From positions 62,001-126,000 of the forward strand of contig JAFUXL010000004.1 in assembly GCA_017470905.1 (NCBI GenBank): DNA of 64,000 bases. The letters are read 5' to 3'. Shown here one piece after another: positions 1 to 64,000 of this stretch (position 1 is its first letter; each line of letters opens with the position of its first letter). The stretch comes from Ruminococcus sp. (GTDB taxonomy: Bacteria > Bacillota > Clostridia > Oscillospirales > Ruminococcaceae). Position numbers and translations under genes: made by a program. The notes below the pieces were generated by a model. That model saw only the letters and a program-made list of their open reading frames with translations. It did no database searches and was not told where the DNA came from.

Positions 1-372
1 ACTTTCAAATGACTCCTGCAAGCCGTATTCATAGTCACGCTGCAAATATGTCTCCATATTGTCGGCATATCCCGGAAAGAGACAGGTCTTGTATGTATCA
101 AAATCACGGTTCTGAAACGATGTGAAGTATGTTTCAAGGGTTTTCATTATGTCGTCAGGAACGGCATCGTTTTCGTTATAGATTTTTATTCCGCTTTCGC
201 TGACCTTGTATGAACCAAGGGAATATTCCTCCGAGTCCTCGTCGGGAGTTATGACTTCATCTGTGCTTGTCTGTGATGTTTCCGAAGAGCTTTCCGTAAC
301 ATCTATTTTTTCCTGACAGCCCGCCGCAGACAGGCATAACACGGAACATATAAAGGCAAAAAATTTTTTCAT
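1..372 (-). CDS. Putative secreted lipoprotein, N-terminal part (runs off the window)
   Basis: Read on the minus strand from ATG at 372, the protein starts MKKFFAFICSVLCLSAAGC. This is a lipoprotein signal peptide with lipobox LSAAGC, so the mature protein should be anchored by Cys19 outside the membrane. A Ser/Thr/Glu-rich spacer (about residues 20-50) follows, then a soluble segment with no family I recognise (YLQRDYEYGLQ near the window edge). An AGGTGTT stretch just before the ATG may serve as ribosome binding site. The 5' leader contains stem-loop copy 1 (403-478). The C-terminus lies outside the window. Confidence 0.75.
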   Translation of the reverse strand, partial: MKKFFAFICSVLCLSAAGCQEKIDVTESSSETSQTSTDEVITPDEDSEEYSLGSYKVSESGIKIYNENDAVPDDIMKTLETYFTSFQNRDFDTYKTCLFPGYADNMETYLQRDYEYGLQESFES

Positions 373-402
373 GGTCATAACACCTCTTTATTTAAAATCG
401 TC

Positions 403-478
403 AAATTTGCGCTTTTATACCTTGCACTTTCGTTCATTACGCTGCGCTTCATTCACTACCAGTGCAAGGCGCAAATTT
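403..478 (-). repeat. Structured stem-loop element, copy 1 of 3 (leader of the gene at 1-372)
   Basis: On the minus strand, an outer 10-bp stem (AAATTTGCGC with GCGCAAATTT, 469-478/403-412) leads directly into an inner 8-bp stem (CTTGCACT with AGTGCAAG, 461-468/421-428). The loop is 32 nt, and an 8-nt A-rich bulge (GTATAAAA) lies on the 3' side. It ends about 30 nt before the start codon of the downstream lipoprotein gene. The loop contains AGTGAATGAAG and GTAATGAACGAA, closely matching copy 3 at 26414-26498. The flank GCGCAAATTTGACGATTT nearly matches copy 2 at 40111-40183. Function unknown: leader RNA or dispersed repeat. Confidence 0.7.
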
Positions 479-489
479 TCCTCTGTTTT

Positions 490-517
490 TAATTATGAAT
501 TATGAATTATGCATTAA
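490..517. repeat. AT-rich short tandem repeat (AATTATG words)
   Basis: Three copies of AATTATG in a row followed by CATTAA. A second run built from the same words lies at 31438-31464. Both lie at the 3' end of a minus-strand gene; in the second copy the repeat supplies the stop codon. This is a simple dispersed repeat of unknown role. Confidence 0.5.
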
Positions 518-518
518 A

Positions 519-1229
519 TCAGAGCAGCTTTCCCATATCATAAGCCCACTGTGCGGCAGCCGAGCCTTCGGGGGCAATTATATAGAGATTTGGCAGTTCC
601 TCAAGTCCCCAGCTTTCATATTCAAGGTTGGGATTGTTTATAGTCAGCGTCTGCAAGCCCTCACAGGCGGTGAAAGCCTCTTCCCTGACGAAAGCTACAT
701 TTGCAGGCAAATTCATCTCCGTAAGGCTTGTGCAGGCAACAAATGCGCCCCTTTCGATACCTGTAACGGCTTCGGGGATATTTATATAAGCCATTGAATG
801 ACAGTCCATGAACGCTCCCTCACATATAAGCGTAATGCTTTCGGGGAGCGTGACGGAGGTTATGTAATATTTCGCCTCAAATGCATAGTAGCCGATTTCG
901 GTGACGGGTGCGCCGCCGAGTTCATCGGGTACAATAACTTCCGCATCGCTGCCGATATATTTTGTAACGACAGCCGAGCCGTCTTTTACTTCATATTCAA
1001 AATTATCGTCTGAAACAATATCACGTTCGACTTCCGTTGGCTTTTCGCCGATGGCATTCCAGGCCTCCATGTCCTGCGGGTCGAGGTCGGCGGTATCGGG
1101 CTTTTCCCCGTCAGGTGTATCAGCAACGGGTGTTTCGGAGGCGGTGTCAACCGAACCCGTAGTGCTTCCGCATGAAAAAGCAGAAAGCATTACAGCCAAT
1201 AATATTGCAGTTAAAATAATATTCTTCAT
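519..1229 (-). CDS. BspA-type leucine-rich repeat lipoprotein
   Basis: The 236-residue protein begins MKNIILTAILLAVMLSAFSC, a lipoprotein signal peptide with lipobox SAFSC (Cys20). An acidic Thr/Pro/Asp-rich linker follows to about residue 75. The rest is an LRR_5 (BspA-like) domain with repeats such as VTEIGYYAFEAKYYITSVTL and ITLICEGAFMDCHSMAYINI. Proteins of this family are surface-exposed and bind host or polymer ligands; the ligand here is unknown. GGAGATATTATT precedes the ATG. Two larger LRR_5 proteins (57567-60943) and a secreted one (7341-8360) occur in the same window. Confidence 0.85.
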   Translation of the reverse strand: MKNIILTAILLAVMLSAFSCGSTTGSVDTASETPVADTPDGEKPDTADLDPQDMEAWNAIGEKPTEVERDIVSDDNFEYEVKDGSAVVTKYIGSDAEVIVPDELGGAPVTEIGYYAFEAKYYITSVTLPESITLICEGAFMDCHSMAYINIPEAVTGIERGAFVACTSLTEMNLPANVAFVREEAFTACEGLQTLTINNPNLEYESWGLEELPNLYIIAPEGSAAAQWAYDMGKLL

Positions 1230-1285
1230 AATAATATCTCCATAATCTGATAATCATGTGATTTTTGTATGTGAAAAAAATAAAA

Positions 1286-3106
1286 TTATGCCTTAGCCCT
1301 TGCCTTGGCTCTCTGGGTGTTGCTTAAAATCCTCTTTCTTATCCTGAGCGACAAGGGTGTAACTTCGAGGAGTTCGTCATCTGCGAGAAATTCGAGGCAG
1401 TCCTCCAGGCTGAGTATTCTGGGCGGTACAAGTCTCAATGCGTCATCGCTGCCGCTTGCACGGGTATTTGTGAGGTGCTTTTTCTTGCAGACGTTTACAA
1501 CCAAATCCTCGGTCTTGGGAGATGCACCGACAATCATGCCCTCATAGACGGGAGTACCTGCCGTTATGAACAGCTGTCCTCTTTCCTGAGCATTGAAAAG
1601 ACCGTATGTAACGGCTTCGCCTGTTTCAAAGGATATGAGAGAGCCTGTGCTTCTGCGGTCAATATCGCCTTTATAGGGCATATAACCCTCGAATATGTGG
1701 CTCATGATACCCTCGCCCTTTGTATCGGTGAGAAATTCGCTCTTATATCCGAAAAGTCCCCGTGCAGGCACTAAAAATTCAATACGTGTTCTGCTGCCCT
1801 GTGGGTGCATATTAACTATTTCGCCCTTGCGTGTACCCATTTTTTCCATTACAGAGCCTACGCAGTCCTCGGGTACGTCAATTACAAGTCTTTCGACAGG
1901 TTCAAGCCTGTGACCGTCCTCGTCCTTTTTGAAAAGCACACGGGGAGTTGATACGGCAAGCTCATAACCCTCACGGCGCATATTTTCGATGAGTATAGAC
2001 AGATGCATTTCACCTCGTCCTGCAACACGGAAAGAGTCCGTGCTTTCAGTCTCTTCGACACGGAGCGAAACGTCCTTTAAAAGCTCACGGAAAAGTCTTT
2101 CACGGAGCTGACGGGAGGTGACATATTTGCCCTCTTTTCCTGCGAACGGGCTGTCGTTTACAGAGAATGTCATTTCAACAGTAGGTTCGCTTATCTTTAC
2201 AAAGGGCAGCGGTTCGGGGGTATCGACAGCGCATATTGTGTCGCCTATAGTAATGCCCTCTATGCCCGAAATCCATACAATATCGCCGACACAAGCCTCC
2301 TGAACGGGTACACGGTTAAGACCCTGTATCTGCAAGAGGGAGACTATTTTTGAGTTGTAATTTTTCTTTGAGCCTGTGTAATCGCAGACAGTAACCTGCT
2401 GGTTTACCTTTATATTTCCCCTTACTATTCGTCCTATGCCTATTCTGCCGACATATTCGTTATAGTCGATAGAGGATATAAGCATTTGCAGGGGCTGTTT
2501 CTCCTCGCCCTTTGGGGGTTCGATGTAATTGATTATCGTATCGAAAAGGGGCTTTAAATCCGTGCCGGTTTCGTACTGACTTAAAGACGCAGTGCCGCTT
2601 CTTCCCGAACAGAAAAGAATGGGGGACTCAAGCTGTTCGTCGCTTGCATCGAGGTCAAGGAGAAGTTCGAGGACTTCATCACCTATTTCGTCAAGACGTG
2701 CATCGGGGCGGTCGATTTTATTGACCACCACAATGACTTTATGACCCATTTCGAGAGCCTTTGAGAGTACGAACCTTGTCTGCGGCATGGGACCCTCTGC
2801 GGCATCGACAAGGAGGAGAACGCCGTCAACCATTTCGAGGACACGCTCAACCTCGCCGCCGAAATCGGCATGACCGGGGGTGTCGATAATATTTATCTTT
2901 ATATCATTATACATTACGGATGTATTTTTTGCAAGTATGGTGATACCTCTTTCACGCTCGATGTCGTTGGAGTCCATAACTCTCTCGGCTACATTCTGAT
3001 TTTCACGGAAAACGCCGCCCTGTTTGAGCATTTCATCGACAAGGGTGGTTTTTCCGTGGTCAACGTGGGCGATAATGGCGATATTTCTCAAATCATTTCT
3101 AATCAT
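1286..3106 (-). CDS. typA: Translational GTPase TypA/BipA
   Basis: Ribosome-associated translational GTPase of the EF-G superfamily, 606 residues when started at ATG 3106, the usual family length. Near the N-terminus are the P-loop AHVDHGKTT, then [15 protein letters not shown] (G3) and NKIDRPDAR (G4), followed by EF-Tu domain 2, EF-G domain III/V folds and the TypA C-terminal domain ([23 protein letters not shown]). An open reading frame extends upstream to 3346, but that stretch would overlap tRNA-Tyr. GGAGG lies 9 nt before ATG 3106 (an ATG at 3112 is also possible). The gene is downstream of three co-oriented tRNA genes. Confidence 0.95.
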
Positions 3107-3303
3107 ATTCATCTTCCTCCAGATTAGTCCATATTTATATATTTCTGCACAAAACCGCAGAATATCCGTGCATATCCTCTTTTTTTTCCTGCATAAAAAA
3201 AGCCGCCGCAGGTACGGACGGGTTTTATTTGCTATGCAGGGGAACGTAAAGGAAAATCTTTCTTTCAAAAAATAAACCCCGACTTTAAAGACGAGGTTTA
3301 GTG

Positions 3304-3389
3304 TGGTGGGAGAGGATGGATTCGAACCATCGAAGCTGAAAAGCAACAGATTTACAGTCTGCCCCCTTTGGCCACTCGGGAACTCTCCC
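3304..3389 (-). tRNA. tRNA-Tyr (GTA)
   Basis: An 86-nt class II tRNA on the minus strand. The acceptor stem GGGAGAG pairs with CTCTCCC, the anticodon loop reads CTGTAAA with anticodon GTA, a long variable arm is present, the T arm is GATGG-TTCGAAT-CCATC, and the 3' CCA is encoded. It is the last of three tandem tRNA genes (Pro, Thr, Tyr). Confidence 0.96.
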
Positions 3390-3428
3390 TCAACTATTCA
3401 AAAGACTTATCGGGAATACCGATAAAAA

Positions 3429-3504
3429 TGGAGCTGGTGGACGGACTCGAACCCCCGACCTGCTGATTACAAATCAGCTGCTCTACCAACTGAGCTACAC
3501 CAGC
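3429..3504 (-). tRNA. tRNA-Thr (TGT)
   Basis: A 76-nt tRNA on the minus strand. Acceptor stem GCTGGTG pairs with the other GCTGGTG-complementary arm, anticodon stem-loop CTGAT-TTGTAAT-CAG has anticodon TGT, the T loop motif GGTTCGAGTCC is intact, and CCA is encoded. It sits between tRNA-Pro and tRNA-Tyr. Confidence 0.96.
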
Positions 3505-3536
3505 GTTTTAAAAACTCTGTTCCTGACGACTTATAT

Positions 3537-3565
3537 ATTATATCACAGAATTTCCGATTTGTCAA
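3537..3565 (-). promoter_or_regulatory. Sigma-A promoter for tRNA-Thr/tRNA-Tyr
   Basis: On the minus strand, TTGACA (3565-3560) and TATAAT (3542-3537) are separated by exactly 17 bp, a perfect vegetative promoter. It lies between tRNA-Pro and tRNA-Thr. Confidence 0.85.
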
Positions 3566-3613
3566 GTGTTTTTTTGAAATTTTTCAAAAAATTTTTGTTG
3601 TCCGAAATCAGAA

Positions 3614-3690
3614 TGGTCGAGGCGACAGGACTCGAACCTGCGGCATCTTGCTCCCAAAGCAAGCACTCTACCAAACTGAGCTACGCCTCG
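3614..3690 (-). tRNA. tRNA-Pro (TGG)
   Basis: A 77-nt tRNA on the minus strand. Acceptor stem CGAGGCG pairs with CGCCTCG, anticodon stem CTTGC/GCAAG encloses loop TTTGGGA with anticodon TGG, the T arm is intact, and CCA is encoded. First gene of the tRNA trio. Confidence 0.96.
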
Positions 3691-3726
3691 TCTGATTGCG
3701 ATACGTCTTTCTCAGACAGCTTTTAT

Positions 3727-3755
3727 ATTATATCAGATAGAATGCAAAAAGTCAA
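3727..3755 (-). promoter_or_regulatory. Sigma-A promoter for tRNA-Pro
   Basis: Minus strand TTGACT (3755-3750), a 17-bp spacer, and TATAAT (3732-3727), about 37 nt upstream of the tRNA-Pro 5' end. Confidence 0.85.
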
Positions 3756-3912
3756 GGAATAATTTGAATTTCGGCATATTATACCAAAACCACGGATATA
3801 AACGGATATTTTTGAATAATCGGCTATATTTTGCACAGCTTCGCCACAATATTTATTATAATTTGCCGCATAAAGCAAAAAGAGGGGAGAGAACTCCCCG
3901 CTTTTGTAATTA

Positions 3913-4203
3913 TTATTCAGCCTCGTCATCTGATGCAGCTTCATCTTCTGCTGCTGCATCTTCATCCTTGATTTCCTCTTCGGTATCGTCGGCTGTTTCA
4001 GATGCGTCTTCATCGTCATCGATGATTTTTGTAGTAACGGTTTCGTCTATTTCGTAGTCGGTTGACTCCTCATCAAAGGGGTCAGAATAGTCAAAATCGT
4101 CATCATAATCTTCTTCGTCATTACCGCCTAAAAACTTTGCAGCTGCATAACCTGCAGCGGCTGCTGCTCCTACTGCGAGAAGTCCAATCAAAAACTTATT
4201 CAT
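3913..4203 (-). CDS. Small acidic membrane-anchored protein
   Basis: A 96-residue protein starting at ATG 4203, preceded by AGAGGAATTTGAA. Residues 3-25 (FLIGLLAVGAAAAAGYAAAK) form a single hydrophobic, Ala/Gly-rich segment. The remaining ~70 residues are almost entirely Asp, Glu, Ser, Thr and Ala with no recognisable fold, probably disordered. An upstream in-frame extension lacks a ribosome binding site. It has its own consensus promoter (4302-4330). No family recognised; a single-pass cell-envelope protein with an acidic tail is as far as the sequence goes. Confidence 0.75.
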   Translation of the reverse strand: MNKFLIGLLAVGAAAAAGYAAAKFLGGNDEEDYDDDFDYSDPFDEESTDYEIDETVTTKIIDDDEDASETADDTEEEIKDEDAAAEDEAASDDEAE

Positions 4204-4301
4204 TTCAAATTCCTCTTTTCTGCGCAATTTTAAATCCGAACCCTTTTGCAAGGGAAGACCGTTATCGGGCGGTAGCACTCCGCACTGATAAACTACTTGT
4301 T

Positions 4302-4330
4302 ATTATATCATACATTTTCTGAAATGTCAA
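4302..4330 (-). promoter_or_regulatory. Sigma-A promoter of the acidic membrane protein gene
   Basis: Minus strand TTGACA (4330-4325) and TATAAT (4307-4302) with a 17-bp spacer. It ends right beside the 3' end of rsmE, so the small gene is transcribed independently. Confidence 0.85.
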
Positions 4331-4334
4331 CAGT

Positions 4335-5057
4335 TTACATATTATTTGTTAAAAACATCAAAATTGAGAGGGCAGTTATTGGTGCAGTTTCACAACGGAG
4401 TATTCTTTTTCCGAGCCAGATTTGCTGTGCGCCGTTTTGCGAAGCGGCGGATACTTCTTCTCTGTCGAAACCGCCCTCGCTGCCGATTACAAGACCGACT
4501 GTTTTTATACCCGAAAAATCTATCTCTCCGAAGGATTTTCCGCCCTGTTCCTCATAGAGAATGAGAGTTCTGTCAAGCTTATTCATCATATCGAGTGATT
4601 TTTGGTAGCTCACAACGGGAGTTACCTCCGGTATTATACCTCGTCCGGACTGTTTTGATGCCTGTGCGGATATTTTATTCAGTCGGGGGAGTTTTTTTGC
4701 AAAATCCTTTTCGCTCGGTCTTGAAACACATCTCCTCGTAAGGACGGGAACAATTCTCGAAACTCCCAGCTCAACGCTTTTCTGAATTATATATTCCAGC
4801 TTGTCAAGCTTCGGTACAGCCTGAAAGAGCGTCACATCAATATTCGGCTCGGCGGCGCAGATTTCTTTTCTTATGAGACTGAGATATACTTCATCTGCCG
4901 TTATATCGGCTATGCTGCATATATAATCAGTTCCGCAGCAGCAGACGGTAATTTCCTCGCCCCTTTTCATGCGCAGTGAATAGCCTATATGACGGGCATC
5001 ATCGCCTGTTATTATTATATGGTTTTCGTCTATTTCGTTTGTAAAAAATCTTGGCAT
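4335..5057 (-). CDS. rsmE: 16S rRNA m3U1498 methyltransferase RsmE
   Basis: A 240-residue SPOUT methyltransferase. The N-terminal PUA-like part begins MPRFFTNEI and carries DDARHIGYSLRMKRGE. The C-terminal trefoil-knot AdoMet site has GLVIGSEGGF (about 188-197) and LGKRILRCETAP (about 215-226), the RsmE signatures. Members methylate N3 of U1498 in 16S rRNA. AGGTGA precedes the ATG. The acyltransferase gene lies 18 nt upstream on the same strand, probably only by proximity. Confidence 0.94.
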   Translation of the reverse strand: MPRFFTNEIDENHIIITGDDARHIGYSLRMKRGEEITVCCCGTDYICSIADITADEVYLSLIRKEICAAEPNIDVTLFQAVPKLDKLEYIIQKSVELGVSRIVPVLTRRCVSRPSEKDFAKKLPRLNKISAQASKQSGRGIIPEVTPVVSYQKSLDMMNKLDRTLILYEEQGGKSFGEIDFSGIKTVGLVIGSEGGFDREEVSAASQNGAQQIWLGKRILRCETAPITALSILMFLTNNM

Positions 5058-5075
5058 AAAATCACCTGCATTCTT

Positions 5076-6092
5076 TCATGTAAGATATTTTGCCCACTTG
5101 AATTTGCCCCATTTCTTTAAGAAAAATACAGCAGCGGCAAATACTGCAAGCAGAAAGCTTCCGAAAAGGAACATCACAGCATAGCTTGTATCAAAGTATT
5201 TTCTGAATGCCCTGCTCAGGAGCAGTACATTCGCCTGACCGCAGTAAATGATTGTGCTTAATTTGCGGAGTACTATATTATTTTTTATAGTAACCTTTGA
5301 TTTAATCAGTATGAGGAAGAGTGCAACAGATGCAAAGACAATTCCGGCACCGACATCGTTCAGACCGATATAGCCTTTGTTTTCCGCAAGGTATACCTCC
5401 GCAAAGAATACCGCATATGCAATCAGAAAAACACTTATGCAGACGGTATTTGGGATTGTTCTGAATTTTTCACGGTTTTCGGCAATATATTTTCCTATCG
5501 CAAAATAGAATACTCCGCCGAAGCTGTTTATCGGGAATAAAAGACCTCCGACAAGAATATTTACTGCGCCTGTCGGCAAAAGCCCCCTGTATACGGAAGT
5601 AAGTATGCATATTATCTGGATAAATCCCGTGATTACAAGGACTTTTCCGGTGTTCATCTTCCTGCTCAGAATATATATGAAAAATGCGCTGAAAAGGCTT
5701 GAATTAAGATACCATGACCCTGTGAATGTCGATGTCAGCAATGTTCCTTTTGCAAAATTAATCCATGTGTGGATATCGCCTATTCCCTCATTAATCAGGC
5801 GATAGCATACTATATTCGGAAGATTGATTATGAAATACGTGAGATAAAGCAGACCTATTCTTCTGAGGTAATTGTTTAAGGTCTTTCTGTCAATGTTGTT
5901 CCCGTCACTTTTGCTGAAAAGAAAATATGAAGACGTGACAAAGAAAAACGGAACGCACCAGCGTGTTATAATTTCCAGCGGAATAACCAGCGGCTCAAAA
6001 TCACCGAGAGCATTCATATGTATCATGAATATCAGAATACTGCCGATAAATTTTGTAAGGTCAATAACGTCAAATTTCTGTTTCGTTTCCAT
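5076..6092 (-). CDS. Acyltransferase family 3 membrane protein
   Basis: A 338-residue integral membrane protein with about ten hydrophobic segments, starting METKQKFDVIDLTKFIGSIL at ATG 6092 with GGGAGAA upstream. The first segment pattern (D-L-T-K-F-IGSILIFMIHMN) has the conserved His of the Acyltransferase_3 family (OafA/NodX-like), which transfers acyl groups to surface glycans or antibiotics. The reading frame is open further upstream, but that part crosses the rpsI terminator and lacks an RBS. Substrate unknown. Confidence 0.8.
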   Translation of the reverse strand: METKQKFDVIDLTKFIGSILIFMIHMNALGDFEPLVIPLEIITRWCVPFFFVTSSYFLFSKSDGNNIDRKTLNNYLRRIGLLYLTYFIINLPNIVCYRLINEGIGDIHTWINFAKGTLLTSTFTGSWYLNSSLFSAFFIYILSRKMNTGKVLVITGFIQIICILTSVYRGLLPTGAVNILVGGLLFPINSFGGVFYFAIGKYIAENREKFRTIPNTVCISVFLIAYAVFFAEVYLAENKGYIGLNDVGAGIVFASVALFLILIKSKVTIKNNIVLRKLSTIIYCGQANVLLLSRAFRKYFDTSYAVMFLFGSFLLAVFAAAVFFLKKWGKFKWAKYLT

Positions 6093-6128
6093 TAAATTGT
6101 TCTCCCTTATGTTTTTTAAAATTATGCA

Positions 6129-6166
6129 CAATAAAACAAGGCATCCGCCGGACGGTGAATGCCTTG
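6129..6166 (-). terminator. Rho-independent terminator of the rplM-rpsI operon
   Basis: Stem CAAGGCAT/ATGCCTTG (6159-6166 and 6137-6144) with a G+C-rich 14-nt interior, followed on the minus strand by TTTTATT. It lies 33 nt after the rpsI stop codon. Confidence 0.8.
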
Positions 6167-6198
6167 AATTTTCGCAAAAACAACGTAATGCCGTATAA

Positions 6199-6600
6199 TT
6201 ATCTCTTCGAGAACTGAGGCGCACGGCGGGCAGCCTTGAGACCGTATTTCTTTCTTTCCTTCATTCTGGGGTCACGGGTGAGGAAGCCTGCCTTTTTGAG
6301 TGCAGGGCGAAGCTCTGCGTCAAATTCGAGGAGCGCACGGGATACACCGTGTCTGATAGCACCTGCCTGACCTGTAACGCCGCCGCCTGAAACTGTGCAT
6401 ACAATGTCGAACTTGTCGAGATTTTCCGTGAGGGCGAGGGGCTGGCGGACGATGAGCTTGAGGGTTTCAAGACCGAAATAATCGTCAATGCCTCTGCCGT
6501 TGATTGTAACGTTTCCCGAACCGGGGTAAATTCTTACTCTTGCTACGGAGTGCTTTCTTCTTCCTGTTCCGTAGTAGTATTTAACTTTTGACTCGTACAT
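6199..6600 (-). CDS. rpsI: Ribosomal protein S9
   Basis: A 133-residue 30S protein starting at ATG 6600 with AAGGAGG upstream. It has [16 protein letters not shown] at the N-terminus, the central [19 protein letters not shown], and the basic C-terminus [17 protein letters not shown] whose tail reaches the P-site tRNA. It follows rplM at the usual rplM-rpsI distance. Confidence 0.97.
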
Positions 6601-6617
6601 CTGAAAGCCTCCTTTAA

Positions 6618-7046
6618 TCAATATTCATAAGCAACGGGCTTCTGAGCAGCCTGCTTGTGTTCAGCGTCCTTGTAGGTTTTGAGTCTTTTAATCTGCGCTC
6701 TTCCGAGGGAGTTGTTGGGGAGCATACCGTTTACAGCAATCTGCATAGCTCTTTCGGGCTGATTAGCCATCATATCCTTGTAGGATATTGACTTGAGACC
6801 GCCAATCCAGCCTGTGTGCCAGTAAAATTTCTTCTGTTCGAGCTTCTTTCCCGTAAGGACAGCCTTAGCGCAGTTGATAACGATAACGTGGTCGCCGCAG
6901 TCAACGTTGGGGGTATATGTGGGCTTGTGCTTGCCTCTGAGGATATGGGCAGCCTTTGCTGCGACACGTCCGAGGGGCTGTCCGTCAGCGTCAAGGATAT
7001 ACCATGTACGTTTTACTTCGGCAGGTTTTGCCAGTGTAGAAGACAT
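6618..7046 (-). CDS. rplM: Ribosomal protein L13
   Basis: A 142-residue 50S protein starting at ATG 7046 (GGAGG 9 nt upstream; a frame open to 7061 lacks an RBS). Signatures include [48 protein letters not shown] and [12 protein letters not shown]. First gene of the rplM-rpsI operon. The ~65-nt leader after the promoter holds a weak CGGGA/TCCCG hairpin that could be an L13 leader, unproven. Confidence 0.97.
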
Positions 7047-7116
7047 ATAGATTTCCTCCATTATAATTTTTTTGTACGGGAGGTTGATTTTTCAAATTCC
7101 CGACAGTGCAAGAATT

Positions 7117-7145
7117 ATTATACATGATATTTTCGGATTTGTCAA
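7117..7145 (-). promoter_or_regulatory. Sigma-A promoter of rplM-rpsI
   Basis: Minus strand TTGACA (7145-7140), 17-bp spacer, TATAAT (7122-7117): a perfect consensus promoter about 70 nt upstream of rplM. Confidence 0.88.
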
Positions 7146-7280
7146 GGGTTAAAAGGGGATTTTTTTAATTTATATCGTATTTTCTCTTTAATTCTCTCGT
7201 TTTTTCTTCATTTCTCTAACTATCTCGTTTTTCGTTTACGGTTTCGGAAAAACAATTTAATAAAATACTTTCAAAAAATA

Positions 7281-7309
7281 TTGACAAAAGTTAATAACCG
7301 TGATATAAT
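7281..7309 (+). promoter_or_regulatory. Sigma-A promoter of the secreted LRR/dockerin gene
   Basis: TTGACA (7281-7286), a 17-bp spacer, and TATAAT (7304-7309): perfect consensus, 31 nt before the start codon. Confidence 0.88.
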
Positions 7310-7340
7310 GAATATATCAATTTTGTCGGAGGTATGTAAA

Positions 7341-8360
7341 ATGAAAGTAAAAAAATTTTTATCGGCTCTTACGGCTTTTGCGCTCGTGTGCGGTGCGCCC
7401 GTTTTCTCATATGAAAGACCACTGATTGAAATGCAGGCGGCTGCGGCGGATTATACAACAGAACATAATAATTTATTTTGGTACTATAAATATTCAGACC
7501 ATATTGAAATATGCGGAGCAGTTGACAAAACAAGCTTTGAAACTTTTGAAATACCGTCTGAAATTGACCAATTGCCTGTTACAACGATAGTAGGTTATCG
7601 CATTCTTACCGTTGATGGAGTGACCTATGAGCCATTTTCTGAATGTACTAATTTAACTTCTATAACAATTCCAAATAGCGTTACAACTATTGGAAGTTCT
7701 GCATTTCATAAATGTACTTCTTTAACTTCCATAACGATTCCTGAAAGTGTTACAACTATTGGAAGTTCCGCATTTAATGGCTGTACAGTTTTAACCTCTG
7801 TTACAATCCCCGAAAGTGTTACTGCTGTTAAAGAAAATGTATTTTCAGGATGTACAAATCTTACATCTCTGGTGATAAAAAATCCGAAATGTGAATTGTC
7901 TGCCACAATGACGGGATATGTCCTGCCCTTTACAATCTACGGCTACGAAAATTCAACGGCGCAGGCTTATGCATTAAGCAAGGGCATGGAATTTAAACTC
8001 CTTGATGATGCCCCCGCTGATGATAACCCCACGGATATTATCGAAATGAAAACCGGTGAGACGAAAATTGTAACAGGCTATTCAGATGCAGAATGGGCTG
8101 TAAGCAATGCCGATATTCTAAGCATATCGCAGGACGGCACAGTAACGGCAAAATCCGCAGGTACGGCATTTGCATATGCGATAAAGGACGACAGCATATT
8201 GAAACGCTTTACAATAAGCGTAACAGGTGATATAATTTCTCTCGCTGATGTAAATAAAGACGGTAAAGTAAATTCCTCAGACGCAAGCGATATTCTCCGC
8301 TATTATGCCTATACCTCCACGAACGGGACTCTCAGCTTTGAGGAATTTATGAAAAAATAA
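7341..8360 (+). CDS. Secreted LRR_5 (BspA-like) protein with Big2-like segment and single-repeat dockerin
   Basis: A 339-residue protein started at ATG 7341 (GGAGG 8 nt before). A signal peptide (MKVKKFLSALTAFALVCGAP) is followed by three to four LRR_5 repeats (LTSITIPNSVTTIGSSAFHK and close copies, about 90-190), a Big_2-like segment (DAEWAVSNADILSISQDGT) and a C-terminal DVNKDGKVNSSDASDILRYY, which is one half of a type I dockerin (Ca-binding DxNxDGxxNxxD). Only one of the two dockerin duplicates is clear, so cohesin binding is uncertain. It resembles cell-surface or cellulosome-linked LRR proteins of Ruminococcus. Confidence 0.85.
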   Translation: MKVKKFLSALTAFALVCGAPVFSYERPLIEMQAAAADYTTEHNNLFWYYKYSDHIEICGAVDKTSFETFEIPSEIDQLPVTTIVGYRILTVDGVTYEPFSECTNLTSITIPNSVTTIGSSAFHKCTSLTSITIPESVTTIGSSAFNGCTVLTSVTIPESVTAVKENVFSGCTNLTSLVIKNPKCELSATMTGYVLPFTIYGYENSTAQAYALSKGMEFKLLDDAPADDNPTDIIEMKTGETKIVTGYSDAEWAVSNADILSISQDGTVTAKSAGTAFAYAIKDDSILKRFTISVTGDIISLADVNKDGKVNSSDASDILRYYAYTSTNGTLSFEEFMKK

Positions 8361-8367
8361 ACAAAAC

Positions 8368-8395
8368 CCCTGACGGATTTCCGTCAGGGATTTTT
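8368..8395. terminator. Bidirectional rho-independent terminator
   Basis: Perfect 9-bp stem CCCTGACGG/CCGTCAGGG (8368-8376, 8381-8389) with a 4-nt loop, followed by ATTTTT on the plus strand and by GTTTTG on the minus strand. It separates the convergent LRR/dockerin gene and the CobW-like operon. Confidence 0.9.
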
Positions 8396-8406
8396 ATTTC
8401 TTAAGC

Positions 8407-9369
8407 TTAATAGAATGTTGCGACTTCCTTTTCGGGCGGCGCAGAGGGCGTTATATCCGTGATGTCAAGCACGGGTCCCGCACCCTTGTACATCTTGTGC
8501 TTCTGTACGTTTATTTTTGCGGTTATCATGACCCATGATTTCTGCGGAGGAATTTTATCTTCATCGCACTGTGCGACAGTCCAGCAATACTGTATATCCT
8601 CGACACAGCAGGTCATTATATGTCTGCCTATGGCAAAGTTATTCTTCGGGAACCTGTTGTTCCTTGCGGCGATACCCTTGAATGTTATTGTCTTTTTGTC
8701 GTATTTCATGGGGTCTTCCATAATATCCCTGTACCAGAGCGCATAGTCCTTGTCCTCGATGATTATATGGTCTGACTCAACGTCAAAGGGCAGGGGGTCT
8801 TCTATATCGTCATAGGCAACCTGTCCGTCAGTGTATTCATAGCATATATCGGCACGTCTGCTCACGCCACGCACTATCTTGTGAAATTCCTGAACGTCCA
8901 TGCTTTTTTCAAAGCGGTTGAATACGACAAGCTCCGCCATATTGAGCTTGTCAACGACAAGACTTCTCATATTCGCATTGTAGTTCATGAAGGTAGACGC
9001 ATCTATGAATGTCATCACCTGGTTAATCATCCAACCATCGGGCATATTCTCGAAAAGGTCGTTTATGAGCCACATACCGTTATATTCAAGGACAACTCTT
9101 TCGGCTTTTGTCTCCGACATGAATCTTATAAGATTTTCTTCGGTGAATTCGTCCTTTTCTTCAATCGTCCTTATCTGAACATTGCTTTTCTTTGGGTACT
9201 TTGAGAAATCATACTCTTCGATACCCTCCTCGCAGACTAAAAGGAGGGTTTTTTCTCCGTTATTGAAACGCTTGTCCTCAAGTGTTTCCTGAATGAATTT
9301 TGTCTTTCCCGACTCAAGAAATCCGAGAAAGAGATAGACGGGGACAGTTTCCTCTTCATTGTAGGGCAT
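8407..9369 (-). CDS. CobW-like P-loop GTPase, divergent
   Basis: A 320-residue protein. The P-loop GFLESGKT (about 17-24) and overall layout match the G3E (CobW/HypB/UreG) GTPases, but the CxCC metal motif of COG0523 is absent. The C-terminal half (FKGIAARNNRFPKNNFAIGR, MTCCVEDIQYCW, KSWVMITAKI) resembles a small beta domain with two adjacent cysteines rather than the usual CobW C-terminal domain. GGAGG precedes the ATG and the gene follows the His-rich CobW GTPase by 14 nt, so they form an operon. A role in metal trafficking is inferred from that context only. Confidence 0.75.
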   Translation of the reverse strand: MPYNEEETVPVYLFLGFLESGKTKFIQETLEDKRFNNGEKTLLLVCEEGIEEYDFSKYPKKSNVQIRTIEEKDEFTEENLIRFMSETKAERVVLEYNGMWLINDLFENMPDGWMINQVMTFIDASTFMNYNANMRSLVVDKLNMAELVVFNRFEKSMDVQEFHKIVRGVSRRADICYEYTDGQVAYDDIEDPLPFDVESDHIIIEDKDYALWYRDIMEDPMKYDKKTITFKGIAARNNRFPKNNFAIGRHIMTCCVEDIQYCWTVAQCDEDKIPPQKSWVMITAKINVQKHKMYKGAGPVLDITDITPSAPPEKEVATFY

Positions 9370-9383
9370 TTTTATCCTCCTTG

Positions 9384-10484
9384 TTATTCAATACAGAAAA
9401 GCCTTGCGACAGCCTCTTCATTGAGCTTTGAACCTATTACGCAAAGCCTGCCTGTAGTCTCTGCGCTGCCTGTGCGCACATCGGGTACTCCGGGAACGTA
9501 GTCAAAATGAATCCACTGTCCGTCCTCGCCTGCAACAATACCCTTTGCACGGAGTACAAGACCGTAGGTTTCTTCATCTGAAAGTGCTTCAAGAGCTGCC
9601 GTTATAGCCTCCTGAGTATAGGGTCTGGGAGTTTCTGCGCCCCAGCTTGTGAATATTTCGTCTGCATGGTGATGATGATGTTCATGTCCGTCATGGTCGT
9701 GGTGGTGATGATGTTCGTGTTCGTCATCGTGGTCGTGATGATGATGTTCATGTCCGTCATGGTCGTGGTGGTGATTATGTTCGTGTCCGTCATCGTGGTC
9801 GTGGTGATGATGTCCGTGTTCGTCATCATGGTCATGGTGATGATGTTCATTGGCTTCGTCAAGAAGCTTTTTCAGCTCGTCGTCAAGAGTATTCTTCTGT
9901 GTCATGGCATCAACAAGCTGCTGTCCGGTAAGCTTGTCCCATTCTGTAGTAACAATGGGGGCGGCAGGATTAAATTCCTTTAATTTCTGTACAACTTCGT
10001 TTATTTTTTCCTGAGTAAGTCCGCTCGTGTGGCTGAGTATGATACAGCTTGCGTATGTTATCTGGTTGTTGAAAAATTCGCCGAAATTCTTCTGATACGT
10101 CTTGCATTTTTTAGCATCGACTATGGTTGTGAATCCGTCAAGTTCAACGTCATGAGCATTTATATTTCTTACCGCATTTATTACATCGCTGAGTTTTCCG
10201 ACACCCGAAGGCTCAATGAGTATTCTGTCGGGCTTGTATTCTTCAAGGACTTTTTCGAGAGCCTTTCCGAAATCTCCCACGAGACTGCAGCAGATACAGC
10301 CAGAGTTCATTTCGGTTATTTCGATACCTGCATCCTTGAGAAAACCTCCGTCAATTCCTATCTGACCAAATTCGTTTTCTATGAGTACAAGTTTTTCGCC
10401 CTTATAGCCCTCTGCAATGAGCTTTTTTATAAGGGTGGTTTTTCCTGCGCCGAGGAAGCCTGAAAATATGGTTATTTTTGTCAT
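9384..10484 (-). CDS. COG0523 (CobW/ZNG1-type) metallochaperone GTPase with long His/Asp-rich insert
   Basis: A 366-residue G3E GTPase. Walker A GFLGAGKTT is at residues 9-17, the metal-binding NSGCICCSL (CxCC) at about 61-69, NKxD-type region replaced by SHTSG, and the CobW_C domain at about 275-366 (ETYGLVLRAKGIV, WIHFDYVPG). Between them, about residues 213-280, is a tract of His clusters separated by Asp/Glu, with some 40 histidines, coded by a degenerate DNA repeat (9660-9850). COG0523 proteins insert Zn, Co or other metals into clients; the His tract suggests Zn or Ni buffering. First gene of an operon with the divergent CobW-like protein. Confidence 0.9.
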   Translation of the reverse strand: MTKITIFSGFLGAGKTTLIKKLIAEGYKGEKLVLIENEFGQIGIDGGFLKDAGIEITEMNSGCICCSLVGDFGKALEKVLEEYKPDRILIEPSGVGKLSDVINAVRNINAHDVELDGFTTIVDAKKCKTYQKNFGEFFNNQITYASCIILSHTSGLTQEKINEVVQKLKEFNPAAPIVTTEWDKLTGQQLVDAMTQKNTLDDELKKLLDEANEHHHHDHDDEHGHHHHDHDDGHEHNHHHDHDGHEHHHHDHDDEHEHHHHHDHDGHEHHHHHADEIFTSWGAETPRPYTQEAITAALEALSDEETYGLVLRAKGIVAGEDGQWIHFDYVPGVPDVRTGSAETTGRLCVIGSKLNEEAVARLFCIE

Positions 10485-10511
10485 ATATTTTACACTCTCT
10501 TTCTTTGTATT

Positions 10512-10525
10512 CGGGTAATCACCCG
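10512..10525. promoter_or_regulatory. Candidate operator dyad at the CobW operon start site
   Basis: Perfect inverted repeat CGGGT-AATC-ACCCG. It lies about 10 bp downstream of the -10 box of the CobW-operon promoter, overlapping the likely transcription start. It does not match the Zur or AdcR consensus that I know, so the regulator is unknown. Confidence 0.5.
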
Positions 10526-10535
10526 TACAACAATT

Positions 10536-10564
10536 ATTATAACACCTTTTTTCAAGCTTTGCAA
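10536..10564 (-). promoter_or_regulatory. Sigma-A promoter of the CobW-type operon
   Basis: Minus strand TTGCAA (10564-10559), a 17-bp spacer, TATAAT (10541-10536), about 52 nt before the start codon at 10484. Confidence 0.8.
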
Positions 10565-10669
10565 CAAGTTAGATATAAGAAACATATATTTTTCATTAAA
10601 TTTTCACTTTGCACGGCGGAGGAGCAAATATTATTTTTTGTTTTAATTATTTATGCGAAAAATTTCTGT

Positions 10670-10897
10670 CCCGAAAGGTAAATTTTTCTTTATCATTTCG
10701 GGCTTTTTCTGCATAAAATAAGTAAGACGGCAGAAAACACATGAATTTCGGAGTGGCACTTTGCGGAAATTTTTTCTGTAAATTAAGTCCCGTGAACAGC
10801 TCCGTATTTTTTCATGTGCTGTCTGCCGTATTTATATAGATATGCATATATAAGACAGATATGATATTTTTTGTACCTGTCTTATGTATGCTTTTTT
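10670..10897 (+). ncRNA. Candidate structured RNA region between the CobW operon and spoIIID
   Basis: This gene-free stretch holds three inverted repeats. First, CCCGAAA/TTTCGGG (10670-10702) followed by CTTTTTC. Second, a long hairpin 10727-10829 with paired blocks ACGGCAGA/TCTGCCGT, CACATGAA/TTCATGTG and CGGAG/CTCCG separated by internal loops. Third, a 15-bp stem (10844-10858/10877-10891) followed by TTTTTT, a plus-strand terminator. The layout suggests a ~100-200 nt terminated transcript on the plus strand. It does not carry the SRP RNA apical signature; a 6S-like fold is possible but I cannot show it. No confident promoter seen. Confidence 0.4.
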
Positions 10898-10944
10898 GCT
10901 GCAAATGAGAATTGTTTCCTCCCCCTGCGGCGGAGAGAGTTCAT

Positions 10945-11112
10945 TTATTTACAGCTCTTTAATTTCCTCTGCGATATTTCAAGATATTTTTTCTTCGTTG
11001 CAAGTCCGCCCCTTATATGGCGTTCACGCTTGTTGATTTCAAGTATATCCTTTACCTGAGAATATAATGCAGGATTTTCGGTTTTTAGCCTTTCGCTTAC
11101 GTCCTTGTGTAT
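10945..11112 (-). CDS. spoIIID: SpoIIID, C-terminal half (gene split by a 16.9 kb element)
   Basis: On the minus strand the frame reads IHKDVSERLKTENPALYSQV then KDILEINKRERHIRGG and LATKKKYLEISQRKL before the stop at 10945. This matches the C-terminal half of SpoIIID, the small HTH regulator of the mother cell during sporulation, whose hallmark is HKDL/V-ERL followed by RH-RGGEATKLKY. The open frame continues to ATG 11163, but those extra residues have no RBS and are element DNA. The N-terminal half is on the same strand at 28024-28149. Aligning both halves on the shared GGAC gives one continuous frame. Confidence 0.88.
   Translation of the reverse strand: MHKDVSERLKTENPALYSQVKDILEINKRERHIRGGLATKKKYLEISQRKLKSCK
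11101..11112 (-). other. Left attachment junction (attL/attR-type site) in spoIIID
   Basis: Minus strand codons ATA-CAC-AAG-GAC align in phase with GTC-CAT-ATG-GAC at the right junction (28024-28035). The identical bases are CA and GGAC. Crossover at CA would restore ...STVHKDVSERL, which keeps the Lys usual in SpoIIID; crossover in GGAC would give ...STVHMDVSERL. Confidence 0.7.
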
Positions 11113-11142
11113 GGGGGCACAGAAAGGGAACGGGTTTTTATA

Positions 11143-11171
11143 TTGATTTTTTTGCGTGTGCATGATATAAT
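11143..11171 (+). promoter_or_regulatory. Sigma-A promoter of the AAA-ATPase/nuclease gene
   Basis: TTGATT (11143-11148), a 17-bp spacer and TATAAT (11166-11171), 19 nt before the ATG at 11191. It lies at the very left edge of the element. Confidence 0.8.
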
Positions 11172-11190
11172 AAAAACGGGTGATGTTCTT

Positions 11191-12867
11191 ATGGCTGAAT
11201 TAAAAGCTATCCCTATGGGAATAGAGGATTTTAAAACTATCATTGACAAAAAATGTTATTTCGTTGACAAGACCCTGATGATAAAGGATTTAATCGACAG
11301 CAGGGCTATGGTGACATTGTTTACACGTCCGAGAAGATTCGGAAAAACCCTGAATATGAGCATGATTTGCAGATACTTTGAAAAGACTGATGAAGATAAT
11401 TCATATCTGTTCAGGGGACTTAAAATTTCGGAAACAGGCACGGAATATCTTGAATATATGGGAAAATATCCTGTTATTTCGGTATCTTTGAAGAGTATGA
11501 AACAGCCGAATTTTGAAATGGCATTTTCAGAATTTAAGAAACTGATTGCAAATGAAGTATGGCGGCATAATGAGATTTTAAATTCAGAAAGCATAATGCC
11601 CTCACAGCTTGAAAAGCTAAATTTGATTTGCAGGGGTACGGCTGAAAATTCGGACTATTACACTTCATTGAAATTATTGTCCGACTGTCTTTTTGAGGTT
11701 TACGGGGAGAAAGTTATTATCCTGATAGATGAATATGATGTACCTTTGGAAAATGCTTATTTCAGGGGATTTTATGAGCAGATGACGGATTTGGTGCGTT
11801 CTGTATTTGAAAGTGCATTAAAGACTAATTTTTCGCTTGAATTTGCAGTCCTGACAGGCTGCCTGCGAATATCGAAGGAAAGCATATTCACAGGCTTGAA
11901 CAATCTGAAAGTAAACAGTGTGCGTTCGGGAGAGTTCAGCGAGTATTTTGGATTTACCGAAAAAGAAGTTGAATCCCTTGCAAAATATTACAGCATTGAA
12001 AATAAAATGCCCGACATAAAGAAATGGTATGACGGGTATCGTTTCGGCATTACAGAAATATACAATCCTTGGAGTGTACTTAATTATATTCAGAACGAAA
12101 TTGCAATTTCTGATTCACCCCCTGAACCTTACTGGAGTAATACAAGTTCAAATTCAATAATTCATAAACTTGTCACGGAATCGGACGAAACAACCCGTGA
12201 AATGATAGAGGAGCTTGTGAACGGCAGCAGTATTACAGTTCCGATACATGAAGATATAGTCTATTCCGACATTGATGTAAATACAGAGCAGATATGGAGT
12301 TTTTTACTGCTCACAGGCTATCTGAAACAGATAAGCACAGAACTTAGAAACAATATAATTTATATCACTGTTATGATACCCAATCTTGAAATAAAAAGTA
12401 TATATCAGCGTACCATATTGCAATGGTTCAGGGAAAAAACCAATTCCAATTCCCGTGATGAATTATTCAATGCACTTGTTTCAAGAAATACACAGGCTGT
12501 TGAGGATATTATCTGCGACTGGCTGGACGAGACTATAAGCTTTTATGATGAAAAAGAACAGTATTATCATGGCTTTCTGACAGGTTTATTTTCAGGATTT
12601 AAAGGCTATTCCCTGAAATCAAATCGTGAAAGCGGTGACGGCAGACCCGATTTATTGATTCTTGAACGCAAAAGACGAAAAACTGCAATAATTATTGAAA
12701 TAAAAGCAGATAAGGATTTTCTGAAACTTGATGATTTGTGCAATCAGGCTCTTAATCAGATAGAAATAAATCGTTATGAATCTGAACTTGTTCAGGAGGG
12801 ATACAGCGATATTATAAAATATGGTATCGCTTTCTGTAAGAAGTCATGCAAGGTGAAAAGCAAGTAA
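11191..12867 (+). CDS. AAA-ATPase-like protein with C-terminal PD-(D/E)XK nuclease domain
   Basis: A 558-residue protein of the AAA-ATPase_like/DUF1703 family, common in multiple copies in gut anaerobes. The N-terminus IPMGIEDFKTII and YFVDKTLMI lead into RPRRFGKTLNMS (modified Walker A, about 46-57). A Walker B-like VIILIDEYDVPL is near residue 190. The C-terminus has GDGRPDLLIL...IIIEIKAD (about 480-505), a PD-(D/E)XK nuclease motif. Start ATG 11191 lies just behind a strong promoter; the frame is open back to 11107 but crosses that promoter. Biochemical role of the family is not established; it may be mobile-element cargo. Confidence 0.85.
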   Translation: MAELKAIPMGIEDFKTIIDKKCYFVDKTLMIKDLIDSRAMVTLFTRPRRFGKTLNMSMICRYFEKTDEDNSYLFRGLKISETGTEYLEYMGKYPVISVSLKSMKQPNFEMAFSEFKKLIANEVWRHNEILNSESIMPSQLEKLNLICRGTAENSDYYTSLKLLSDCLFEVYGEKVIILIDEYDVPLENAYFRGFYEQMTDLVRSVFESALKTNFSLEFAVLTGCLRISKESIFTGLNNLKVNSVRSGEFSEYFGFTEKEVESLAKYYSIENKMPDIKKWYDGYRFGITEIYNPWSVLNYIQNEIAISDSPPEPYWSNTSSNSIIHKLVTESDETTREMIEELVNGSSITVPIHEDIVYSDIDVNTEQIWSFLLLTGYLKQISTELRNNIIYITVMIPNLEIKSIYQRTILQWFREKTNSNSRDELFNALVSRNTQAVEDIICDWLDETISFYDEKEQYYHGFLTGLFSGFKGYSLKSNRESGDGRPDLLILERKRRKTAIIIEIKADKDFLKLDDLCNQALNQIEINRYESELVQEGYSDIIKYGIAFCKKSCKVKSK

Positions 12868-12928
12868 ATCAATGAATACGGAAATAATATAAATCTTATT
12901 AAAAACTGCAAAGCGGAGGTATCATTCT

Positions 12929-13282
12929 GTGAGAGAATACACAATCAAAAGCACAAGACGGGGCAAAGACTACATCTGGGGTACGCTCTATTACAGCGAC
13001 AAAACGGCTAAATTTAAAATAAAATTTCGTTGCCCGTCAGAAGAAATGAAAAAAGACAAACCGCCTGCAATGATTCACAGGTTTATGACAAATGGCAGAA
13101 TGGAACTTGACAACGAGCTTGCTTCACTTTGGGTCAAAGACAGGATAATTCCCAGGGACAGGCAGAATATAGCTGATATACTGCGTGAAAATAATCTGAA
13201 AACATATCGAGAGATTGATATGCTTGAACTGTGCATGGGAAGATGTACCCTTGACGATATTTATTTGGTGAGGGAAAAATAG
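12929..13282 (+). CDS. Conserved hypothetical protein, 117 aa
   Basis: Starts at GTG 12929 with GGAGG 10 nt upstream. It is a mixed alpha/beta soluble protein: the first half has RGKDYIWGTLYYSDKTAKF, the second LWVKDRIIPRDRQNIADILR followed by EIDMLELCMGRCTLDDIYL. The second half resembles small proteins seen beside HipA-like genes, a weak memory-based similarity. No catalytic motif is evident. It lies 61 nt after the AAA-ATPase gene in the same direction. Confidence 0.65.
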   Translation: MREYTIKSTRRGKDYIWGTLYYSDKTAKFKIKFRCPSEEMKKDKPPAMIHRFMTNGRMELDNELASLWVKDRIIPRDRQNIADILRENNLKTYREIDMLELCMGRCTLDDIYLVREK

Positions 13283-13363
13283 CATTTACTGTAATACTCT
13301 CCATATTTGAAAAATGTGATTGACAGTGATTATAATTTTTACACATAATGTGCAAAAAAATTA

Positions 13364-13392
13364 TTGATTTTTGCGAAAATCTGTGATATAAT
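13364..13392 (+). promoter_or_regulatory. Sigma-A promoter of the Rpn-like nuclease gene
   Basis: TTGATT (13364-13369), a 17-bp spacer, TATAAT (13387-13392), 19 nt before the ATG. Its spacing and sequence mirror the promoter at 11143-11171. Confidence 0.8.
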
Positions 13393-13411
13393 AATATAAA
13401 GAGGTGGTAAA

Positions 13412-14239
13412 ATGTCAGAGGAAACTACAAACCGTAAATCTAAGGACAGTATCTTTGTTGATTTGTTTACAGATGTGAATTATGTTTATCAGCTTTATAA
13501 AGAACTACACCCCGAAGATACTGACGTGACTGTTGAAGATATTAACGTGCAGACTATAAAATCCGTTCTTGTGAATACACTTTACAATGATTTGGGATTT
13601 ATCGTAAAAGACAGGCTTTTAATGCTCGTTGAAGCACAAAGCGTATGGAATCCGAATATAGCCTTGAGAATGTTGTATTATCTTTCAGAAACGTACAGGA
13701 GATATATTGCTGACAGCGGACAGAGCGAACACAGCAGTTCACGAGTTAAACTCCCGAAGCCTGAATTGTATGTTGTTTACAGCGGCAATAAAAAAGTAGG
13801 TAAAGAAATATCGTTCAGCAATGATTTCTTTGGCGGTGATTCTCCCGTAGATATAAGGGTCAAGGTACTGAAAGAGATAAACGATACAATTTATGGACAG
13901 TACATAGGTTTTTGTAAAGTATTTGACGAGCAGAAGAAAATACACAACCAAAATCTTGAATGTGCGAAAGAAACGTTAAGGATAAGCGTTGAAAGAGGCT
14001 ATCTTTCAGCCTATCTTGAAACGCACAAAAAGGAGGCTATCAATATGTTGAAAGAACTGTTTGATGAAGAGTATCTGCGTGAACAGTATGACAAGGCAGA
14101 GAAAGACAAGAATTTCAAAGAAGGCAAAAAGGAAGGCAGAAAAGAAGGCAGGAAAGAAGCCTTTGCCGAGATGATAAGCAAGCTCCGTGAGAAAGGCTAC
14201 ACGGAACAACAGATAGAGGAACTTATAGGTGTTGTATGA
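13412..14239 (+). CDS. Rpn/PD-(D/E)XK nuclease transposase-family protein
   Basis: A 275-residue protein with GAGGTGG before the ATG. VNTLYNDLGFIVKDRLLMLV then EAQSVWNPN (about 49-80) carries the ND...ExQ variant of the PD-(D/E)XK core typical of Rpn/PDDEXK_2 proteins. A middle region follows (PELYVVYSGNKK), and the C-terminus has the Lys/Glu/Gly-rich repeat EGKKEGRKEGRKEAFAEMI plus a helical end, also typical of the family. Rpn proteins promote recombination and some protect against phage. Transcribed from its own promoter and followed by a terminator. Confidence 0.85.
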   Translation: MSEETTNRKSKDSIFVDLFTDVNYVYQLYKELHPEDTDVTVEDINVQTIKSVLVNTLYNDLGFIVKDRLLMLVEAQSVWNPNIALRMLYYLSETYRRYIADSGQSEHSSSRVKLPKPELYVVYSGNKKVGKEISFSNDFFGGDSPVDIRVKVLKEINDTIYGQYIGFCKVFDEQKKIHNQNLECAKETLRISVERGYLSAYLETHKKEAINMLKELFDEEYLREQYDKAEKDKNFKEGKKEGRKEGRKEAFAEMISKLREKGYTEQQIEELIGVV

Positions 14240-14292
14240 CAAAATACCTGTTTGATTAACTGTGGATTGATGTTGGTGGAAAAATAATATTC

Positions 14293-14329
14293 AGAGTCAA
14301 CGGCTGAAAGGCTGTTGGCTCTTTTTTTG
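14293..14329 (+). terminator. Rho-independent terminator after the Rpn-like gene
   Basis: Stem AGAGTCAACGGC/GCTGTTGGCTCT (14293-14304, 14311-14322) with a 6-nt loop and a run of seven T. The remaining sequence to 14560 shows no gene. Confidence 0.88.
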
Positions 14330-14560
14330 TTTGCATTTCAGAAAATGCTTTAAGTCTTGAAAAAATGCATAATTTGGAGTAGAGTATGATTTTAATTTTA
14401 TATATAAAATCAAGTGTGAAAAATGTCAAAAATACGGCTTAAAACCGACAGTTTAAGAATGTCGGACAAGGGTATAGCCATAATGAACAGGGGGCGAAAA
14501 AGTCAAAATAATCAGAGGTCAGACTGGTTGTCAGAAAGTAATACGAAAGGAGAAAGCGGA

Positions 14561-15139
14561 ATGAACGTAGCTTATGTGAGGGTTTCAACAGTTGAGCAGA
14601 ACGAACAGAGACAGATAGAGGCATTGAAGAATTTCAAAATTAACAAGTGGTTTATTGATAAGTGTTCAGGCAAGGACACTAACCGTTAGCAATTCAAGGA
14701 AATGGTAAATTTCGTTCGTGAGGGCGACACTGTTTATGTTATGGACTGGTCGAGATTATCAAGAAGTACCGTTGACTTACTTCACATTATTGAGGACATG
14801 ACAGCAAAAAATGTTAAACTCGTAAGCATTAAGGAAAATTTCGATACAAGTACTCCTACAGGACGGCTTATGCTTTCACTGATAGCGGCAATAAATGAGT
14901 TTGAACGACAAAATTTGCTTGAACGTCAGCGAGAAGGAATTGCAATTGCAAAAGCACAGGGAAAATATAAAGGACGAAAACCGCAAAAGCGTGATGAAGA
15001 ACTTGTAAAAGAGTTGATTTTGTCCGTCAGGACAAAGAAAATAACCGTCACTGAGGCGGCAAAGCGATTGAATTGTACAAGAGCAACAATGTATAATCTA
15101 ATCGGACGTTATGAAAAAGATTTACAACAGAAAGGTTGA
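14561..15139 (+). pseudogene. Serine resolvase/invertase, interrupted by an in-frame TAG
   Basis: Read through, the frame encodes about 192 residues of a small serine recombinase: MNVAYVRVSTVEQNEQRQ with catalytic Ser9, then VYVMDWSRLSRSTVDLLHII, STPTGRLMLSLIAAINEFER, and a C-terminal HTH (ITVTEAAKRLNCTRATMYNL). A single TAG at 14687-14689, in the region that normally reads DTNR-x-QFKEMV, truncates it to 42 residues. AAGGAG precedes the ATG. A CAG or AAG to TAG change would explain it. The remaining frame is undamaged, so inactivation is recent, or readthrough occurs. Confidence 0.85.
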
Positions 15140-15144
15140 TTTTT

Positions 15145-15807
15145 ATGGGAATGAAAGCAAAGGATTTTAATTACACTCTGCCCGTTATGGCACAGACACA
15201 GATATTGGACTTAGATATGTTTCAGAAGGCATTTGATGTTTGGGCTTGCCCCGACAGCACGCAAATGATGATTTCGGAAATAAAAAGTGCAGAAATAAAT
15301 AATAACTGTGCCGTGGTGGAGTTTAAAAGCGGCAGTAAAATAATAGCATATTATGACGGTCATTATGAGAAATTCAATAAAAACGGAAAATTGCAGAGTA
15401 CGGGCGGTTTCGGAACGACAAGGGGCGTTCATAAACATACAGTAAAGCTAAAGGTCGAGGGCTGTGAAATGCACTTGGAGAGGTTTATACTTATCGCCTG
15501 TGATGTTGCAAGAAACGAGATTGCATTGAGCTATAAGGGGTGGGAAGCTAATGTCATGGACGGTTCTGCTTCTGAAAAAACGGCAAAGTATCTCGGTATT
15601 CCGACAAATTTTAAACCCGATAACCTTGAATGGTGCTTGAAGTCGGATAATGTTTTCCACGGCTCAATGATTAAAAAGCTTTACGAAATAACAAATCACG
15701 TTTACAGGTTTAGTGCCAATGATAAAATGCTTAAAGCCATTTATCAGACAAGAAGAAAAAGGGCGATAAATAATTATTGTAAGACATTTTATAAGAGAAT
15801 AAGGTAA
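15145..15807 (+). CDS. Hypothetical protein with HNH-like C-terminal motif
   Basis: A 220-residue protein started at ATG 15145 (AAAGG 9 nt upstream); a TTG at 15136 overlapping the resolvase stop is an alternative. The N-terminal half is unrecognised. In the second half, VHKHTVKLKVEGCEMHLERF and later FKPDNLEWCLKSDNVFHGS resemble phage-type HNH endonucleases, which end in N-x-EWC-x4-N-x2-HG. The catalytic His-Asn pair is not clear, so activity is doubtful. It follows the broken resolvase directly. Confidence 0.6.
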   Translation: MGMKAKDFNYTLPVMAQTQILDLDMFQKAFDVWACPDSTQMMISEIKSAEINNNCAVVEFKSGSKIIAYYDGHYEKFNKNGKLQSTGGFGTTRGVHKHTVKLKVEGCEMHLERFILIACDVARNEIALSYKGWEANVMDGSASEKTAKYLGIPTNFKPDNLEWCLKSDNVFHGSMIKKLYEITNHVYRFSANDKMLKAIYQTRRKRAINNYCKTFYKRIR

Positions 15808-15993
15808 CATATAAATTAATTTTAAGGAGGGCAGAATTGGTTATTCTGGGGTGAAATTTGATAAGGTATAGTTTTATGGATATAGGGGTTGGAGTGGATT
15901 GTGAGTGATTTTCAAGGGGTTTTTGAGGGTGTTTGTATTAGGTTTGATTAAGTTCGGGATTGTTGAGTTCGGGAGAGGAGGTCAGAAACATAC

Positions 15994-16344
15994 ATGGCTG
16001 AAAATAGTAATATATCCGATAAAATTGATATGCTTATACAGGTTTGTAAGGCAAATTATAAGCTGACTAAAGCCGTTATTGATTCTGTTTCAAATGTAAA
16101 TTCAGGCATTATGAAAAGGTTCGATTTGACAGAAAAACAGCTTGTCGAGCTGAAAAATGAGATTCAGAAAACTGACAAGCTGTTATCGGGAGACTTCCAT
16201 GTTTATTCTGATGAGGAAATATTTAATCTTAAAAAGTCTTTGAGTTGGAATAAGCTGTCCAAGAAAACCAATATTCCTCTCTCGACTTTGCAGTACCGAT
16301 ACAGGCGATATTTAAAACAGAACGGAGGAAAAAATTATGATTAA
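15994..16344 (+). CDS. Small HTH-like hypothetical protein
   Basis: A 116-residue protein with GGAGGTC upstream of its ATG. The N-terminal two thirds are helical and charged (FDLTEKQLVELKNEIQKTDK). The C-terminal part, SLSWNKLSKKTNIPLSTLQY followed by RYRRYLKQNG, looks like a helix-turn-helix of the resolvase/HTH_23 type. It overlaps the next gene by 8 nt, so the two are translated together. Possibly an accessory DNA-binding protein of the element. Confidence 0.6.
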   Translation: MAENSNISDKIDMLIQVCKANYKLTKAVIDSVSNVNSGIMKRFDLTEKQLVELKNEIQKTDKLLSGDFHVYSDEEIFNLKKSLSWNKLSKKTNIPLSTLQYRYRRYLKQNGGKNYD

Positions 16345-16627
16345 TATTAGTGTCAACGGCATGGATTACAGCAAAAAGGATATAAACATTCTGATTTGCA
16401 GGGATTCATTAAAAAATGAAACGGAACTTAAAATTTTCACGGATAAGGGTGAAGTCTGCCTTGATGACAAGAACGCAAACATTGATTTGAATATAGATAT
16501 TCTGAATGAAAATATATTTAATCAATATTTTGAAAATGACAGCATTGAAGCAAGTCTTGATAATCTTCTGCGTGTTGTCAATACATTGAAAAGCGAGATT
16601 GAGAATATGAAAAATAAGTGTTTGTGA
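16337..16627 (+). CDS. Small hypothetical acidic protein
   Basis: A 96-residue protein whose ATG lies inside the end of the previous gene, with GGAGG 10 nt before. It is Asn/Asp/Ile-rich (NANIDLNIDILNENIFNQYF) with a C-terminal amphipathic helix (NTLKSEIENMKNK). No family recognised. It converges on the XRE repressor gene with only 3 nt between stop codons. Confidence 0.55.
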   Translation: MINISVNGMDYSKKDINILICRDSLKNETELKIFTDKGEVCLDDKNANIDLNIDILNENIFNQYFENDSIEASLDNLLRVVNTLKSEIENMKNKCL

Positions 16628-16630
16628 CAT

Positions 16631-16966
16631 TCATTTTTCATCAACAATACTTTTCAAGAGATTTTTAATGCTCTCCTGTTGATTGTCAGACAGCTGGCGG
16701 AAATATTCCATGACAGTGATTTCTTCTGCTGTCATATGATATGCAACAAGTAATTCAATTTTACACTCAACATCTGTGTTGCCTATCAGGTAATCAACGG
16801 AAGTATCAAAAAAATCAGCGAATTTTATAAGCATTTGTATGTCAGGTTCTATTTTATGATTTTCATATTTGTTAATGGATTGCTGACTTATACCGCCTAT
16901 GGCATCAGCTAATTTTTCTTGGCTGATGCCTTTTTTTAATCTTAATTTTCTTAAATTTTTAACCAT
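16631..16966 (-). CDS. XRE-family transcriptional repressor
   Basis: A 111-residue protein started at ATG 16966 (GGGAG 8 nt upstream; a GTG at 16975 is less likely). The N-terminal Cro/C1 HTH is KLRLKKGISQEKLADAIGG, SQQSINKYENHKIEPD, MLIKFADFFDTSVDYLIG (about 5-65). The C-terminal helix pair (EYFRQLSDNQQESIKNLL) is probably a dimerisation region. It is divergent from the lipoprotein gene, and dyads around that promoter (17016-17051) may be its operators. Likely the regulator of element genes. Confidence 0.88.
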   Translation of the reverse strand: MVKNLRKLRLKKGISQEKLADAIGGISQQSINKYENHKIEPDIQMLIKFADFFDTSVDYLIGNTDVECKIELLVAYHMTAEEITVMEYFRQLSDNQQESIKNLLKSIVDEK

Positions 16967-17015
16967 TACACACACTCCCTTTAGTTTATGATAACACCCT
17001 CGGGGAGTTATTTGA

Positions 17016-17051
17016 AACTAAAAAAAATAGTTGACAACAAACAAAAGTTGT
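17016..17051. promoter_or_regulatory. Candidate XRE operators: two overlapping dyads
   Basis: Dyad AACTA-N7-TAGTT (17016-17032) and dyad ACAAC-N8-GTTGT (17034-17051) flank and overlap the -35 box and spacer of the promoter at 17031-17059. Their position is ideal for repression by the XRE protein encoded next door on the opposite strand. The link is inferred. Confidence 0.5.
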
Positions 17052-17059
17052 GATATAAT
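17031..17059 (+). promoter_or_regulatory. Sigma-A promoter of the element lipoprotein gene
   Basis: TTGACA (17031-17036), a 17-bp spacer, TATAAT (17054-17059): perfect consensus. The start codon is 73 nt downstream at 17133. Confidence 0.85.
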
Positions 17060-17132
17060 TATTATGAACAGATTTATTCAGTTTTCAAGATACTGTGTAA
17101 ACAGCGAATCCTTAGGAAAGAGGTGCTATTTT

Positions 17133-18845
17133 ATGAATATCAGAAGAATTTTGAGTGCGGTAATGGTGTTTTCGATTGTGACAAGTCAGATAACAGCCTG
17201 CGGTAGTGAAAAGCAGGAGCAGGAAACGGAGCAGACGGCAGAAAAGGAAGCCGTATTGCTTGCAGACGAACAGGAAATATCAGAACAAGAAACATCAAAC
17301 GTAACGCTTGATTGGCTCACTCTTGCAAACCTGAACACCTATCCACAATTCAGGAAAGCATTTGAATCTAATTTTAAAATTGAAACAGAGAGTGGAGTAA
17401 AAACGGGTTGTTTATATATCAACCTTGACGGAGAGCATGAGCCTAACAATACCCTGTTTAATGCGTTATCTAACAAGACGGTCATTGAAATATTGAATGA
17501 TGAGAACACGCAGTTGAATTTAAGGGTAGCAATCAATGAAACCTATGCTGACCTTGAAGAGACAGATGAAAATGCGGCTATCATCAATGCATATTTCAAT
17601 CTTTTGCCTGATAGTGAGGATAATTATTTTAATGGTAGTAGTTCATTGTCACGAGGAGAAGCAATGACACTTGTAATGAGGGCTGTAACACCTGTAGAGA
17701 CAGCAGGCACACCTAAACTTTCACAGGATTTTGCAAATGCGGTAGGTGGAGAAAAAGAAAATCCCTATATTGCATATGCAAGCTACATGGACGGCAAATC
17801 TTACATCTCCACATCAGATAATTCACTTACGGAAAAAACGTTTAATGGTAAGATGACGAGGGCAGAATACGTATATCTTGTAATGAAAGAGGTATATGGA
17901 GAAGAGAGCATAGAGGGAGTAGATATTTCCACATCGAAGTTGACAGATGCAAAGGAAAACACGAAAGCAAGTGGAAGTAAGGTAGAAATCTTGACGGATA
18001 TATTGCAGAATCCTGATAATGGTTTACCGACTGATTTGTTTAAATCGCTTGTAAAGGCAAACAGCATAGGAGTAATACCCGCAGAAACACGTTGGGATGA
18101 ATCAATCACAAAGAGCGAAGCAATTGACATCTTTGTTGATACAGTTCAGGCGTTTAATGAGGAAAACGGCTATGCAGTTGATGAAACAGAATCAAAAAAT
18201 AACCCGATAGAAGATTATACAGCAGAGGCTAAAGAAATTTATGCAGAGCATAAAAACGAAATGCCTAATATGACTGAAGAAGAATTTATTGAATCCTACA
18301 TAAAACTTATTAAAAGCGGTTCAACAAAAGAGGATGCAACAGAAGTAGCAATATTTAATGGAAAGAACAAGGTAAGTGAAGAAGAAGCAAAAAAGGCTGA
18401 TGAAGAGGCTAAAAAATTAGCTGAGGAAGCAGAAAAAGAAATGCAGGAGAATACGCAAAGTCATGATGGTGTTGATATATCTGAATTGGATGATATACCA
18501 TTTGTAGATGATTCATACACATCTTACGAAGAGTCTTACTCTAATGACAATTCTTACAGTGAACCAACATATGAGTCTGTACAGCAGAATTATGAGCCTG
18601 TTCAACAGACATATGAAGAGCCTGTTTACACACCACCTGTAGATAATACACTAACATACCAGGAATCTGTTGATAACACTCCAATATACCAGGAACCTGT
18701 TAATACTCCTGTTGACAATACTTCCACATATACAGCACCTGATAATAACTATACGTCAGATAGTTCATTAGCCGATTGGGCAAAGGCGTTTGATGAGGAA
18801 AATGGATTTGACCCTAGCATCGATGACAATTTAATTTTACACTAA
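17133..18845 (+). CDS. Element-encoded lipoprotein with SLH-like repeats
   Basis: A 570-residue protein started at ATG 17133 after AAAGAGGTG. The signal peptide MNIRRILSAVMVFSIVTSQI ends in TAC, a plausible lipobox (Cys23). The middle has three SLH-like motifs (SLSRGEAMTLVMRAVTPVE, KMTRAEYVYLVMKEVYGE, SITKSEAIDIFVDTVQAFNE), the type that binds secondary cell-wall polymers. A coiled, Lys/Glu-rich stretch (AKKADEEAKKLAEEAEKE) follows, then a Tyr/Pro/Gln-rich low-complexity C-terminus with PVDNT and YQEPV repeats. Probably a surface protein of the element; no enzymatic motif. Confidence 0.75.
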   Translation: MNIRRILSAVMVFSIVTSQITACGSEKQEQETEQTAEKEAVLLADEQEISEQETSNVTLDWLTLANLNTYPQFRKAFESNFKIETESGVKTGCLYINLDGEHEPNNTLFNALSNKTVIEILNDENTQLNLRVAINETYADLEETDENAAIINAYFNLLPDSEDNYFNGSSSLSRGEAMTLVMRAVTPVETAGTPKLSQDFANAVGGEKENPYIAYASYMDGKSYISTSDNSLTEKTFNGKMTRAEYVYLVMKEVYGEESIEGVDISTSKLTDAKENTKASGSKVEILTDILQNPDNGLPTDLFKSLVKANSIGVIPAETRWDESITKSEAIDIFVDTVQAFNEENGYAVDETESKNNPIEDYTAEAKEIYAEHKNEMPNMTEEEFIESYIKLIKSGSTKEDATEVAIFNGKNKVSEEEAKKADEEAKKLAEEAEKEMQENTQSHDGVDISELDDIPFVDDSYTSYEESYSNDNSYSEPTYESVQQNYEPVQQTYEEPVYTPPVDNTLTYQESVDNTPIYQEPVNTPVDNTSTYTAPDNNYTSDSSLADWAKAFDEENGFDPSIDDNLILH

Positions 18846-18855
18846 CTAAAATAAC

Positions 18856-18887
18856 AGAGGACACAAAATATTTTAATTGTGTCCTCT
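18856..18887 (+). repeat. Perfect hairpin in the leader of the Vsr-like gene
   Basis: Eleven-bp perfect stem AGAGGACACAA/TTGTGTCCTCT with a 10-nt AT loop. There is no T run after it, so it is not a classical plus-strand terminator. It ends 9 nt before the AAGGAG of the next gene, where it could shape translation or end upstream transcription weakly. Confidence 0.55.
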
Positions 18888-18909
18888 AAACCTACAAGGA
18901 GAGAAAAGA

Positions 18910-20370
18910 GTGTCTACAGTAATAAAGGGAAAGAATGATTTATTAACATGGTGTTTAAATCATGGAGAAAGAGGAAAGCAATTAATGTCTGAATGGACAG
19001 GATTATCAGAAACAGGAAAGCAATTAAATATAGATGAAGTTTCATATGGTTCATCAAGTGTTAAGTACACATGGAAGTGTAGTAAGGGGCATTTATGGAA
19101 TGATACAATACAGGATAGGACTTATCGATATAATAGTAATTGTAAAGTATGCTCATCAAAAGGAACTTCATATCCTGAACAATTTTTATATTGGGCATTC
19201 AAACAAATTTATCCTAAAACTGAAAACAGATGCAGGGTATTAAAGACAAGAGATAATCCACGAGGTATAGAGTTTGACATTGGAATACCTGATATACCAT
19301 TATGCATTGAATATTCACCAACATTTTGGCACAATGGAAAAGATGAAATTGACAATAGAAAGAGACAAGTATGTGAAGAAAGGAATATAAGATTCATTGA
19401 AATAATTGATGATACTTATGATGAATATGAGTCTATATTTACAAGAGATTATATACGTTTGAAGATAAAGTATGGAAAACAAGATGAGCAATTAGAAGAA
19501 ATACTGAAATACATTTTAGAAACCTTAGGACATTCAATAAAAGAGATTGACTTAAATGAAGTAAAGAAAAATGCAATATTATATTCAAATGGTCATATTG
19601 CATATGAAAAATCGTTGGAGTATAATTATCCTGACTTAGCAAAAGAATATCATAAATTATTAAATGAGATTAAAGTGAGTGAAATAAAAGCAAGCTCCTA
19701 TAAAAAAGTCTATTGGCAATGTAATAATTGTGGATATGGGAAAAATAGTGAGTGGAAAGTTGATGTGGCAAGTAGGACATCAGGTAAAAGTGGGTGTCCC
19801 TGTTGTGGGTATAATTGGTATGATAATAAAGTACATAAAATAATTAGTTCAATTGTGATACAGGGCATAAATGATTTAGCATCACAATTCCCTGAATTAG
19901 CTAAAGAATATCACAAATCATTAAATAAGTTTAAAGCAAGTGAAATAAAAGCACGCTCTAATAAAAAAGTATATTGGCAATGTACAAAATGTGGTTATGG
20001 CAAGAATGGAGAATGGCAAGTAGCACCTGGTGTAAGAAATTCAAATGGAAAGGAGACTGGTTGTCCCTGTTGTGGGTACAGTTGGCATGATAAGAAAATA
20101 CACAAGGGTAGTTCAATTGTGATGCAGGGTACAAATGATTTAGCATCACAATTCCCTGAATTGGCGAAAGAATACCACAAATCATTAAATGAGTTTAAAG
20201 CAAATGAAATAAAAGCACACTCAGGTAAAAAAGTCTATTGGCAATGTACAAAATGCGGATATGGCAAGAATGGTGAGTGGCAGGCAACACCTGGTAGAAG
20301 GAATCAAAAAGGATATGAAACTGGTTGTCCTAAGTGTAAATATAAGTGGTATAAATTGGGTTACACTTAA
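18910..20370 (+). CDS. Vsr-like endonuclease domain with repeated zinc ribbons
   Basis: A 486-residue protein started at GTG 18910 with AAGGAG 9 nt before. An N-terminal ribbon (YTWKCSKGHLW, CKVCSSK, about 53-83) precedes a Vsr/PD-(D/E)XK-like segment (SYPEQFLYWAFKQIY, IEFDIGIPDIPLCIEY, about 87-135). In related proteins the last motif is IEYDGxxWH; here it is IEYSPTFWH. Three near-identical C-terminal units follow (LASQFPELAKEYHKSLN, VYWQCTKCGYGKNGEW, GCPCCGYSW), each a four-cysteine treble-clef ribbon. Such proteins probably bind and nick DNA. Very AT-rich coding, unlike the chromosome. Precedes the GIY-YIG methylase gene. Confidence 0.75.
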   Translation: MSTVIKGKNDLLTWCLNHGERGKQLMSEWTGLSETGKQLNIDEVSYGSSSVKYTWKCSKGHLWNDTIQDRTYRYNSNCKVCSSKGTSYPEQFLYWAFKQIYPKTENRCRVLKTRDNPRGIEFDIGIPDIPLCIEYSPTFWHNGKDEIDNRKRQVCEERNIRFIEIIDDTYDEYESIFTRDYIRLKIKYGKQDEQLEEILKYILETLGHSIKEIDLNEVKKNAILYSNGHIAYEKSLEYNYPDLAKEYHKLLNEIKVSEIKASSYKKVYWQCNNCGYGKNSEWKVDVASRTSGKSGCPCCGYNWYDNKVHKIISSIVIQGINDLASQFPELAKEYHKSLNKFKASEIKARSNKKVYWQCTKCGYGKNGEWQVAPGVRNSNGKETGCPCCGYSWHDKKIHKGSSIVMQGTNDLASQFPELAKEYHKSLNEFKANEIKAHSGKKVYWQCTKCGYGKNGEWQATPGRRNQKGYETGCPKCKYKWYKLGYT

Positions 20371-20433
20371 AAATAAATGGGTTATCTTAAAATAATGTAT
20401 ATAGATTAAAAGATGGAATTAATCGAATCAGCA

Positions 20434-20466
20434 GACATAGATATGTCATAGATATGACATAGATAT
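20434..20466. repeat. Three 11-bp direct repeats with internal dyad upstream of the GIY-YIG methylase gene
   Basis: GACATAGATAT, GTCATAGATAT and GACATAGATAT stand head to tail. The central part also forms the dyad ATGTCAT-AGAT-ATGACAT (20443-20460). They lie 74 bp before the methylase start codon. This looks like a regulator-binding array; the binding protein is unknown. Confidence 0.55.
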
Positions 20467-20539
20467 ATAGTTTATATCTGCTAATATAATCATAATAATA
20501 TATGGTTATAAATAAATTAAAAAAATAGGTGGAATATAG

Positions 20540-22519
20540 ATGGGAAAAGCGAATAGAAGTGATAAAGACGATACAAAAATACCACTTACTGCTGTCACAA
20601 TAGATATAAGCACAAATAATAAATCAAGGACAATTAAGAAAATTTTTAATGATGATTGGGATATATTAGCATTTGAAATTTCAAGAGATTCATTAAGTAA
20701 TAAGAATTATACAAATATAAGAGACAACATACCTGAATTACACTATCATGGCATATATTTTCTAGTAAGTGAGGATAATAAGCGTGTATATGTTGGCAAA
20801 GGAACAATCCGTAAATACAATGAGGGTGTTGTAAGGAGAGTTAAAGACCATGTTAATGCTTACAACGAACCATACTATGATAAGTGGAACAGAGCAATAA
20901 TTATTACGAGCAAATACAAAACAGATGACCATTATTTAGCTTGGACTGACAATACGATACTTGCATTAGAGCATTTTATGATAAAAGAGTTTAAAGAGGA
21001 TAATAGATTCAATGGTAATGATGGAAATCATGGTGGAAATAAGAGAGAATCATTTGAAGAACTAATTGAACAAATCAAGATAAGTTTAATTGCATTTGGA
21101 ATTGATAAAACAATATTCATTAACGAGCATAAATACAAAATTGCAAGCATTTTAAATATGACATCAGCAGAGTATGACAAATATAATAAGTTTGAATACA
21201 TAGGTGAATATAAGCGAAGCACACCAGAAATAATAACACCCTCTAGAATAGTTAGAGCAATGATAGATATGTTACCAGATGATATTTGGAATGACACAAC
21301 GACATTTCTTGACCCAGCTTGTAAGAATGGAGAATTTCTTAGAGAAATCTTTGATAGGTTAATGAAGTCACCATTTATGAAATCGAAATATCCTAATATA
21401 ACAGTAAGAACATTACACATATTATCAAAGCAGATATATGGAATAGCACTCAGCAATGAGTCACAGAAGAAAACAATTCAAACGTTAAGTCAAGGCGTAT
21501 TTGGTTCAAATGTAAAGTGCTTAACAAATTATGTAGAAAAGGTAAAATCTGGGAAATTTAGAGATATAGTAAGAGAGGCATTTGGATGTAACATGAATTT
21601 TGATGTAGTAATTAGCAATCCACCTTATAACAAGGGAGCAGACCTTGACTTTGTGAACCTTGGATATGAGTTATCTGAACTCTATACAATAATGCTAACT
21701 CCAGCAAAGTGGCAAACAGCAGCAGAAAATCAAAGATTAGCCAGCTCTACAATAAATTATGGAACGTTTAGAGAAAAAATAGTGCCACACATGAATAAAG
21801 TAGTATTTTATCCTAATTGTAGCGACATTTTTGAAATTAATGAACGTAGTGGTATCAGCTATTACCTAATAGATAAAAATAACACATATAATGAAAAATG
21901 TATTATTAACATATGTAATAATCAGAAATACTATAATAGTGAAGTGATGCGAAGTTTAGGAGATAGAGAAACACTACATAATATAGGATTTGAAATAATA
22001 AATTACTTAAGAAAAAGACAATATGAAAGCTTCAAGTTTGATACTGACATAAACAAGCGTTACCATGTATACACTAATAGTCAATCAAATCCTGAAAGGG
22101 GCATTAAAGGTACATATCAAGCCTATGGAGTAATATCATATGCGACAGGACAATCAAAGGTTTTAGGTGCGAGTGAAATAATAGATTCTAAAGATAAGAT
22201 AGCAATGGAGTTCAAAGTAGAAGCTTCTACATTGTCATTTGCATCAGATGACGAGAATGAATGTTATTCATTTTTAAGTTGGTTAAACAGTAAATTTGTA
22301 AGGTTTTTTATAATGATGAATATAAGTAAAATGACGTGTGTAGACGATGATACATTTAGATTCGTGCCAGCGTTACCTAAATCTCAAAACACATGGAAAT
22401 ATAAATATACGGATGCTGGATTATATAAATATTATGGTTTAGATGAACCTGATGCACAAACAAAGGATGGGGTGCGATATACTGATATAATAGAAGCAGT
22501 AATAAAAGAACGGGAATAA
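20540..22519 (+). CDS. GIY-YIG nuclease fused to Eco57I-type N6-adenine DNA methyltransferase
   Basis: A 659-residue protein with AGGTGG before the ATG. Residues 69-160 form a GIY-YIG nuclease: HGIYFLV with Tyr72, VYVGKG with Tyr84, VVRRVKDH with the conserved Arg, LALEHFMIKEF with Glu144, and RFNGNDGN. Residues 230-380 form a gamma-class methyltransferase: TFLDPACKNGEFL (motif I, 255-266, with Lys where Gly is usual) and VVISNPPYNKG (motif IV, NPPY 360-363). The C-terminal third may be the target-recognition part. Together it could be a single-chain restriction-modification enzyme. AT-rich, on the spoIIID element, next to a Vsr-like gene. Confidence 0.85.
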   Translation: MGKANRSDKDDTKIPLTAVTIDISTNNKSRTIKKIFNDDWDILAFEISRDSLSNKNYTNIRDNIPELHYHGIYFLVSEDNKRVYVGKGTIRKYNEGVVRRVKDHVNAYNEPYYDKWNRAIIITSKYKTDDHYLAWTDNTILALEHFMIKEFKEDNRFNGNDGNHGGNKRESFEELIEQIKISLIAFGIDKTIFINEHKYKIASILNMTSAEYDKYNKFEYIGEYKRSTPEIITPSRIVRAMIDMLPDDIWNDTTTFLDPACKNGEFLREIFDRLMKSPFMKSKYPNITVRTLHILSKQIYGIALSNESQKKTIQTLSQGVFGSNVKCLTNYVEKVKSGKFRDIVREAFGCNMNFDVVISNPPYNKGADLDFVNLGYELSELYTIMLTPAKWQTAAENQRLASSTINYGTFREKIVPHMNKVVFYPNCSDIFEINERSGISYYLIDKNNTYNEKCIINICNNQKYYNSEVMRSLGDRETLHNIGFEIINYLRKRQYESFKFDTDINKRYHVYTNSQSNPERGIKGTYQAYGVISYATGQSKVLGASEIIDSKDKIAMEFKVEASTLSFASDDENECYSFLSWLNSKFVRFFIMMNISKMTCVDDDTFRFVPALPKSQNTWKYKYTDAGLYKYYGLDEPDAQTKDGVRYTDIIEAVIKERE

Positions 22520-22705
22520 TAAAGTATAAGAAAAATAAAATGGGAGATATAGTTTAAACATATCTGTCATTTTTAATTTAATAGCGTTAATAAAACAAAT
22601 AAGCATTTTATAAAATAACTTAATGCAAAAATTATTCACATAAAATTCAAGAGAGAGTAATCTAATAAATTTATTAGAAATTTTTTGAAGAAAGGACAGA
22701 TAAGC

Positions 22706-24739
22706 ATGAGCAAGAAAAAGATAAGCAGTCGAATTTTGGCAGGAGCATTGTCTCTTACTCTATTAGCTACATATTCAAATTCAAACAGATTAATTACTTT
22801 TGCTACTATGGGCGGACATACAAGTGGCGGACAAGATGGTGTCTCGAATGGTACTAGTTTAGGTGTAGTTAACTCTGATTTTGGGTACAGATTTTACATT
22901 TATGATTTAAAAGAAAAAGATATTTACAAAAAATCAGATGGAACGAAATGCGTAGTAGATGTTGTTGACTCTGAATTAACAGCTAAAGATGGCTATGGAA
23001 ATAGTGCAATTGACTATTCGTACAGAGGAAATTCAACAAGATTTGGTAATGCTGGCGGAACTATACCAGTAAAAAATTTTTCTGACTTCACTATATTTAA
23101 TCAAGCAAACTTTATGTCAGATGTAAAAATAGCAGTAAATGCAGCTAGAGGTACATATTTCCAAAATTGGATGCTCACAGGAGTTACTTACAAACCTGAT
23201 GGTAGTATTAAAAATGATTTAAGATGCTATTTGATTAAACAATTATTTAATCTTGATGCAAGTGAGTATACTAAAGTAACAACTGATAGATATTTATTGA
23301 TAGTTGAACCTGTTGTACACGCTTACATCATTGCTAGTGATAATTCAGTCAAGTCATCTACTAAAACATATGACTCATGGGCAGGTTGGTATTCAGCACA
23401 TGACGGAATATATAATGGTGGTAGTTATGCACTTGAACTTACAAAAAATCATTGTGGAAATGAATTTGCTGTAACAGTTGAAGACTATAAAAACACTTTA
23501 GGATTATATCCTAAAACGAAAAATTTACAGGATTCTAGTGGATACAATACAAATTGTGGTTCAGCAAGTGATTTAGTTGATAGTTATGGAAATCCTTTAG
23601 GATATGGCATAGGAGTTTATTGGTGTGCAAGAGAAATATCACATGACCCTATTTCAAGTTATGATATCGTGAATCGACCTACCGAACCTCAGCAAGCAGA
23701 AGATGGTGGCACGGATAAAACAATACCAAATCCTGATAATCCTAATTACACAATAGATATATCTGATAATACAGGAGATATAGAGATAGTAAAGATATAT
23801 GCGGATGTATATGAGGATAAAAACAGGGTAGGAAAGTACACAGCAATTGAGCAGATAGAGAATGGATATTTCACAACAACTGAAAAGGCGACAGGAGAAG
23901 TAATAATAAGAGATGAATCATCAGTAAATGGCGGTTACGTTGTAGCAGGTTGGGACACATCACTTTCTTATGAATCAACATATGGTGGCTCTAATAAATA
24001 TAGTGTATCTAAATGGGCAAGGATAGATGATAATGGAGATATAAGGTTTGAATTTAATAGAAGTGGTGCAGGGCAATATGCATATAATACCTCAAATACA
24101 AGTTATAACAATAGCAAAAGCGATTCTAGTTTAAAGCTCACTTATAATTATGAATACACTAATACAGAAGGTTCAAACCCTAAATACATTGATGTAAATG
24201 GAAATGGTGAACAGGATTTAGAAACATTAACACTTAATTCAGATGTTAAAACACTTTATATAATTTATACGAAGAGTAAGCCATGGATCGAAACTGACAA
24301 AAATAATGACTCACCATATAATGGACATGGACCATATGGGTATGGAGAACTTCATCCAGTAGGTTCTAATGAACCACCTGAAGAAAAGGGCGGAAATCTT
24401 ACGATAGTAAAGGTATATGGGGAGGTAAATTCTTTTGACTTCACTGTCGTAGATGTAGGAACTACGAATAAGGAGCAATCTACATATAATGTAAATCTTA
24501 CAGACGAAGATGGTTGGACGATAGCGTCATATATATTTAGTGACAACAAGCATACTGATTACACAGCAACATCGTGGTTAGACGGAAACACTTACATGAC
24601 AGACGGCACAGTCCAATTCATGAATGGTGGCTTTGATTATGGAATAAACTCTGAGTTTACACTTCCTAAAGACACACCTAAAACAATGTGGACAAAGTCT
24701 TATTTCAAGGACACAGATAGCACTAACGACACAATGTAA
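22706..24739 (+). CDS. Secreted surface protein of the mobile element
   Basis: A 677-residue protein started at ATG 22706 (AAAGGA upstream). A signal peptide (MSKKKISSRILAGALSLTLL) is followed by a Gly/Ser/Tyr-rich extracellular protein with DYSYRGNSTRFG, YDSWAGWYSAHDG and YGIGVYWCAREIS. Two similar beta-rich units begin GDIEIVKIYADVYEDKN (about 360) and GNLTIVKVYGEVNSFDF (about 570). Proteins like this occur on clostridial mobile elements, from memory. No transmembrane anchor or sortase motif is evident at the C-terminus. Very AT-rich. Function unknown; adhesion or element-specific surface change is possible. Confidence 0.65.
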   Translation: MSKKKISSRILAGALSLTLLATYSNSNRLITFATMGGHTSGGQDGVSNGTSLGVVNSDFGYRFYIYDLKEKDIYKKSDGTKCVVDVVDSELTAKDGYGNSAIDYSYRGNSTRFGNAGGTIPVKNFSDFTIFNQANFMSDVKIAVNAARGTYFQNWMLTGVTYKPDGSIKNDLRCYLIKQLFNLDASEYTKVTTDRYLLIVEPVVHAYIIASDNSVKSSTKTYDSWAGWYSAHDGIYNGGSYALELTKNHCGNEFAVTVEDYKNTLGLYPKTKNLQDSSGYNTNCGSASDLVDSYGNPLGYGIGVYWCAREISHDPISSYDIVNRPTEPQQAEDGGTDKTIPNPDNPNYTIDISDNTGDIEIVKIYADVYEDKNRVGKYTAIEQIENGYFTTTEKATGEVIIRDESSVNGGYVVAGWDTSLSYESTYGGSNKYSVSKWARIDDNGDIRFEFNRSGAGQYAYNTSNTSYNNSKSDSSLKLTYNYEYTNTEGSNPKYIDVNGNGEQDLETLTLNSDVKTLYIIYTKSKPWIETDKNNDSPYNGHGPYGYGELHPVGSNEPPEEKGGNLTIVKVYGEVNSFDFTVVDVGTTNKEQSTYNVNLTDEDGWTIASYIFSDNKHTDYTATSWLDGNTYMTDGTVQFMNGGFDYGINSEFTLPKDTPKTMWTKSYFKDTDSTNDTM

Positions 24740-24750
24740 TAATTAAGAGC

Positions 24751-24776
24751 AGAGACTTCGGTCTCTTATTTTTTTG
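24751..24776 (+). terminator. Rho-independent terminator after the surface-protein gene
   Basis: Stem AGAGAC/GTCTCT (24751-24756, 24761-24766) with a TTCG tetraloop and TATTTTTTT after it. Confidence 0.85.
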
Positions 24777-25121
24777 CCGTTTTTAATAATTTTCTATCAG
24801 AAATTTGGTGATAATCAATAAATGAGGTTAATTTATTTATATTTATTACAAATTGAAAGACGTTGACTTATTTTTTAACACTCATTGAAGAATTGAAGTG
24901 ATTTTGAGAAATCGAAGTGAATGACGTTGCGAAATTATGACTTAGCATTACAAAAAAATAGCTATTACATACTTGATACTCATTGAAATATTCGCTTGTA
25001 GATTTTTTTAAATTATAGAAATCTGAATGGAGATATTAGTGACATTTAATTCAATATTATAACGTGTTAAATATGATAATTATCTCCCGAAATCTACCTA
25101 AAAAATTACAAGGAGAAAGCT
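24777..25121. other. AT-rich intergenic region upstream of rep, candidate replication origin
   Basis: No gene is seen in these 345 bases. Short direct repeats are present: ACTCATTGAA twice (around 24880 and 24971), GAAGTGA twice (around 24895 and 24917), GACGTTG twice (around 24860 and 24932). Rolling-circle elements often carry their double-strand origin next to or within rep, so this is a candidate origin. AAGGAG at 25110-25115 is the rep ribosome binding site. Confidence 0.3.
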
Positions 25122-26072
25122 ATGAGAACATATGAACTTATTGACGGCATTAAAGTCAAAATTGAGAGAAATCGCACACAGATTATCGACTGCAAAAATA
25201 TGCTTGTAAGTCCACAAAAAAGACATGATAATGACAAACCACCAAGCAAAAGCAATTCAGGGAAATATACCGAATATAACTATAGAAAGCGAATAAAAAA
25301 GAGAGCTGATAAAATCAAGGAGCTTTGCTATAACAATTTTGACAGAAACAATGCCATGTTTGTGACACTGACCTTTGACGTTCACAGTGTCAGTGGTGAT
25401 ATGACTGACAGAAAAAATGCCCATGCGGAATTTAAGCTGTTTATTAAGAGAATTAACGACCACTTTGACAATTTCAAGTATATCGCAACATTTGCAAGAC
25501 AGAAAAACAATGTATGGCACTACCACATGATTTGCAATTTTGACATAGATGTTACCGGAAATCAAATAGCTGATATATGGAAACATGGCTTTATATCCAC
25601 TTCATTCATATCAACAGAACAATCGTTTAAAAATCGGGTGGAATATCTGGTAAAAAACATGAAAGAGAGTTATTCTGAGCTTAGAGGTGCAAGAGGATAT
25701 TTAAATTCTCAAAATATGGAACATAGTATCGTTATCTCTTCATGGCGACCCGAACATACGGCAGAGTTTAAGAATGTCACTGATACTATAATGACTGAAA
25801 GCGTTTATAACACCTATTCAACAAAAAAGCGATTGGGAGTTGTGAGAAATGCGGTAGATATTAAAACGGGCGAGGAATATGAACAACTGATACCAAGAAT
25901 CGAACTTACTGACAAGCTGAAAGAAAGTGGATTTTCGGAGTGTGAAGCCTCATATACATACTACTCGGCAAGCTATAAGTTTACTGACAGATTTGAACCC
26001 ATAGTAATGGCAACAAGAAAGCCTAAGAAATTTAGACACAAGAAGAAAAAATCGAACACACCTACAAATTAA
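25122..26072 (+). CDS. Rolling-circle replication initiator (HUH endonuclease)
   Basis: A 316-residue protein with AAGGAG 8 nt before the ATG. Rep motif I is FVTLTFDV (80-87). Motif II, KNNVWHYHMICNF, carries the HUH pair (His133, His135). Motif III VEYLVKNM (173-180) carries the catalytic Tyr175 and Lys178. The C-terminus is basic (RKPKKFRHKKKKS). Such proteins nick one strand at the origin and start rolling-circle replication or mobilisation. It suggests the excised element can replicate as a circle. Codon usage is less AT-biased than the neighbouring surface protein, hinting at a mosaic element. Confidence 0.85.
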   Translation: MRTYELIDGIKVKIERNRTQIIDCKNMLVSPQKRHDNDKPPSKSNSGKYTEYNYRKRIKKRADKIKELCYNNFDRNNAMFVTLTFDVHSVSGDMTDRKNAHAEFKLFIKRINDHFDNFKYIATFARQKNNVWHYHMICNFDIDVTGNQIADIWKHGFISTSFISTEQSFKNRVEYLVKNMKESYSELRGARGYLNSQNMEHSIVISSWRPEHTAEFKNVTDTIMTESVYNTYSTKKRLGVVRNAVDIKTGEEYEQLIPRIELTDKLKESGFSECEASYTYYSASYKFTDRFEPIVMATRKPKKFRHKKKKSNTPTN

Positions 26073-26137
26073 TCAAAATATTAACATTTATTATTGCATA
26101 TTATTGAGTAAAAATAAAACAGCAAAGGAGAATCAAG

Positions 26138-26323
26138 ATGAAAAATACATATACATTCGTAAACGTACCTGTTACCAAGGAAGAAATAAACCGCTTTACG
26201 AAAAAGCTTGAAAAAATAGTAGCAGATTCATTTTCAAGACAAATCAGCATACAAAATTCTGCGAATAATTCAAATACCGCTATGCAGGACAGCGTTAATG
26301 TGAGAGCAGGGGTTTGTGCCTGA
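26138..26323 (+). CDS. Small hypothetical protein (61 aa) between rep and the recombinase
   Basis: Starts at ATG 26138 with AAAGGAG 8 nt before. The peptide has an amphipathic helix VTKEEINRFTKKLEKIVADS and a Ser/Asn/Gln-rich tail. Position suggests an accessory factor, for example a small regulator or recombination directionality factor, but sequence gives no proof. Confidence 0.5.
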   Translation: MKNTYTFVNVPVTKEEINRFTKKLEKIVADSFSRQISIQNSANNSNTAMQDSVNVRAGVCA

Positions 26324-26413
26324 AATATGCTGTTTATCGGGAGTAAAAAATTCACATGAAGTTCACGAATTTTTGAAAATTCTGCGTTATAATTACCAAT
26401 CTAAAGGGGGATT

Positions 26414-26498
26414 GGGGGAAGTGCAGTCCTTGGACTGACAGTGAGTGAAGTGCAACATAAGGAACGAAAGTCCAAGCCTTAAAAGACTGCACTCCCCC
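26414..26498 (+). repeat. Structured stem-loop element, copy 3 of 3 (leader of the serine recombinase)
   Basis: Outer stem GTGCAGTC/GACTGCAC (26421-26428, 26485-26492), extended by GGGGG/CCCCC, leads directly into inner stem CTTGGACT/AGTCCAAG (26429-26436, 26469-26476). The loop is 32 nt, and an 8-nt bulge CCTTAAAA lies on the 3' side. The loop (AGTGAGTGAAG, GGAACGAA) matches copy 1 at 25 of 32 positions while the stems differ but stay paired. It ends about 12 nt before the GAGG of the recombinase gene. Confidence 0.7.
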
Positions 26499-26521
26499 AT
26501 TTAAGAAAAGAGGTTTAAAAT

Positions 26522-28006
26522 GTGAAAAATGTAGTAGCATACTGTCGTGTATCGACTAATAAGGAAGACCAGATAAATTCATTTGAGGCTCAAAAGATGT
26601 TCTTTGCCGAATATGCCGAGCAGAACAATCTGAACCTTATACGTATTTATGCTGACGAGGGAATAACAGGTACTTCACGCAAAAAAAGAGCGGAGTTCAA
26701 CAGAATGATGAGTGACAGCGAAAAAGGAATTTTTGATTGCATACTTGTAAAAGATGTTTCAAGGCTTGCAAGAAACACTGTTGACTTTCTTGAAAGCATA
26801 CGCAAGCTGAGAGCATTAAATATCAACGTCAAATTCGTTACTGCCAATATGGAAACGCTTGACGGAAGTGAGTTTACGTTGACTATGCTTGCGGCTCTTG
26901 CACAGGAAGAATCTGCAAATATGTCAAAGCGTGTCAAGTTCGGAAAGAAAATCAATGCTGAAAAGGGCAAAGTCCCGAATGCTTGTTATGGCTACATAAA
27001 GACAAAGGGCGACTATTTCAATTTGCAGATAAATGAGAGCGAGGCTGAAATCGTCAGAGAGATTTTTGATTTGTACGTCAATCAGGGGTATGGCACACAT
27101 AAAATATCAAAGATACTCAATGAAAGGGGTCTTACAAGTTTAAGGGGCGTTCCGTGGTCTACAACAGCGATAAGCCGAATACTGAAAAACAAGCTATATG
27201 CAGGGTATGTCGTGAATAATGTCACGGAAATAAAGGACTTCATTGAAAAAACACGCATTGTCAAGGACGAATCTGAATGGATTGAAATTGAACGTCCCGA
27301 ATTTCAGATAATCCCGTTGGAATTATGGGAAAAAGCACAGAAAATCAATGAGTACAATAACAGTGAACTGACGATGACACTACATAAAAAAAGAGGAAAC
27401 AAACATTTGTTCAGTACGCTTATAACCTGTCCTGTCTGTGGCTATTCTTTCAGAAGAATACAGAACAAGCGTAAAAATTATATTCGTACATACTGGAGTT
27501 GCAGCGGAAGAAATCATCATGGTACAGGTTCATGCAGTAATACGACAATAATTCCCGAAAATGAGCTTATAGAGAGCATTGACGGTTATTTTCAGTCGCT
27601 CATTGCTGACAAGCGAAAGTTTGTAAATGCCGTTATAGCTCAATATAAGAACAATCAGCCGAAAAATTCAAATGAAGTTCTTGCGGTACAGCTTGAAAAG
27701 CTCGAAAACAAAAAGCGTAAACAGATAGAAATGTTTGAGGCTGATATAATTTCCATATCCGAGCTTAAAGAGAAAACTGCCGAAATTGATAAACAGATAA
27801 TGCAGATAAGGCTTGACCTTGAACATACGGAATCGCCTGAAGATTTTGCAAAAAATTCCCGACAGCTTTATGACAGGCTGTCGGAGAATTTCAGTAAATA
27901 TTCATCTGTTGCGAATATGACCAATGCAGAACTGAAAACCCTGATAAAGTGCATAGTCGCTTATGATAAAGGAGATATACGTATTGAGTTTAATTATCAG
28001 CATTAA
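26522..28006 (+). CDS. Large serine recombinase (element integrase/excisionase)
   Basis: A 494-residue protein started at GTG 26522. The resolvase catalytic domain is N-terminal (VVAYCRVSTNKEDQ, Ser11; KDVSRLARNTVDFLESI), followed by the recombinase domain (YGTHKISKILNERGL, WSTTAISRILKNKLYAG), a zinc ribbon (CPVCGYSFRRI and CSGRNHHGTGSC) and a coiled coil. Length and order fit SpoIVCA-type and phage integrases. It ends 17-25 bp before the spoIIID junction, as expected for the enzyme that recombines these sites. The leader carries stem-loop copy 3. No clear sigma-E or sigma-K promoter was found by eye; a TATAAT at about 26388 lacks a good -35. Confidence 0.95.
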   Translation: MKNVVAYCRVSTNKEDQINSFEAQKMFFAEYAEQNNLNLIRIYADEGITGTSRKKRAEFNRMMSDSEKGIFDCILVKDVSRLARNTVDFLESIRKLRALNINVKFVTANMETLDGSEFTLTMLAALAQEESANMSKRVKFGKKINAEKGKVPNACYGYIKTKGDYFNLQINESEAEIVREIFDLYVNQGYGTHKISKILNERGLTSLRGVPWSTTAISRILKNKLYAGYVVNNVTEIKDFIEKTRIVKDESEWIEIERPEFQIIPLELWEKAQKINEYNNSELTMTLHKKRGNKHLFSTLITCPVCGYSFRRIQNKRKNYIRTYWSCSGRNHHGTGSCSNTTIIPENELIESIDGYFQSLIADKRKFVNAVIAQYKNNQPKNSNEVLAVQLEKLENKKRKQIEMFEADIISISELKEKTAEIDKQIMQIRLDLEHTESPEDFAKNSRQLYDRLSENFSKYSSVANMTNAELKTLIKCIVAYDKGDIRIEFNYQH

Positions 28007-28022
28007 ACGTTCTCTTTTTGTA

Positions 28023-28036
28023 TGTCCATATGGACA
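28023..28036. other. Right attachment junction with 14-bp palindrome
   Basis: TGTCCATATGGACA is a perfect palindrome spanning the point where spoIIID sequence gives way to element sequence. Serine recombinase sites are imperfect dyads with a central dinucleotide, so this is the probable recombination site. It shares CA and GGAC in phase with the left junction (11101-11109). Confidence 0.7.
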
Positions 28037-28149
28037 GTACTCTTGCTTATGCCGAATTTTCCTGCGGCGGAGCGCACGGTAGCCTTATTTTCGACTATGT
28101 AGCGTCCGAGGACTACAGCTCGCTGTTCGGGCTGAGGTTTCAATAGCAT
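28024..28149 (-). CDS. spoIIID: SpoIIID, N-terminal half (gene split by a 16.9 kb element)
   Basis: On the minus strand, from TTG 28143 (GGGAG 8 nt before) or ATG 28149, the frame reads KPQPEQRAVVLGRYIVENKA then TVRSAAGKFGISKSTVH. This matches the SpoIIID N-terminal HTH, whose hallmark is IGKYIVETKKTVR-IAKEFGVSKSTVHKD. After the junction the frame runs 7 codons into the element and stops at 28003. Fused in register to 10945-11112 it gives 91-93 residues, the normal SpoIIID length. SpoIIID activates and represses mother-cell genes, including sigK, so an unexcised element should block sporulation. Confidence 0.9.
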
Positions 28150-28337
28150 CACTCCCTTTACATTACTGCGGACAATAATGTATATTCCCCGGTTGTCGGA
28201 AAAATGTATAAACGGTTAGGGAATAATACCAAAATATTCAGGCGGTGCTTGTGCATATCGGAGATAATGTGTAAATTTTTTATGAAAAATATTGCTTTTT
28301 TCATTTTCTTATGTAAAATATAAAATGTGTACTGCAA

Positions 28338-28366
28338 TTGATTGGTTTAAAATTATTTGTGATAAT
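28338..28366 (+). promoter_or_regulatory. Sigma-A promoter of the cohesin-like/dockerin gene
   Basis: TTGATT (28338-28343), a 17-bp spacer, GATAAT (28361-28366), 49 nt before the ATG at 28416. Confidence 0.7.
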
Positions 28367-28415
28367 GTACAAAAATAATCCTCGTCTGCAGCGGGGCGAA
28401 TAAGGAGAAATTTAC

Positions 28416-29870
28416 ATGAAACTAAAAAAACTTTTAAGTATCGCAATTGCTTCTGTTTTTTCAATTCCGTCTCTTTCTTTTACAGCCTTTGCAGATGCAA
28501 ATCAGGGTCTTACCGAAAGTGAGATAGAAAATGCATCTGTTAAGCCGAAGCTTACAGCAAGCAAGATAACAATGACTCTTGATGAGGCAATGAGCAATAA
28601 TGTAGTAACACTGGCGATTTCTGTAGACGGTGCTGACGGTGAATACTGCTCGACAGGTATTCATGTTTACTATGATGACAGACTTAGCCTGGCAGAAAAC
28701 TCACGGGGTCGTTATCAAATCAGAAATGCTCAGGACTTTCTCAGCGGAACATATAAAACTGATGATAAAAGTGCAGCAGCTTGTCCTCCGCATTCGGGAA
28801 GCACACTCAACAGCTCAAAGACAGCGGGAATGAAAGGAATATTTTTATCAACAAGCGGCAGCGGTAATGACGGCTTTGACGGCGATATTTGGACATTCGA
28901 TGTAGAACTTCCCAATTACGCAGAACCAGGCGATGTTTTCCCGATTGATATTCTATATAAATCGAATGCATATGCCGAAGATATGTTCCTTGACATCAAC
29001 AGGGAAAAAATTGATATGCAGGCATATGTATTCACAAAGGGTATCTACAATGAGGAAAATCTGAATTTTGTCGATGAACCTATTTACGGCACTTCATATG
29101 ACGGATATATCTATATCAAGCCTGAAATTATAACCACAACTACAACTACCGCTACAACTACGACAACGACAACAACTACTACAACAGCAAATTCCGCCGA
29201 ACACGATGAAGGTCTTATCATAGACAAAAAAGAAATAACCCTCAAAGAGAATGAACAGTATACTATTACTGCAAACAGGTCGGATTTGACTTTCAAGTCA
29301 AGCAACACAGATGTTGCAATCGTATCAAAAAGCGGAGTTATTACCGCATGGGGCAAGGGAAATGCAGTGATTTCAATCGTTGACACTGACGGCAATTTCG
29401 CACAGATTAAGGTTACAGTGGCTGAGAATACCGCCGTAAAAGAAACGGCATTAAATCTCATGGAAAATGAACAGTACAGAATAAGTGCAGACGGCTCCGA
29501 TATATCATATAAATCAAGCAATACAGGTGTTGCAATTGTATCGAAAAGCGGAGTTATCACCGCATGGGGCAAGGGAACGGCAGTCATTACGGTTATGAGC
29601 GGAAATGATGTTCTGGAAATTATCAATGTCACTGTAACTCCCGAAGAAACAGGTACATATAAGGCAGGTGACGCAAACGGCGACAGTAATATCACAATAT
29701 CCGATGCAGTTGCAATTTTGCAGAGCCTTGCAAATGCCGAAAAATATCCCCTTTCCGAACAGGGAAAATTAAACGCCGATGTTGACGGCGTTCCCGGAGT
29801 TACGGGCAAGGACGCTGCTGTTATTCAGCAGTACGATGCAGGAGCGATAACCTCTCTTCCGATAAAATAA
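28416..29870 (+). CDS. Secreted cohesin-like / Big2 / dockerin protein, possible adaptor scaffoldin
   Basis: A 484-residue protein with AAGGAG before the ATG. Order: signal peptide 1-27; cohesin-like domain about 48-215 (VVTLAISVDGADG, STGIHVYYDDRLSL, GDIWTFDVELPNYAEPGDVF); Thr-rich linker about 240-262; two Big_2 domains (YKSSNTGVAIVSKSGVITAW in each with small changes); a two-repeat dockerin (GDANGDSNITISDAVAILQ, ADVDGVPGVTGKDAAVIQQ) to the end. Cohesin plus dockerin is the layout of adaptor scaffoldins such as ScaC of Ruminococcus flavefaciens. The cohesin call rests on pattern only. Its dockerin closely resembles that of the GH74 enzyme at 61183. Confidence 0.8.
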   Translation: MKLKKLLSIAIASVFSIPSLSFTAFADANQGLTESEIENASVKPKLTASKITMTLDEAMSNNVVTLAISVDGADGEYCSTGIHVYYDDRLSLAENSRGRYQIRNAQDFLSGTYKTDDKSAAACPPHSGSTLNSSKTAGMKGIFLSTSGSGNDGFDGDIWTFDVELPNYAEPGDVFPIDILYKSNAYAEDMFLDINREKIDMQAYVFTKGIYNEENLNFVDEPIYGTSYDGYIYIKPEIITTTTTTATTTTTTTTTTTANSAEHDEGLIIDKKEITLKENEQYTITANRSDLTFKSSNTDVAIVSKSGVITAWGKGNAVISIVDTDGNFAQIKVTVAENTAVKETALNLMENEQYRISADGSDISYKSSNTGVAIVSKSGVITAWGKGTAVITVMSGNDVLEIINVTVTPEETGTYKAGDANGDSNITISDAVAILQSLANAEKYPLSEQGKLNADVDGVPGVTGKDAAVIQQYDAGAITSLPIK

Positions 29871-29877
29871 ATAAAAA

Positions 29878-29905
29878 ATCTCCGCTGAAATATGCGGAGA
29901 TTTTT
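29878..29905. terminator. Bidirectional rho-independent terminator
   Basis: Perfect 8-bp stem ATCTCCGC/GCGGAGAT with an 8-nt loop, T run on the plus side and A run before it that gives a T run on the minus side. It serves the convergent cohesin-like gene and glmM. Confidence 0.9.
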
Positions 29906-29908
29906 GTA

Positions 29909-31294
29909 TTATAAAGCGTGACCCTTTGATTTTATGACGGATATGACTTTTTCAACGTTTCTGCGGCAGACCTCTTCGCTTTCCGCCTCGACCATTACAC
30001 GGACGAGGGGTTCTGTGCCGCTTTCCCTCACGAGGATACGTCCCGTGTCGCCGAGTTCATCGGCAACGCTCTTAACGGCAGCCTGCACATCGGGGTCATT
30101 CTGTGCGGCTGTCTTGTCTTTTACCCTTATATTTTCAAGAACCTGCGGATATATGACGAGAGGTGCGGCGAGTTCGCTGAGTTTTTTCTTTTTGGACATG
30201 ATTACCTGCATGATTTTGAGGCTTGTGAGTATGCCGTCACCTGTCGAGGCATATTTCGAGAATATGATATGACCCGACTGTTCGCCGCCTATACAGCAGT
30301 TATTTTCTTTCATGTATTCGTATACATACTTGTCGCCTACGGCAGTTTTTGCATAGTCTATGCCGATTTCGTCAAAAGCCTTGAAAAGTCCGAAGTTTGA
30401 CATGACTGTGGCTACAACGGTATTGTTTATAAGGCTGTTTTTTTCTTTAAGATATTTTCCGTAGATATAGAGAATATGGTCGCCCGAAATGAGGTTTCCC
30501 TTTTCATCGACACAGAGACATCTGTCCGCATCGCCGTCATAGGCAAATCCTGCATCAAGTCCCTTTTCAACGACATATTTCTGCAATACGTCTATATGTG
30601 TAGAGCCTGCGTTTTTGTTTATATTTGTACCGTCCGGCTGTGCATTGATTACGTGGGTTTCCGCACCGAGAGCATCAAAGACCGATTTTGCGATATTCCA
30701 CGCTGCGCCGTTCGCACAGTCAAGACCGATTTTCATTCCCCTGAAAGAATACATTCCGAGGGAGATAAGATAGCCGATATACCTGTTTCTTCCCGAAACG
30801 TAGTCAATTGATTTTCCTATCCCATCGCCTGTCGCAAAGGGGAGTTCCTCCCATTTTTTTCCGAAAACTTCGAGGTTTCCGTCAAGATAAGCCTCAACGA
30901 GATTTATAACATCGTCCTCCATTTTTTCGCCGTTTCCGTTTATTAATTTCAGACCGTTGTCATAGTAGGGATTATGGCTTGCGGAAATCATGATAGCGCA
31001 GTCAAATCCGTCAGTCCTCGAAACATATGCGACAGAGGGAGTTGTGGTTACATGGAGAAGGTATGCATCCGCACCCGAAGCCGTAAGACCTCCCACGAGG
31101 GAATATTCAAACATATAGCTTGAAAGTCTTGTATCCTTGCCGATAACTATTCTTGCGGCGGAATTATCGCCGTTTTGTTTTTTGAGCTGACCGTAATACC
31201 AGCCGAGAAATCTTCCGACTTTAAAGGCATGGTCGGCGGTTAAATTTTCATTTGCAGTTCCTCTGAAACCGTCTGTGCCAAAATATTTGCCCAT
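29909..31294 (-). CDS. glmM: Phosphoglucosamine mutase GlmM
   Basis: A 461-residue alpha-D-phosphohexomutase that converts glucosamine-6-phosphate to glucosamine-1-phosphate for UDP-GlcNAc and peptidoglycan synthesis. Signatures: KYFGTDGFRGTAN at the start, MISASHNPYYDNG with the phosphorylated Ser106, the Mg site DGDADRCL, sugar loop GGEQSGHIIF and phosphate loop RESGTEPLVRVMVE. AAGGAG precedes the ATG. Full length. Confidence 0.96.
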   Translation of the reverse strand: MGKYFGTDGFRGTANENLTADHAFKVGRFLGWYYGQLKKQNGDNSAARIVIGKDTRLSSYMFEYSLVGGLTASGADAYLLHVTTTPSVAYVSRTDGFDCAIMISASHNPYYDNGLKLINGNGEKMEDDVINLVEAYLDGNLEVFGKKWEELPFATGDGIGKSIDYVSGRNRYIGYLISLGMYSFRGMKIGLDCANGAAWNIAKSVFDALGAETHVINAQPDGTNINKNAGSTHIDVLQKYVVEKGLDAGFAYDGDADRCLCVDEKGNLISGDHILYIYGKYLKEKNSLINNTVVATVMSNFGLFKAFDEIGIDYAKTAVGDKYVYEYMKENNCCIGGEQSGHIIFSKYASTGDGILTSLKIMQVIMSKKKKLSELAAPLVIYPQVLENIRVKDKTAAQNDPDVQAAVKSVADELGDTGRILVRESGTEPLVRVMVEAESEEVCRRNVEKVISVIKSKGHAL

Positions 31295-31363
31295 GATATA
31301 TACTCCTTAACAGTTAATTTTTGCTGTAAACAGGCATTTCAAAATAATCCAAAAAATTTTATG

Positions 31364-31406
31364 TTTTTATTTGTTCCCCCGCCGTAGACGGGGGAACAAA
31401 TAAAAA
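31364..31406. repeat. Perfect 18-bp inverted repeat between glmM and the TPR gene
   Basis: TTTTTATTTGTTCCCCCG and its exact complement enclose a 7-nt loop CCGTAGA. The T run is on the 5' side on both strands, so it is not a standard terminator. Similar hairpins with a CCG(C/T)AG loop and pyrimidine/purine arms occur at 47664-47695 and, less perfectly, at 57483-57509. Confidence 0.6.
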
Positions 31407-31454
31407 ACTGGATACCCATTTATAGTCTGATAATTCTTAATTATGCATTATGAA

Positions 31455-32498
31455 TTATGAATTATTTTCGGGCTTGGGTCTTATCATTGCCGATTTCGGG
31501 TCAAGCTTGATTATTAAATTCTTTACCTCTTCATCGAGCGTGAGATTATAGGTTATTTTAAGAGCCTGCAAAGCATTGGGTATATCTCTTTCCGTGATGT
31601 AGTGCGAGGCAAGCTGTGCGGCTATTGAAATAATATCCTTGCTGGGACCAAATTCAATGTCGTACTTTTTCATGGTTTCGACTATCTGCTCATGTGTCGG
31701 CGGAATGATAGGCTTGCCCATTAAATCCGCAAGGTGTTTCATTTCGAGGGGAACGGACGGGTCGGGTGCGAACATTACGCTTGCGGTATAGAATATCGCT
31801 GCGTCCTCATATTCCTGCGAATCCGTGAGTGCATAGGCAACATTTGCGTAGCACCTTGCTATCGCAATCGGAGAAGATGCCACCTTCAGGGTATCTCTTG
31901 TTGTCTGCAATACCATTTTCTTGTTTTTTATAATCTTGTATATTTCTGTGAGTTCAAATTTGGGACCGCAGTCAACGGGATTAAATTCTATCGCCCTCTC
32001 AAGAATCGGAACGGCATCTATTGTCGAGCCTGTCTCTATGAGAATATAGGCATATGACGTAAGATATGTCGCAAAGTCAAAGGGCGCTCTGTTAAGAACC
32101 TTTTCGGGCTTGTAGAGAAAGTGGTAGAGATTGTCCTCGAAAGGATTTCTGAGGGATACGAATATTGAATTTTCGCCCTCGGCAAAATCAACCGTTATTT
32201 TTTTATAAAGACGCTCCGCAAGGGTTTTGGCTTCGAGCAGTTCCTTCTGGTTTATCAGGTCAACAATCTTGTTGTACATTTCGTCAAGGCGCAGACCGTC
32301 GATATGTGTAAGGCGCTTGATTTCCTCTTTCTGTTCTTCGGGCATATTTTCCATGATGAGTTCGCCTGCGGCTTTTATGCCGTCGAGATTTCCCTCACGG
32401 GCATAGCGGTCGCCCTCTTCCCTGAGAATGCGGAGGTTTTCCTCGGAGGAGTCGCCGAGTTTTTCTCTTAATCCGTTAATTATTTCATTGTAATTCAT
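31455..32498 (-). CDS. TPR-like repeat protein
   Basis: A 347-residue all-helical protein. Tetratricopeptide-type segments are visible: IDAVPILERAIEFNPVDCGP, IAIARCYANVAYALTDSQEY and IPNALQALKITYNLTLDEEV. No signal peptide or membrane segment. It follows the Pro-rich repeat protein gene by 12 nt, so they are probably co-transcribed and may act together. The stop codon is supplied by an AATTATG repeat. Function unknown. Confidence 0.7.
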   Translation of the reverse strand: MNYNEIINGLREKLGDSSEENLRILREEGDRYAREGNLDGIKAAGELIMENMPEEQKEEIKRLTHIDGLRLDEMYNKIVDLINQKELLEAKTLAERLYKKITVDFAEGENSIFVSLRNPFEDNLYHFLYKPEKVLNRAPFDFATYLTSYAYILIETGSTIDAVPILERAIEFNPVDCGPKFELTEIYKIIKNKKMVLQTTRDTLKVASSPIAIARCYANVAYALTDSQEYEDAAIFYTASVMFAPDPSVPLEMKHLADLMGKPIIPPTHEQIVETMKKYDIEFGPSKDIISIAAQLASHYITERDIPNALQALKITYNLTLDEEVKNLIIKLDPKSAMIRPKPENNS

Positions 32499-32509
32499 AC
32501 GCTGTCCTC

Positions 32510-34738
32510 TTAACCTTTTCTCTTTTCCATTTCTTTGCGGAATTTCTCGTCTATCTTTCTCTGCTTTTCGAGTTCCTTAAGTTCCTTCTTCGTGAGGGGT
32601 CTGTCGGGCTGTGCAGGAGCCTTTGTCTTGGGAGCAGATGAACGTGATGTTCTTGATGAGAATGACGAGGTGCTTGTAAATTCTTCATACTGGGGAACAT
32701 TCTTTGCGGCGGCGGCTTTCTTCATCTGTTTTTCCTTTTCGGAGTTGTCGCCGAGCTGCGAAAGCATATCCTCGATTGAAGTTATAACAGGCGCGGAGGG
32801 TTTAAGACCCTGAGTATCCGTAAGGCTCTGGTTTGCCTTGTCCTTTGCCCCTGATATTGCATGGATAAATGCATCGGATGTTGATTTGCTGTGGGGATTT
32901 GTGGCGATTTTTGAAATATTTGCGTCCATCATATCGCCTCTTGCGGCAGCCTCGGCAGCGATTTTCTGTCCGGGTGTAAGACCTGCCTTTCCGTACTTGC
33001 TCGGTGCGTTCGGTGATGAACCGAATTTCGGAGCAGTATTCTGCATGGGTGCGGCATAAGGTGTCTGCATTGACGGCATTGACATTCCTGCAGCAGGTGC
33101 AAGTATGGGCTGACCGTTCGGGTCATAGCCTGTTATCTGCATATATGCATATATCGGCTGACCGTTCGGGTCGTATCCCGTGGGGACTGTAACAAACTGA
33201 CCGACTGCGGGCTGCTGATATACAGGCGCAGGAGCAGGCTGAACGGGCTGCTGATATACGGGTGCAGGAGCAGGCTGAACGGGCTGCTGATATACGGGTG
33301 CAGGAGCAGGCTGAACGGGCTGCTGGTATACGGGTGCAGGAGCAGGCTGAACGGGCTGCTGGTATACTGGTGCAGGAGCAGGCTGAACAGGCTGCTGATA
33401 TACAGGTGCAGGCTCGGGCTGTACGGGTTGCTGATATACGGGCGCAGGTTCGGGCTTAACAGGCTCGGGCTGTATCGGTTCGGGAGCTATGTCGTCAATA
33501 TCGGGGGTCGATATGTCATCAATATCGGGAGTTGATATATCATCAAGCTCAGGGGTATATTCCGTCTGATAATCGGGTTCGGCAGGCATCTGTATGCCGT
33601 TAAGCTGCGGAACTTCGATTTCATCAAGCTCGGGAGGTGCAATATCCTCGTTTGCGAACGGAATAACCTCATCAAATGAGGGAACTGCTATATCTTCCAA
33701 ATCAGGCTCGTATTCCTCACGGGCGGGCGGTATAACCTCATCAAGCACGGGCGAAAGCTCCTCCGGGGTTATGTCGTCAAGTACGGGAGCGGAGGGAGCA
33801 GGCACGGGGGGAGGTGCAGCCATGCCGTCAACTGCCGGCATATCGTCCATTTCGAGGGGGGCTTCCTCTTCGGGTTCGGATTCCTGTTGGGAGTTGCCGT
33901 CAGACATTCCGAAGAACTGGTTTGCGAATACGTCCCATGCGTTATTGGACTGGGGCTGATTAGGCTCATTTACTGCCGTGAGGCTTTCCTCCTCGACATC
34001 AACGACATTGGAGTCGTTGTCATACATACCCTGAACGGGGGAGGGTTCGTCCTGCGGAAGCTGTTCAACAGTTTCGGTCGGCTGATTTCCTATTGCGAAC
34101 ATACTCATTATGTCATCGTTTTCGCTGCTCTTCGGTTCGTTCTGAGCGTTGGGGTCTATGGCAAACTGAGCAAGGAAATCGTCCTGAATGTTATTATCCT
34201 GCGGCTTTTCCTCTTCGGGTTCGGGCTTGTTCACGGCGAACTGTGCGAGAAAATCCTCGTCACTCTGCGGAGCAGGAGCAGGCTCTTCGGGGACCGGGGC
34301 ATTTATTGCGAATTTTGCGAGGTCGCTGTCCATGGGAACACCTGTTCCGGGGATTGTCTTTACGGGAGCCTGTTCATGCACGGGTTCGGGTTCACTGACA
34401 GGTTCGGGAGCAGGGGCTGATGTCTGGGGACTGGTTATCCTTGCAGTGGTATTTCCGAGCGGAACTATGCCCTCGTCCTCGATACCTGCTTTCATTCTTG
34501 CTTTTTCCTCTTTGAGGAGACGGGACATTTCCTTTTTGTCAGATTTAATCATTTCCTTGGCGATTTTTTCCTTGCATTTTTCGCAGGTTATCTCCTTGAG
34601 GTCGTTCATTTTGCCTATCTGGCGGTATTTTGTATCATTTCCCGCTTTGAGGAGATTAACGCCGCAGCCTGTTTTTTTGCCGTTACTCGTTCCGTGTATC
34701 TCTTCGTTGAAAGAGGTACCTATAAGTATTACATCCAT
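32510..34738 (-). CDS. Large Pro-rich tandem-repeat protein
   Basis: A 742-residue protein started at ATG 34738 (GGAG 7 nt before; the longer frame to 34816 has no RBS). The N-terminus (MDVILIGTSFNEEIHGTSNG, then CEKCKEKIAKEMI) may bind metal through CxxC. A long acidic, Pro-rich low-complexity region contains FLAQFA(I/V) motifs and PxIDDI repeats, then about eight copies of QPVQPAPAPVYQ, YDPNGQPI twice, and a basic coiled C-terminus (KKELKELEKQRKIDEKFRKE). No signal peptide; cytoplasmic, largely disordered. Upstream of a TPR gene. No family recognised. Confidence 0.7.
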   Translation of the reverse strand: MDVILIGTSFNEEIHGTSNGKKTGCGVNLLKAGNDTKYRQIGKMNDLKEITCEKCKEKIAKEMIKSDKKEMSRLLKEEKARMKAGIEDEGIVPLGNTTARITSPQTSAPAPEPVSEPEPVHEQAPVKTIPGTGVPMDSDLAKFAINAPVPEEPAPAPQSDEDFLAQFAVNKPEPEEEKPQDNNIQDDFLAQFAIDPNAQNEPKSSENDDIMSMFAIGNQPTETVEQLPQDEPSPVQGMYDNDSNVVDVEEESLTAVNEPNQPQSNNAWDVFANQFFGMSDGNSQQESEPEEEAPLEMDDMPAVDGMAAPPPVPAPSAPVLDDITPEELSPVLDEVIPPAREEYEPDLEDIAVPSFDEVIPFANEDIAPPELDEIEVPQLNGIQMPAEPDYQTEYTPELDDISTPDIDDISTPDIDDIAPEPIQPEPVKPEPAPVYQQPVQPEPAPVYQQPVQPAPAPVYQQPVQPAPAPVYQQPVQPAPAPVYQQPVQPAPAPVYQQPVQPAPAPVYQQPAVGQFVTVPTGYDPNGQPIYAYMQITGYDPNGQPILAPAAGMSMPSMQTPYAAPMQNTAPKFGSSPNAPSKYGKAGLTPGQKIAAEAAARGDMMDANISKIATNPHSKSTSDAFIHAISGAKDKANQSLTDTQGLKPSAPVITSIEDMLSQLGDNSEKEKQMKKAAAAKNVPQYEEFTSTSSFSSRTSRSSAPKTKAPAQPDRPLTKKELKELEKQRKIDEKFRKEMEKRKG
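33209..33475 (-). repeat. 36-bp tandem repeat inside the Pro-rich gene
   Basis: About seven to eight in-frame copies of a 36-bp unit encoding QPVQPAPAPVYQ. Central copies are nearly identical and the edge copies have drifted, as expected for slippage-driven copy-number change. It is protein-coding, not a CRISPR. Confidence 0.85.
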
Positions 34739-34752
34739 ATAAATTCTCCAAA

Positions 34753-34786
34753 CCGCATATATATGCGGCTGCCGCTTTACGGCAGC
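34753..34786. repeat. Two adjacent hairpins upstream of the Pro-rich gene
   Basis: CCGCATATATATGCGG (34753-34768) and GCTGCCG-N5-CGGCAGC (34768-34786) stand side by side in the 5' leader of the gene starting at 34738. The rest of the 34739-35135 gap is AT-rich with no gene; it carries the divergent promoter at 35053-35081. Confidence 0.5.
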
Positions 34787-35052
34787 GGTGAGCCGAAATA
34801 ACTTTCGGCACATCACAGCAGTCCCTGTGCCGACTTTAATATATATACATTATAACGTATCGTTCAAAAAAAATCAACACTTTCTCAAAAATAAAAGCAC
34901 AAAATTATACCGAAACTAATTTTTTTGGAGAAAATAACAAAATGTTATTGATATTTTTGTCAAAAACTTCCTATCATTTTTCAAAATAAACGGTAAAAAT
35001 ATTTTCCCGAAATAAAAAAGATGTGAAATTTTTATAAAATGAGAAAATACTC

Positions 35053-35081
35053 TTGCAGTCCGCAGGTTTTTGTTGTATAAT
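35053..35081 (+). promoter_or_regulatory. Sigma-A promoter of the GT2 gene
   Basis: TTGCAG (35053-35058), a 17-bp spacer, TATAAT (35076-35081), 54 nt before the TTG start codon. Confidence 0.8.
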
Positions 35082-35135
35082 TATAGTGTATCATTATTTC
35101 GGGCGTATGCCTGCAATTAAAAGGAGGATTTTTGA

Positions 35136-36116
35136 TTGAAACTCGTTTCTGTTGTAGTTCCGTGCTACAATGAGGAAGAAGTTCTCCCCATGTTCTATGA
35201 GGAGATAACAAAAGTAACGGACGGCATGACAAAAGACCACCCTGAGCTTACTTTTGAATTCCTTTTCATAAATGACGGTTCTAAGGATAAAACACTGGAT
35301 ATATTCCATTCACTCGCAGACAAGGACAAGAGAGTGAGATATATCTCGTTCTCACGAAATTTCGGCAAAGAGTCGGGTATGTATGCAGGACTTAAAAACT
35401 CAAGGGGAGATTATGTTGTCGTCATGGACGCTGACCTCCAGCACCCCCCTGCTTTTCTGCCGCAGATGTACGAATATGTCAAGGACGGCGAATACGACTG
35501 CGCCACAACACGGCGTACAAGCCGCAAGGGAGAATCAAAGGTTCGCTCGTGGTTCTCGATGAAATTCTATAAAATCATGAACGCTATCTCGCAGACCGAA
35601 ATAGTTGACGGTGCGCAGGATTTCCGCTTCATGACAAGACAGATGGTAGATGCCATTCTCGATATGTCCGAATACAACAGGTTCTCAAAGGGCATTTTCA
35701 GCTGGGTAGGCTTCAAGGTTAAATATATGCCTTATGAAAACGTTGAGCGTCCGGCAGGCACTACCTCGTGGTCATTCTGGGGACTGTTCAAGTATTCGCT
35801 GGAGGGTATCATGGCTTTCTCGACGGCTCCGCTTGCCATAGCCTCTTTCCTCGGAATAATAAGCTGTATAGTTGCATTCATTTTGATAATATTCACCATA
35901 ATCAAGGCTGTTGCAGGAATCGGAAACGCTCCTTCGGGATATATGACGATTATCTGCGTGGTGTTCCTTTTCAGCGGCTTGCAGCTCCTGTGTACCGGTG
36001 TACTCGGTCAGTATCTCGCAAAAACCTATCTTGAGACAAAAAAACGCCCCATATACATCACGGGCGAGACAGATGAGACTTACCGTGCAAAAAAACAGGA
36101 AAATGAAAAAAAATAA
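35136..36116 (+). CDS. GT2 family glycosyltransferase (DPM1/GtrB type)
   Basis: A 326-residue membrane glycosyltransferase starting at TTG 35136 (AAGGAGG 8 nt before). The GT-A domain has SVVVPCYNEEEVLPMFYEEI, FLFINDGSKDKTLD, SFSRNFGKESGMYAGL and the metal-binding VVMDADLQHPP. Two C-terminal transmembrane helices follow (IASFLGIISCIVAFILIIF; YMTIICVVFLFSGLQLLCTG). This layout matches polyprenyl-phosphate glycosyltransferases that load a sugar onto undecaprenyl phosphate for cell-surface glycans. A membrane protein of unknown function follows 30 nt downstream. Confidence 0.92.
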   Translation: MKLVSVVVPCYNEEEVLPMFYEEITKVTDGMTKDHPELTFEFLFINDGSKDKTLDIFHSLADKDKRVRYISFSRNFGKESGMYAGLKNSRGDYVVVMDADLQHPPAFLPQMYEYVKDGEYDCATTRRTSRKGESKVRSWFSMKFYKIMNAISQTEIVDGAQDFRFMTRQMVDAILDMSEYNRFSKGIFSWVGFKVKYMPYENVERPAGTTSWSFWGLFKYSLEGIMAFSTAPLAIASFLGIISCIVAFILIIFTIIKAVAGIGNAPSGYMTIICVVFLFSGLQLLCTGVLGQYLAKTYLETKKRPIYITGETDETYRAKKQENEKK

Positions 36117-36146
36117 TTTTCCTCTCCGAAAAGGGGGCAGGATATT

Positions 36147-37241
36147 TTGAATAAACATACAAAGCTTGTTGTATCCCTGCTTTTTGCCGTTATGATTGTT
36201 CTTGCCGCCGCTATCACAAGATTTTATTTCGATACCCCGAATGACAGGGTTAATAAAAAAAGTCAGGTCGAAATCGTCAGGAGACTCGATGTGGACTCCT
36301 CCGGAAACAGGGTCTTTGAGGACAGCAGCAGAAATTACGGCATAGCCGACAGCAGCGACAGGATAATTGCCGCCCCCGAATGGCTTTCCCTTGAATTTGC
36401 AGGACAGAATTTCTGCATAGCATCACGCAGAATAGGCGGAAAAAAATTATGCGGCTGTATCGACTATGAGGGAAATATAACTGTTCCGTTCATATATGAG
36501 AGCATAAAGAAAAAATACTGCGGTGATGTTGTATTCTATGCCGCATATACCGCCTCCGGCAGCGAATGCGTAATCTATGACGATGTGTTTATTCCTGTTT
36601 TCAGGCATTCGTGGGTAAGCTGCGATGTAAAGGGAAACGAAGTAATTCTCAAAAGCAATGTCGGGGATTATACTTTCTCGGCAGGCGACGGCGGATTTAT
36701 ATTCAAGGGCGCATCTGTCAGGGGCAGTTCAATGGACTGTGATTATTCCTTTGATGTTTACAGCAGAATAATCCTTTCGAAGCTTGATGCCCCCATGCTC
36801 GAAAAAATATGCGGAGATATAGGAGAATATCTCGAATTTGCCTATACGGGAAACGATGATATTCTTTCGGATATAACCACAGGCAGCCGCAGCAGTTTTT
36901 ATCAGCTTTTTCAGGACGACCATAAAGTCCTCTCAAAGAAGCTCCTCGGAATTTCCGATATATATATATATTCAAAAAAATCCGATAACGGCGTTCCCGT
37001 CTATTCCGTTTCATTGCAGACCGATACGGAAATAACCTATACGGACGAAACGGGTACGGAAAAAACTCTGCGTGATAATTACAAGGCATCAATCGATTTC
37101 AGCGGCAGTTCGGAAAGCAATCTCACCGCCGCAAGCGGTAAATTCGCCCTCAGCGAACCCGATTATCCAAGCCCCGAATTTCCTTCCGAAACCGAAGAAA
37201 CCGAAAATAATCTGCGCAGTATACGCAGGATTGTCGGTTAA
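36147..37241 (+). CDS. Membrane-anchored protein with WG-like repeat
   Basis: A 364-residue protein started at TTG 36147 (AGGA upstream). One N-terminal transmembrane helix (LVVSLLFAVMIVLAAAITRF) is followed by an extracellular part. LCGCIDYEGNITVPFIYESI resembles a WG repeat. The C-terminal end is Pro/Glu/Ser-rich (SEPDYPSPEFPSETEETEN). No catalytic motif recognised. It follows the GT2 gene closely and may be in the same transcript. Confidence 0.65.
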   Translation: MNKHTKLVVSLLFAVMIVLAAAITRFYFDTPNDRVNKKSQVEIVRRLDVDSSGNRVFEDSSRNYGIADSSDRIIAAPEWLSLEFAGQNFCIASRRIGGKKLCGCIDYEGNITVPFIYESIKKKYCGDVVFYAAYTASGSECVIYDDVFIPVFRHSWVSCDVKGNEVILKSNVGDYTFSAGDGGFIFKGASVRGSSMDCDYSFDVYSRIILSKLDAPMLEKICGDIGEYLEFAYTGNDDILSDITTGSRSSFYQLFQDDHKVLSKKLLGISDIYIYSKKSDNGVPVYSVSLQTDTEITYTDETGTEKTLRDNYKASIDFSGSSESNLTAASGKFALSEPDYPSPEFPSETEETENNLRSIRRIVG

Positions 37242-37254
37242 TGAGTTATAAGAC

Positions 37255-37283
37255 GTATCTATCCGCACTCAGCGGACAGATAC
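37255..37283 (+). repeat. Hairpin upstream of purE
   Basis: GTATCTATCCGC/GCGGACAGATAC with a 5-nt loop and one mismatch, 29 nt before the purE start. No T run follows. It could insulate or stabilise the pur transcript. No purine riboswitch core was recognised in this short leader. Confidence 0.45.
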
Positions 37284-37312
37284 ACAAATATAAAAATTAA
37301 GGAGTTTTAACT

Positions 37313-37813
37313 ATGTCAAAAAAAGTTGCGGTAATTATGGGGAGCAACAGCGATTTCCCCGTGGTAAAATCAACTCTTAAAGAGCTTAAAAAATATAATG
37401 TTGAATTTGAATGCCGTGTCATGAGCGCACACCGCACACCTACGGAGGCTGCCGATTTCGCAGCAAACGCAAGAGACAACGGCTTCGGAGTTATAATCTG
37501 CGCCGCAGGCATGGCGGCTCACCTCGCAGGTGTCGTTGCAGGGCATACTACTCTGCCCGTTATCGGCATACCCATGAAGTCAAAGGCTCTGGAGGGAATG
37601 GACGCTCTCCTTGCAACCGTTATGATGCCCCCCGGAGTACCTGTTGCCACAGTCGGCATTGACGGCGCAAAAAATGCCGCTGTGCTTGCTGTGCAGATAC
37701 TTGCCGTTTCCGATGAAAAGCTTGCGGAAAAGCTTGCGGAGGAAAAACAGAAAATGGCTGACGGAGTAAGGGAAAAAGATGCAGATTTACAGGCTGAAAT
37801 AGCACAGCTCTGA
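37313..37813 (+). CDS. purE: N5-carboxyaminoimidazole ribonucleotide mutase PurE
   Basis: A 166-residue class I PurE with AAGGAG before the [18 protein letters not shown], the active-site [29 protein letters not shown] and the cap PVIGIPMKS...[20 protein letters not shown] are all present. It interconverts N5-CAIR and CAIR in de novo purine synthesis. No purK is seen nearby. It starts the pur cluster that runs to purD. Confidence 0.97.
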
Positions 37814-37889
37814 TTTATGTACCAAACCTACAATTTCCGCAATGATGCGGAATTGCATATATTATTCATATTCTCAGGAGGAATGAAAA

Positions 37890-38609
37890 ATGGAAAACAT
37901 TGTCAAAAAGGAACAGCTCTATGAGGGCAAGGCAAAGAAAGTCTATGCCACAAACGACCCCGACCTCGTTATCGTTGATTACAAGGACGATGCAACCGCT
38001 TTCAACGGCGAAAAGAAAGGCACTATCAGCGGCAAGGGCGTTATCAACAACCGCATGACCAATTATATGTTCAAGATGCTCGAAAAAGAGGGCGTTCCCA
38101 CTCATCTTGTGGAGGAAATAAGCGAGCGTGAAACCATTGTTAAAAAGGTTTCTATCGTTCCTCTTGAAGTAATCATCAGAAATGTTGCCGCAGGAAGCTT
38201 CTCTAAGAGAATGGGCGTTGAAGAGGGCAGACAGCTTCTTTGTCCTATCCTCGAATTCAGTTATAAAAACGATGACCTCGGCGACCCTTTCATCAATAAC
38301 TACTATGCGCTCGCTCTCGGTCTTGCCACAAAAGAGGAACTCGAAACCATCGAAAAATACGCCTTCAAGGTGAATGAATTTATGCTTAAATTCTTCAAGG
38401 GTCTTAATATCGACCTCATTGATTTTAAGATAGAATTTGGAAGAACCTCGGACGGCACTATTATCCTTGCGGACGAAATTTCTCCCGATACCTGCCGTTT
38501 CTGGGACAGCACCACTCACGAAAAGCTTGATAAGGACAGGTTCCGCAGAGATATGGGCGGTGTTGAAGAGGCTTATCAGGAAATCATGAAGAGACTTATG
38601 GGAGAATAA
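37890..38609 (+). CDS. purC: SAICAR synthetase PurC
   Basis: A 239-residue ATP-dependent enzyme joining aspartate to [24 protein letters not shown] with ATP-binding residues, [39 protein letters not shown] and [10 protein letters not shown]...[14 protein letters not shown] match the family. AGGAGG precedes the ATG. It is followed after 3 nt by the purF-like gene. Confidence 0.97.
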
Positions 38610-38612
38610 TTT

Positions 38613-40037
38613 ATGGGCGGATTTTTCGGTGCAGCTTCAAAAAACGAATGTATAACAGATGTCTTTTACGGCACGGATTATCACTCTCATCTCGGTACGA
38701 GGAGAGGCGGTATGACCTCATACGACGAGGACAGAGGCTTTCAGAGAAATATCCACAGTATTGAAAATTCTCCGTTCCGCACAAAGTTTGAAAACGATGT
38801 CGTAAATATGAGGGGAAAGCTTTGCATAGGCTGTATAAGCGATACAGACCCCCAGCCCATTCTTGTCCGCTCAAAGCTTGGTCTTTATGCCATATGTTCA
38901 GTCGGCATCATACGCAATGCCGATGCCCTTGCAGATGAACTGCTCGAAAACGGCTGTGCAAATTTCGAGGCAATGAGCAGCGGAAATATAAATTCGGGCG
39001 ACCTGATAGGCGCACTCATCGCCCAGAAAAATTCATTCATCGAGGGCATACGCTACGCTCAGGACAAAATCGAAGGCACTATGTCGCTTATTATACTCAC
39101 AAAGGACAGCATTATTGCCGCCCGTGACAGATACGGCAGACTGCCCGTCATAATAGGAAAACGCTGGGACGGTTTCTGCGTTTCAACGGAGTCGTTTGCT
39201 TTCCAGAAACTTGGCTATGAAACATTCAGGGAACTCAGGGCGGGAGAGATTGTCTCCATAAATGCCGATTCCTGCGAAACCATTTCCGAGGGCGACCCCT
39301 CTAAAATGAAAATATGTACCTTCCTCTGGACTTATTACGGATACCCGACAGCCGTCTATGAGGGCGTGAACGTTGAAGTTATGCGTACAAGAAACGGCGA
39401 GATTATGGCTGAAAATGACATAAAGGCAGACAAGCTGCCCGATGTGGATTATGTCTGCGGCGTTCCCGATTCGGGTACTCCCCATGCTATCGGATATGCA
39501 AACAGAAGCGGTATTCCGTTCGCAAGACCCTTCATAAAATATACCCCCACATGGCCGAGAAGCTTCATGCCGACCAACCAGAGCATGAGAAATCAGGTAG
39601 CGAAAATGAAACTCATTCCCGTTCATGAACTCATTGAGGGCAAGAAACTGCTCTTTGTCGATGACAGTATCGTAAGAGGCACACAGATGAGGGAAACAGT
39701 CGAATTTCTCTATGAAAACGGTGCAAAGGAGGTTCATATGCGTTCAGCCTGTCCGCCTATCATGTACGGCTGCAAGTATCTTAACTTTTCAAGAAGTCAT
39801 TCGGAGCTTGAACTCATCGCAAGACAGATAATTGACGAATTTGAGGGCGAGGAGGGTGTCAAATTCCTTGCCGAATACAGCGATACAAATACCGAAAGAG
39901 GTAAAAAGCTCCGTGACGAGATTTGCCGCAGGCTAAAACTCACTTCACTCGAATTTCAGTCGCTGGACGGAAAAATAAAGGCGGTAGGTCTGCCCGAATG
40001 CAATCTCTGTACATACTGCTGGAGCGGAAACGAATAA
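38613..40037 (+). CDS. purF: Amidophosphoribosyltransferase-like protein (PurF homologue) lacking the N-terminal Cys
   Basis: A 474-residue protein with an Ntn-type glutaminase-like N-terminal domain and a C-terminal PRTase domain (PRPP motif LLFVDDSIVRGTQ). Other matches: GTRRGGM, VCGVPDSGTPHAIGYA and MPTNQSMRNQVAKMKLIPV. In canonical PurF, Cys follows the initiator Met (CGVFG); here the protein starts MGGFFGAASKNEC and an in-frame stop just upstream rules out an earlier start. Cys12 is the first cysteine. The C-terminus ends with NLCTYCWSGNE (CxxC). It may use free ammonia, or the nucleophile role is lost. It lies between purC and purM, so a purine role remains likely. Confidence 0.85.
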   Translation: MGGFFGAASKNECITDVFYGTDYHSHLGTRRGGMTSYDEDRGFQRNIHSIENSPFRTKFENDVVNMRGKLCIGCISDTDPQPILVRSKLGLYAICSVGIIRNADALADELLENGCANFEAMSSGNINSGDLIGALIAQKNSFIEGIRYAQDKIEGTMSLIILTKDSIIAARDRYGRLPVIIGKRWDGFCVSTESFAFQKLGYETFRELRAGEIVSINADSCETISEGDPSKMKICTFLWTYYGYPTAVYEGVNVEVMRTRNGEIMAENDIKADKLPDVDYVCGVPDSGTPHAIGYANRSGIPFARPFIKYTPTWPRSFMPTNQSMRNQVAKMKLIPVHELIEGKKLLFVDDSIVRGTQMRETVEFLYENGAKEVHMRSACPPIMYGCKYLNFSRSHSELELIARQIIDEFEGEEGVKFLAEYSDTNTERGKKLRDEICRRLKLTSLEFQSLDGKIKAVGLPECNLCTYCWSGNE

Positions 40038-40043
40038 TTTTCT

Positions 40044-40083
40044 TTCGTATCATGCGGCAAAATATATCGCCGCATGATACGAA
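40044..40083. repeat. Perfect 15-bp hairpin after the purF-like gene
   Basis: TTCGTATCATGCGGC and its exact complement flank a 10-nt AT loop, directly after the purF-like stop codon. Only a short TTT follows, so it may be a weak terminator or an mRNA processing/stability hairpin. Stem-loop copy 2 follows 27 nt later. Confidence 0.55.
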
Positions 40084-40110
40084 TTTCAAGATGATTTTAG
40101 ATAAGAGGAA

Positions 40111-40183
40111 AATTGCGCCCTTGCCGTATGAACGAACGTAATGAAATGAAGTGAGTGAACAGGCAAGCCTCAAAGGCGCAATT
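40111..40183 (+). repeat. Structured stem-loop element, copy 2 of 3 (leader of purM)
   Basis: Outer stem AATTGCGCC/GGCGCAATT (40111-40119, 40175-40183), inner stem CTTGCC/GGCAAG (40120-40125, 40162-40167), 36-nt loop with CGTAATGAA and GTGAGTGAA words, and a 7-nt bulge CCTCAAA on the 3' side. The downstream flank TTTGACGATTT equals that of copy 1. It ends 13 nt before the GGAGG of purM. Confidence 0.7.
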
Positions 40184-40209
40184 TGACGATTTCAGATGGA
40201 GGATTTATA

Positions 40210-41250
40210 ATGAATAACAACAGTTTTTCCGAAAGCTATAAAAAAGCAGGCGTTGACGTTACCGCAGGCTATAAGGCTGTTGAACTCATGAAACAGCATA
40301 TCGCAAGAACCATTACTAAGGGTACTATGTCGGGAATAGGCGGCTTCGGCGGTCTGTTTGAGCTTGATACCACAGGGATAAATAAGCCCGTCCTCGTATC
40401 GGGTACGGACGGTGTGGGTACAAAAATAAAAATCGCCTTTATCATGGACAAGCACGACACGGTAGGTATCGACTGCGTTGCAATGTGTGTCAATGATATT
40501 ATCTGCTGCGGAGCAAAGCCCCTTTTCTTTCTTGATTATATCGCCTGCGGAAAGAATTACCCCGAAAAAATTGCGGAAATTGTTTCGGGTGTCGCAGAGG
40601 GCTGCGTAAGGGCAGGCTGTGCGCTCATAGGCGGAGAAACTGCCGAACACCCCGGACTTATGCCCGAAGATGAATACGACCTCGCAGGCTTTTCCGTGGG
40701 TGTTGTCGATAAGGATAAAATCCTCCGCCCCGATACACAGAAATCAGGAGATGTTCTTATTGCAATAAAATCGAGCGGAGTGCATTCAAACGGTTTCTCG
40801 CTCGTAAGACGTGTATTCGATGTCAATAAAGAAAAGCTCGATATGCATTTTGATGACCTCGGCTGCACTCTCGGAGAGGCTCTGCTCACTCCTACGAAAA
40901 TATATGTAAAGGCTGTACTCAGTCTGCTCGAAAAGGTTGACGTAAAATCAATATCCCACATCACGGGCGGCGGATTTTATGAGAATATTCCACGCTCTCT
41001 CCCGAAAAACCTCTCCGCAAAAATCGAAAGAAATGCTGTACAGGTTCTACCGATTTTTGACCTCATAAAACGCTGCGGAAATATCCCCGAAAGAGATATG
41101 TTCAATACGTTCAATATGGGTGTCGGCATGGTGGTTTCCGTTGATAAAAATGATGCGGACAATGCCGTAAATGCCATAAAAGCGGCAGGCGAGGATGCTT
41201 ATATCCTCGGTGAACTCGTTAAGTCCGAAGAGGGCGTTATAATCTGCTGA
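40210..41250 (+). CDS. purM: Phosphoribosylformylglycinamidine cyclo-ligase (AIR synthetase) PurM
   Basis: A 346-residue enzyme of the PurM/SelD ATP superfamily, started at ATG 40210 after GGAGG. Signatures: [88 protein letters not shown] and [13 protein letters not shown]. It closes the imidazole ring of AIR. Its stop codon is separated from the expansin start by one base, so the two are translationally coupled. Confidence 0.97.
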
Positions 41251-41251
41251 T

Positions 41252-42250
41252 ATGAAAAAGTATCTGGTTTCATTTGCTGCGGCTGCGGCAGTGATATTTT
41301 CCGCAGCCGCATTCCCTGCCTTTTCGGTGGGACAGTACCCCGATATGAACGATGACGGGGCTATTGATGTTTTTGATATGATTTCCGCAAGGCGTGATAA
41401 TCTTTCAGATGAACAACTTGGTCTGCTGAATGATTATATCCTCGGAAAAGATGTTTCTTTCCCGAAGGAAGAAATTGAAGAACCAAAAGTAACTACAACC
41501 GCAGTAACCGATGAAAAGACTGCGACAACTTCAACTGCAACGACTACAGTGACAACTGCGGAAAAATCCGAAATAACCACGACAACAACCGAAGAGCCTG
41601 CGCCTGATTATACAATCGACGAAAGCTGTATACTTGAGCCGAAAGGCACTGTACATACGGGTGACGGAACTTTCTATGGCGGAGGATATGTGGGCGGCTG
41701 CGCAATGCTCGACCCCGTTTCGACCGATTACTGGATTGTCGCAATGAACCTTGAGGATTACAACAATGCACAGCTTGCCGGCGCATATCTCGAAGTAACG
41801 GGAGAGCTGGGTACTATAAATATGCTCGTCACAGACCTGCTCCCCGAGGGCAAAAAGGGCGACCTCGATTTGTATGTAGATGCATTTCCGCTAATCGCTC
41901 CGCCCGAAAAGGGAAGAGTACCTGTAAGCTGGAAGATAATACCTCTCGATACCGCCGCAGATGCTCCCGTTTCATATAAATACAAGGAGGGTTCTACCGA
42001 ATTCTGGTGCGGAGTTCAGGTCAGAAACCACCGATACCCTATCACAAAGCTGGAATACCTTGACGAAAACGGTCAGTTTCAGGAAATACAGCGTCGTCAG
42101 TATAATTATTTTGAATCCGACAAAATGGGGAAAGGTCCTTTTACCTTCCGCATTACGGATATTTACGGACAGGTCGTTGTTGATGAGAATATCCCTCTTT
42201 CCTATGACGATACCGAGATTATACAGGGTCATGTGCAGCTTCCCGAATAA
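41252..42250 (+). CDS. Secreted expansin (EXLX1-like) with dockerin-type repeat and Thr-rich linker
   Basis: A 332-residue protein with a signal peptide (1-25). Residues 29-45 (YPDMNDDGAIDVFDMISARR) form one dockerin-type Ca-binding repeat at the N-terminal side, followed by a Thr-rich linker. The expansin module fills about 125-332: a double-psi barrel (GTFYGGGYVGGCAML, NNAQLAGAYLEVTGELG, VTDLLPEGKKGDLDLYVDAF) and a CBM63-like domain (GVQVRNHRYPITKLEYLDEN, FTFRITDIYGQVVVDENI). Bacterial expansins loosen plant cell walls without hydrolysis. It has no clear RBS and starts one base after purM stops, an unusual setting inside a purine cluster. Confidence 0.85.
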   Translation: MKKYLVSFAAAAAVIFSAAAFPAFSVGQYPDMNDDGAIDVFDMISARRDNLSDEQLGLLNDYILGKDVSFPKEEIEEPKVTTTAVTDEKTATTSTATTTVTTAEKSEITTTTTEEPAPDYTIDESCILEPKGTVHTGDGTFYGGGYVGGCAMLDPVSTDYWIVAMNLEDYNNAQLAGAYLEVTGELGTINMLVTDLLPEGKKGDLDLYVDAFPLIAPPEKGRVPVSWKIIPLDTAADAPVSYKYKEGSTEFWCGVQVRNHRYPITKLEYLDENGQFQEIQRRQYNYFESDKMGKGPFTFRITDIYGQVVVDENIPLSYDDTEIIQGHVQLPE

Positions 42251-42252
42251 TT

Positions 42253-42717
42253 ATGAAAGTTAATATAATTGATTATATATGGTCGGTGCTTTCCGTCATT
42301 ACGGTCTGCGTGTCGTTTCATTTCGGAAAGCTTGAATTGGGTGTGCTGATAGTATATGCCTTTATGGTTATTATATTTGCGGCACATATCTTCAGAGTAA
42401 GAAAACGGATTGAAAACAGTATCGCCGTTTACGGCACTGTTATGGGCTATCGAACCGCTGACGGCGGAAGAATTATATATCCGATAATAAACTACGAAAC
42501 AGAAGACGGCAGAGAGATAAGCTCTGTCTATACAATCGCCGACAGGGACGAAAGATACGAACTCGGCGAGGAAGTAATGATATGCTACACTCCCGATGAC
42601 CCGTTGTTTTTTTATTTCTCGGACAGAAAGGACGAGCTTACGGGGGATTATTACAGGTATATCATTTACGGCGGAGTGATTGCCGCTGTGTTGTTCATGA
42701 TTATTAAGCTTTTCTGA
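42253..42717 (+). CDS. DUF3592-type membrane protein
   Basis: A 154-residue protein with two N-terminal transmembrane segments (about 8-24 and 28-48), a central beta domain (GTVMGYRTADGGRIIYPIIN, then VMICYTPDDPLFFYF) and a C-terminal transmembrane helix (IIYGGVIAAVLFMIIKLF). This arrangement fits DUF3592. Starts 2 nt after the expansin stop. Function unknown. Confidence 0.75.
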   Translation: MKVNIIDYIWSVLSVITVCVSFHFGKLELGVLIVYAFMVIIFAAHIFRVRKRIENSIAVYGTVMGYRTADGGRIIYPIINYETEDGREISSVYTIADRDERYELGEEVMICYTPDDPLFFYFSDRKDELTGDYYRYIIYGGVIAAVLFMIIKLF

Positions 42718-42730
42718 AAGGGGAATTTCT

Positions 42731-43087
42731 ATGAGGTGTCCTTACTGCGGTGCGGAAGTACGCGATTACTGCGATTCCGAGCTTACTTCATTCATAAGCG
42801 GAAACGATGACAGTTCGATAAATAATGCGGATATAATTATCGGAACACAGAATAATTATTACTACGCTCCCGGTGATGAAAAAATATCGGACAAAAGCAA
42901 AACTGCCGCACTTCTTTTCTGTCTGTTTTTCGGGCTTCTGGGTGTACATCGCTTCTATGCGGGAAAAATTGTAACAGGTATTATTTATGCGTGTTCATAC
43001 GGCTTGTTCGGAATAGGTATAGTTGTCGACCTTATACTCATACTCACAAATAATTTCAAGGATAAAAACGGGCGGATAATACGTTAG
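42731..43087 (+). CDS. TM2 domain protein with N-terminal zinc-ribbon half
   Basis: A 118-residue protein with AAGGGG before the ATG. The N-terminus MRCPYCGAEV is a CxxC zinc-ribbon half. A polar Asn-rich stretch follows, then a TM2 domain: two membrane helices with the DR/HRFY signature (LLFCLFFGLLGVHRFYAGKI, IGIVVDLILILTNNF). Often seen in firmicutes as small membrane proteins of unknown role. Confidence 0.85.
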   Translation: MRCPYCGAEVRDYCDSELTSFISGNDDSSINNADIIIGTQNNYYYAPGDEKISDKSKTAALLFCLFFGLLGVHRFYAGKIVTGIIYACSYGLFGIGIVVDLILILTNNFKDKNGRIIR

Positions 43088-43110
43088 CCGCCGTATAAGG
43101 AGGGTTTCCG

Positions 43111-43737
43111 ATGAAAAATATTGTCGTTCTCGTTTCGGGCGGCGGAACCAATTTGCAGGCTCTTATCGATGCCCGTAATATGGGTATAATAAAAAACGGC
43201 AGGATTTCCTGCGTTATTTCTTCAAATCCCAATGCATATGCTCTCAAAAGGGCGGAGAACAATAATATCCCCACGAGAGTTATTCCGAGAAGGGAATACC
43301 GTGACAGCATTTACTACAGCAAGGCGATACTCGATGCTCTCAATGAGGAAAAAGCCGATTTGATAGTCCTTGCAGGATTTATGACCATTCTCGACAGATG
43401 CGTTACGGAGGCTTATCCATATAGGATAATAAATGTTCACCCTGCGCTTATTCCGTCGTTCTGCGGAGAGGGCTTCTACGGTCTTAAAGTCCATGAGGCT
43501 GTACTCGATTACGGCGTTAAAATCAGCGGTGCTACAATTCATTTTGTGAACGAAAAAGCCGATGCAGGTGCGATTATTCTACAGGGTGCAGTTGAAGTCC
43601 TGAATGACGATACCCCCGAAGTTTTACAGAAAAGAATTATGGAAAACGTTGAATGGAAATTACTCCCGAAAGCCGTTTCGCTTTTCTGTGAGGATAAAAT
43701 AGAAATAATCAACAACAAGGCTTATGTGAGGGATTAA
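43111..43737 (+). CDS. purN: Phosphoribosylglycinamide formyltransferase PurN
   Basis: A 208-residue 10-formyl-THF-dependent GAR transformylase. VVLVSGGGTNLQALIDA (P-loop-like), SSNPNAYALKRAENNNI, LAGFMTILDRCV, the catalytic HPALIPSF with its His and a downstream SGATIHFVNEKADAGAII with the Asp are present. In most homologues the first motif is followed by HPSLLP-F-G; here it reads HPALIPSFCGEGFYGLKVHE. GGAGGG precedes the ATG. Confidence 0.96.
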   Translation: MKNIVVLVSGGGTNLQALIDARNMGIIKNGRISCVISSNPNAYALKRAENNNIPTRVIPRREYRDSIYYSKAILDALNEEKADLIVLAGFMTILDRCVTEAYPYRIINVHPALIPSFCGEGFYGLKVHEAVLDYGVKISGATIHFVNEKADAGAIILQGAVEVLNDDTPEVLQKRIMENVEWKLLPKAVSLFCEDKIEIINNKAYVRD

Positions 43738-43739
43738 TT

Positions 43740-44237
43740 ATGATTAAGGAACTTAAAAAAGGTGACTATTTTCCCCTTGAAGGAAAATTTTACAGTACTT
43801 TCTTTGAAAGAGATATGGATATACTTCTCGAAGAGGGGGCAAGCGTTGAATATGCCGAAAAATGCGTTGAGGACTTCAATAATATGTCCGCGGAACTCAA
43901 AAACAGTATATTCAGAGCCGCCAAAGCTTACTGCCGTGACTTTATGGATATGGTGGACGAAGAGGAAGTAATGGAGGATATGACCGTCCCGATTTATCCC
44001 GATACAGACCCGAAAGAAATTATGAAATGTATTCAGCCTTCTGTTATGGTAATTCAGGAACCGGAGGACGAAAATAAAATCGGCTGGCAGCTTGAATGTA
44101 ACTGCGACTGGGAAATCGAACACGGCATGGAAATTGATGTGCTTGACGGAAAGCTTGTATATCTGAGTTCTTTCAGCGGATATTCCCCGTGGATGGAATT
44201 TGACGAAAGAGACTATAACTACGCAGGCAAAACATAA
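43740..44237 (+). CDS. Hypothetical protein (DUF6985-like)
   Basis: A 165-residue acidic soluble protein starting 2 nt after purN stops. The N-terminal half is helical (VEYAEKCVEDFNNMSAELKN), and the C-terminal half ends with WQLECNCDWEIEHGMEIDVL and YLSSFSGYSPWMEF. I associate the C-terminal pattern with DUF6985, with modest certainty. It may be an immunity-type or accessory protein; it sits in a stretch of the pur cluster that also holds a SUKH protein. Confidence 0.6.
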   Translation: MIKELKKGDYFPLEGKFYSTFFERDMDILLEEGASVEYAEKCVEDFNNMSAELKNSIFRAAKAYCRDFMDMVDEEEVMEDMTVPIYPDTDPKEIMKCIQPSVMVIQEPEDENKIGWQLECNCDWEIEHGMEIDVLDGKLVYLSSFSGYSPWMEFDERDYNYAGKT

Positions 44238-44304
44238 AAACATATTCTCCGCTTCCTGCGGAGGTTACGAGAATTATATGCAAAATTTAAAAGGAGTTTT
44301 CACT

Positions 44305-45018
44305 ATGAAAAAACTTGAAATTTCTGAAATTTTAAAATCAAACGCTTACCCCGGCAGAGGTATCATAATCGGCAAGTGTGAGTGCGGAAAATATGCCGTT
44401 ACCGCATACTTCATCATGGGAAGAAGCGAAAACAGCAGAAACCGTGTCTTTGTCGAGGACGGCGAGGGCATACGCACTCAGGCTTTTGACCCCTCAAAGC
44501 TCACAGACCCGCACCTTATTATCTACGCTCCCGTGCGTGTACTCGGAAATAAATTAATCGTCACAAACGGCGACCAGACGGACACAATTTATGAACTCAT
44601 GGACAGACAGCAGACCTTTGAGCAGTCTCTCCGCACCCGTGAATTTGAGGACGATGCTCCCAATTATACCCCCAGAATTTCGGGTATTCTTCACTTTGAG
44701 GACAAGGGCTTCAATTATGCAATGTCTATACTCAAAAGCGCAAACGGCAACCCCGACTCATGTCAGAGATATACTTTCGCTTATGCAAATCCCGTGGCAG
44801 GTGAGGGACATTTCATTCATACCTATATGGGTGACGGAAATCCTCTCCCAAGCTTTGAGGGCGAACCCGAACTTGTCGGCATAAAGGGCGGTATTGATGA
44901 ATTTACCGATATGCTCTGGAACAGCCTCAACGAGGACAACAAAGTCTCGCTTTTCGTCCGCTATGTAAATCTTGAGGACGGCTCTTACGAGACAAGAATT
45001 GTCAACAAGAATAAATAA
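44305..45018 (+). CDS. IMP cyclohydrolase, PurO-type
   Basis: A 237-residue Ntn-fold protein started at ATG 44305 (AAAAGGAG before). It matches the IMP_cyclohyd family: SNAYPGRGIIIGKC at the N-terminus, YFIMGRSENSRNRVF, TNGDQTDTIYELM, FEDDAPNYTPRISGIL and SCQRYTFAYANPVAGEG. These enzymes close FAICAR to IMP, the last purine step, replacing the N-terminal domain of PurH. The partner AICAR formyltransferase is encoded at 46473. Confidence 0.9.
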   Translation: MKKLEISEILKSNAYPGRGIIIGKCECGKYAVTAYFIMGRSENSRNRVFVEDGEGIRTQAFDPSKLTDPHLIIYAPVRVLGNKLIVTNGDQTDTIYELMDRQQTFEQSLRTREFEDDAPNYTPRISGILHFEDKGFNYAMSILKSANGNPDSCQRYTFAYANPVAGEGHFIHTYMGDGNPLPSFEGEPELVGIKGGIDEFTDMLWNSLNEDNKVSLFVRYVNLEDGSYETRIVNKNK

Positions 45019-45041
45019 TCACCTGTTTATTGAGGTATAAC

Positions 45042-45509
45042 ATGGAATTAAAAACAATGATATGCCCACACTGCGGAGCAAGACTTAAAATAAAACAGTC
45101 GGGAAGTATAAAATGTGAATACTGCGACAGCGATATATTTATTGAGGACTCGGATATAAATTCTGTTCCGCAGCAAAATCTTTCAACGGAAATCAACAGC
45201 GAAGTGTTGAAAAAATGGCAGACAAAAAGAAAAGTTTTCATCGCTGTGCATTTTTTCTGTGTCTTTATGGGCTGGTTTGTGGGTATGCGTGACGTCAGTG
45301 ACGGTGCTATGGTTTTATTCCTGCTGGCAGGCTTTTCAACATTTCTGCTTTTTCCCGTGCTTACCGCCTTTTCAAAGCCTCTCAGCGATGCCGAAAGGGC
45401 AGGCTTCAAAAAGGGAAAGGCAGTACTCAGGGAATATCTCGTCATGCTCCTTGCAGGTATTATTGCCTTTATGACAGGCGCAATACTGGGATGTATTGGA
45501 GTTGGTTGA
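45042..45509 (+). CDS. Zinc-ribbon membrane protein
   Basis: A 155-residue protein started at ATG 45042 with GAGG upstream. The N-terminal CPHCGARLKI and CEYCDSDIFI form a complete four-Cys zinc ribbon. Three hydrophobic segments follow (FIAVHFFCVFMGWFVGM, MVLFLLAGFSTFLLFPVL, LLAGIIAFMTGAILG). Function unknown. Similar ribbon plus membrane designs recur in the TM2 protein at 42731. Confidence 0.7.
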   Translation: MELKTMICPHCGARLKIKQSGSIKCEYCDSDIFIEDSDINSVPQQNLSTEINSEVLKKWQTKRKVFIAVHFFCVFMGWFVGMRDVSDGAMVLFLLAGFSTFLLFPVLTAFSKPLSDAERAGFKKGKAVLREYLVMLLAGIIAFMTGAILGCIGVG

Positions 45510-45512
45510 TAA

Positions 45513-46448
45513 ATGTCTGAAATTAAGGAGCTTTTGTCCGAAATTATTTCGCTTTCGGAAGATTTGTATGAAAATGCCGACTGGTGGTTCTGTGAATCGC
45601 ATGAACCTGTTTCGCCCGAAGAAATAAGTATTTATGAACACGAAAACAATATAACTCTCCCCGATGCTTTTAAGGAATGCCTTAAAGTAAGCAACGGCTT
45701 TATGGTAGATTTTGGCAGTACAACAGGTTACTTCAATTTATTCAGTCTGAAAAATACAGTCTGTGCGGCTGATGACGGCAAAAACTGCGCCCCCGAAAAA
45801 CAGCGGTGCATCGGCTGGACAGGCGGCGGCTGGTGTCTGTATTATGACACTGAAAACGGTGATTTCTTTATTGAGCGTGAACGATATAAGTATGAACTTA
45901 TAAAAGACTTCTGTGGGGAAATACTTGTTCCCGTAAAAAATTACCTTGAAAAACAAATCAGGTGTTCCGCAAGAAAGTATGAACTTCTCGAAAAGCAGAA
46001 AGACAACCCTTACCGTGAATTTTATGATACGCTTGTCGGCTACAATCAGGACGGCAAATGTCCTGCGCAGCTTGAACCGCCTGCATCCGAAAAGGAAATA
46101 TCAGACTTTGAAAAGAAATATAGCATAAAACTTCCCGAAGATTACCGAAACTGGCTTTTGCTCTCAAACGGCGGGTTCTTTGACGGTATGCAGTTTTATG
46201 ACCTTGATATGATTGCAGGTCATATAAACGGTAAAAACGTTGTCGGAATGAAACCCGAAGAATATGAGGGTGAACATTACGTTTATCTTGCTGCCCTTAC
46301 GGGCTGTTTCGACTACCTTATGGGAAGTATCGAAACAGGCAGACCTATGGTTCTTACCGAGGACTTTGAGTGGGAGGACGGAGAGTACGCACTTGATGAG
46401 TACCTTGATGAACGCATAGAATTGTATGAGGAAAGACAAAATTATTAA
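45513..46448 (+). CDS. Double SMI1/KNR4 (SUKH) domain protein
   Basis: A 311-residue protein with two SUKH units. The first is at about 10-140 (SPEEISIYEHENNITLPDAF, KVSNGFMVDFGS), the second at about 190-305 (EKEISDFEKKYSIKLPEDYR, WLLLSNGGFFDGMQFYDL). SUKH proteins are frequently immunity proteins against contact-dependent or polymorphic nuclease toxins; no toxin gene is seen here. It lies between the zinc-ribbon gene and the AICAR formyltransferase. Confidence 0.85.
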   Translation: MSEIKELLSEIISLSEDLYENADWWFCESHEPVSPEEISIYEHENNITLPDAFKECLKVSNGFMVDFGSTTGYFNLFSLKNTVCAADDGKNCAPEKQRCIGWTGGGWCLYYDTENGDFFIERERYKYELIKDFCGEILVPVKNYLEKQIRCSARKYELLEKQKDNPYREFYDTLVGYNQDGKCPAQLEPPASEKEISDFEKKYSIKLPEDYRNWLLLSNGGFFDGMQFYDLDMIAGHINGKNVVGMKPEEYEGEHYVYLAALTGCFDYLMGSIETGRPMVLTEDFEWEDGEYALDEYLDERIELYEERQNY

Positions 46449-46472
46449 ATATTTTATAAGGAGGACATTTTT

Positions 46473-47654
46473 ATGTCAAGTGAAATGCAGTTAAAATACG
46501 GCTGTAATCCCAATCAGAAGCCGTCAAGGGTTTATATGGCTGACGGCAGCGAACTCCCGATAGAGGTTCTCTGCGGCAAGCCCGGATATATAAATCTTCT
46601 CGACGCTCTCAACGGCTGGCAGCTTGTTAAGGAACTCAAAGCCGCTACGGGCTTGTGTGCGGCTGCTTCTTTCAAGCACGTTTCGCCTGCCGGTGCTGCC
46701 ATCGGCAGACCTCTTTCGGAGGATTTGAAAAAAATCTACTGGGTCGATGACCTCGGCGAACTCTCCCCCCTCGCAAGCGCATACGCAAGGGCAAGAGGTG
46801 CGGACAGAATGTCATCATACGGTGATTTTATCGCCCTTTCCGATAAGGTTGACGTATGCACCGCAAAGATGATACAGAGAGAGGTTTCGGATGGTATCAT
46901 CGCCCCCGATTACGACAGCGAGGCTCTCGAAATTCTCAAATCAAAGAGAAAGGGTACTTATTGTATTCTTAAAATTGACGAAAACTATAAGCCCAATCCG
47001 ATTGAGACAAAGCAGGTCTATGGTGTATCATTTGAACAGGGCAGAAACGAACTCGACATCAACAGGGAACTCTTATCCAATGTCGTTACCGCAAACAAGA
47101 ATATCCCCGATGACAAGCTTGATGATTTGCTTATTTCACTGATTACCCTTAAATATACTCAGTCAAACTCCGTCTGCTATGTAAAGGACGGTCAGGCTAT
47201 CGGAATAGGCGCAGGTCAGCAGTCAAGAATACACTGCACACGTCTTGCAGGTCAGAAAGCCGATAACTGGTGGCTGCGTCAGTCTCCGCAGGTAATGGGT
47301 CTTGAATTTGTCGATGATATTCGCCGTGCAGACCGTGACAATGCCATTGATGTGTATATCGGCGATGAATATGAGGACGTTCTCCGTGAGGGCGAATGGC
47401 AGAGGATTTTCAAGACTAAGCCTCCTGTTTTCACCGTTGAGGCTAAAAAGGCTTGGCTTGCTAAAAATACAGGCGTATGCCTCGGTTCGGACGCATTTTT
47501 CCCGTTCGGCGACAATATCGAGAGGGCTAAAAAATCAGGCGTTGAATATATCGCTGAACCGGGCGGTTCTATCCGTGACGATAATGTAATTGATACCTGC
47601 AATAAATATAATATTGCTATGGCATTTACGGGAATACGTCTTTTCCACCACTGA
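46473..47654 (+). CDS. purH: AICAR formyltransferase (stand-alone PurH C-terminal domain)
   Basis: A 393-residue protein with AAGGAGG before the ATG. It contains only the AICARFT part of PurH: LKYGCNPNQKP at the start, AAASFKHVSPAGAAIG with the catalytic Lys-His, YVKDGQAIGIGAGQQSRIHC, SDAFFPFGDNIERA and the C-terminal AMAFTGIRLFHH. The N-terminal IMP cyclohydrolase domain of bifunctional PurH is absent, and the PurO-type protein at 44305 supplies that step. Confidence 0.95.
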   Translation: MSSEMQLKYGCNPNQKPSRVYMADGSELPIEVLCGKPGYINLLDALNGWQLVKELKAATGLCAAASFKHVSPAGAAIGRPLSEDLKKIYWVDDLGELSPLASAYARARGADRMSSYGDFIALSDKVDVCTAKMIQREVSDGIIAPDYDSEALEILKSKRKGTYCILKIDENYKPNPIETKQVYGVSFEQGRNELDINRELLSNVVTANKNIPDDKLDDLLISLITLKYTQSNSVCYVKDGQAIGIGAGQQSRIHCTRLAGQKADNWWLRQSPQVMGLEFVDDIRRADRDNAIDVYIGDEYEDVLREGEWQRIFKTKPPVFTVEAKKAWLAKNTGVCLGSDAFFPFGDNIERAKKSGVEYIAEPGGSIRDDNVIDTCNKYNIAMAFTGIRLFHH

Positions 47655-47663
47655 TTTGTAAAA

Positions 47664-47695
47664 ATATATCCTCTGCCGCAGGGCAGGGGATATAT
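47664..47695. repeat. Hairpin between purH and purD
   Basis: Fourteen-bp stem ATATATCCTCTGCC/GGCAGGGGATATAT with one G-T pair and a GCAG loop. No T run follows. It resembles the hairpin at 31364-31406 in having a CCGCAG-type loop and pyrimidine/purine arms. Confidence 0.5.
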
Positions 47696-47721
47696 AAATT
47701 AACTGAAAGGATTTGTTACCT

Positions 47722-49008
47722 ATGAAGAATATTCTTGTTGTCGGCGGCGGCGGACGTGAACACGCTGTTATTATGAAGCTTGCCGAAAGCAGTCATGTCG
47801 GAAAACTCTATTGTACTCCCGGAAACGGCGGTATATCAAAATATGCCGAATGCTTCAATGTCGCTGCCACTGATATTGATGGAGTTGTTGCGCTTGCAAA
47901 AAAATTGAACCCCGATATGGTGGTTGTCGCACCTGATGACCCGCTTGTCCTCGGTATGGTTGACGCTTTGCAGGCGGAAGGGTTCATGACATTCGGCCCC
48001 AAGGCAAATGCCGCAGTTATCGAGGGAAGTAAGGTTTTTTCAAAGGAACTCATGAAAAAATACAATATCCCCACCGCTTTCTATGAGGTGTTTACCGAAA
48101 GCGAAAAGGCGATTGAATATCTTAAAAAACAAAATTCATACCCTGCTGTTATAAAGGCGGACGGTCTTGCTCTTGGTAAGGGTGTTATCATCGCTCAGAA
48201 TGAGGAAGAAGCCGTAAAAGCCGTTCATGATATGATTGATGAGCATAAATTCGGAAAGAGCAGCTCACGTATCGTAATAGAGGAATTTTTGACGGGACCC
48301 GAGGTTTCCGTTCTCTCTTTCACGGACGGAAAGACTATCGTTCCGATGATTTCGTCTATGGACCATAAGCGTGCGCTCGACGGCGATAAGGGTCTTAATA
48401 CGGGCGGTATGGGTACTGTTTCCCCGAACCCTTACTATACCGATGAAGTGGCAAAGGAGTGCATGGAGAAGATTTTCCTCCCGACGATTAATGCCATGAA
48501 TGCGGAGGGACGTACATTTGAGGGCTGTCTTTACTTCGGTCTTATGATAACCCCGAAAGGCGTTAAGGTGATTGAATACAACTGCCGTTTCGGCGACCCC
48601 GAAACGCAGGTCGTACTCCCCATGCTCGATGCGGATTTGTATGAGATATTCGAGGCGATATATAATCACGAACTCGATAAAGTTGATATAAAATGGCATG
48701 AGGGCTGCTGCGCCTGTGTCGTAATGGCAAGCGGCGGCTATCCCGAAAGCTATCCGAAGGGCATTGAAATTAACGGTTTGGACGATAAGGGTCAGGTTGA
48801 GGGCTGTCTGGTTTATCATGCAGGCACTAAGCTTTCGGAGGACGGAAAATTCCTCACCAACGGCGGAAGAGTTATCGGTGTCACCGCTAAGGGCGATACT
48901 CTGCGTGATGCTCTTGACAATGCTTACAGGGGCGTTTCGGATATAAGCTTTGAGGGGGCGCATTACAGAAAAGATATAGGTCAGCGTGCGCTCAGGGCTT
49001 CGGAATAA
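47722..49008 (+). CDS. purD: Phosphoribosylamine-glycine ligase PurD
   Basis: A 428-residue ATP-grasp enzyme started at ATG 47722 (AAAGGAT before). ILVVGGGGREHAVIMKLAES, CTPGNGGISKYAECF, DGLALGKGVIIAQNEEEAV, GGMGTVSPNPYYTDEV, EYNCRFGDPETQVVLP and the C-terminal GGRVIGVTAKGDTLRDAL are diagnostic. Forms GAR from phosphoribosylamine, glycine and ATP. Last pur gene of the cluster. Confidence 0.97.
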   Translation: MKNILVVGGGGREHAVIMKLAESSHVGKLYCTPGNGGISKYAECFNVAATDIDGVVALAKKLNPDMVVVAPDDPLVLGMVDALQAEGFMTFGPKANAAVIEGSKVFSKELMKKYNIPTAFYEVFTESEKAIEYLKKQNSYPAVIKADGLALGKGVIIAQNEEEAVKAVHDMIDEHKFGKSSSRIVIEEFLTGPEVSVLSFTDGKTIVPMISSMDHKRALDGDKGLNTGGMGTVSPNPYYTDEVAKECMEKIFLPTINAMNAEGRTFEGCLYFGLMITPKGVKVIEYNCRFGDPETQVVLPMLDADLYEIFEAIYNHELDKVDIKWHEGCCACVVMASGGYPESYPKGIEINGLDDKGQVEGCLVYHAGTKLSEDGKFLTNGGRVIGVTAKGDTLRDALDNAYRGVSDISFEGAHYRKDIGQRALRASE

Positions 49009-49019
49009 GGAGCCTGATT

Positions 49020-49673
49020 ATGCATGAAAGGCTTAACAAGGGAATATTTTTCGGAATTATAGGAAATATTCTGTTTATACTTTTCGGTCTTATATGCTAT
49101 CTTTTTTACGTCTCGTATGACCCCGAAAGTATTCATTCAAGGGTGCTGGAGGCACTGGCTTATATAGCGGAGGTGACGGGATTTGTTCTTCTGATATATT
49201 CAAGCCGCCTGATGTTCTCCGCAGTGCGCATGAGAAATCTGCTTAAGCTTGGTTTTTCGGCATATATCGTCCTTGAATCAGTTATGATGTTTCTGGAGAT
49301 AAATACGGCGAGATTTTCCTTCTATGCTCCTTATTCACTTGCCCTTGCGATTGTTCATTCGGTGCTTTCGGCGGCGGTATGCTTTTCTTTCATACAGTTT
49401 GACCCCGACAAACCAAAGCTGGAGGCGGTTGTCATAGTCTGCACGGGCATAATGCTCGGCGGTATGTTCGGAAATATAATGGGCATAAGGGTTTATTTCA
49501 GCATAATAAGCAATGCAGTCGGGTTTCTGATACTCTTTTCTTCAATAAGATACCTCATCGGGCGTGAGGAGATAGAAATTGACTGTCACGGTGACAATGC
49601 CCGTGTCGTTGAATACAGCAGCAGTACTTTCTTCGGCGGAACAGATGAAAAAGATGACGGCAAAAGCAATTAA
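49020..49673 (+). CDS. Polytopic membrane protein of unknown function
   Basis: A 217-residue protein with about six transmembrane helices (GIIGNILFILFGLICYLFYV, YIAEVTGFVLLIYSSRLMF and others) and a short cytoplasmic acidic tail (GGTDEKDDGKSN). AAGGAG precedes the ATG. It follows purD by 11 nt. No family recognised. Confidence 0.7.
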   Translation: MHERLNKGIFFGIIGNILFILFGLICYLFYVSYDPESIHSRVLEALAYIAEVTGFVLLIYSSRLMFSAVRMRNLLKLGFSAYIVLESVMMFLEINTARFSFYAPYSLALAIVHSVLSAAVCFSFIQFDPDKPKLEAVVIVCTGIMLGGMFGNIMGIRVYFSIISNAVGFLILFSSIRYLIGREEIEIDCHGDNARVVEYSSSTFFGGTDEKDDGKSN

Positions 49674-49761
49674 TAAAAATACCGTATCTTTCCGATGTGT
49701 GCGGAGAGATACGGAATATGATTTCTGAGCATGATTTACAACAATTATTAGGAGAAAAATT

Positions 49762-50502
49762 ATGAAAAGACGAATACTTGTAGGTATCGACAGAAGCCGT
49801 TTCGGAGGGCTTATCGTGAAAAATCTCATGGATTTGGGCTATATGTCGGATTATGTCAATAACAGATGCAATACTTTGAGAAGAAAGCTGAGAACCAAAG
49901 ACTATGACTGCATTTTTTTGTTTGTCCCTGAAAATTACGGTGATATATATGATTTTATCAGTGAAATAAGGGCTGAATACGGTGATATTTTTATAATTGC
50001 CGGGCTGTACCGAAATGATAAGGATTTATCTGAAAGTCTTGTGAAATCGGGTGCTGACAGATGCGTTTTTATGCCTGCTGATGCCGATGATGTGTGCAAT
50101 ATTATAGAAAACGTTTTCACGGAGCAGGAAAATCTCTATTTCAGACACCAGATAGCGGATTTTCTTGTTAAGATGAAATTTCCGAGGTATCTTTCGGGAT
50201 TTTATTACCTCTGTGCCGCTGTGGAAATTTGCGTGACACGTCAGGAATACAAAAATTTCCGTACTATGGATATGTATCAGGAAATTGCCGATAAAATGGG
50301 TGTCAGTGCCTGCTGTGTGGAACGCTCTCTGAGACATTTTTCCTCTGCCTCGCTCTACAGAAGCTCCGTTGCGTCCGCTCTGAAAACCAAAGTAATGGGA
50401 AATATAACTAATACAAAGCTTATCTCGAAAACGGCAAGGATGTTTGCAAAAGAATATGAGCTTATTGGTGAAAATAACTTAAAATCAGCAAATACAATCT
50501 GA
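49762..50502 (+). CDS. Spo0A-like regulator with degenerate receiver domain
   Basis: A 246-residue protein with AGGAGA before the ATG. Residues 1-118 have a receiver-like fold, but the phospho-acceptor region reads DYDCIFLFVPENYGD with no aligned Asp at the strand end, so phosphorylation is unlikely. The C-terminal part matches the Spo0A effector domain: LVKMKFPRYLSGFYYLCAAV, MYQEIADKMGVSACCVERSL and RHFSSASLYRSS correspond to the helices of Spo0A_C that contact 0A boxes. It stands directly upstream of the phage-like cluster, 131 bp away, and may regulate it or another developmental process. Confidence 0.82.
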   Translation: MKRRILVGIDRSRFGGLIVKNLMDLGYMSDYVNNRCNTLRRKLRTKDYDCIFLFVPENYGDIYDFISEIRAEYGDIFIIAGLYRNDKDLSESLVKSGADRCVFMPADADDVCNIIENVFTEQENLYFRHQIADFLVKMKFPRYLSGFYYLCAAVEICVTRQEYKNFRTMDMYQEIADKMGVSACCVERSLRHFSSASLYRSSVASALKTKVMGNITNTKLISKTARMFAKEYELIGENNLKSANTI

Positions 50503-50632
50503 AATATTGTGCAGTACGAAGAATTGAAAAATATTTTTTTCAATAAACAACGGTTTTGCATTTAAAATATGCTCCTTTTGGAGTACTTATGAACGGCATC
50601 GTTCAAAAAGTATTCTGAAAGGAGTTTTTTTA

Positions 50633-51121
50633 TTGGCTGTTAAAAAATTAAAGCCCGAAAGAGAACTGTTCTGCTGCTGGTATGCCGTACTCGGCAACGC
50701 TCAAGAGGCGGCAATCAAGGCAGGCTTCGGAACGGAAAATGCCCTCAGAGAGGGAATTGAATGTCTCGGCTCCGAAATTTGCAGAAAGAGAATAGAACAG
50801 ATAAGAAATGTTCTCTCCAACAGCGGAAGCATTATTTCGGGTCTTAAAAGACTTGCATACGGAAATTGTTCCGATGCGGTGTATCTCGCCTTTTCGGAGG
50901 AACTGCCGCCGCCTGATGTGATTGCAAAGCTTGACCTGTTCAATGTCTCGGAACTGAAACGTCAGAAAAGCGGTGTTGTGGAAATTAAATTCTGCGACAG
51001 GCTCAAAGCCCTCGAAAAGCTCTATGAGATTGAAAATTCTTTTTCCGACAAGAACAGGGCGGAGGATTTGATAAACGCTCTCACTTCTCCGCAGGGGGAC
51101 GATGATATTGAAAATATATAA
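50633..51121 (+). CDS. Phage terminase small subunit-like protein
   Basis: A 162-residue protein started at TTG 50633 (AAAGGAG upstream). The N-terminal HTH (ELFCCWYAVLGNAQEAAIKA, GFGTENALREGIECLG) is typical of Terminase_2 small subunits, followed by a helical middle and an acidic C-terminus (QGDDDIENI). It recognises packaging sites in phages. The terminase large gene overlaps its end by 20 nt. Confidence 0.85.
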   Translation: MAVKKLKPERELFCCWYAVLGNAQEAAIKAGFGTENALREGIECLGSEICRKRIEQIRNVLSNSGSIISGLKRLAYGNCSDAVYLAFSEELPPPDVIAKLDLFNVSELKRQKSGVVEIKFCDRLKALEKLYEIENSFSDKNRAEDLINALTSPQGDDDIENI

Positions 51122-52355
51122 TTTCTCCCCGAAACAGCGTCTGACCGTCAAGTGGTGGAATACGGGAAAGTATAAGAATTATGATGCCATTATATGTGAC
51201 GGTGCTGTCAGGAGCGGAAAGACACTTTCGATGTCGCTCGGCTTTGTGCTGTGGGCATCATCTTCTTTCGGCGGAGGCACATTCGCCATGTGCGGCAAAA
51301 CCGTTACCTCACTGAGAAGAAATGTCATTGAGCCGCTTATACCGCTTCTGTCGGACTACGGTTTCATATGCTCCGAAAAAATAAGCAGGAATTTTATTGA
51401 CATAACTCTGCTCGGAAAAACCAACAGGTTTTACCTCTTCGGCGGCAAGGACGAGGGTTCTGCATCACTCATTCAGGGCATTACGCTCTGCGGAGTCTTT
51501 CTCGATGAGGTGGCTTTAATGCCCCGTTCTTTCGTTGAACAGGCTCTCGCAAGATGTTCCGTAAACGGCTCGAAAATGTGGTTCAACTGCAACCCCGATA
51601 ATCCTGCTCACTGGTTTTACAACGAATGGATTAAAAAATCAAAGGACAAAAACACATTGTATATTCACTTCACAATGGACGATAATCCTTCTCTTTCCGA
51701 AAACCTCAAAGACCGTTACAAAAGACTTTATTCGGGTGCTTTTTATGACAGGTTCGTACTCGGAAAATGGACTGCATCGGAGGGTATAGTCTATCCCATG
51801 TTCAATGTAAATACTCATGTTTATTCACATGACGTTGAATGCGAAAGCTATGTAATATCTTGCGACTACGGCACGGTAAATCCCTCGTCCTTCGGATTGT
51901 GGGGACTTTCGGACGGAGTATGGCACAGGATAAGGGAATATTATTATTCGTCAAAAAGAGAGGGTATCTCACGCACCGATGAGGAGCATTATTCGGCTCT
52001 AGAAAAGCTTGCGGACGGTCTGAAAATCTCAAAGGTAATCGTTGACCCCTCCGCCGCAAGCTTTATCGAATGTATCCGCAGGCACGGCAGGTTCAGAGTC
52101 GTAAAGGCAGACAATGATGTTATTACGGGTATCAGAAATGTTTCTACCGCCCTTAAACAGAATAAGCTCCGCTTTCATGAGTCCTGCCGTGATATTATAA
52201 GGGAATTTTCCCTCTACCGCTGGAATGACAAATGCGGCACGGACGCTCCCGTAAAAGAAAATGACCACGCTATGGACGATATGCGCTATTTTGTCGCCGA
52301 AATGCTTGCTCCAAAATCCGACGGAGGATTTTTTGCCGTCTCCGTGGCAAGGTAA
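51102..52355 (+). CDS. Phage terminase large subunit (PBSX XtmB-like)
   Basis: A 417-residue packaging ATPase/nuclease. Walker A DGAVRSGKTLSMSLGF (near 32-47), Walker B ITLCGVFLDEVALMPRSF, the coupling motif FNCNPDNPAHWFYNEW, and a C-terminal RNase H-like nuclease (VISCDYGTVNPSSFGLWGL, KVIVDPSAASFIECIRR, HAMDDMRYFV) are all present with acidic residues intact. The reading frame is full length, so the enzyme may be functional. Confidence 0.93.
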   Translation: MILKIYNFSPKQRLTVKWWNTGKYKNYDAIICDGAVRSGKTLSMSLGFVLWASSSFGGGTFAMCGKTVTSLRRNVIEPLIPLLSDYGFICSEKISRNFIDITLLGKTNRFYLFGGKDEGSASLIQGITLCGVFLDEVALMPRSFVEQALARCSVNGSKMWFNCNPDNPAHWFYNEWIKKSKDKNTLYIHFTMDDNPSLSENLKDRYKRLYSGAFYDRFVLGKWTASEGIVYPMFNVNTHVYSHDVECESYVISCDYGTVNPSSFGLWGLSDGVWHRIREYYYSSKREGISRTDEEHYSALEKLADGLKISKVIVDPSAASFIECIRRHGRFRVVKADNDVITGIRNVSTALKQNKLRFHESCRDIIREFSLYRWNDKCGTDAPVKENDHAMDDMRYFVAEMLAPKSDGGFFAVSVAR

Positions 52356-52365
52356 AGGAGGTTAT

Positions 52366-53493
52366 ATGAATTTATTCAGAAGAAAAAACAACAGGGCTGC
52401 ACCAATGCTTATACCGTCGCAGCATTCACCGATTATGGGATTTGAACTGCCCGATACCGTCGAACCCTTTGAAAAGGAGCTTTTTGACAGGCTGAGATAT
52501 ACCGTTCCCGTAATAGATGCGGCTATAATGAAAATTATCCGCCTGACGGGAGGCTTCAGTCTCGTATGCTCCGATGAAAAATATCAGAGCGAGCTTGATG
52601 ATTTCTGCGAAAATGTACCCGTGGGAATAAAGGGTAAATCCATAGGAACATTCGTTGACTGCTTTCTCGACAGTATGCTCACATACGGAAGTGCGGCAGG
52701 CGAAATAGTCCCCGATATTGAGGGAAGAAATATCGCAGGTCTTTGGAACGGCGATATTTCAAGAATTTATATTTCATCGGGCAGCGACCCGTTTGAAAGA
52801 AATTATAAAATAAGAGGCAATGACGGGAATTTGGTAAATATCACCCACCCCGAAAGAATTATATATGCCTCGCTCGTGGGCGGAAATTCGCTTCTGAGAG
52901 GTCTGCCTGCTTTAAGCAGCATACTTATGCGTATATATCAGTGCATAGGTCAGAATTTCGATCGTGCAGGAAATGTGCGCTATGCTGTCACCTATAAACC
53001 CGACAAGGACACAAGCGACTTCGCTCATTCCCGTGAAAGAGCAATTCAGATTGCAAGAGAATGGTCGGACGGCATGAACAGCGCAAAATATGGTCAGGTA
53101 AAGGACTTTGTTGCAGTCGGAGATATTGATATAAAAGTCATAGGGGCTGAAAATCAGCTTTTTGATACGAATGTCCCTGTACGTCAGCTCCTTGAACAGA
53201 TAGTGGCAAAGCTTTCGATACCGCCGTTTCTTCTCGGTCTTAACTGGAATTCAACGGAGAGAATGTCTGCACAGCAGGCTGATATTCTTACTTCCGAACT
53301 TGAATACTACCGCAGACTTTTAAATCCCGTCATATGCGAAATAGGAAATGCTTTCCTCTGCTCGCAGGGGTATGATGCCGTCTGCTCGGTTGAATGGGTA
53401 AACATAAACCTACAGGATGAATCAGAACTTGCCGACGCAAGACTTAAAAATGCTCAGGCAAGAGAAATTGAAATGAGATTAAATAATAATTAG
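52366..53493 (+). CDS. Phage portal protein
   Basis: A 375-residue protein started at ATG 52366 (AAAGGAGG 5 nt before; a longer frame overlaps the terminase). Portal-like features: PVIDAAIMKIIRLTGGFSLV, DCFLDSMLTYGSAAGEIVPD, RIIYASLVGGNSLLRGLPAL, and the helical stem KLSIPPFLLGLNWNSTERMS with AQQADILTSELEYYRR. Forms the DNA gate of the head. Intact. Confidence 0.88.
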   Translation: MNLFRRKNNRAAPMLIPSQHSPIMGFELPDTVEPFEKELFDRLRYTVPVIDAAIMKIIRLTGGFSLVCSDEKYQSELDDFCENVPVGIKGKSIGTFVDCFLDSMLTYGSAAGEIVPDIEGRNIAGLWNGDISRIYISSGSDPFERNYKIRGNDGNLVNITHPERIIYASLVGGNSLLRGLPALSSILMRIYQCIGQNFDRAGNVRYAVTYKPDKDTSDFAHSRERAIQIAREWSDGMNSAKYGQVKDFVAVGDIDIKVIGAENQLFDTNVPVRQLLEQIVAKLSIPPFLLGLNWNSTERMSAQQADILTSELEYYRRLLNPVICEIGNAFLCSQGYDAVCSVEWVNINLQDESELADARLKNAQAREIEMRLNNN

Positions 53494-53506
53494 GAGGAAT
53501 TTCTTT

Positions 53507-54469
53507 ATGTATAATAATGTTAAACTTGAAAAGGGTCTTTACAATCTCAGCGGAAAATCTTTCACCGCCGCTCTCGAAGAACTCGACCCCAGCAATGCAT
53601 ATGCAGGAACTTCTCTCGAAGGTCTTGATGCCTTTGAAAGACAGCTTAAAAGATATAATATCAAGGTGAACGGCTCGGACAGCGATACTGTTGACAAGTT
53701 TTTCTCGTCTACCGAAACGGCTGTGCTTTTCCCCGAATATGTGACACGCTGCATAAGAAAGGGCTTTGATGAAACGGTGCTTTCTTCAATATGCGCAGTG
53801 AAAACCGTCTGCGAAAGCGGTCAGTACCTCGGCTGTGACCTCACAGATGCAGGCAGCAGTAGCTCATATACTTCCGAGGGCGAAGTCCTCACAACGGTTT
53901 CAATAAAAGAGAGCAGCACGGCGGTTGTACTCAAAAAATTCGGCAGACTTATAAACGCATCGTATGAGGCTGTACGCAGACAGAGACTTGATGTTTTCGG
54001 CGTTATGCTCAAAAGTATCGGCGTAAATCTTGCAAACGCCATTGCAAAGGAATCTGTCAGCGTGCTTACAAGCAATGTACAGACTATCAACACATCTGCA
54101 CTCACCTATGACGACCTCGCAGACCTTTACGGCTGCTTTGAAAGCTTCGATATGACTACCGTGATAGCATCTCCCGCAGTTGCCTCCAGAATTGTCGCAA
54201 TGCAGCAGCTTATGGAAACCAAGGCGGATGCAAACGGAAAAATAATTCTCCCCTTCGGCTCGGAACTTATCAAGTCATCTGCTGTAAACGACTCCACTGT
54301 CATAGGAATTGACAAGAATTTTGCGCTTGAATTTATCACAAGCACCGACCTCGTTATGGAGACTGACAAGCTTATCGAACGTCAGCTTAACAAGATAACG
54401 GTTTCCGTTACCTGCGGTTTCAAGAAAATATCTTCCGGTGCCATAAAGGTTCTTACAATAGGCGAATGA
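53507..54469 (+). CDS. Phage major capsid protein-like
   Basis: A 320-residue protein with AGGAGG before the ATG. An N-terminal helical part is followed by an HK97-type capsid body: TVCESGQYLGCDLTD, TVSIKESSTAVVLKKFGRLI, INASYEAVRRQRLDVF, a long helix region ANAIAKESVSVLTSNV, and FALEFITSTDLVMETDKLIE at the end. The position directly after the portal supports the call. Complete reading frame. Confidence 0.78.
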   Translation: MYNNVKLEKGLYNLSGKSFTAALEELDPSNAYAGTSLEGLDAFERQLKRYNIKVNGSDSDTVDKFFSSTETAVLFPEYVTRCIRKGFDETVLSSICAVKTVCESGQYLGCDLTDAGSSSSYTSEGEVLTTVSIKESSTAVVLKKFGRLINASYEAVRRQRLDVFGVMLKSIGVNLANAIAKESVSVLTSNVQTINTSALTYDDLADLYGCFESFDMTTVIASPAVASRIVAMQQLMETKADANGKIILPFGSELIKSSAVNDSTVIGIDKNFALEFITSTDLVMETDKLIERQLNKITVSVTCGFKKISSGAIKVLTIGE

Positions 54470-54480
54470 TTTAAATTATA

Positions 54481-54507
54481 TTCCCTCCCGTCCCGTGCGG
54501 GAGGGAA
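54481..54507 (+). repeat. Perfect hairpin between capsid and protease-like genes
   Basis: TTCCCTCCCG/CGGGAGGGAA with a 7-nt loop, 12 nt after the capsid stop. No T run follows. A hairpin here could lower downstream expression relative to capsid, as phage operons often require. Confidence 0.55.
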
Positions 54508-54527
54508 TTAAAAATGAGGTGTATCTT

Positions 54528-55352
54528 ATGGATAAGACAATGCTTGACAAAATAAACAGGTTCACACGCAGGGATTTTTCCGAGGATGAATTATATGTAT
54601 TCTCTGTAATCCTCTGCGATAACGATATAGACCGTGACGGAGAGAGATTTTCGGACGAGGCTCTTGAGTCGCTCAAATCTCTTTTTGTCGGAAAGACGGG
54701 TATCTTCGACCATGACGCAAGCTCTTCAAATCAGAATGCAAGAATATTCGACACGGAAATAATATCCGATACTTCACGCACCACAAAATACGGCAGTACA
54801 TATAAATATCTTAAAGGGACTGCTTACATGGTGCGCACGGACGACAATAAAAACCTTATATCCGAAATTGACGGCGGTATAAAAAAGGAGGTAAGTATTT
54901 CCTGCTGCGCAGATGAAAAATTATGCTCCGTATGCGGAAACGAAATTTCTTTATGCGCTCACGCAAGGGGTAAATATTACGGCGGAAATCTCTGCCATAC
55001 AGTACTCAATAAAATATCCGATGCTTATGAATGGAGCTTTGTAGCCGTTCCTGCTCAGGTGAATGCAGGTGTTACAAAGCGTTTTTCCGACGAGGGAGAA
55101 AGGATATGTGCCGATTTTCGTGAAACAGACAGCGAAAGGGAACTCAGGAGGGATATTCGCCGTCTTGCGTATTTTTCGGGCGGAAGAACTGCCGCTGCAG
55201 CCGCCGAGCTTTCTTCAAAAAATCTCAATGCCGCACAGCTTGCGGAGCTTAAAAAATCCTATGAACGTCTTTGCGGACACAACGGAATAAGAGTCCAGCT
55301 TATGACGGAAAATTCCGAAAACGACAGCAATAACAGCTATACTCTCAGATAG
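54528..55352 (+). CDS. Phage prohead protease-like or minor head protein
   Basis: A 274-residue protein started at ATG 54528 (GAGG upstream). ELYVFSVILCDNDIDRDGER, GKTGIFDHDASSSNQNARIF and KKEVSISCCADEKLCSVCGN resemble phage proteins of the prohead protease group, with His-Asp in GIFDHD. Two CxxC pairs suggest a metal site. The order capsid before protease is reversed from the common arrangement. C-terminal region is Ala-rich helical (GGRTAAAAAELSSKNLNAAQ). Confidence 0.6.
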   Translation: MDKTMLDKINRFTRRDFSEDELYVFSVILCDNDIDRDGERFSDEALESLKSLFVGKTGIFDHDASSSNQNARIFDTEIISDTSRTTKYGSTYKYLKGTAYMVRTDDNKNLISEIDGGIKKEVSISCCADEKLCSVCGNEISLCAHARGKYYGGNLCHTVLNKISDAYEWSFVAVPAQVNAGVTKRFSDEGERICADFRETDSERELRRDIRRLAYFSGGRTAAAAAELSSKNLNAAQLAELKKSYERLCGHNGIRVQLMTENSENDSNNSYTLR

Positions 55353-55360
55353 GAGGATAT

Positions 55361-55729
55361 ATGAACAGGATAACGATAAGAACTCTCTTTCTGCTTTTTT
55401 CGGGCGAGGATAACTGCGATGCGCTAATGGCATTCATAGATGTTTCCATGATGGAGATAAGCAAAATACTTAAGCCCGATGCGGATGCCGACGACGTGAG
55501 GCTCGATTTTCTCTGCGCCGCAAATGCAAATTACAGGTATCAGCAGGCAAAATCAGCAAGGGATAATTCCGAATTTACCTATGCAGGAAAGATGAGCTCG
55601 GAGGATAATAACAAAATTGTTTCGTATGCCGTAAAGCTTGTAAGGGATTATTATGAGCTTTGCAGTGATTTGCTTGAACAGCAGAATTTTATATTTATGT
55701 CTTTTTCTTCAAAGGAGGATATGTCATGA
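55361..55729 (+). CDS. Phage head-tail connector-like protein
   Basis: A 122-residue helical protein with AGGAGG before the ATG. The size, helical content (LDFLCAANANYRYQQAKSAR) and place after the head genes fit the small gp6/XkdG-type connector, but no signature motif confirms it. It overlaps the next gene by 4 nt (ATGA). Confidence 0.5.
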   Translation: MNRITIRTLFLLFSGEDNCDALMAFIDVSMMEISKILKPDADADDVRLDFLCAANANYRYQQAKSARDNSEFTYAGKMSSEDNNKIVSYAVKLVRDYYELCSDLLEQQNFIFMSFSSKEDMS

Positions 55730-56127
55730 TTACCGATGTGCTGAACAATGTAAAAAATGAACTGACGGACGCAGGCGTGCAGAATGTCTATACCATATTC
55801 GATGCTGTGCCTGTTGAAAAGAAGGGCAGGGGGTTCTATACAATCGTGGGAGTAAGCTCATTTGAAACCTCATCGCCGATATATACGGAATTTACCGTTT
55901 TCATACCGTTCAAGGCGGAAATAGAGATAAAGATTACCGCCCGTGAGGCAAGTGAGCTTGCCGCACTTTATGGATATTATGACAGAAATATTGAACCTGT
56001 CCTGAACCGGCTTTCAAATCTCAGCAGCAGAATATCACGTATGTCACTCAAACACGATACAAATATAAACCGCCTTGTACTTAATGTCGGATTTTCGGTG
56101 AACGGCATAAAGAAAATCGAGAGGTGA
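55726..56127 (+). CDS. Phage tail-terminator-like protein
   Basis: A 133-residue protein whose ATG overlaps the previous stop by 4 nt. An N-terminal helix (VLNNVKNELTDAGVQNVYTI) is followed by beta strands (EFTVFIPFKAEIEIKITARE), the fold expected of tail-terminator or neck proteins. Assigned by position and shape only. Confidence 0.5.
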   Translation: MITDVLNNVKNELTDAGVQNVYTIFDAVPVEKKGRGFYTIVGVSSFETSSPIYTEFTVFIPFKAEIEIKITAREASELAALYGYYDRNIEPVLNRLSNLSSRISRMSLKHDTNINRLVLNVGFSVNGIKKIER

Positions 56128-56131
56128 AAAT

Positions 56132-56530
56132 ATGCCGGAAGATGTAAATATCACTTCGAGGACAGCAGCGCCCATAACTGTGGGCGATATAGATTTTTAC
56201 TGCGAAAGCATGAAGGTCTCTGCGGTGAATTTATTTTATGAACAGCCGACAGTTTCGGGCGGTACCGTAGTTTCAAACGAATACACAAAGGCTTCAAGGC
56301 TTACGTTTTCGGGGAGAATATGCGGAGATACACGCTTTGAAACAATGGCAGACCTGAACAATATGATGAAATCAGTATCGGATTTTTCCGTTTCGTATAT
56401 GGGAATAATTATCGGCGGCTGCCGCTTGCAGTCCTTTACATTTTCAGACAACGGGCTTGACTATGCGGAAATTTCCCTCACTCTCGTGACATATCAGGAT
56501 ATGACGCAGGAGGAGAAAGAGGAAGAATGA
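56132..56530 (+). CDS. Phage tail structural-like protein
   Basis: A 132-residue beta-rich protein with GAGGTG before the ATG. FYCESMKVSAVNLFYEQPTV and RLQSFTFSDNGLDYAEISLT suggest a tail-tube or baseplate-associated fold, for example like PBSX XkdM/XkdN neighbours. It overlaps the following gene by 4 nt. No tape-measure gene follows. Confidence 0.45.
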   Translation: MPEDVNITSRTAAPITVGDIDFYCESMKVSAVNLFYEQPTVSGGTVVSNEYTKASRLTFSGRICGDTRFETMADLNNMMKSVSDFSVSYMGIIIGGCRLQSFTFSDNGLDYAEISLTLVTYQDMTQEEKEEE

Positions 56531-57453
56531 ATTTAAAAATAGTATTCAAAAAAACCGAAAATACGCTTATAACCGAAGATAAAATACTTTCGTTCAGCTT
56601 CAGAAAGGAGGCATATACTCCGTATACCGCTTTTTCGGCGGTATACGCTGCTTCCTTTGACAGACCCGTTGAATTTTCGGAGGTCATGTTCTATATAAAC
56701 GATATTTTAATTCATCACGGGCTTGTCAATTCTTCAGAGGTGAAAAAAGACGGAAGAGTATACACGGGCAGAATATCCTCACGCAGCTTTACATCTCTGC
56801 TCAGACAGAACCAGATGGAGCCGGGGATTTACACTCAGAAAAGCCTTAACTGGCTCGTTGACAGCTTCCGTGAAATACCCTATATCACCCATGAGGACAA
56901 TTCGCAGGAGAGCTATTTCTTTATAAAGAAAGGTGCGACCATGTGGGACGCTGTTGTAAATTTAGCATATAAAGTATGCGATGCGTACCCGTATATAAGG
57001 GGGGCTAACTGCGTTAATTTCAACGCTCCCGAAAATGCAGTGCAATTTTCATATGATGAAAGGGATATGCTCGAAAACGGCTTCGAGGTCACGGAGGACA
57101 GACTTGTCAGTCATTTTCATATGGCTGATATACAGGGGGAGTACGGACAGTATGAACTCACGGATACCGATGTGACCGACAGACAGATAGTGCGCCACAG
57201 ATTTTTTGAGCTTGACAGACAGTTTCTCTATAATCCGCAGCAGGCTCTTACCTACCGTGACAGCTATGCATCAAGGGGCTGGAGGAGATATTTCTGTTCA
57301 TACAGCGGCTACAGGGGAGAGGATTTATCCGACCTTGCCGTGCTGGAAAATTCAGTTTCGGGGCGCATATGCCGCATTGACATAAAAGGCTCATCAGCAG
57401 GAGTGACCACGGAAATAAGCGTATATAACGACAAATTCTACAGTATTGATTAA
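56527..57453 (+). CDS. Phage baseplate/hub-like protein (XkdQ/gpD-type)
   Basis: A 308-residue protein with several beta modules (MFYINDILIHHGLVNSSEVK, RVYTGRISSRSFTSLLRQNQ) and a LysM-like short unit (ESYFFIKKGATMWDAVVNLA) usual in XkdQ/gpD-type hub proteins. It is the last gene of the phage-like run and is complete. Function assigned by domain resemblance. Confidence 0.6.
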   Translation: MNLKIVFKKTENTLITEDKILSFSFRKEAYTPYTAFSAVYAASFDRPVEFSEVMFYINDILIHHGLVNSSEVKKDGRVYTGRISSRSFTSLLRQNQMEPGIYTQKSLNWLVDSFREIPYITHEDNSQESYFFIKKGATMWDAVVNLAYKVCDAYPYIRGANCVNFNAPENAVQFSYDERDMLENGFEVTEDRLVSHFHMADIQGEYGQYELTDTDVTDRQIVRHRFFELDRQFLYNPQQALTYRDSYASRGWRRYFCSYSGYRGEDLSDLAVLENSVSGRICRIDIKGSSAGVTTEISVYNDKFYSID

Positions 57454-57520
57454 ATACTGTGACTGAGCAGGTTTAAAACGCTGTTTCCTCCGCCGCAGGC
57501 AAGGGAAACAAAAAAATATA

Positions 57521-57568
57521 AAAATATCTCCCCGTTAAGAAAATTTCAGACGGGGAGATATTTTTTTT
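57521..57568. terminator. Bidirectional rho-independent terminator
   Basis: Perfect 12-bp stem ATATCTCCCCGT/ACGGGGAGATAT (57524-57535, 57550-57561), a 14-nt loop and eight T on the plus side, with an A run giving T on the minus side. It ends both the phage-like cluster and the LRR operon on the other strand. Confidence 0.92.
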
Positions 57569-58913
57569 AGTCTGTTATTTTTTTATAATTTTCTTCTTCG
57601 GCTTTTTCCTTTGCGGCTTTGTCAGCTTTTCTGACTTCGGCAGATGCGCCCTTTCTGCCCTTTGACATTATGACAACGGCGATAATCACGGCAAGTATAG
57701 CAAATCCGCAGGCGATTATTATAAACGCTGTCTTTTTAATGCTTTTGTTGGCAACGGTATAGTCAAGCTTTGAGGATTTTGCATATTTTTCGCCTGCCGT
57801 ACCCGAATATACGCTGAGCTTAAAGCCCTCAACGGGGGTATATTCGCCTGAGTCGGCACTTTCCGTAAATCCGAATGCATTGTCCTCGATAATCTCCGCA
57901 CTTTTCGGGATAATTACCTGTTTCAGACCCGTACAAGAGAGAAATGCTCCCATGCCTATATACTGCACTCCTTCGGGAATTATCGCCCTTGTGATGTTCG
58001 GACAGCTATAAAAAGCTCCCTCGCCTATTTCTGTGACGGTTGTCGGAATATCGGCTGCTTCAAGCGCATAACAGTATTTGAAGGCTATCGGAGCGATTGT
58101 ATTTAGTCCCTCGGATAAATCCGCCTTTTTAAGCTTTGCGCAGTATCCGAAAGCGTCCTCACCTATATAAGTAACGGACTGCGGTATATATACTCTTTCG
58201 AGTTCTCCGCACATCGAAAACGCTCCCGGCTCGATGGACTCCACAGTATTTTCAATTACTGTCTCTCCTGCAAGCTTTGCGGAGGCTCTGAATATTTTTT
58301 TCTTGTCCTTGTCGTAGAGAATATCGTTCTCAAATACATAGCCGTCACATTTCGATGCATCAATTTTTTCTATCTCTCCGCATTCGGCAAATGCCATTGT
58401 TCCAAGTTCCGAGAGCGATTCGGGGAGGGTTATCTCTTTAAGCGATGTACAGCCGTAAAACGCATAGTTTCCTATTGATGTTATACTGTCGGGAATTTCA
58501 ATTTCTTCGAGTGCGGGACAGCTCATAAATGCTCCCTCCGATATTGAGTTCATCTTTTCGGAAAGCTTTACCTTTTTGAGATTTGAACAGCCCGAAAATG
58601 AATTTACACCTATGCTCTTTACGGTCTTTGGTATATTTATCTCCGATATGAAATTACAGCCCACGAATGCCTTATCCGCTATCGCAGTTATTGCATAGCC
58701 GTTCCGCAGTTCGGGAATATCCGTTATTATTGCGGTCGTATCGCATGATATTATCGTATATGAGCCGTCAACGAGTTCATATGTGAATGTGCCGTCAGTA
58801 AGCTCGTCCTTTGCATCGGCAGGGGTATCGGCAGATGCATACATTCCGCCCATTGAAAATATTCCTATAGCTGCAGAGGATATTATTGAAATCAAGCTTT
58901 TTTTAATGTTCAT
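57567..58913 (-). CDS. BspA-type LRR surface protein with C-terminal membrane anchor (shorter paralogue)
   Basis: A 448-residue protein with a signal peptide (KKSLISIISSAAIGIFSM). About ten LRR_5 repeats fill residues 60-370 (ITAIADKAFVGCNFISEINI, ITSIGNYAFYGCTSLKEITL and similar). One transmembrane helix (TAFIIIACGFAILAVIIAVV) precedes a basic/acidic cytoplasmic tail (KADKAAKEKAEEENYKK). It starts 4 nt inside the end of the upstream paralogue (ATGA overlap), so both are co-translated. A receptor-like surface display of LRR repeats is suggested; ligand unknown. Confidence 0.88.
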   Translation of the reverse strand: MNIKKSLISIISSAAIGIFSMGGMYASADTPADAKDELTDGTFTYELVDGSYTIISCDTTAIITDIPELRNGYAITAIADKAFVGCNFISEINIPKTVKSIGVNSFSGCSNLKKVKLSEKMNSISEGAFMSCPALEEIEIPDSITSIGNYAFYGCTSLKEITLPESLSELGTMAFAECGEIEKIDASKCDGYVFENDILYDKDKKKIFRASAKLAGETVIENTVESIEPGAFSMCGELERVYIPQSVTYIGEDAFGYCAKLKKADLSEGLNTIAPIAFKYCYALEAADIPTTVTEIGEGAFYSCPNITRAIIPEGVQYIGMGAFLSCTGLKQVIIPKSAEIIEDNAFGFTESADSGEYTPVEGFKLSVYSGTAGEKYAKSSKLDYTVANKSIKKTAFIIIACGFAILAVIIAVVIMSKGRKGASAEVRKADKAAKEKAEEENYKKITD

Positions 58914-60943
58914 GATTTTTTCTTTCTTCCCTTTCTTAAATTTGAGCCTGTGACAATTCCGACAACAGCAAGCAGTATCACTCCTGCCGTCCCCGTGACG
59001 GCATATATAAAGCCCTTTGATACATTCTTGCTTCCAATCTGCGCCGTACCCGTAATTGTTTCAATTCCGCAGCTCTGTGCATAGTCGTAGCCCAAGGTAT
59101 TTTCATCGGCATATATTCTGAAACCGTCAACTATCTTGTCAAGCTGCGGTGCTTCCGCCTGACCGTTGAGGATTGCGGCAATCTCTTCATCGGAGGCATT
59201 TGCGGCTTCTTCTGCGGCGGCATCGTCATATTCATAGCCGAAGGCATAATCTCCTATCGTTTCAAGCTTGTCATAAAGTCTTATGCTCTTGAGCATGGAG
59301 CAGCCGTAAAAAGCATCGTTTCCGACTACCCTTAGTCCCTTTGAAAGCCTGACGGATTTAAGTGCCGGGCAGTTGTCAAAGGCAAAATTCGCTATATCGG
59401 TGACGTTCGATATATCAATATTTTCTATATACCTGTTGTTGCAGAATGCAGAAACGCCTATTTCTCTGAGAGCTTCGGGGGCTTTGAAATCAGTGTCTCT
59501 TTTTTCGAGGGGATATGCGATAAGCCTTGATTTGTCCTTATTATATAATACTCCGTCAAGCGAAGAATATTCTCCGTCGCCGTCCGTTACTTCTATCTCC
59601 TGCAAATTACTGCACATGAGAAAGGGTTCATCGCCCTCTATTGACATACAGCCGCCCGGAATGACTATTTTGACAACATATGATGAAAATGCGCTGTCGC
59701 CGATAGTTCTGACAGTATCGGGGAGTATTATTTCGGCGGACGTGCAGGTCATAAATGCATTTTTGTATATCGCAGTCACTTTCATGCCGTCTATATCTTC
59801 GGGAACGCTTACTGTGCTGTCCGAGGAGTAACAGAATACTATCGTTGCTTCTCCGTTTTCGGTGAAGTATTCATAATCATCGTAAATTTTTGTATCGAGA
59901 TTTAAATACTCCTCGTAGGATTCGTCCGCCTCGACAGTCGTGAATGTGAAATTATTTGCATAGTCATATTCCGAGTCGGTATCGACTGCGTAAGCCTGCG
60001 CCGCCGAACCGCTTTCGCCCACTATCCTGAAATCCTCAATCGGGTTTTCGTTCTCGTCATATCCGAATGCGCTGTAGCCTATGCTCATCACGCTTGACGG
60101 GATTATTATTTTTTTAAGCCCCGTACCCATGAAAGCATTCTGTTCGACTGCAATCAGGCTTTCGGGGAGATGTATATTTTCAAGGGATTTGCAGCCGTAA
60201 AATGCCGAAAGACCTATTGCCTCGACCGTATCGGGGAGAATGACCTCACTCAATGACGAACAGTTCATAAATGTCATTACATCTATTATATCTATTGAAG
60301 TGCTGCTCAAATCAATTGAAGTTATCGCAGATGACGCAAAAGAATGCCTGCCGATTTTTGAAACGCTGTCGGGGATTTTTATATCCGTGAGCGATGTGCC
60401 GTAAAAGGCTGCTATTCCGATTTGTTCAACACCCTGTGGTATTTCGTAAGATGTTCCGCTTTTTGCCTGCGGAAAGCAGAATAATTTCTTCATATCCTTT
60501 GTATAGAGTACTCCATCAACAGAGCAGTAATAATCGCTTTCGCCGTCAATTTTTATCTCTTTCAGAGAACTGCACTGAACGAAGGGATTTTCCGCGGAGA
60601 TATATTCCACGCCTGACGGTATCACAATGCTTTCGGCAGAATTTTCCTCAAAGGCATGTCTTCCTATCTCCGTAACGGAATATCCGTCTATCGTATCGGG
60701 GAGAACAATCTCCTTATCCTGTGAGGTGCATTTTTCAATGCAGATTGTACCGTCCTCCGATATTGAATAGGAATATTCCCCCGAAACTATATATTCATCT
60801 TCGGGCGATTTCGTCGGGGGCTGTGTTTCGTCCTCGTATATATACACATCGTCCGCAAGGCTCGAAATTACGGGGAATGCGTATGCTGACACACAGACCG
60901 CAAGGCTTAAAACAAAGGCTGTAATTTTTTTATAAACGGGCAT
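58910..60943 (-). CDS. BspA-type LRR surface protein with C-terminal membrane anchor (longer paralogue)
   Basis: A 677-residue protein with a signal peptide (ITAFVLSLAVCVSAYAFP). Two LRR_5 blocks, at about 75-310 and about 370-590, have a similar order of repeats (GYSVTEIGRHAFEENSAESI; GMKVTAIYKNAFMTCTSAEI), suggesting internal duplication. A membrane helix (FIYAVTGTAGVILLAVVGIV) and a short basic tail (NLRKGRKKKS) close the protein. First gene of the two-gene LRR operon. Confidence 0.88.
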   Translation of the reverse strand: MPVYKKITAFVLSLAVCVSAYAFPVISSLADDVYIYEDETQPPTKSPEDEYIVSGEYSYSISEDGTICIEKCTSQDKEIVLPDTIDGYSVTEIGRHAFEENSAESIVIPSGVEYISAENPFVQCSSLKEIKIDGESDYYCSVDGVLYTKDMKKLFCFPQAKSGTSYEIPQGVEQIGIAAFYGTSLTDIKIPDSVSKIGRHSFASSAITSIDLSSTSIDIIDVMTFMNCSSLSEVILPDTVEAIGLSAFYGCKSLENIHLPESLIAVEQNAFMGTGLKKIIIPSSVMSIGYSAFGYDENENPIEDFRIVGESGSAAQAYAVDTDSEYDYANNFTFTTVEADESYEEYLNLDTKIYDDYEYFTENGEATIVFCYSSDSTVSVPEDIDGMKVTAIYKNAFMTCTSAEIILPDTVRTIGDSAFSSYVVKIVIPGGCMSIEGDEPFLMCSNLQEIEVTDGDGEYSSLDGVLYNKDKSRLIAYPLEKRDTDFKAPEALREIGVSAFCNNRYIENIDISNVTDIANFAFDNCPALKSVRLSKGLRVVGNDAFYGCSMLKSIRLYDKLETIGDYAFGYEYDDAAAEEAANASDEEIAAILNGQAEAPQLDKIVDGFRIYADENTLGYDYAQSCGIETITGTAQIGSKNVSKGFIYAVTGTAGVILLAVVGIVTGSNLRKGRKKKS

Positions 60944-61119
60944 ATTTTCTACCTCTCATCAATTATCCGCCATATGCGGATTCTATTTTTCACTCTAACA
61001 TTATATCACACACAAAATTACATTTCAATCCATTTCACAGATATTTCATTTATTTCGGCACGTTAATTAAATCCCTCCGTCTACAGACTTAAAATTTACA
61101 ATAAGTTTATGCATATCTA

Positions 61120-61148
61120 TTGACATCGGCGAAAAAAAGTGTTAAAAT
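61120..61148 (+). promoter_or_regulatory. Sigma-A promoter of the GH74 gene
   Basis: TTGACA (61120-61125), a 17-bp spacer, TAAAAT (61143-61148), 34 nt before the ATG. The rest of 60944-61119 shows no gene. Confidence 0.8.
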
Positions 61149-61182
61149 ATCCTTGCATAGAAAAATTAACGGAGGAAAAAAC

Positions 61183-63849
61183 ATGAAATTCTTAAAAAGT
61201 GTGACAGCGGCAGCCTGTGCGCTGTGCCTTTGTGCGGTATACCCCGCATACGGCGGATTTACAGGCAATTTCAATTCCTCGGCAGAGGATATATCCGGCA
61301 CGATGAAATGGGGCGCACTCAAAATAGGCGGAGGCGGCTTCGTTTCGGCAGTCGTTGCGGGTCAGAAGAATATGTACGCAAGAACGGACGTAGGCGGTGC
61401 GTACAAATATAACTATGAAACGCAGTCATGGGAACAGCTTTTCGGATTCCTCAACGAGGCTGACAGAGGACTGCTTTCCGTAAGCGGTATAGCTATCGAC
61501 CCCACGGATGACGATACGGTCTATTTCCTTTGCGGCTGTGCATATTTCAGCGATGCAAAGACGGTTATCTTCAAGACCACTGACGGAGGCAAGACCTTCA
61601 CAGAGGTTGATGTTACCGATATGATTCAGGTTCACGCAAACGGTGACGGAAGAGAATGCACAGAGCCTATCGCTGTCGACCCCGACAACCCCGATACCAT
61701 ATATGCAGGCGGTGACGTTACCGCAGGCGATTCGTGCCTTATCAAATCCACTGACGGCGGCAAGACCTGGAACCCCGTCAAGGGCTATGACGACCTCGGT
61801 CTTTATACGGAAGAAATAAAATGGCCTACATGGACAAGTCATATGGCTCGTGCTACGGAGTCGGGCGAATACAATACACAGAACGGCGTATGCGTTGTCC
61901 GTGTCCTCGACGGAAAGGTATATGTCGGTACTGCCGTAAAGGGTCAGGCTAATATCCATGTCGCAAGCGTAAAGGACGATAAGTTTGAAGTCCTCTCGAA
62001 AGACCTCCCCACAGATGTCTACCCCGTAAGTATCTCCTATGACGGAAAGGATAATTTCTTCTTCACATATATAGGCGGTCTTGCATTTGCAGGCGGTTCG
62101 GGCGGTATGTATAAGTACAGCCTCAAAACAGGCGAAGTAAAGGAAACAGGTCCTTCCGGAACGGCTTTCGGTACTGTATATGCAGACAAGAACGACCCCA
62201 ACAAGCTCGTTACACGTACCTGCGGTCTTTGGTCTGACCAGTGGTGGAGCGATGAGTGGGTTGAGGGTACTATTGCATACGGCGACTGGTTCTATCGTTC
62301 AACTGACGGCGGTGAAACATGGGAAAATATTACTCCCGGAAAAAAAGCAGGAAATCCTTATGCCGGAGAAGAGGTATATTTCATTTCAAGTCCTATGGAT
62401 ACAGGTGGTTATGACTGGATATACGGCAAAGCCTGCCACTGGGGAAGCAGTATGGTTATCGACCCCACCAACCCTGACAAGATTATAATGACAAGCGGAA
62501 ACGGTATGTTTGCCTGTGATAATGTGTGGGACGAAAAGGGCGTTCAGTTCTATTTCCACCCCGATGGAATTGAAGAAGTCGTTGCTCTCGACTTTGTAAG
62601 TACATCTGACGGACTTGACCTCTCGGCTATCGGTGACTATGACGGTTTCCGGCATATCACCCCCGATGAGATAGGATTGCAGTACAAGCCCAATATGGGA
62701 AGTACATCTGCTATCGCCGTATGCCCCCAGAATACCGATGTATGGGCAAGACTTGCACAGGGCGATAACGGTGCCGGATATTATACTACGGACAGAGGCA
62801 AGACATGGAACTCTTTCTCTCCCTCGACTAAGGGCGGAAAGCTTGCCATTGCTCAGATCGACAACAGCACATACCGCATTTTCAATACGGGCAAGGATGA
62901 CGGAAATGTTTCCTATTCTGATGACTGGGGAGAGACATGGAACAAGTGTGACGGCATACCCTCACAGTACGGTTCAAAGCCCACAATGCTCTTTGTTGAA
63001 CCCGACGACCCGAATACGGTTTATGCATATGCAACGTATTACAACTCCTCGTGGGGTTATTCAAAGCCGAAGCCCGATGCATCTGACGCTCAGTATATAT
63101 TCTGCGTAAGCACGGACGGCGGAAAGACTTTCACTTCAACAGATATATGTATGTACGACCAGTGCGACAGTGCAGGACGTATCGCTTACCTTGAAAAGGG
63201 TCACGTTATCCTCGGCGGCGGCTGGTACGGTATGTATGATGCCAAGATAGACGGTTCTAAAGTTACTGTGACAAAGCTTGACAACGTAAGCTACTGCAAG
63301 ACTGTCGGCTACGGCGCACCCGAAAAGGACGGCGGTATAAATACCATCTATATGTACGGCAAGCCGCAGGAAAGCGACCCCGAGGGAATTTATCGTTCAA
63401 CTGACGGCGGCAGCACATGGGACTGCATAAATACCGACCACATCTACGGCGGTACGGGCAACGGAAACTTCCTTGTAGGTGATATGGACGAGTTCGGCAA
63501 GGTATATATGTCAACTGTCGGCTGCGGTATCGTTTACGGTATGCTCTCGGATTCCTCACAGCCTGCCACCGAAAAACCAACCGAAAAGCCTGCCGATACT
63601 ACCGAAGATGACATTCTCTACGGCGATGCAAATGTGGATAAGAAGGTTACTATCTCCGATGCGGTTTCAATTCTCCAGTCAATCGCAAACGGCGAAAAGT
63701 ATGCACTTTCCGAAAAAGGCAAATTGAACGCCGACTGCGTTGACAACGGCAACGGAGTTACGGGTCAGGATGCAGCAGGCATACAGCTTGTTGATGCAGG
63801 TGTTGTTAAACAGGAACAGCTTCCCATAAAAAGCTCTGATTTAAAATAA
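61183..63849 (+). CDS. GH74 xyloglucanase with C-terminal dockerin
   Basis: An 888-residue secreted enzyme started at ATG 61183 (GGAGG 7 nt before). Signal peptide 1-24, then a two-propeller GH74 catalytic module (about 40-780) with many sialidase-type turns (KTTDGGKTFTEVDVTD, KSTDGGKTWNPVKGYD, RSTDGGETWENITPG). The two GH74 catalytic aspartates are expected at ARTDVGGAYKYN and SAIGDYDGFRH, both present. A Thr/Pro linker (PATEKPTEKPADTTEDD) leads to a two-repeat dockerin (GDANVDKKVTISDAVSILQS and GVTGQDAAGIQLVDAG). Cleaves xyloglucan and related beta-glucans as a cellulosome subunit. Confidence 0.95.
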   Translation: MKFLKSVTAAACALCLCAVYPAYGGFTGNFNSSAEDISGTMKWGALKIGGGGFVSAVVAGQKNMYARTDVGGAYKYNYETQSWEQLFGFLNEADRGLLSVSGIAIDPTDDDTVYFLCGCAYFSDAKTVIFKTTDGGKTFTEVDVTDMIQVHANGDGRECTEPIAVDPDNPDTIYAGGDVTAGDSCLIKSTDGGKTWNPVKGYDDLGLYTEEIKWPTWTSHMARATESGEYNTQNGVCVVRVLDGKVYVGTAVKGQANIHVASVKDDKFEVLSKDLPTDVYPVSISYDGKDNFFFTYIGGLAFAGGSGGMYKYSLKTGEVKETGPSGTAFGTVYADKNDPNKLVTRTCGLWSDQWWSDEWVEGTIAYGDWFYRSTDGGETWENITPGKKAGNPYAGEEVYFISSPMDTGGYDWIYGKACHWGSSMVIDPTNPDKIIMTSGNGMFACDNVWDEKGVQFYFHPDGIEEVVALDFVSTSDGLDLSAIGDYDGFRHITPDEIGLQYKPNMGSTSAIAVCPQNTDVWARLAQGDNGAGYYTTDRGKTWNSFSPSTKGGKLAIAQIDNSTYRIFNTGKDDGNVSYSDDWGETWNKCDGIPSQYGSKPTMLFVEPDDPNTVYAYATYYNSSWGYSKPKPDASDAQYIFCVSTDGGKTFTSTDICMYDQCDSAGRIAYLEKGHVILGGGWYGMYDAKIDGSKVTVTKLDNVSYCKTVGYGAPEKDGGINTIYMYGKPQESDPEGIYRSTDGGSTWDCINTDHIYGGTGNGNFLVGDMDEFGKVYMSTVGCGIVYGMLSDSSQPATEKPTEKPADTTEDDILYGDANVDKKVTISDAVSILQSIANGEKYALSEKGKLNADCVDNGNGVTGQDAAGIQLVDAGVVKQEQLPIKSSDLK

Positions 63850-63855
63850 TATGAT

Positions 63856-63891
63856 AAAAAGCTGTCCGCACAAAAGCAGGCAGCTTTTTTA
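63856..63891. terminator. Bidirectional rho-independent terminator
   Basis: AAAAAGCTG pairs with CAGCTTTTTT around an interrupted GC stem, followed by T on the plus side and, read on the minus strand, by TTTTTATC. It serves the GH74 gene and the minus-strand gene at the window end. Confidence 0.8.
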
Positions 63892-63895
63892 TTTT

Positions 63896-64000
63896 CTATT
63901 TAAGGCTGTAGCCCTTTATACTTTCAAACATTTTTTTCCCGTATTCCTGATGCATGGAAACGGAATTTCTTCCGCCGACAACTATATGGTCTGCAACGGT
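63896..64000 (-). CDS. C-terminal end of a protein, possibly RadC-like (runs off the window)
   Basis: The last 34 residues read TVADHIVVGGRNSVSMHQEY followed by GKKMFESIKGYSLK and a stop at 63896. The DHIVVGG...SMHQEYG pattern resembles the end of RadC/JAB metalloprotease-fold proteins (DHIIIG...SFKE). Too short to be sure; the body of the gene lies beyond the window. Confidence 0.4.
   Translation of the reverse strand, partial: TVADHIVVGGRNSVSMHQEYGKKMFESIKGYSLK

Follow-up and report, generated by a model that had tools for sequence, protein, structure and literature searches.

A 16.9-kb element splits spoIIID and likely encodes the switch that excises it in the mother cell

The split gene and its junctions

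In the 64,000-nt stretch of DNA analyzed here (the window), which comes from a Ruminococcus-type MAG, the two halves of spoIIID lie 16.9 kb apart. Is this a decayed sporulation gene, or one whose interruption can be reversed? An earlier note on this DNA had described spoIIID as halved on the minus strand by a skin-like element with its own serine recombinase, a view that would fail if a second intact spoIIID existed or if the halves in relatives never formed one gene. The assembly supports the halving: PF12116 (SpoIIID) matches it exactly twice, at window positions 10978-11115 (C-half) and 28015-28128 (N-half), both on the minus strand, above the curated cut-off and stop-free, and Pfam profile search of the 2.04 Mb (73.75% complete) found no intact copy. 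The N-half reading frame comprises 48 aa from an ATG; its host part spans 28031-28149, and the frame runs on into the element. The coding sequence is interrupted at a precise site within the helix-turn-helix codons, STVH/KD (/ denotes the split), which we take to be the DNA-recognition helix region of SpoIIID.

As the earlier note had proposed, the element encodes a full-length large serine recombinase (LSR; Table 1). Its 3′ end lies 24 bp from the CA core described below, and its Ser11 is invariant in a seven-sequence alignment (A1). A PDB sequence search with the LSR returned relatives in the catalytic domain only. The AAA-ATPase_like/PDDEXK_9 gene at the opposite end of the element has homologues in the elements of six other genomes (G018, G083, G051, G064, G014, and G002). 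PADLOC matched one of seven cargo proteins (candidate PDC-S14, type II methyltransferase) and found no clear system among the seven.

From the junction sequences, the crossover core is best placed at the dinucleotide CA on the coding strand. When anchors independent of CA are used, this is the sole dinucleotide identical at both junctions in all 35 loci with both halves; in the window it sits in the His codon of STVH/KD, common to both junctions. Around this shared dinucleotide the attP arms are inverted repeats of each other, with attL and attR at the element ends. Joining the window halves at CA in silico (GTC-CA/C-AAG-GAC) gives STVHKDVSERL within a SpoIIID of 91 aa from a TTG start, in keeping with the in-frame joint of 91-93 residues proposed earlier, and excision is predicted to release a circle of 16,923 bp. 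The junction positions first assigned were correct to within a few bases, with the core better set at CA; of the two residues then allowed at the joint (K or M), K holds and M does not. The alternative crossover GGAC was rejected: it would put Met in place of a conserved Lys, it lies off the center of attP symmetry, and only one of its bases is common to all 35 loci.

Table 1. Features of the interrupted spoIIID locus, in window coordinates
Feature	Position	Strand	Basis
spoIIID 3′ half (C-half), through stop codon	10945..11109	-	PF12116 profile 35-80
Putative crossover CA (TG on +), C-half junction GCCCCCATA[CA]CAAGGACGTAAGC	11108..11109		Junction sharing and arm symmetry; predicted position
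AAA-ATPase_like / PDDEXK_9 gene, opposite element end	11191..12867 (ORF open from 11107)	+	Pfam
Cargo, DUF4379 zinc-finger protein	18877..20370	+	Pfam
Cargo, 659 aa, weak N6/Eco57I methylase match	20540..22519	+	Pfam; PADLOC PDC-S14 and MTase_II matches
REP_ORF2-G2P replication-associated protein, 316 aa	25122..26072	+	Pfam E 2.9e-13
Mother-cell-sigma-like promoter TATT-N14-CATA, upstream of 61-aa gene	26079..26100	+	Pattern enrichment; putative sigma assignment
Predicted recombination directionality factor (RDF), 61 aa	26138..26323	+	Conserved partner gene
Large serine recombinase (LSR), 494 aa	26522..28006	+	Pfam Resolvase + Recombinase + Zn_ribbon_recom
spoIIID 5′ half (N-half)	28003..28149	-	PF12116 profile 5-42; junction read in sequence
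Putative crossover CA (TG on +), N-half junction AGTACTGTC[CA]TATGGACATACAAAAAG	28031..28032		Junction sharing and arm symmetry; predicted position

Recurrence at one codon and movement between hosts

Because the same codon is split in dozens of other assemblies, including the single-contig genomes G097 and G614, the split in the window is beyond chance; by sequence comparison, related elements sit at this spoIIID codon in many other gut Clostridia. The halves in relatives do form one gene: all 35 loci with both halves rejoin to a SpoIIID frame without interruption, 72-109 aa long (contig ends cut two short), with STVHKD at 34 joints and STVHQD at one. In this joining the core was looked for at the His codon; the independent-anchor run was separate. 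The split count excludes one genome with a frameshift in an otherwise whole gene (G290) and two with contig ends (G415 and G089), and the loci share descent, so that counts are not independent.

A spoIIID half is found at 76 of the best 80 public LSR loci, all of one LSR family, and the carriers include isolates (e.g. Blautia massiliensis GD8, Extibacter muris DSM 28560, and Angelakisella massiliensis) as well as MAGs. Exceptions are two family LSRs at other sequences (L071 and L120) and one without a spoIIID half (L073). On every contig that spans it, the LSR is full-length; a tally of LSRs with the catalytic-Ser motif was kept out of the evidence because that motif was the selection rule. 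One genome (G002) keeps a complete LSR, yet has an intact spoIIID next to an orphan C-half. At eight same-genus intact spoIIID loci the flanks are not collinear with the window, and an empty site in a close relative was not found among them.

LSRs that are 97-99.6% identical occur in hosts with much less similar spoIIID C-halves (51-83%), and the 114 LSR pairs above 90% identity (one of them a contig counted twice) have a mean C-half nucleotide identity of 0.67. Elements therefore move between hosts. The single case seen in the earlier note was real, but its scope was underestimated, the family being widespread and horizontally moving.

Possible free forms appear in four viral records (L133, L134, L138, and L139), which carry the joined attP predicted from the split genes. 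On a matrix built from 35 chromosomal junctions these sites score 57.7, 55.8, 40.6, and 40.6 bits, respectively, with no other of the 80 viral loci above 7.6 bits. A simple inverted-repeat score picked out the attP of L134 (15/19) and left that of L133 (11/19) tied with an unrelated CA; the chromosomal-arm matrix settled both. Profile search of the four records gave no SpoIIID match, and terminal repeats were not found in them, indicating that they are fragments or linear. Circular forms were not found among public plasmids: the LSR matches 488 of these records, always at less than 60% identity. MT838016.1, from a phage collection, was rejected as a free form, being another linear LSR/C-half junction. 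Two assemblies fork at the element ends. The G083 contigs share a 55-nt overlap ending at the last base common to split and joined forms, and the L111 contig ends overlap by 127 nt and, on the C-side, by 132 nt, so that they do not form a perfect assembly bubble. These forks could be strain mixtures.

A predicted directionality factor and the proposed switch

The LSR is accompanied by a partner gene of ~60 aa in 19 of 20 complete elements (L217 lacks it), as opposed to none of 38 intact-spoIIID loci and 4 of 80 viral LSR loci, counted with an RDF profile that was itself derived from hits in the same loci. In 5 of the 19 elements it lies 0.8-6.0 kb from the LSR. The 61-aa protein of the window has no significant match in Pfam or NCBIfam, PDB sequence search with the RDF profile gave weak, unconvincing matches, and an AlphaFold model (12 sequences, mean pLDDT 74.5) shows a single long helix. 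This new partner protein is likely a directionality factor, as predicted from gene content and sequence.

The promoter pattern precedes the partner gene in 44 of 80 upstream regions, compared with chance rates of 3.6% (random segments) and 3.3% (shuffles). It also precedes just 5 of 26 intact spoIIID genes; as these genes are expected to be SigE-dependent, the sigma assignment is weak. A conserved WWRRACAR box adjoins the promoter in 22 of 45 cases, about half of the promoter-bearing elements, against a background of 1.6-2.0%; the SpoIIID-like box of the window element missed the 20-bp test. The box suggests that SpoIIID, once restored, would shut off the predicted directionality factor.

Together, these features make it quite probable that the LSR and the small predicted directionality factor excise the element in the mother cell and restore spoIIID, so that the interruption would be reversed during development. 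Integration would have taken place at CA, by recombination between attP and attB. The 61-aa gene would be read by a SigE-like sigma factor of the mother cell, and its product would act as directionality factor for LSR-driven excision; under such control excision would occur in the mother cell only, and the forespore would retain the element. As excision is what yields SpoIIID, the switch cannot need it, and would operate independently of SpoIIID, unlike that of sigK skin elements.

The element could instead be a parasite that inactivates spoIIID in a lineage losing sporulation, with any excision incidental. The window genome is an incomplete MAG without observed excision, a SpoIIID match is lacking in 58 of the order's 394 genomes (some being incomplete), and in G719 and G785, which belong to a single genus outside the order, stops or a frameshift damage the N-half. 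However, the halves rejoin in frame at every one of the 35 loci, and six split genes compared with their nearest same-genus intact genes show pN of 0.04-0.14 against pS of 0.5-0.9, although some of that selection may be older than the insertion. SpoIVA is stop-free in all 28 split genomes tested, and LSRs decayed to 53 or 25 aa (G405 and G677) go with an intact spoIIID beside an orphan half. In-frame joints, low non-synonymous divergence, retained SpoIVA, and a full-length LSR thus disfavor the decayed sporulation program that had been offered as an alternative, and parasitic disruption seems improbable to us.

Somewhat less improbable, if still doubtful, is excision in growing cells, stochastically or by phage induction (phase variation or active lysogeny), rather than by a mother-cell program. 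A free attP is present on phage-like relative contigs, one of which has a match to a head-maturation protease. The contig ends of G083 and L111 fit two forms side by side, and the C. botulinum element yin occurred in integrated as well as excised form in a single culture (PMC10747680). Against this, the partner-gene promoter is mother-cell-sigma-like and often followed by a SpoIIID-like box, and elements shrunk to ~3.7-4.2 kb (L111, L076, L080, and L099) retain the LSR and partner gene. We give almost no credence to separate translation of the two halves into cooperating proteins from unexcised DNA: open frames are kept in both, but the split falls in the presumed DNA-recognition helix region, and the sequence preceding the C-halves, read by eye, varies by locus with no common start seen.

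Beyond mother-cell excision in the window, we lean slightly toward a wider reading, in which spoIIID would be a Clostridia-wide dedicated landing site of a horizontally spreading LSR family ranging from temperate phages and mobilizable elements to 3.7-kb remnants. With each insertion, late mother-cell commitment would come under an excision switch with a new RDF family, run by the early mother-cell sigma alone and ended by the SpoIIID that it makes. In both B. subtilis and C. difficile, SpoIIID promotes excision of skin; here one LSR family targets this regulator repeatedly across many families of gut Clostridia. On the wider reading, programmed DNA excision would commonly form part of sporulation in the human and ruminant gut, and thereby of transmission there. 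A large unnamed protein family (3414 clusters, E ≤ 0.001) would gain a candidate function, 'broken' spoIIID annotations that could get commensals called non-sporulating would be explained, and new LSR/RDF pairs would become available, their att sites already defined.

Comparison with known elements

In the literature consulted, excision elements are found in sigK, gerE, spoVFB, spoVR, spsM, and yabG, and spoIIID is nowhere reported as a target. The sigK element of Clostridioides difficile, skinCd, needs the LSR CD1231 and the SigE-controlled RDF CD1234 (PMC5025042). Like skinCd, the spoIIID element has a mother-cell regulatory gene as its target and an element-borne LSR; precise gene restoration and a small RDF with a SigE-type promoter, shown for skinCd, are predicted here. 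In contrast to skinCd, where CD1234 requires both SigE and SpoIIID (PMC5025042), the target is spoIIID, one step earlier than sigK, and such a requirement cannot hold.

In Bacillus cereus, the non-phage element gin splits gerE, likewise a very small sporulation transcription-factor gene, which the serine recombinase GirC and the protein GirX restore; unlike the spoIIID element, gin has three serine recombinases and a shared 9-bp junction, in the one strain described (PMC5595907). Diverse LSRs also converge on one conserved coding site in a prolyl isomerase gene and in the magnesium chelatase gene family, a likeness to the spoIIID site, which the main text of that study does not mention (PMC10083194). 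Other recombinase-driven elements interrupt spoVFB (vfbin), spoVR (vrin), spsM (SPbeta), and yabG (yin), none of those described being in spoIIID (PMC4191935, PMC10747680). Whereas yin is described from one isolate only (PMC10747680), the LSR family at spoIIID occurs in many families of hosts and passes from one to another.

Interruption of spoIIID and its recurrence

In the 2.04-Mb assembly containing the window (contig 1, 62001-126000), which is 73.75% complete, a Pfam profile search returned exactly two matches to SpoIIID (PF12116), both partial and on the minus strand, representing the 5′ part (N-half) and 3′ part (C-half) of the gene. Between them lies a large serine recombinase (LSR) gene. 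spoIIID is therefore interrupted by an insertion with its own recombinase, as an earlier note had proposed from the window, and an intact second copy was sought and is absent from this assembly.

Features of the window at and around the interrupted spoIIID gene
Feature	Position	Strand	Description
SpoIIID C-half match	10978-11115	-	PF12116 profile 35-80
SpoIIID N-half match	28015-28128	-	PF12116 profile 5-42
LSR, 494 aa	26522-28006		between halves; Resolvase, Recombinase and zinc-ribbon domains
Replication-associated protein			between halves; REP_ORF2-G2P (Pfam)
AAA-ATPase/PDDEXK_9 protein	11191-12867		between halves (Pfam)
Weak methylase match			between halves (Pfam)
DUF4379 protein, plus others			between halves (Pfam)
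Small gene, 61 aa	26138-26323		predicted directionality factor
TATT-N14-CATA	26079-26100		upstream of 61-aa gene
Small serine resolvase	14423-14689 and 14702-15139		in two reading frames
Predicted CobW-like GTPase	9384-10484		immediately downstream of C-half; long His/Asp-rich stretch

The small serine resolvase, being split over two frames, is probably a broken gene; the copy in the related genome G051 is a single 186-aa frame, 74% identical to the second part. A second gene similar to the CobW-like GTPase adjoins it.

Among 149 relatives, the window genome (G000) included, 126 gave a SpoIIID match. Both halves without an intact gene were found in G000, G014, G018, G051, G064, G083, G097 and G103, and a single half in G050, G106 and G107. 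An even draw from the order gave matches in 336 of 394 genomes, with halves only in 22 of the 336 (G000 counted, G290 and G415 left out), and 280 of 391 genomes of the class gave matches, with halves only in 12 further genomes. Two of these 12, G719 (C27) and G785 (L267) of the same genus, have N-halves with stops, in G785 in two frames, and are possibly decayed cases or errors. The split is also seen in the single-contig genomes G097 and G614 (halves 6.7 kb and ~65 kb apart), indicating that it is not a binning artefact. Complete elements range from 3.7 kb (locus L111) to ~65 kb (G614).

The recombinase family and its predicted crossover site

We scanned public genomes with a profile from seven LSRs adjoining halves and kept the best 80 of 369 relatives. 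A spoIIID half lies beside the LSR in 76 of these 80, 75 identified by means of an HMM trained on 26 intact SpoIIID proteins and one at a contig end; L055 ends too early to show a half, and L073 has none. L071 (7908 onward) and L120 (11467 onward) carry an att arm and CA followed by non-spoIIID sequence, L120 with a further att-like site at 265, and judging from these sequences may be secondary integration sites. Isolates among the best 80 include [Ruminococcus] torques ATCC 27756, Blautia massiliensis GD8, B. schinkii, B. glucerasea, Extibacter muris DSM 28560, Pseudoflavonifractor phocaeensis, Angelakisella massiliensis and Anaerotignum sp. MSJ-24.

After removal of contigs seen twice, 92 loci have an LSR frame no shorter than 350 aa within 2.5 kb of a half; the LSRs are full-length wherever the contig spans them and fall into 55 clusters at 90% identity, and all that were compared are at least 37% identical to that of the window. 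Of these LSRs, 88 read into the C-half. Three (the window, L112 and G614 (L248)) are convergent with the N-half, the reverse of the 88, and two (L217 and the second LSR of L223) are located at the N-half end but share its reading direction. The CA core of the three convergent cases is flipped relative to the LSR gene, an arrangement that the symmetry of the att arms permits. Listed LSR pairs that are 97-99.6% identical adjoin host C-halves with only 51-83% nucleotide identity, and mean C-half identity is 0.67 over 114 LSR pairs above 90% identity, one of which (L121/L225) is one contig counted twice. The elements thus move between hosts.

In L213, L220, L224 and L225, the LSR frame crosses the junction into the C-half in another frame, so that host sequence encodes the end of the LSR, and excision would give the protein a different C-terminus. 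Three small elements carry a conserved ~565-600-aa protein, presumably of AlbA_2/Schlafen type, between the LSR and its small partner gene (L076 8218-9915, L108 7878-9569, L111 494-2302). The AAA-ATPase_like/PDDEXK_9 gene is a recurrent passenger, found at one end of several Ruminococcus spoIIID elements, the window's included, and directly beside the joined element-side site (attP) in the phage-like contig L134 (11626-13395).

The halves would form one gene in relatives as well, contrary to what the earlier note had named as a refutation: joined at the His codon, they give an uninterrupted SpoIIID frame in 35/35 loci with both halves (shortened by contig ends in G083 and L111), reading STVHKD in 34 and STVHQD in one (G476). 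This test sought the core at the His codon; in a second, anchored beyond that codon on either side (on SKS/T upstream and on RHIRGG downstream), CA was the sole dinucleotide identical at both junctions in all 35 loci, in agreement with the shared CA claimed for the window. On the element side, the two arms form an inverted repeat with CA at its centre, as expected for a serine-integrase attP (for example TCTAATTCGTAACAACCATA[CA]TACGGTAGTGATAAAATAGA, assembled from the two junctions of L081).

A joined attP is directly present in the IMG/VR records L133 (62,399 bp; TCTATTATCTAACGACCGTG[CA]TACAGTAGTAATAATTTAGA) and L134 (50,499 bp; TCTGATTAGTGACTCCTGTA[CA]TACAGGAGTAACAAAATAGA), and one joined site is common to L138 and L139. 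Scored with a matrix derived from the junctions of the 35 chromosomal loci, L133, L134, L138 and L139 reach 57.7, 55.8, 40.6 and 40.6 bits, compared with a top score of 7.6 bits among the remaining 76 viral LSR loci. SpoIIID matches are absent from all four records, and no terminal repeats were seen in them. Several of ten L133/L134 proteins searched match phage DNA polymerase, DNA ligase, RecD-like helicase and NrdD families, and one L134 protein matches head-maturation protease. The chromosomal spoIIID elements are thus kin of phage-like elements, and the unintegrated site of the latter is as predicted.

A candidate directionality factor and its predicted promoter

Inside 19 of the 20 complete elements, a small gene lies on the LSR strand (14 at most 400 bp upstream of the LSR, 5 at 0.8-6.0 kb; that of L222 matches at E 0.0047 only), a count that is not an independent test because the search profile itself derives from these loci. 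The controls are independent: the gene occurs in 0 of 38 intact-spoIIID loci and 4 of 80 viral LSR loci. It is kept even in the 3.7-kb element. Its product matches nothing significantly in Pfam or NCBIfam; a family search gave 3414 protein clusters at E <= 0.001, and the named clusters among 120 listed are hypothetical or uncharacterized. The 61-aa window copy, for which the structure model shows a single long helix (mean pLDDT 74.5), is predicted to act as the recombination directionality factor (RDF).

TATT-N12..17-CATA is found in 44 of 80 upstream regions versus 3.6% of segments drawn at random from these loci. We take this pattern to resemble SigE-type promoters, a resemblance weakened by the fact that just 5 of 26 intact spoIIID genes have it upstream. 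In 22 of 45 promoter hits, the SpoIIID binding consensus, WWRRACAR, lies no more than 20 bp further downstream (controls: 1.6% for CATA in general, 2.0% for other hits of the pattern); the window candidate lies slightly beyond 20 bp and outside the 22. These sites point to possible SpoIIID feedback, with small-gene, promoter and WWRRACAR counts all inflated by shared descent.

Retention of spoIIID, possible joined forms and known excision elements

Whether spoIIID is still needed in split genomes can be judged in part from SpoIVA (PF09547), which is free of stops in 28/28 split genomes searched, the window's included (the 12 class-level cases lie outside this set). Mean pN/pS (split-split 0.345, split-intact 0.333, intact-intact 0.297) is supportive only, because synonymous sites are close to saturated and selection that predates the insertion plays a part. 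Two genomes are natural controls: G405 (L232), where intact spoIIID is accompanied by an orphan N-half and an LSR remnant of 53 aa, and G677 (L264), with a 25-aa LSR remnant, a decayed orphan N-half and intact spoIIID. G002 (L051/L052) counts against a strict rule, having a complete LSR, an orphan C-half and intact spoIIID, and G346 (L238/L239) has intact spoIIID and an orphan half elsewhere, with no LSR in the stretches fetched. All four look like repaired or duplicated insertion sites.

Contig ends hint that split and joined forms may coexist. The N-half and element contigs of G083 overlap by exactly 55 nt, up to the point where the split and joined gene cease to be identical, as expected of an assembly fork if joined molecules were sequenced, and L111, in a contig named k127, starts exactly 127 nt before the divergence point and ends 132 nt past the other. 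Strain mixtures would leave contig ends that look the same. What the sequences show is the insertion and its recombinase; excision in the mother cell, the RDF role of the 61-aa protein and feedback by SpoIIID are inferences.

An interrupted spoIIID was not found in the open literature searched, a scope that leaves subscription papers, preprints and supplementary files aside. In the text available, a phage with its own spoIIID-like gene is mentioned (PMC5027557), which is a separate matter, and spoIIID differs between two Anaerostipes hadrus strains, with no insertion named there (PMC12888040). Excision of skinCd in C. difficile requires two proteins, the LSR CD1231 and CD1234, a small RDF that is expressed only with SigE and SpoIIID (PMC5025042); gin interrupts gerE (PMC5595907); and vfbin, vrin, SPbeta and yin interrupt spoVFB, spoVR, spsM and yabG (PMC4191935, PMC10747680). 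Within this known kind of sporulation-gene excision element, spoIIID is a new target, and its elements bring a new LSR/partner family that is widespread.
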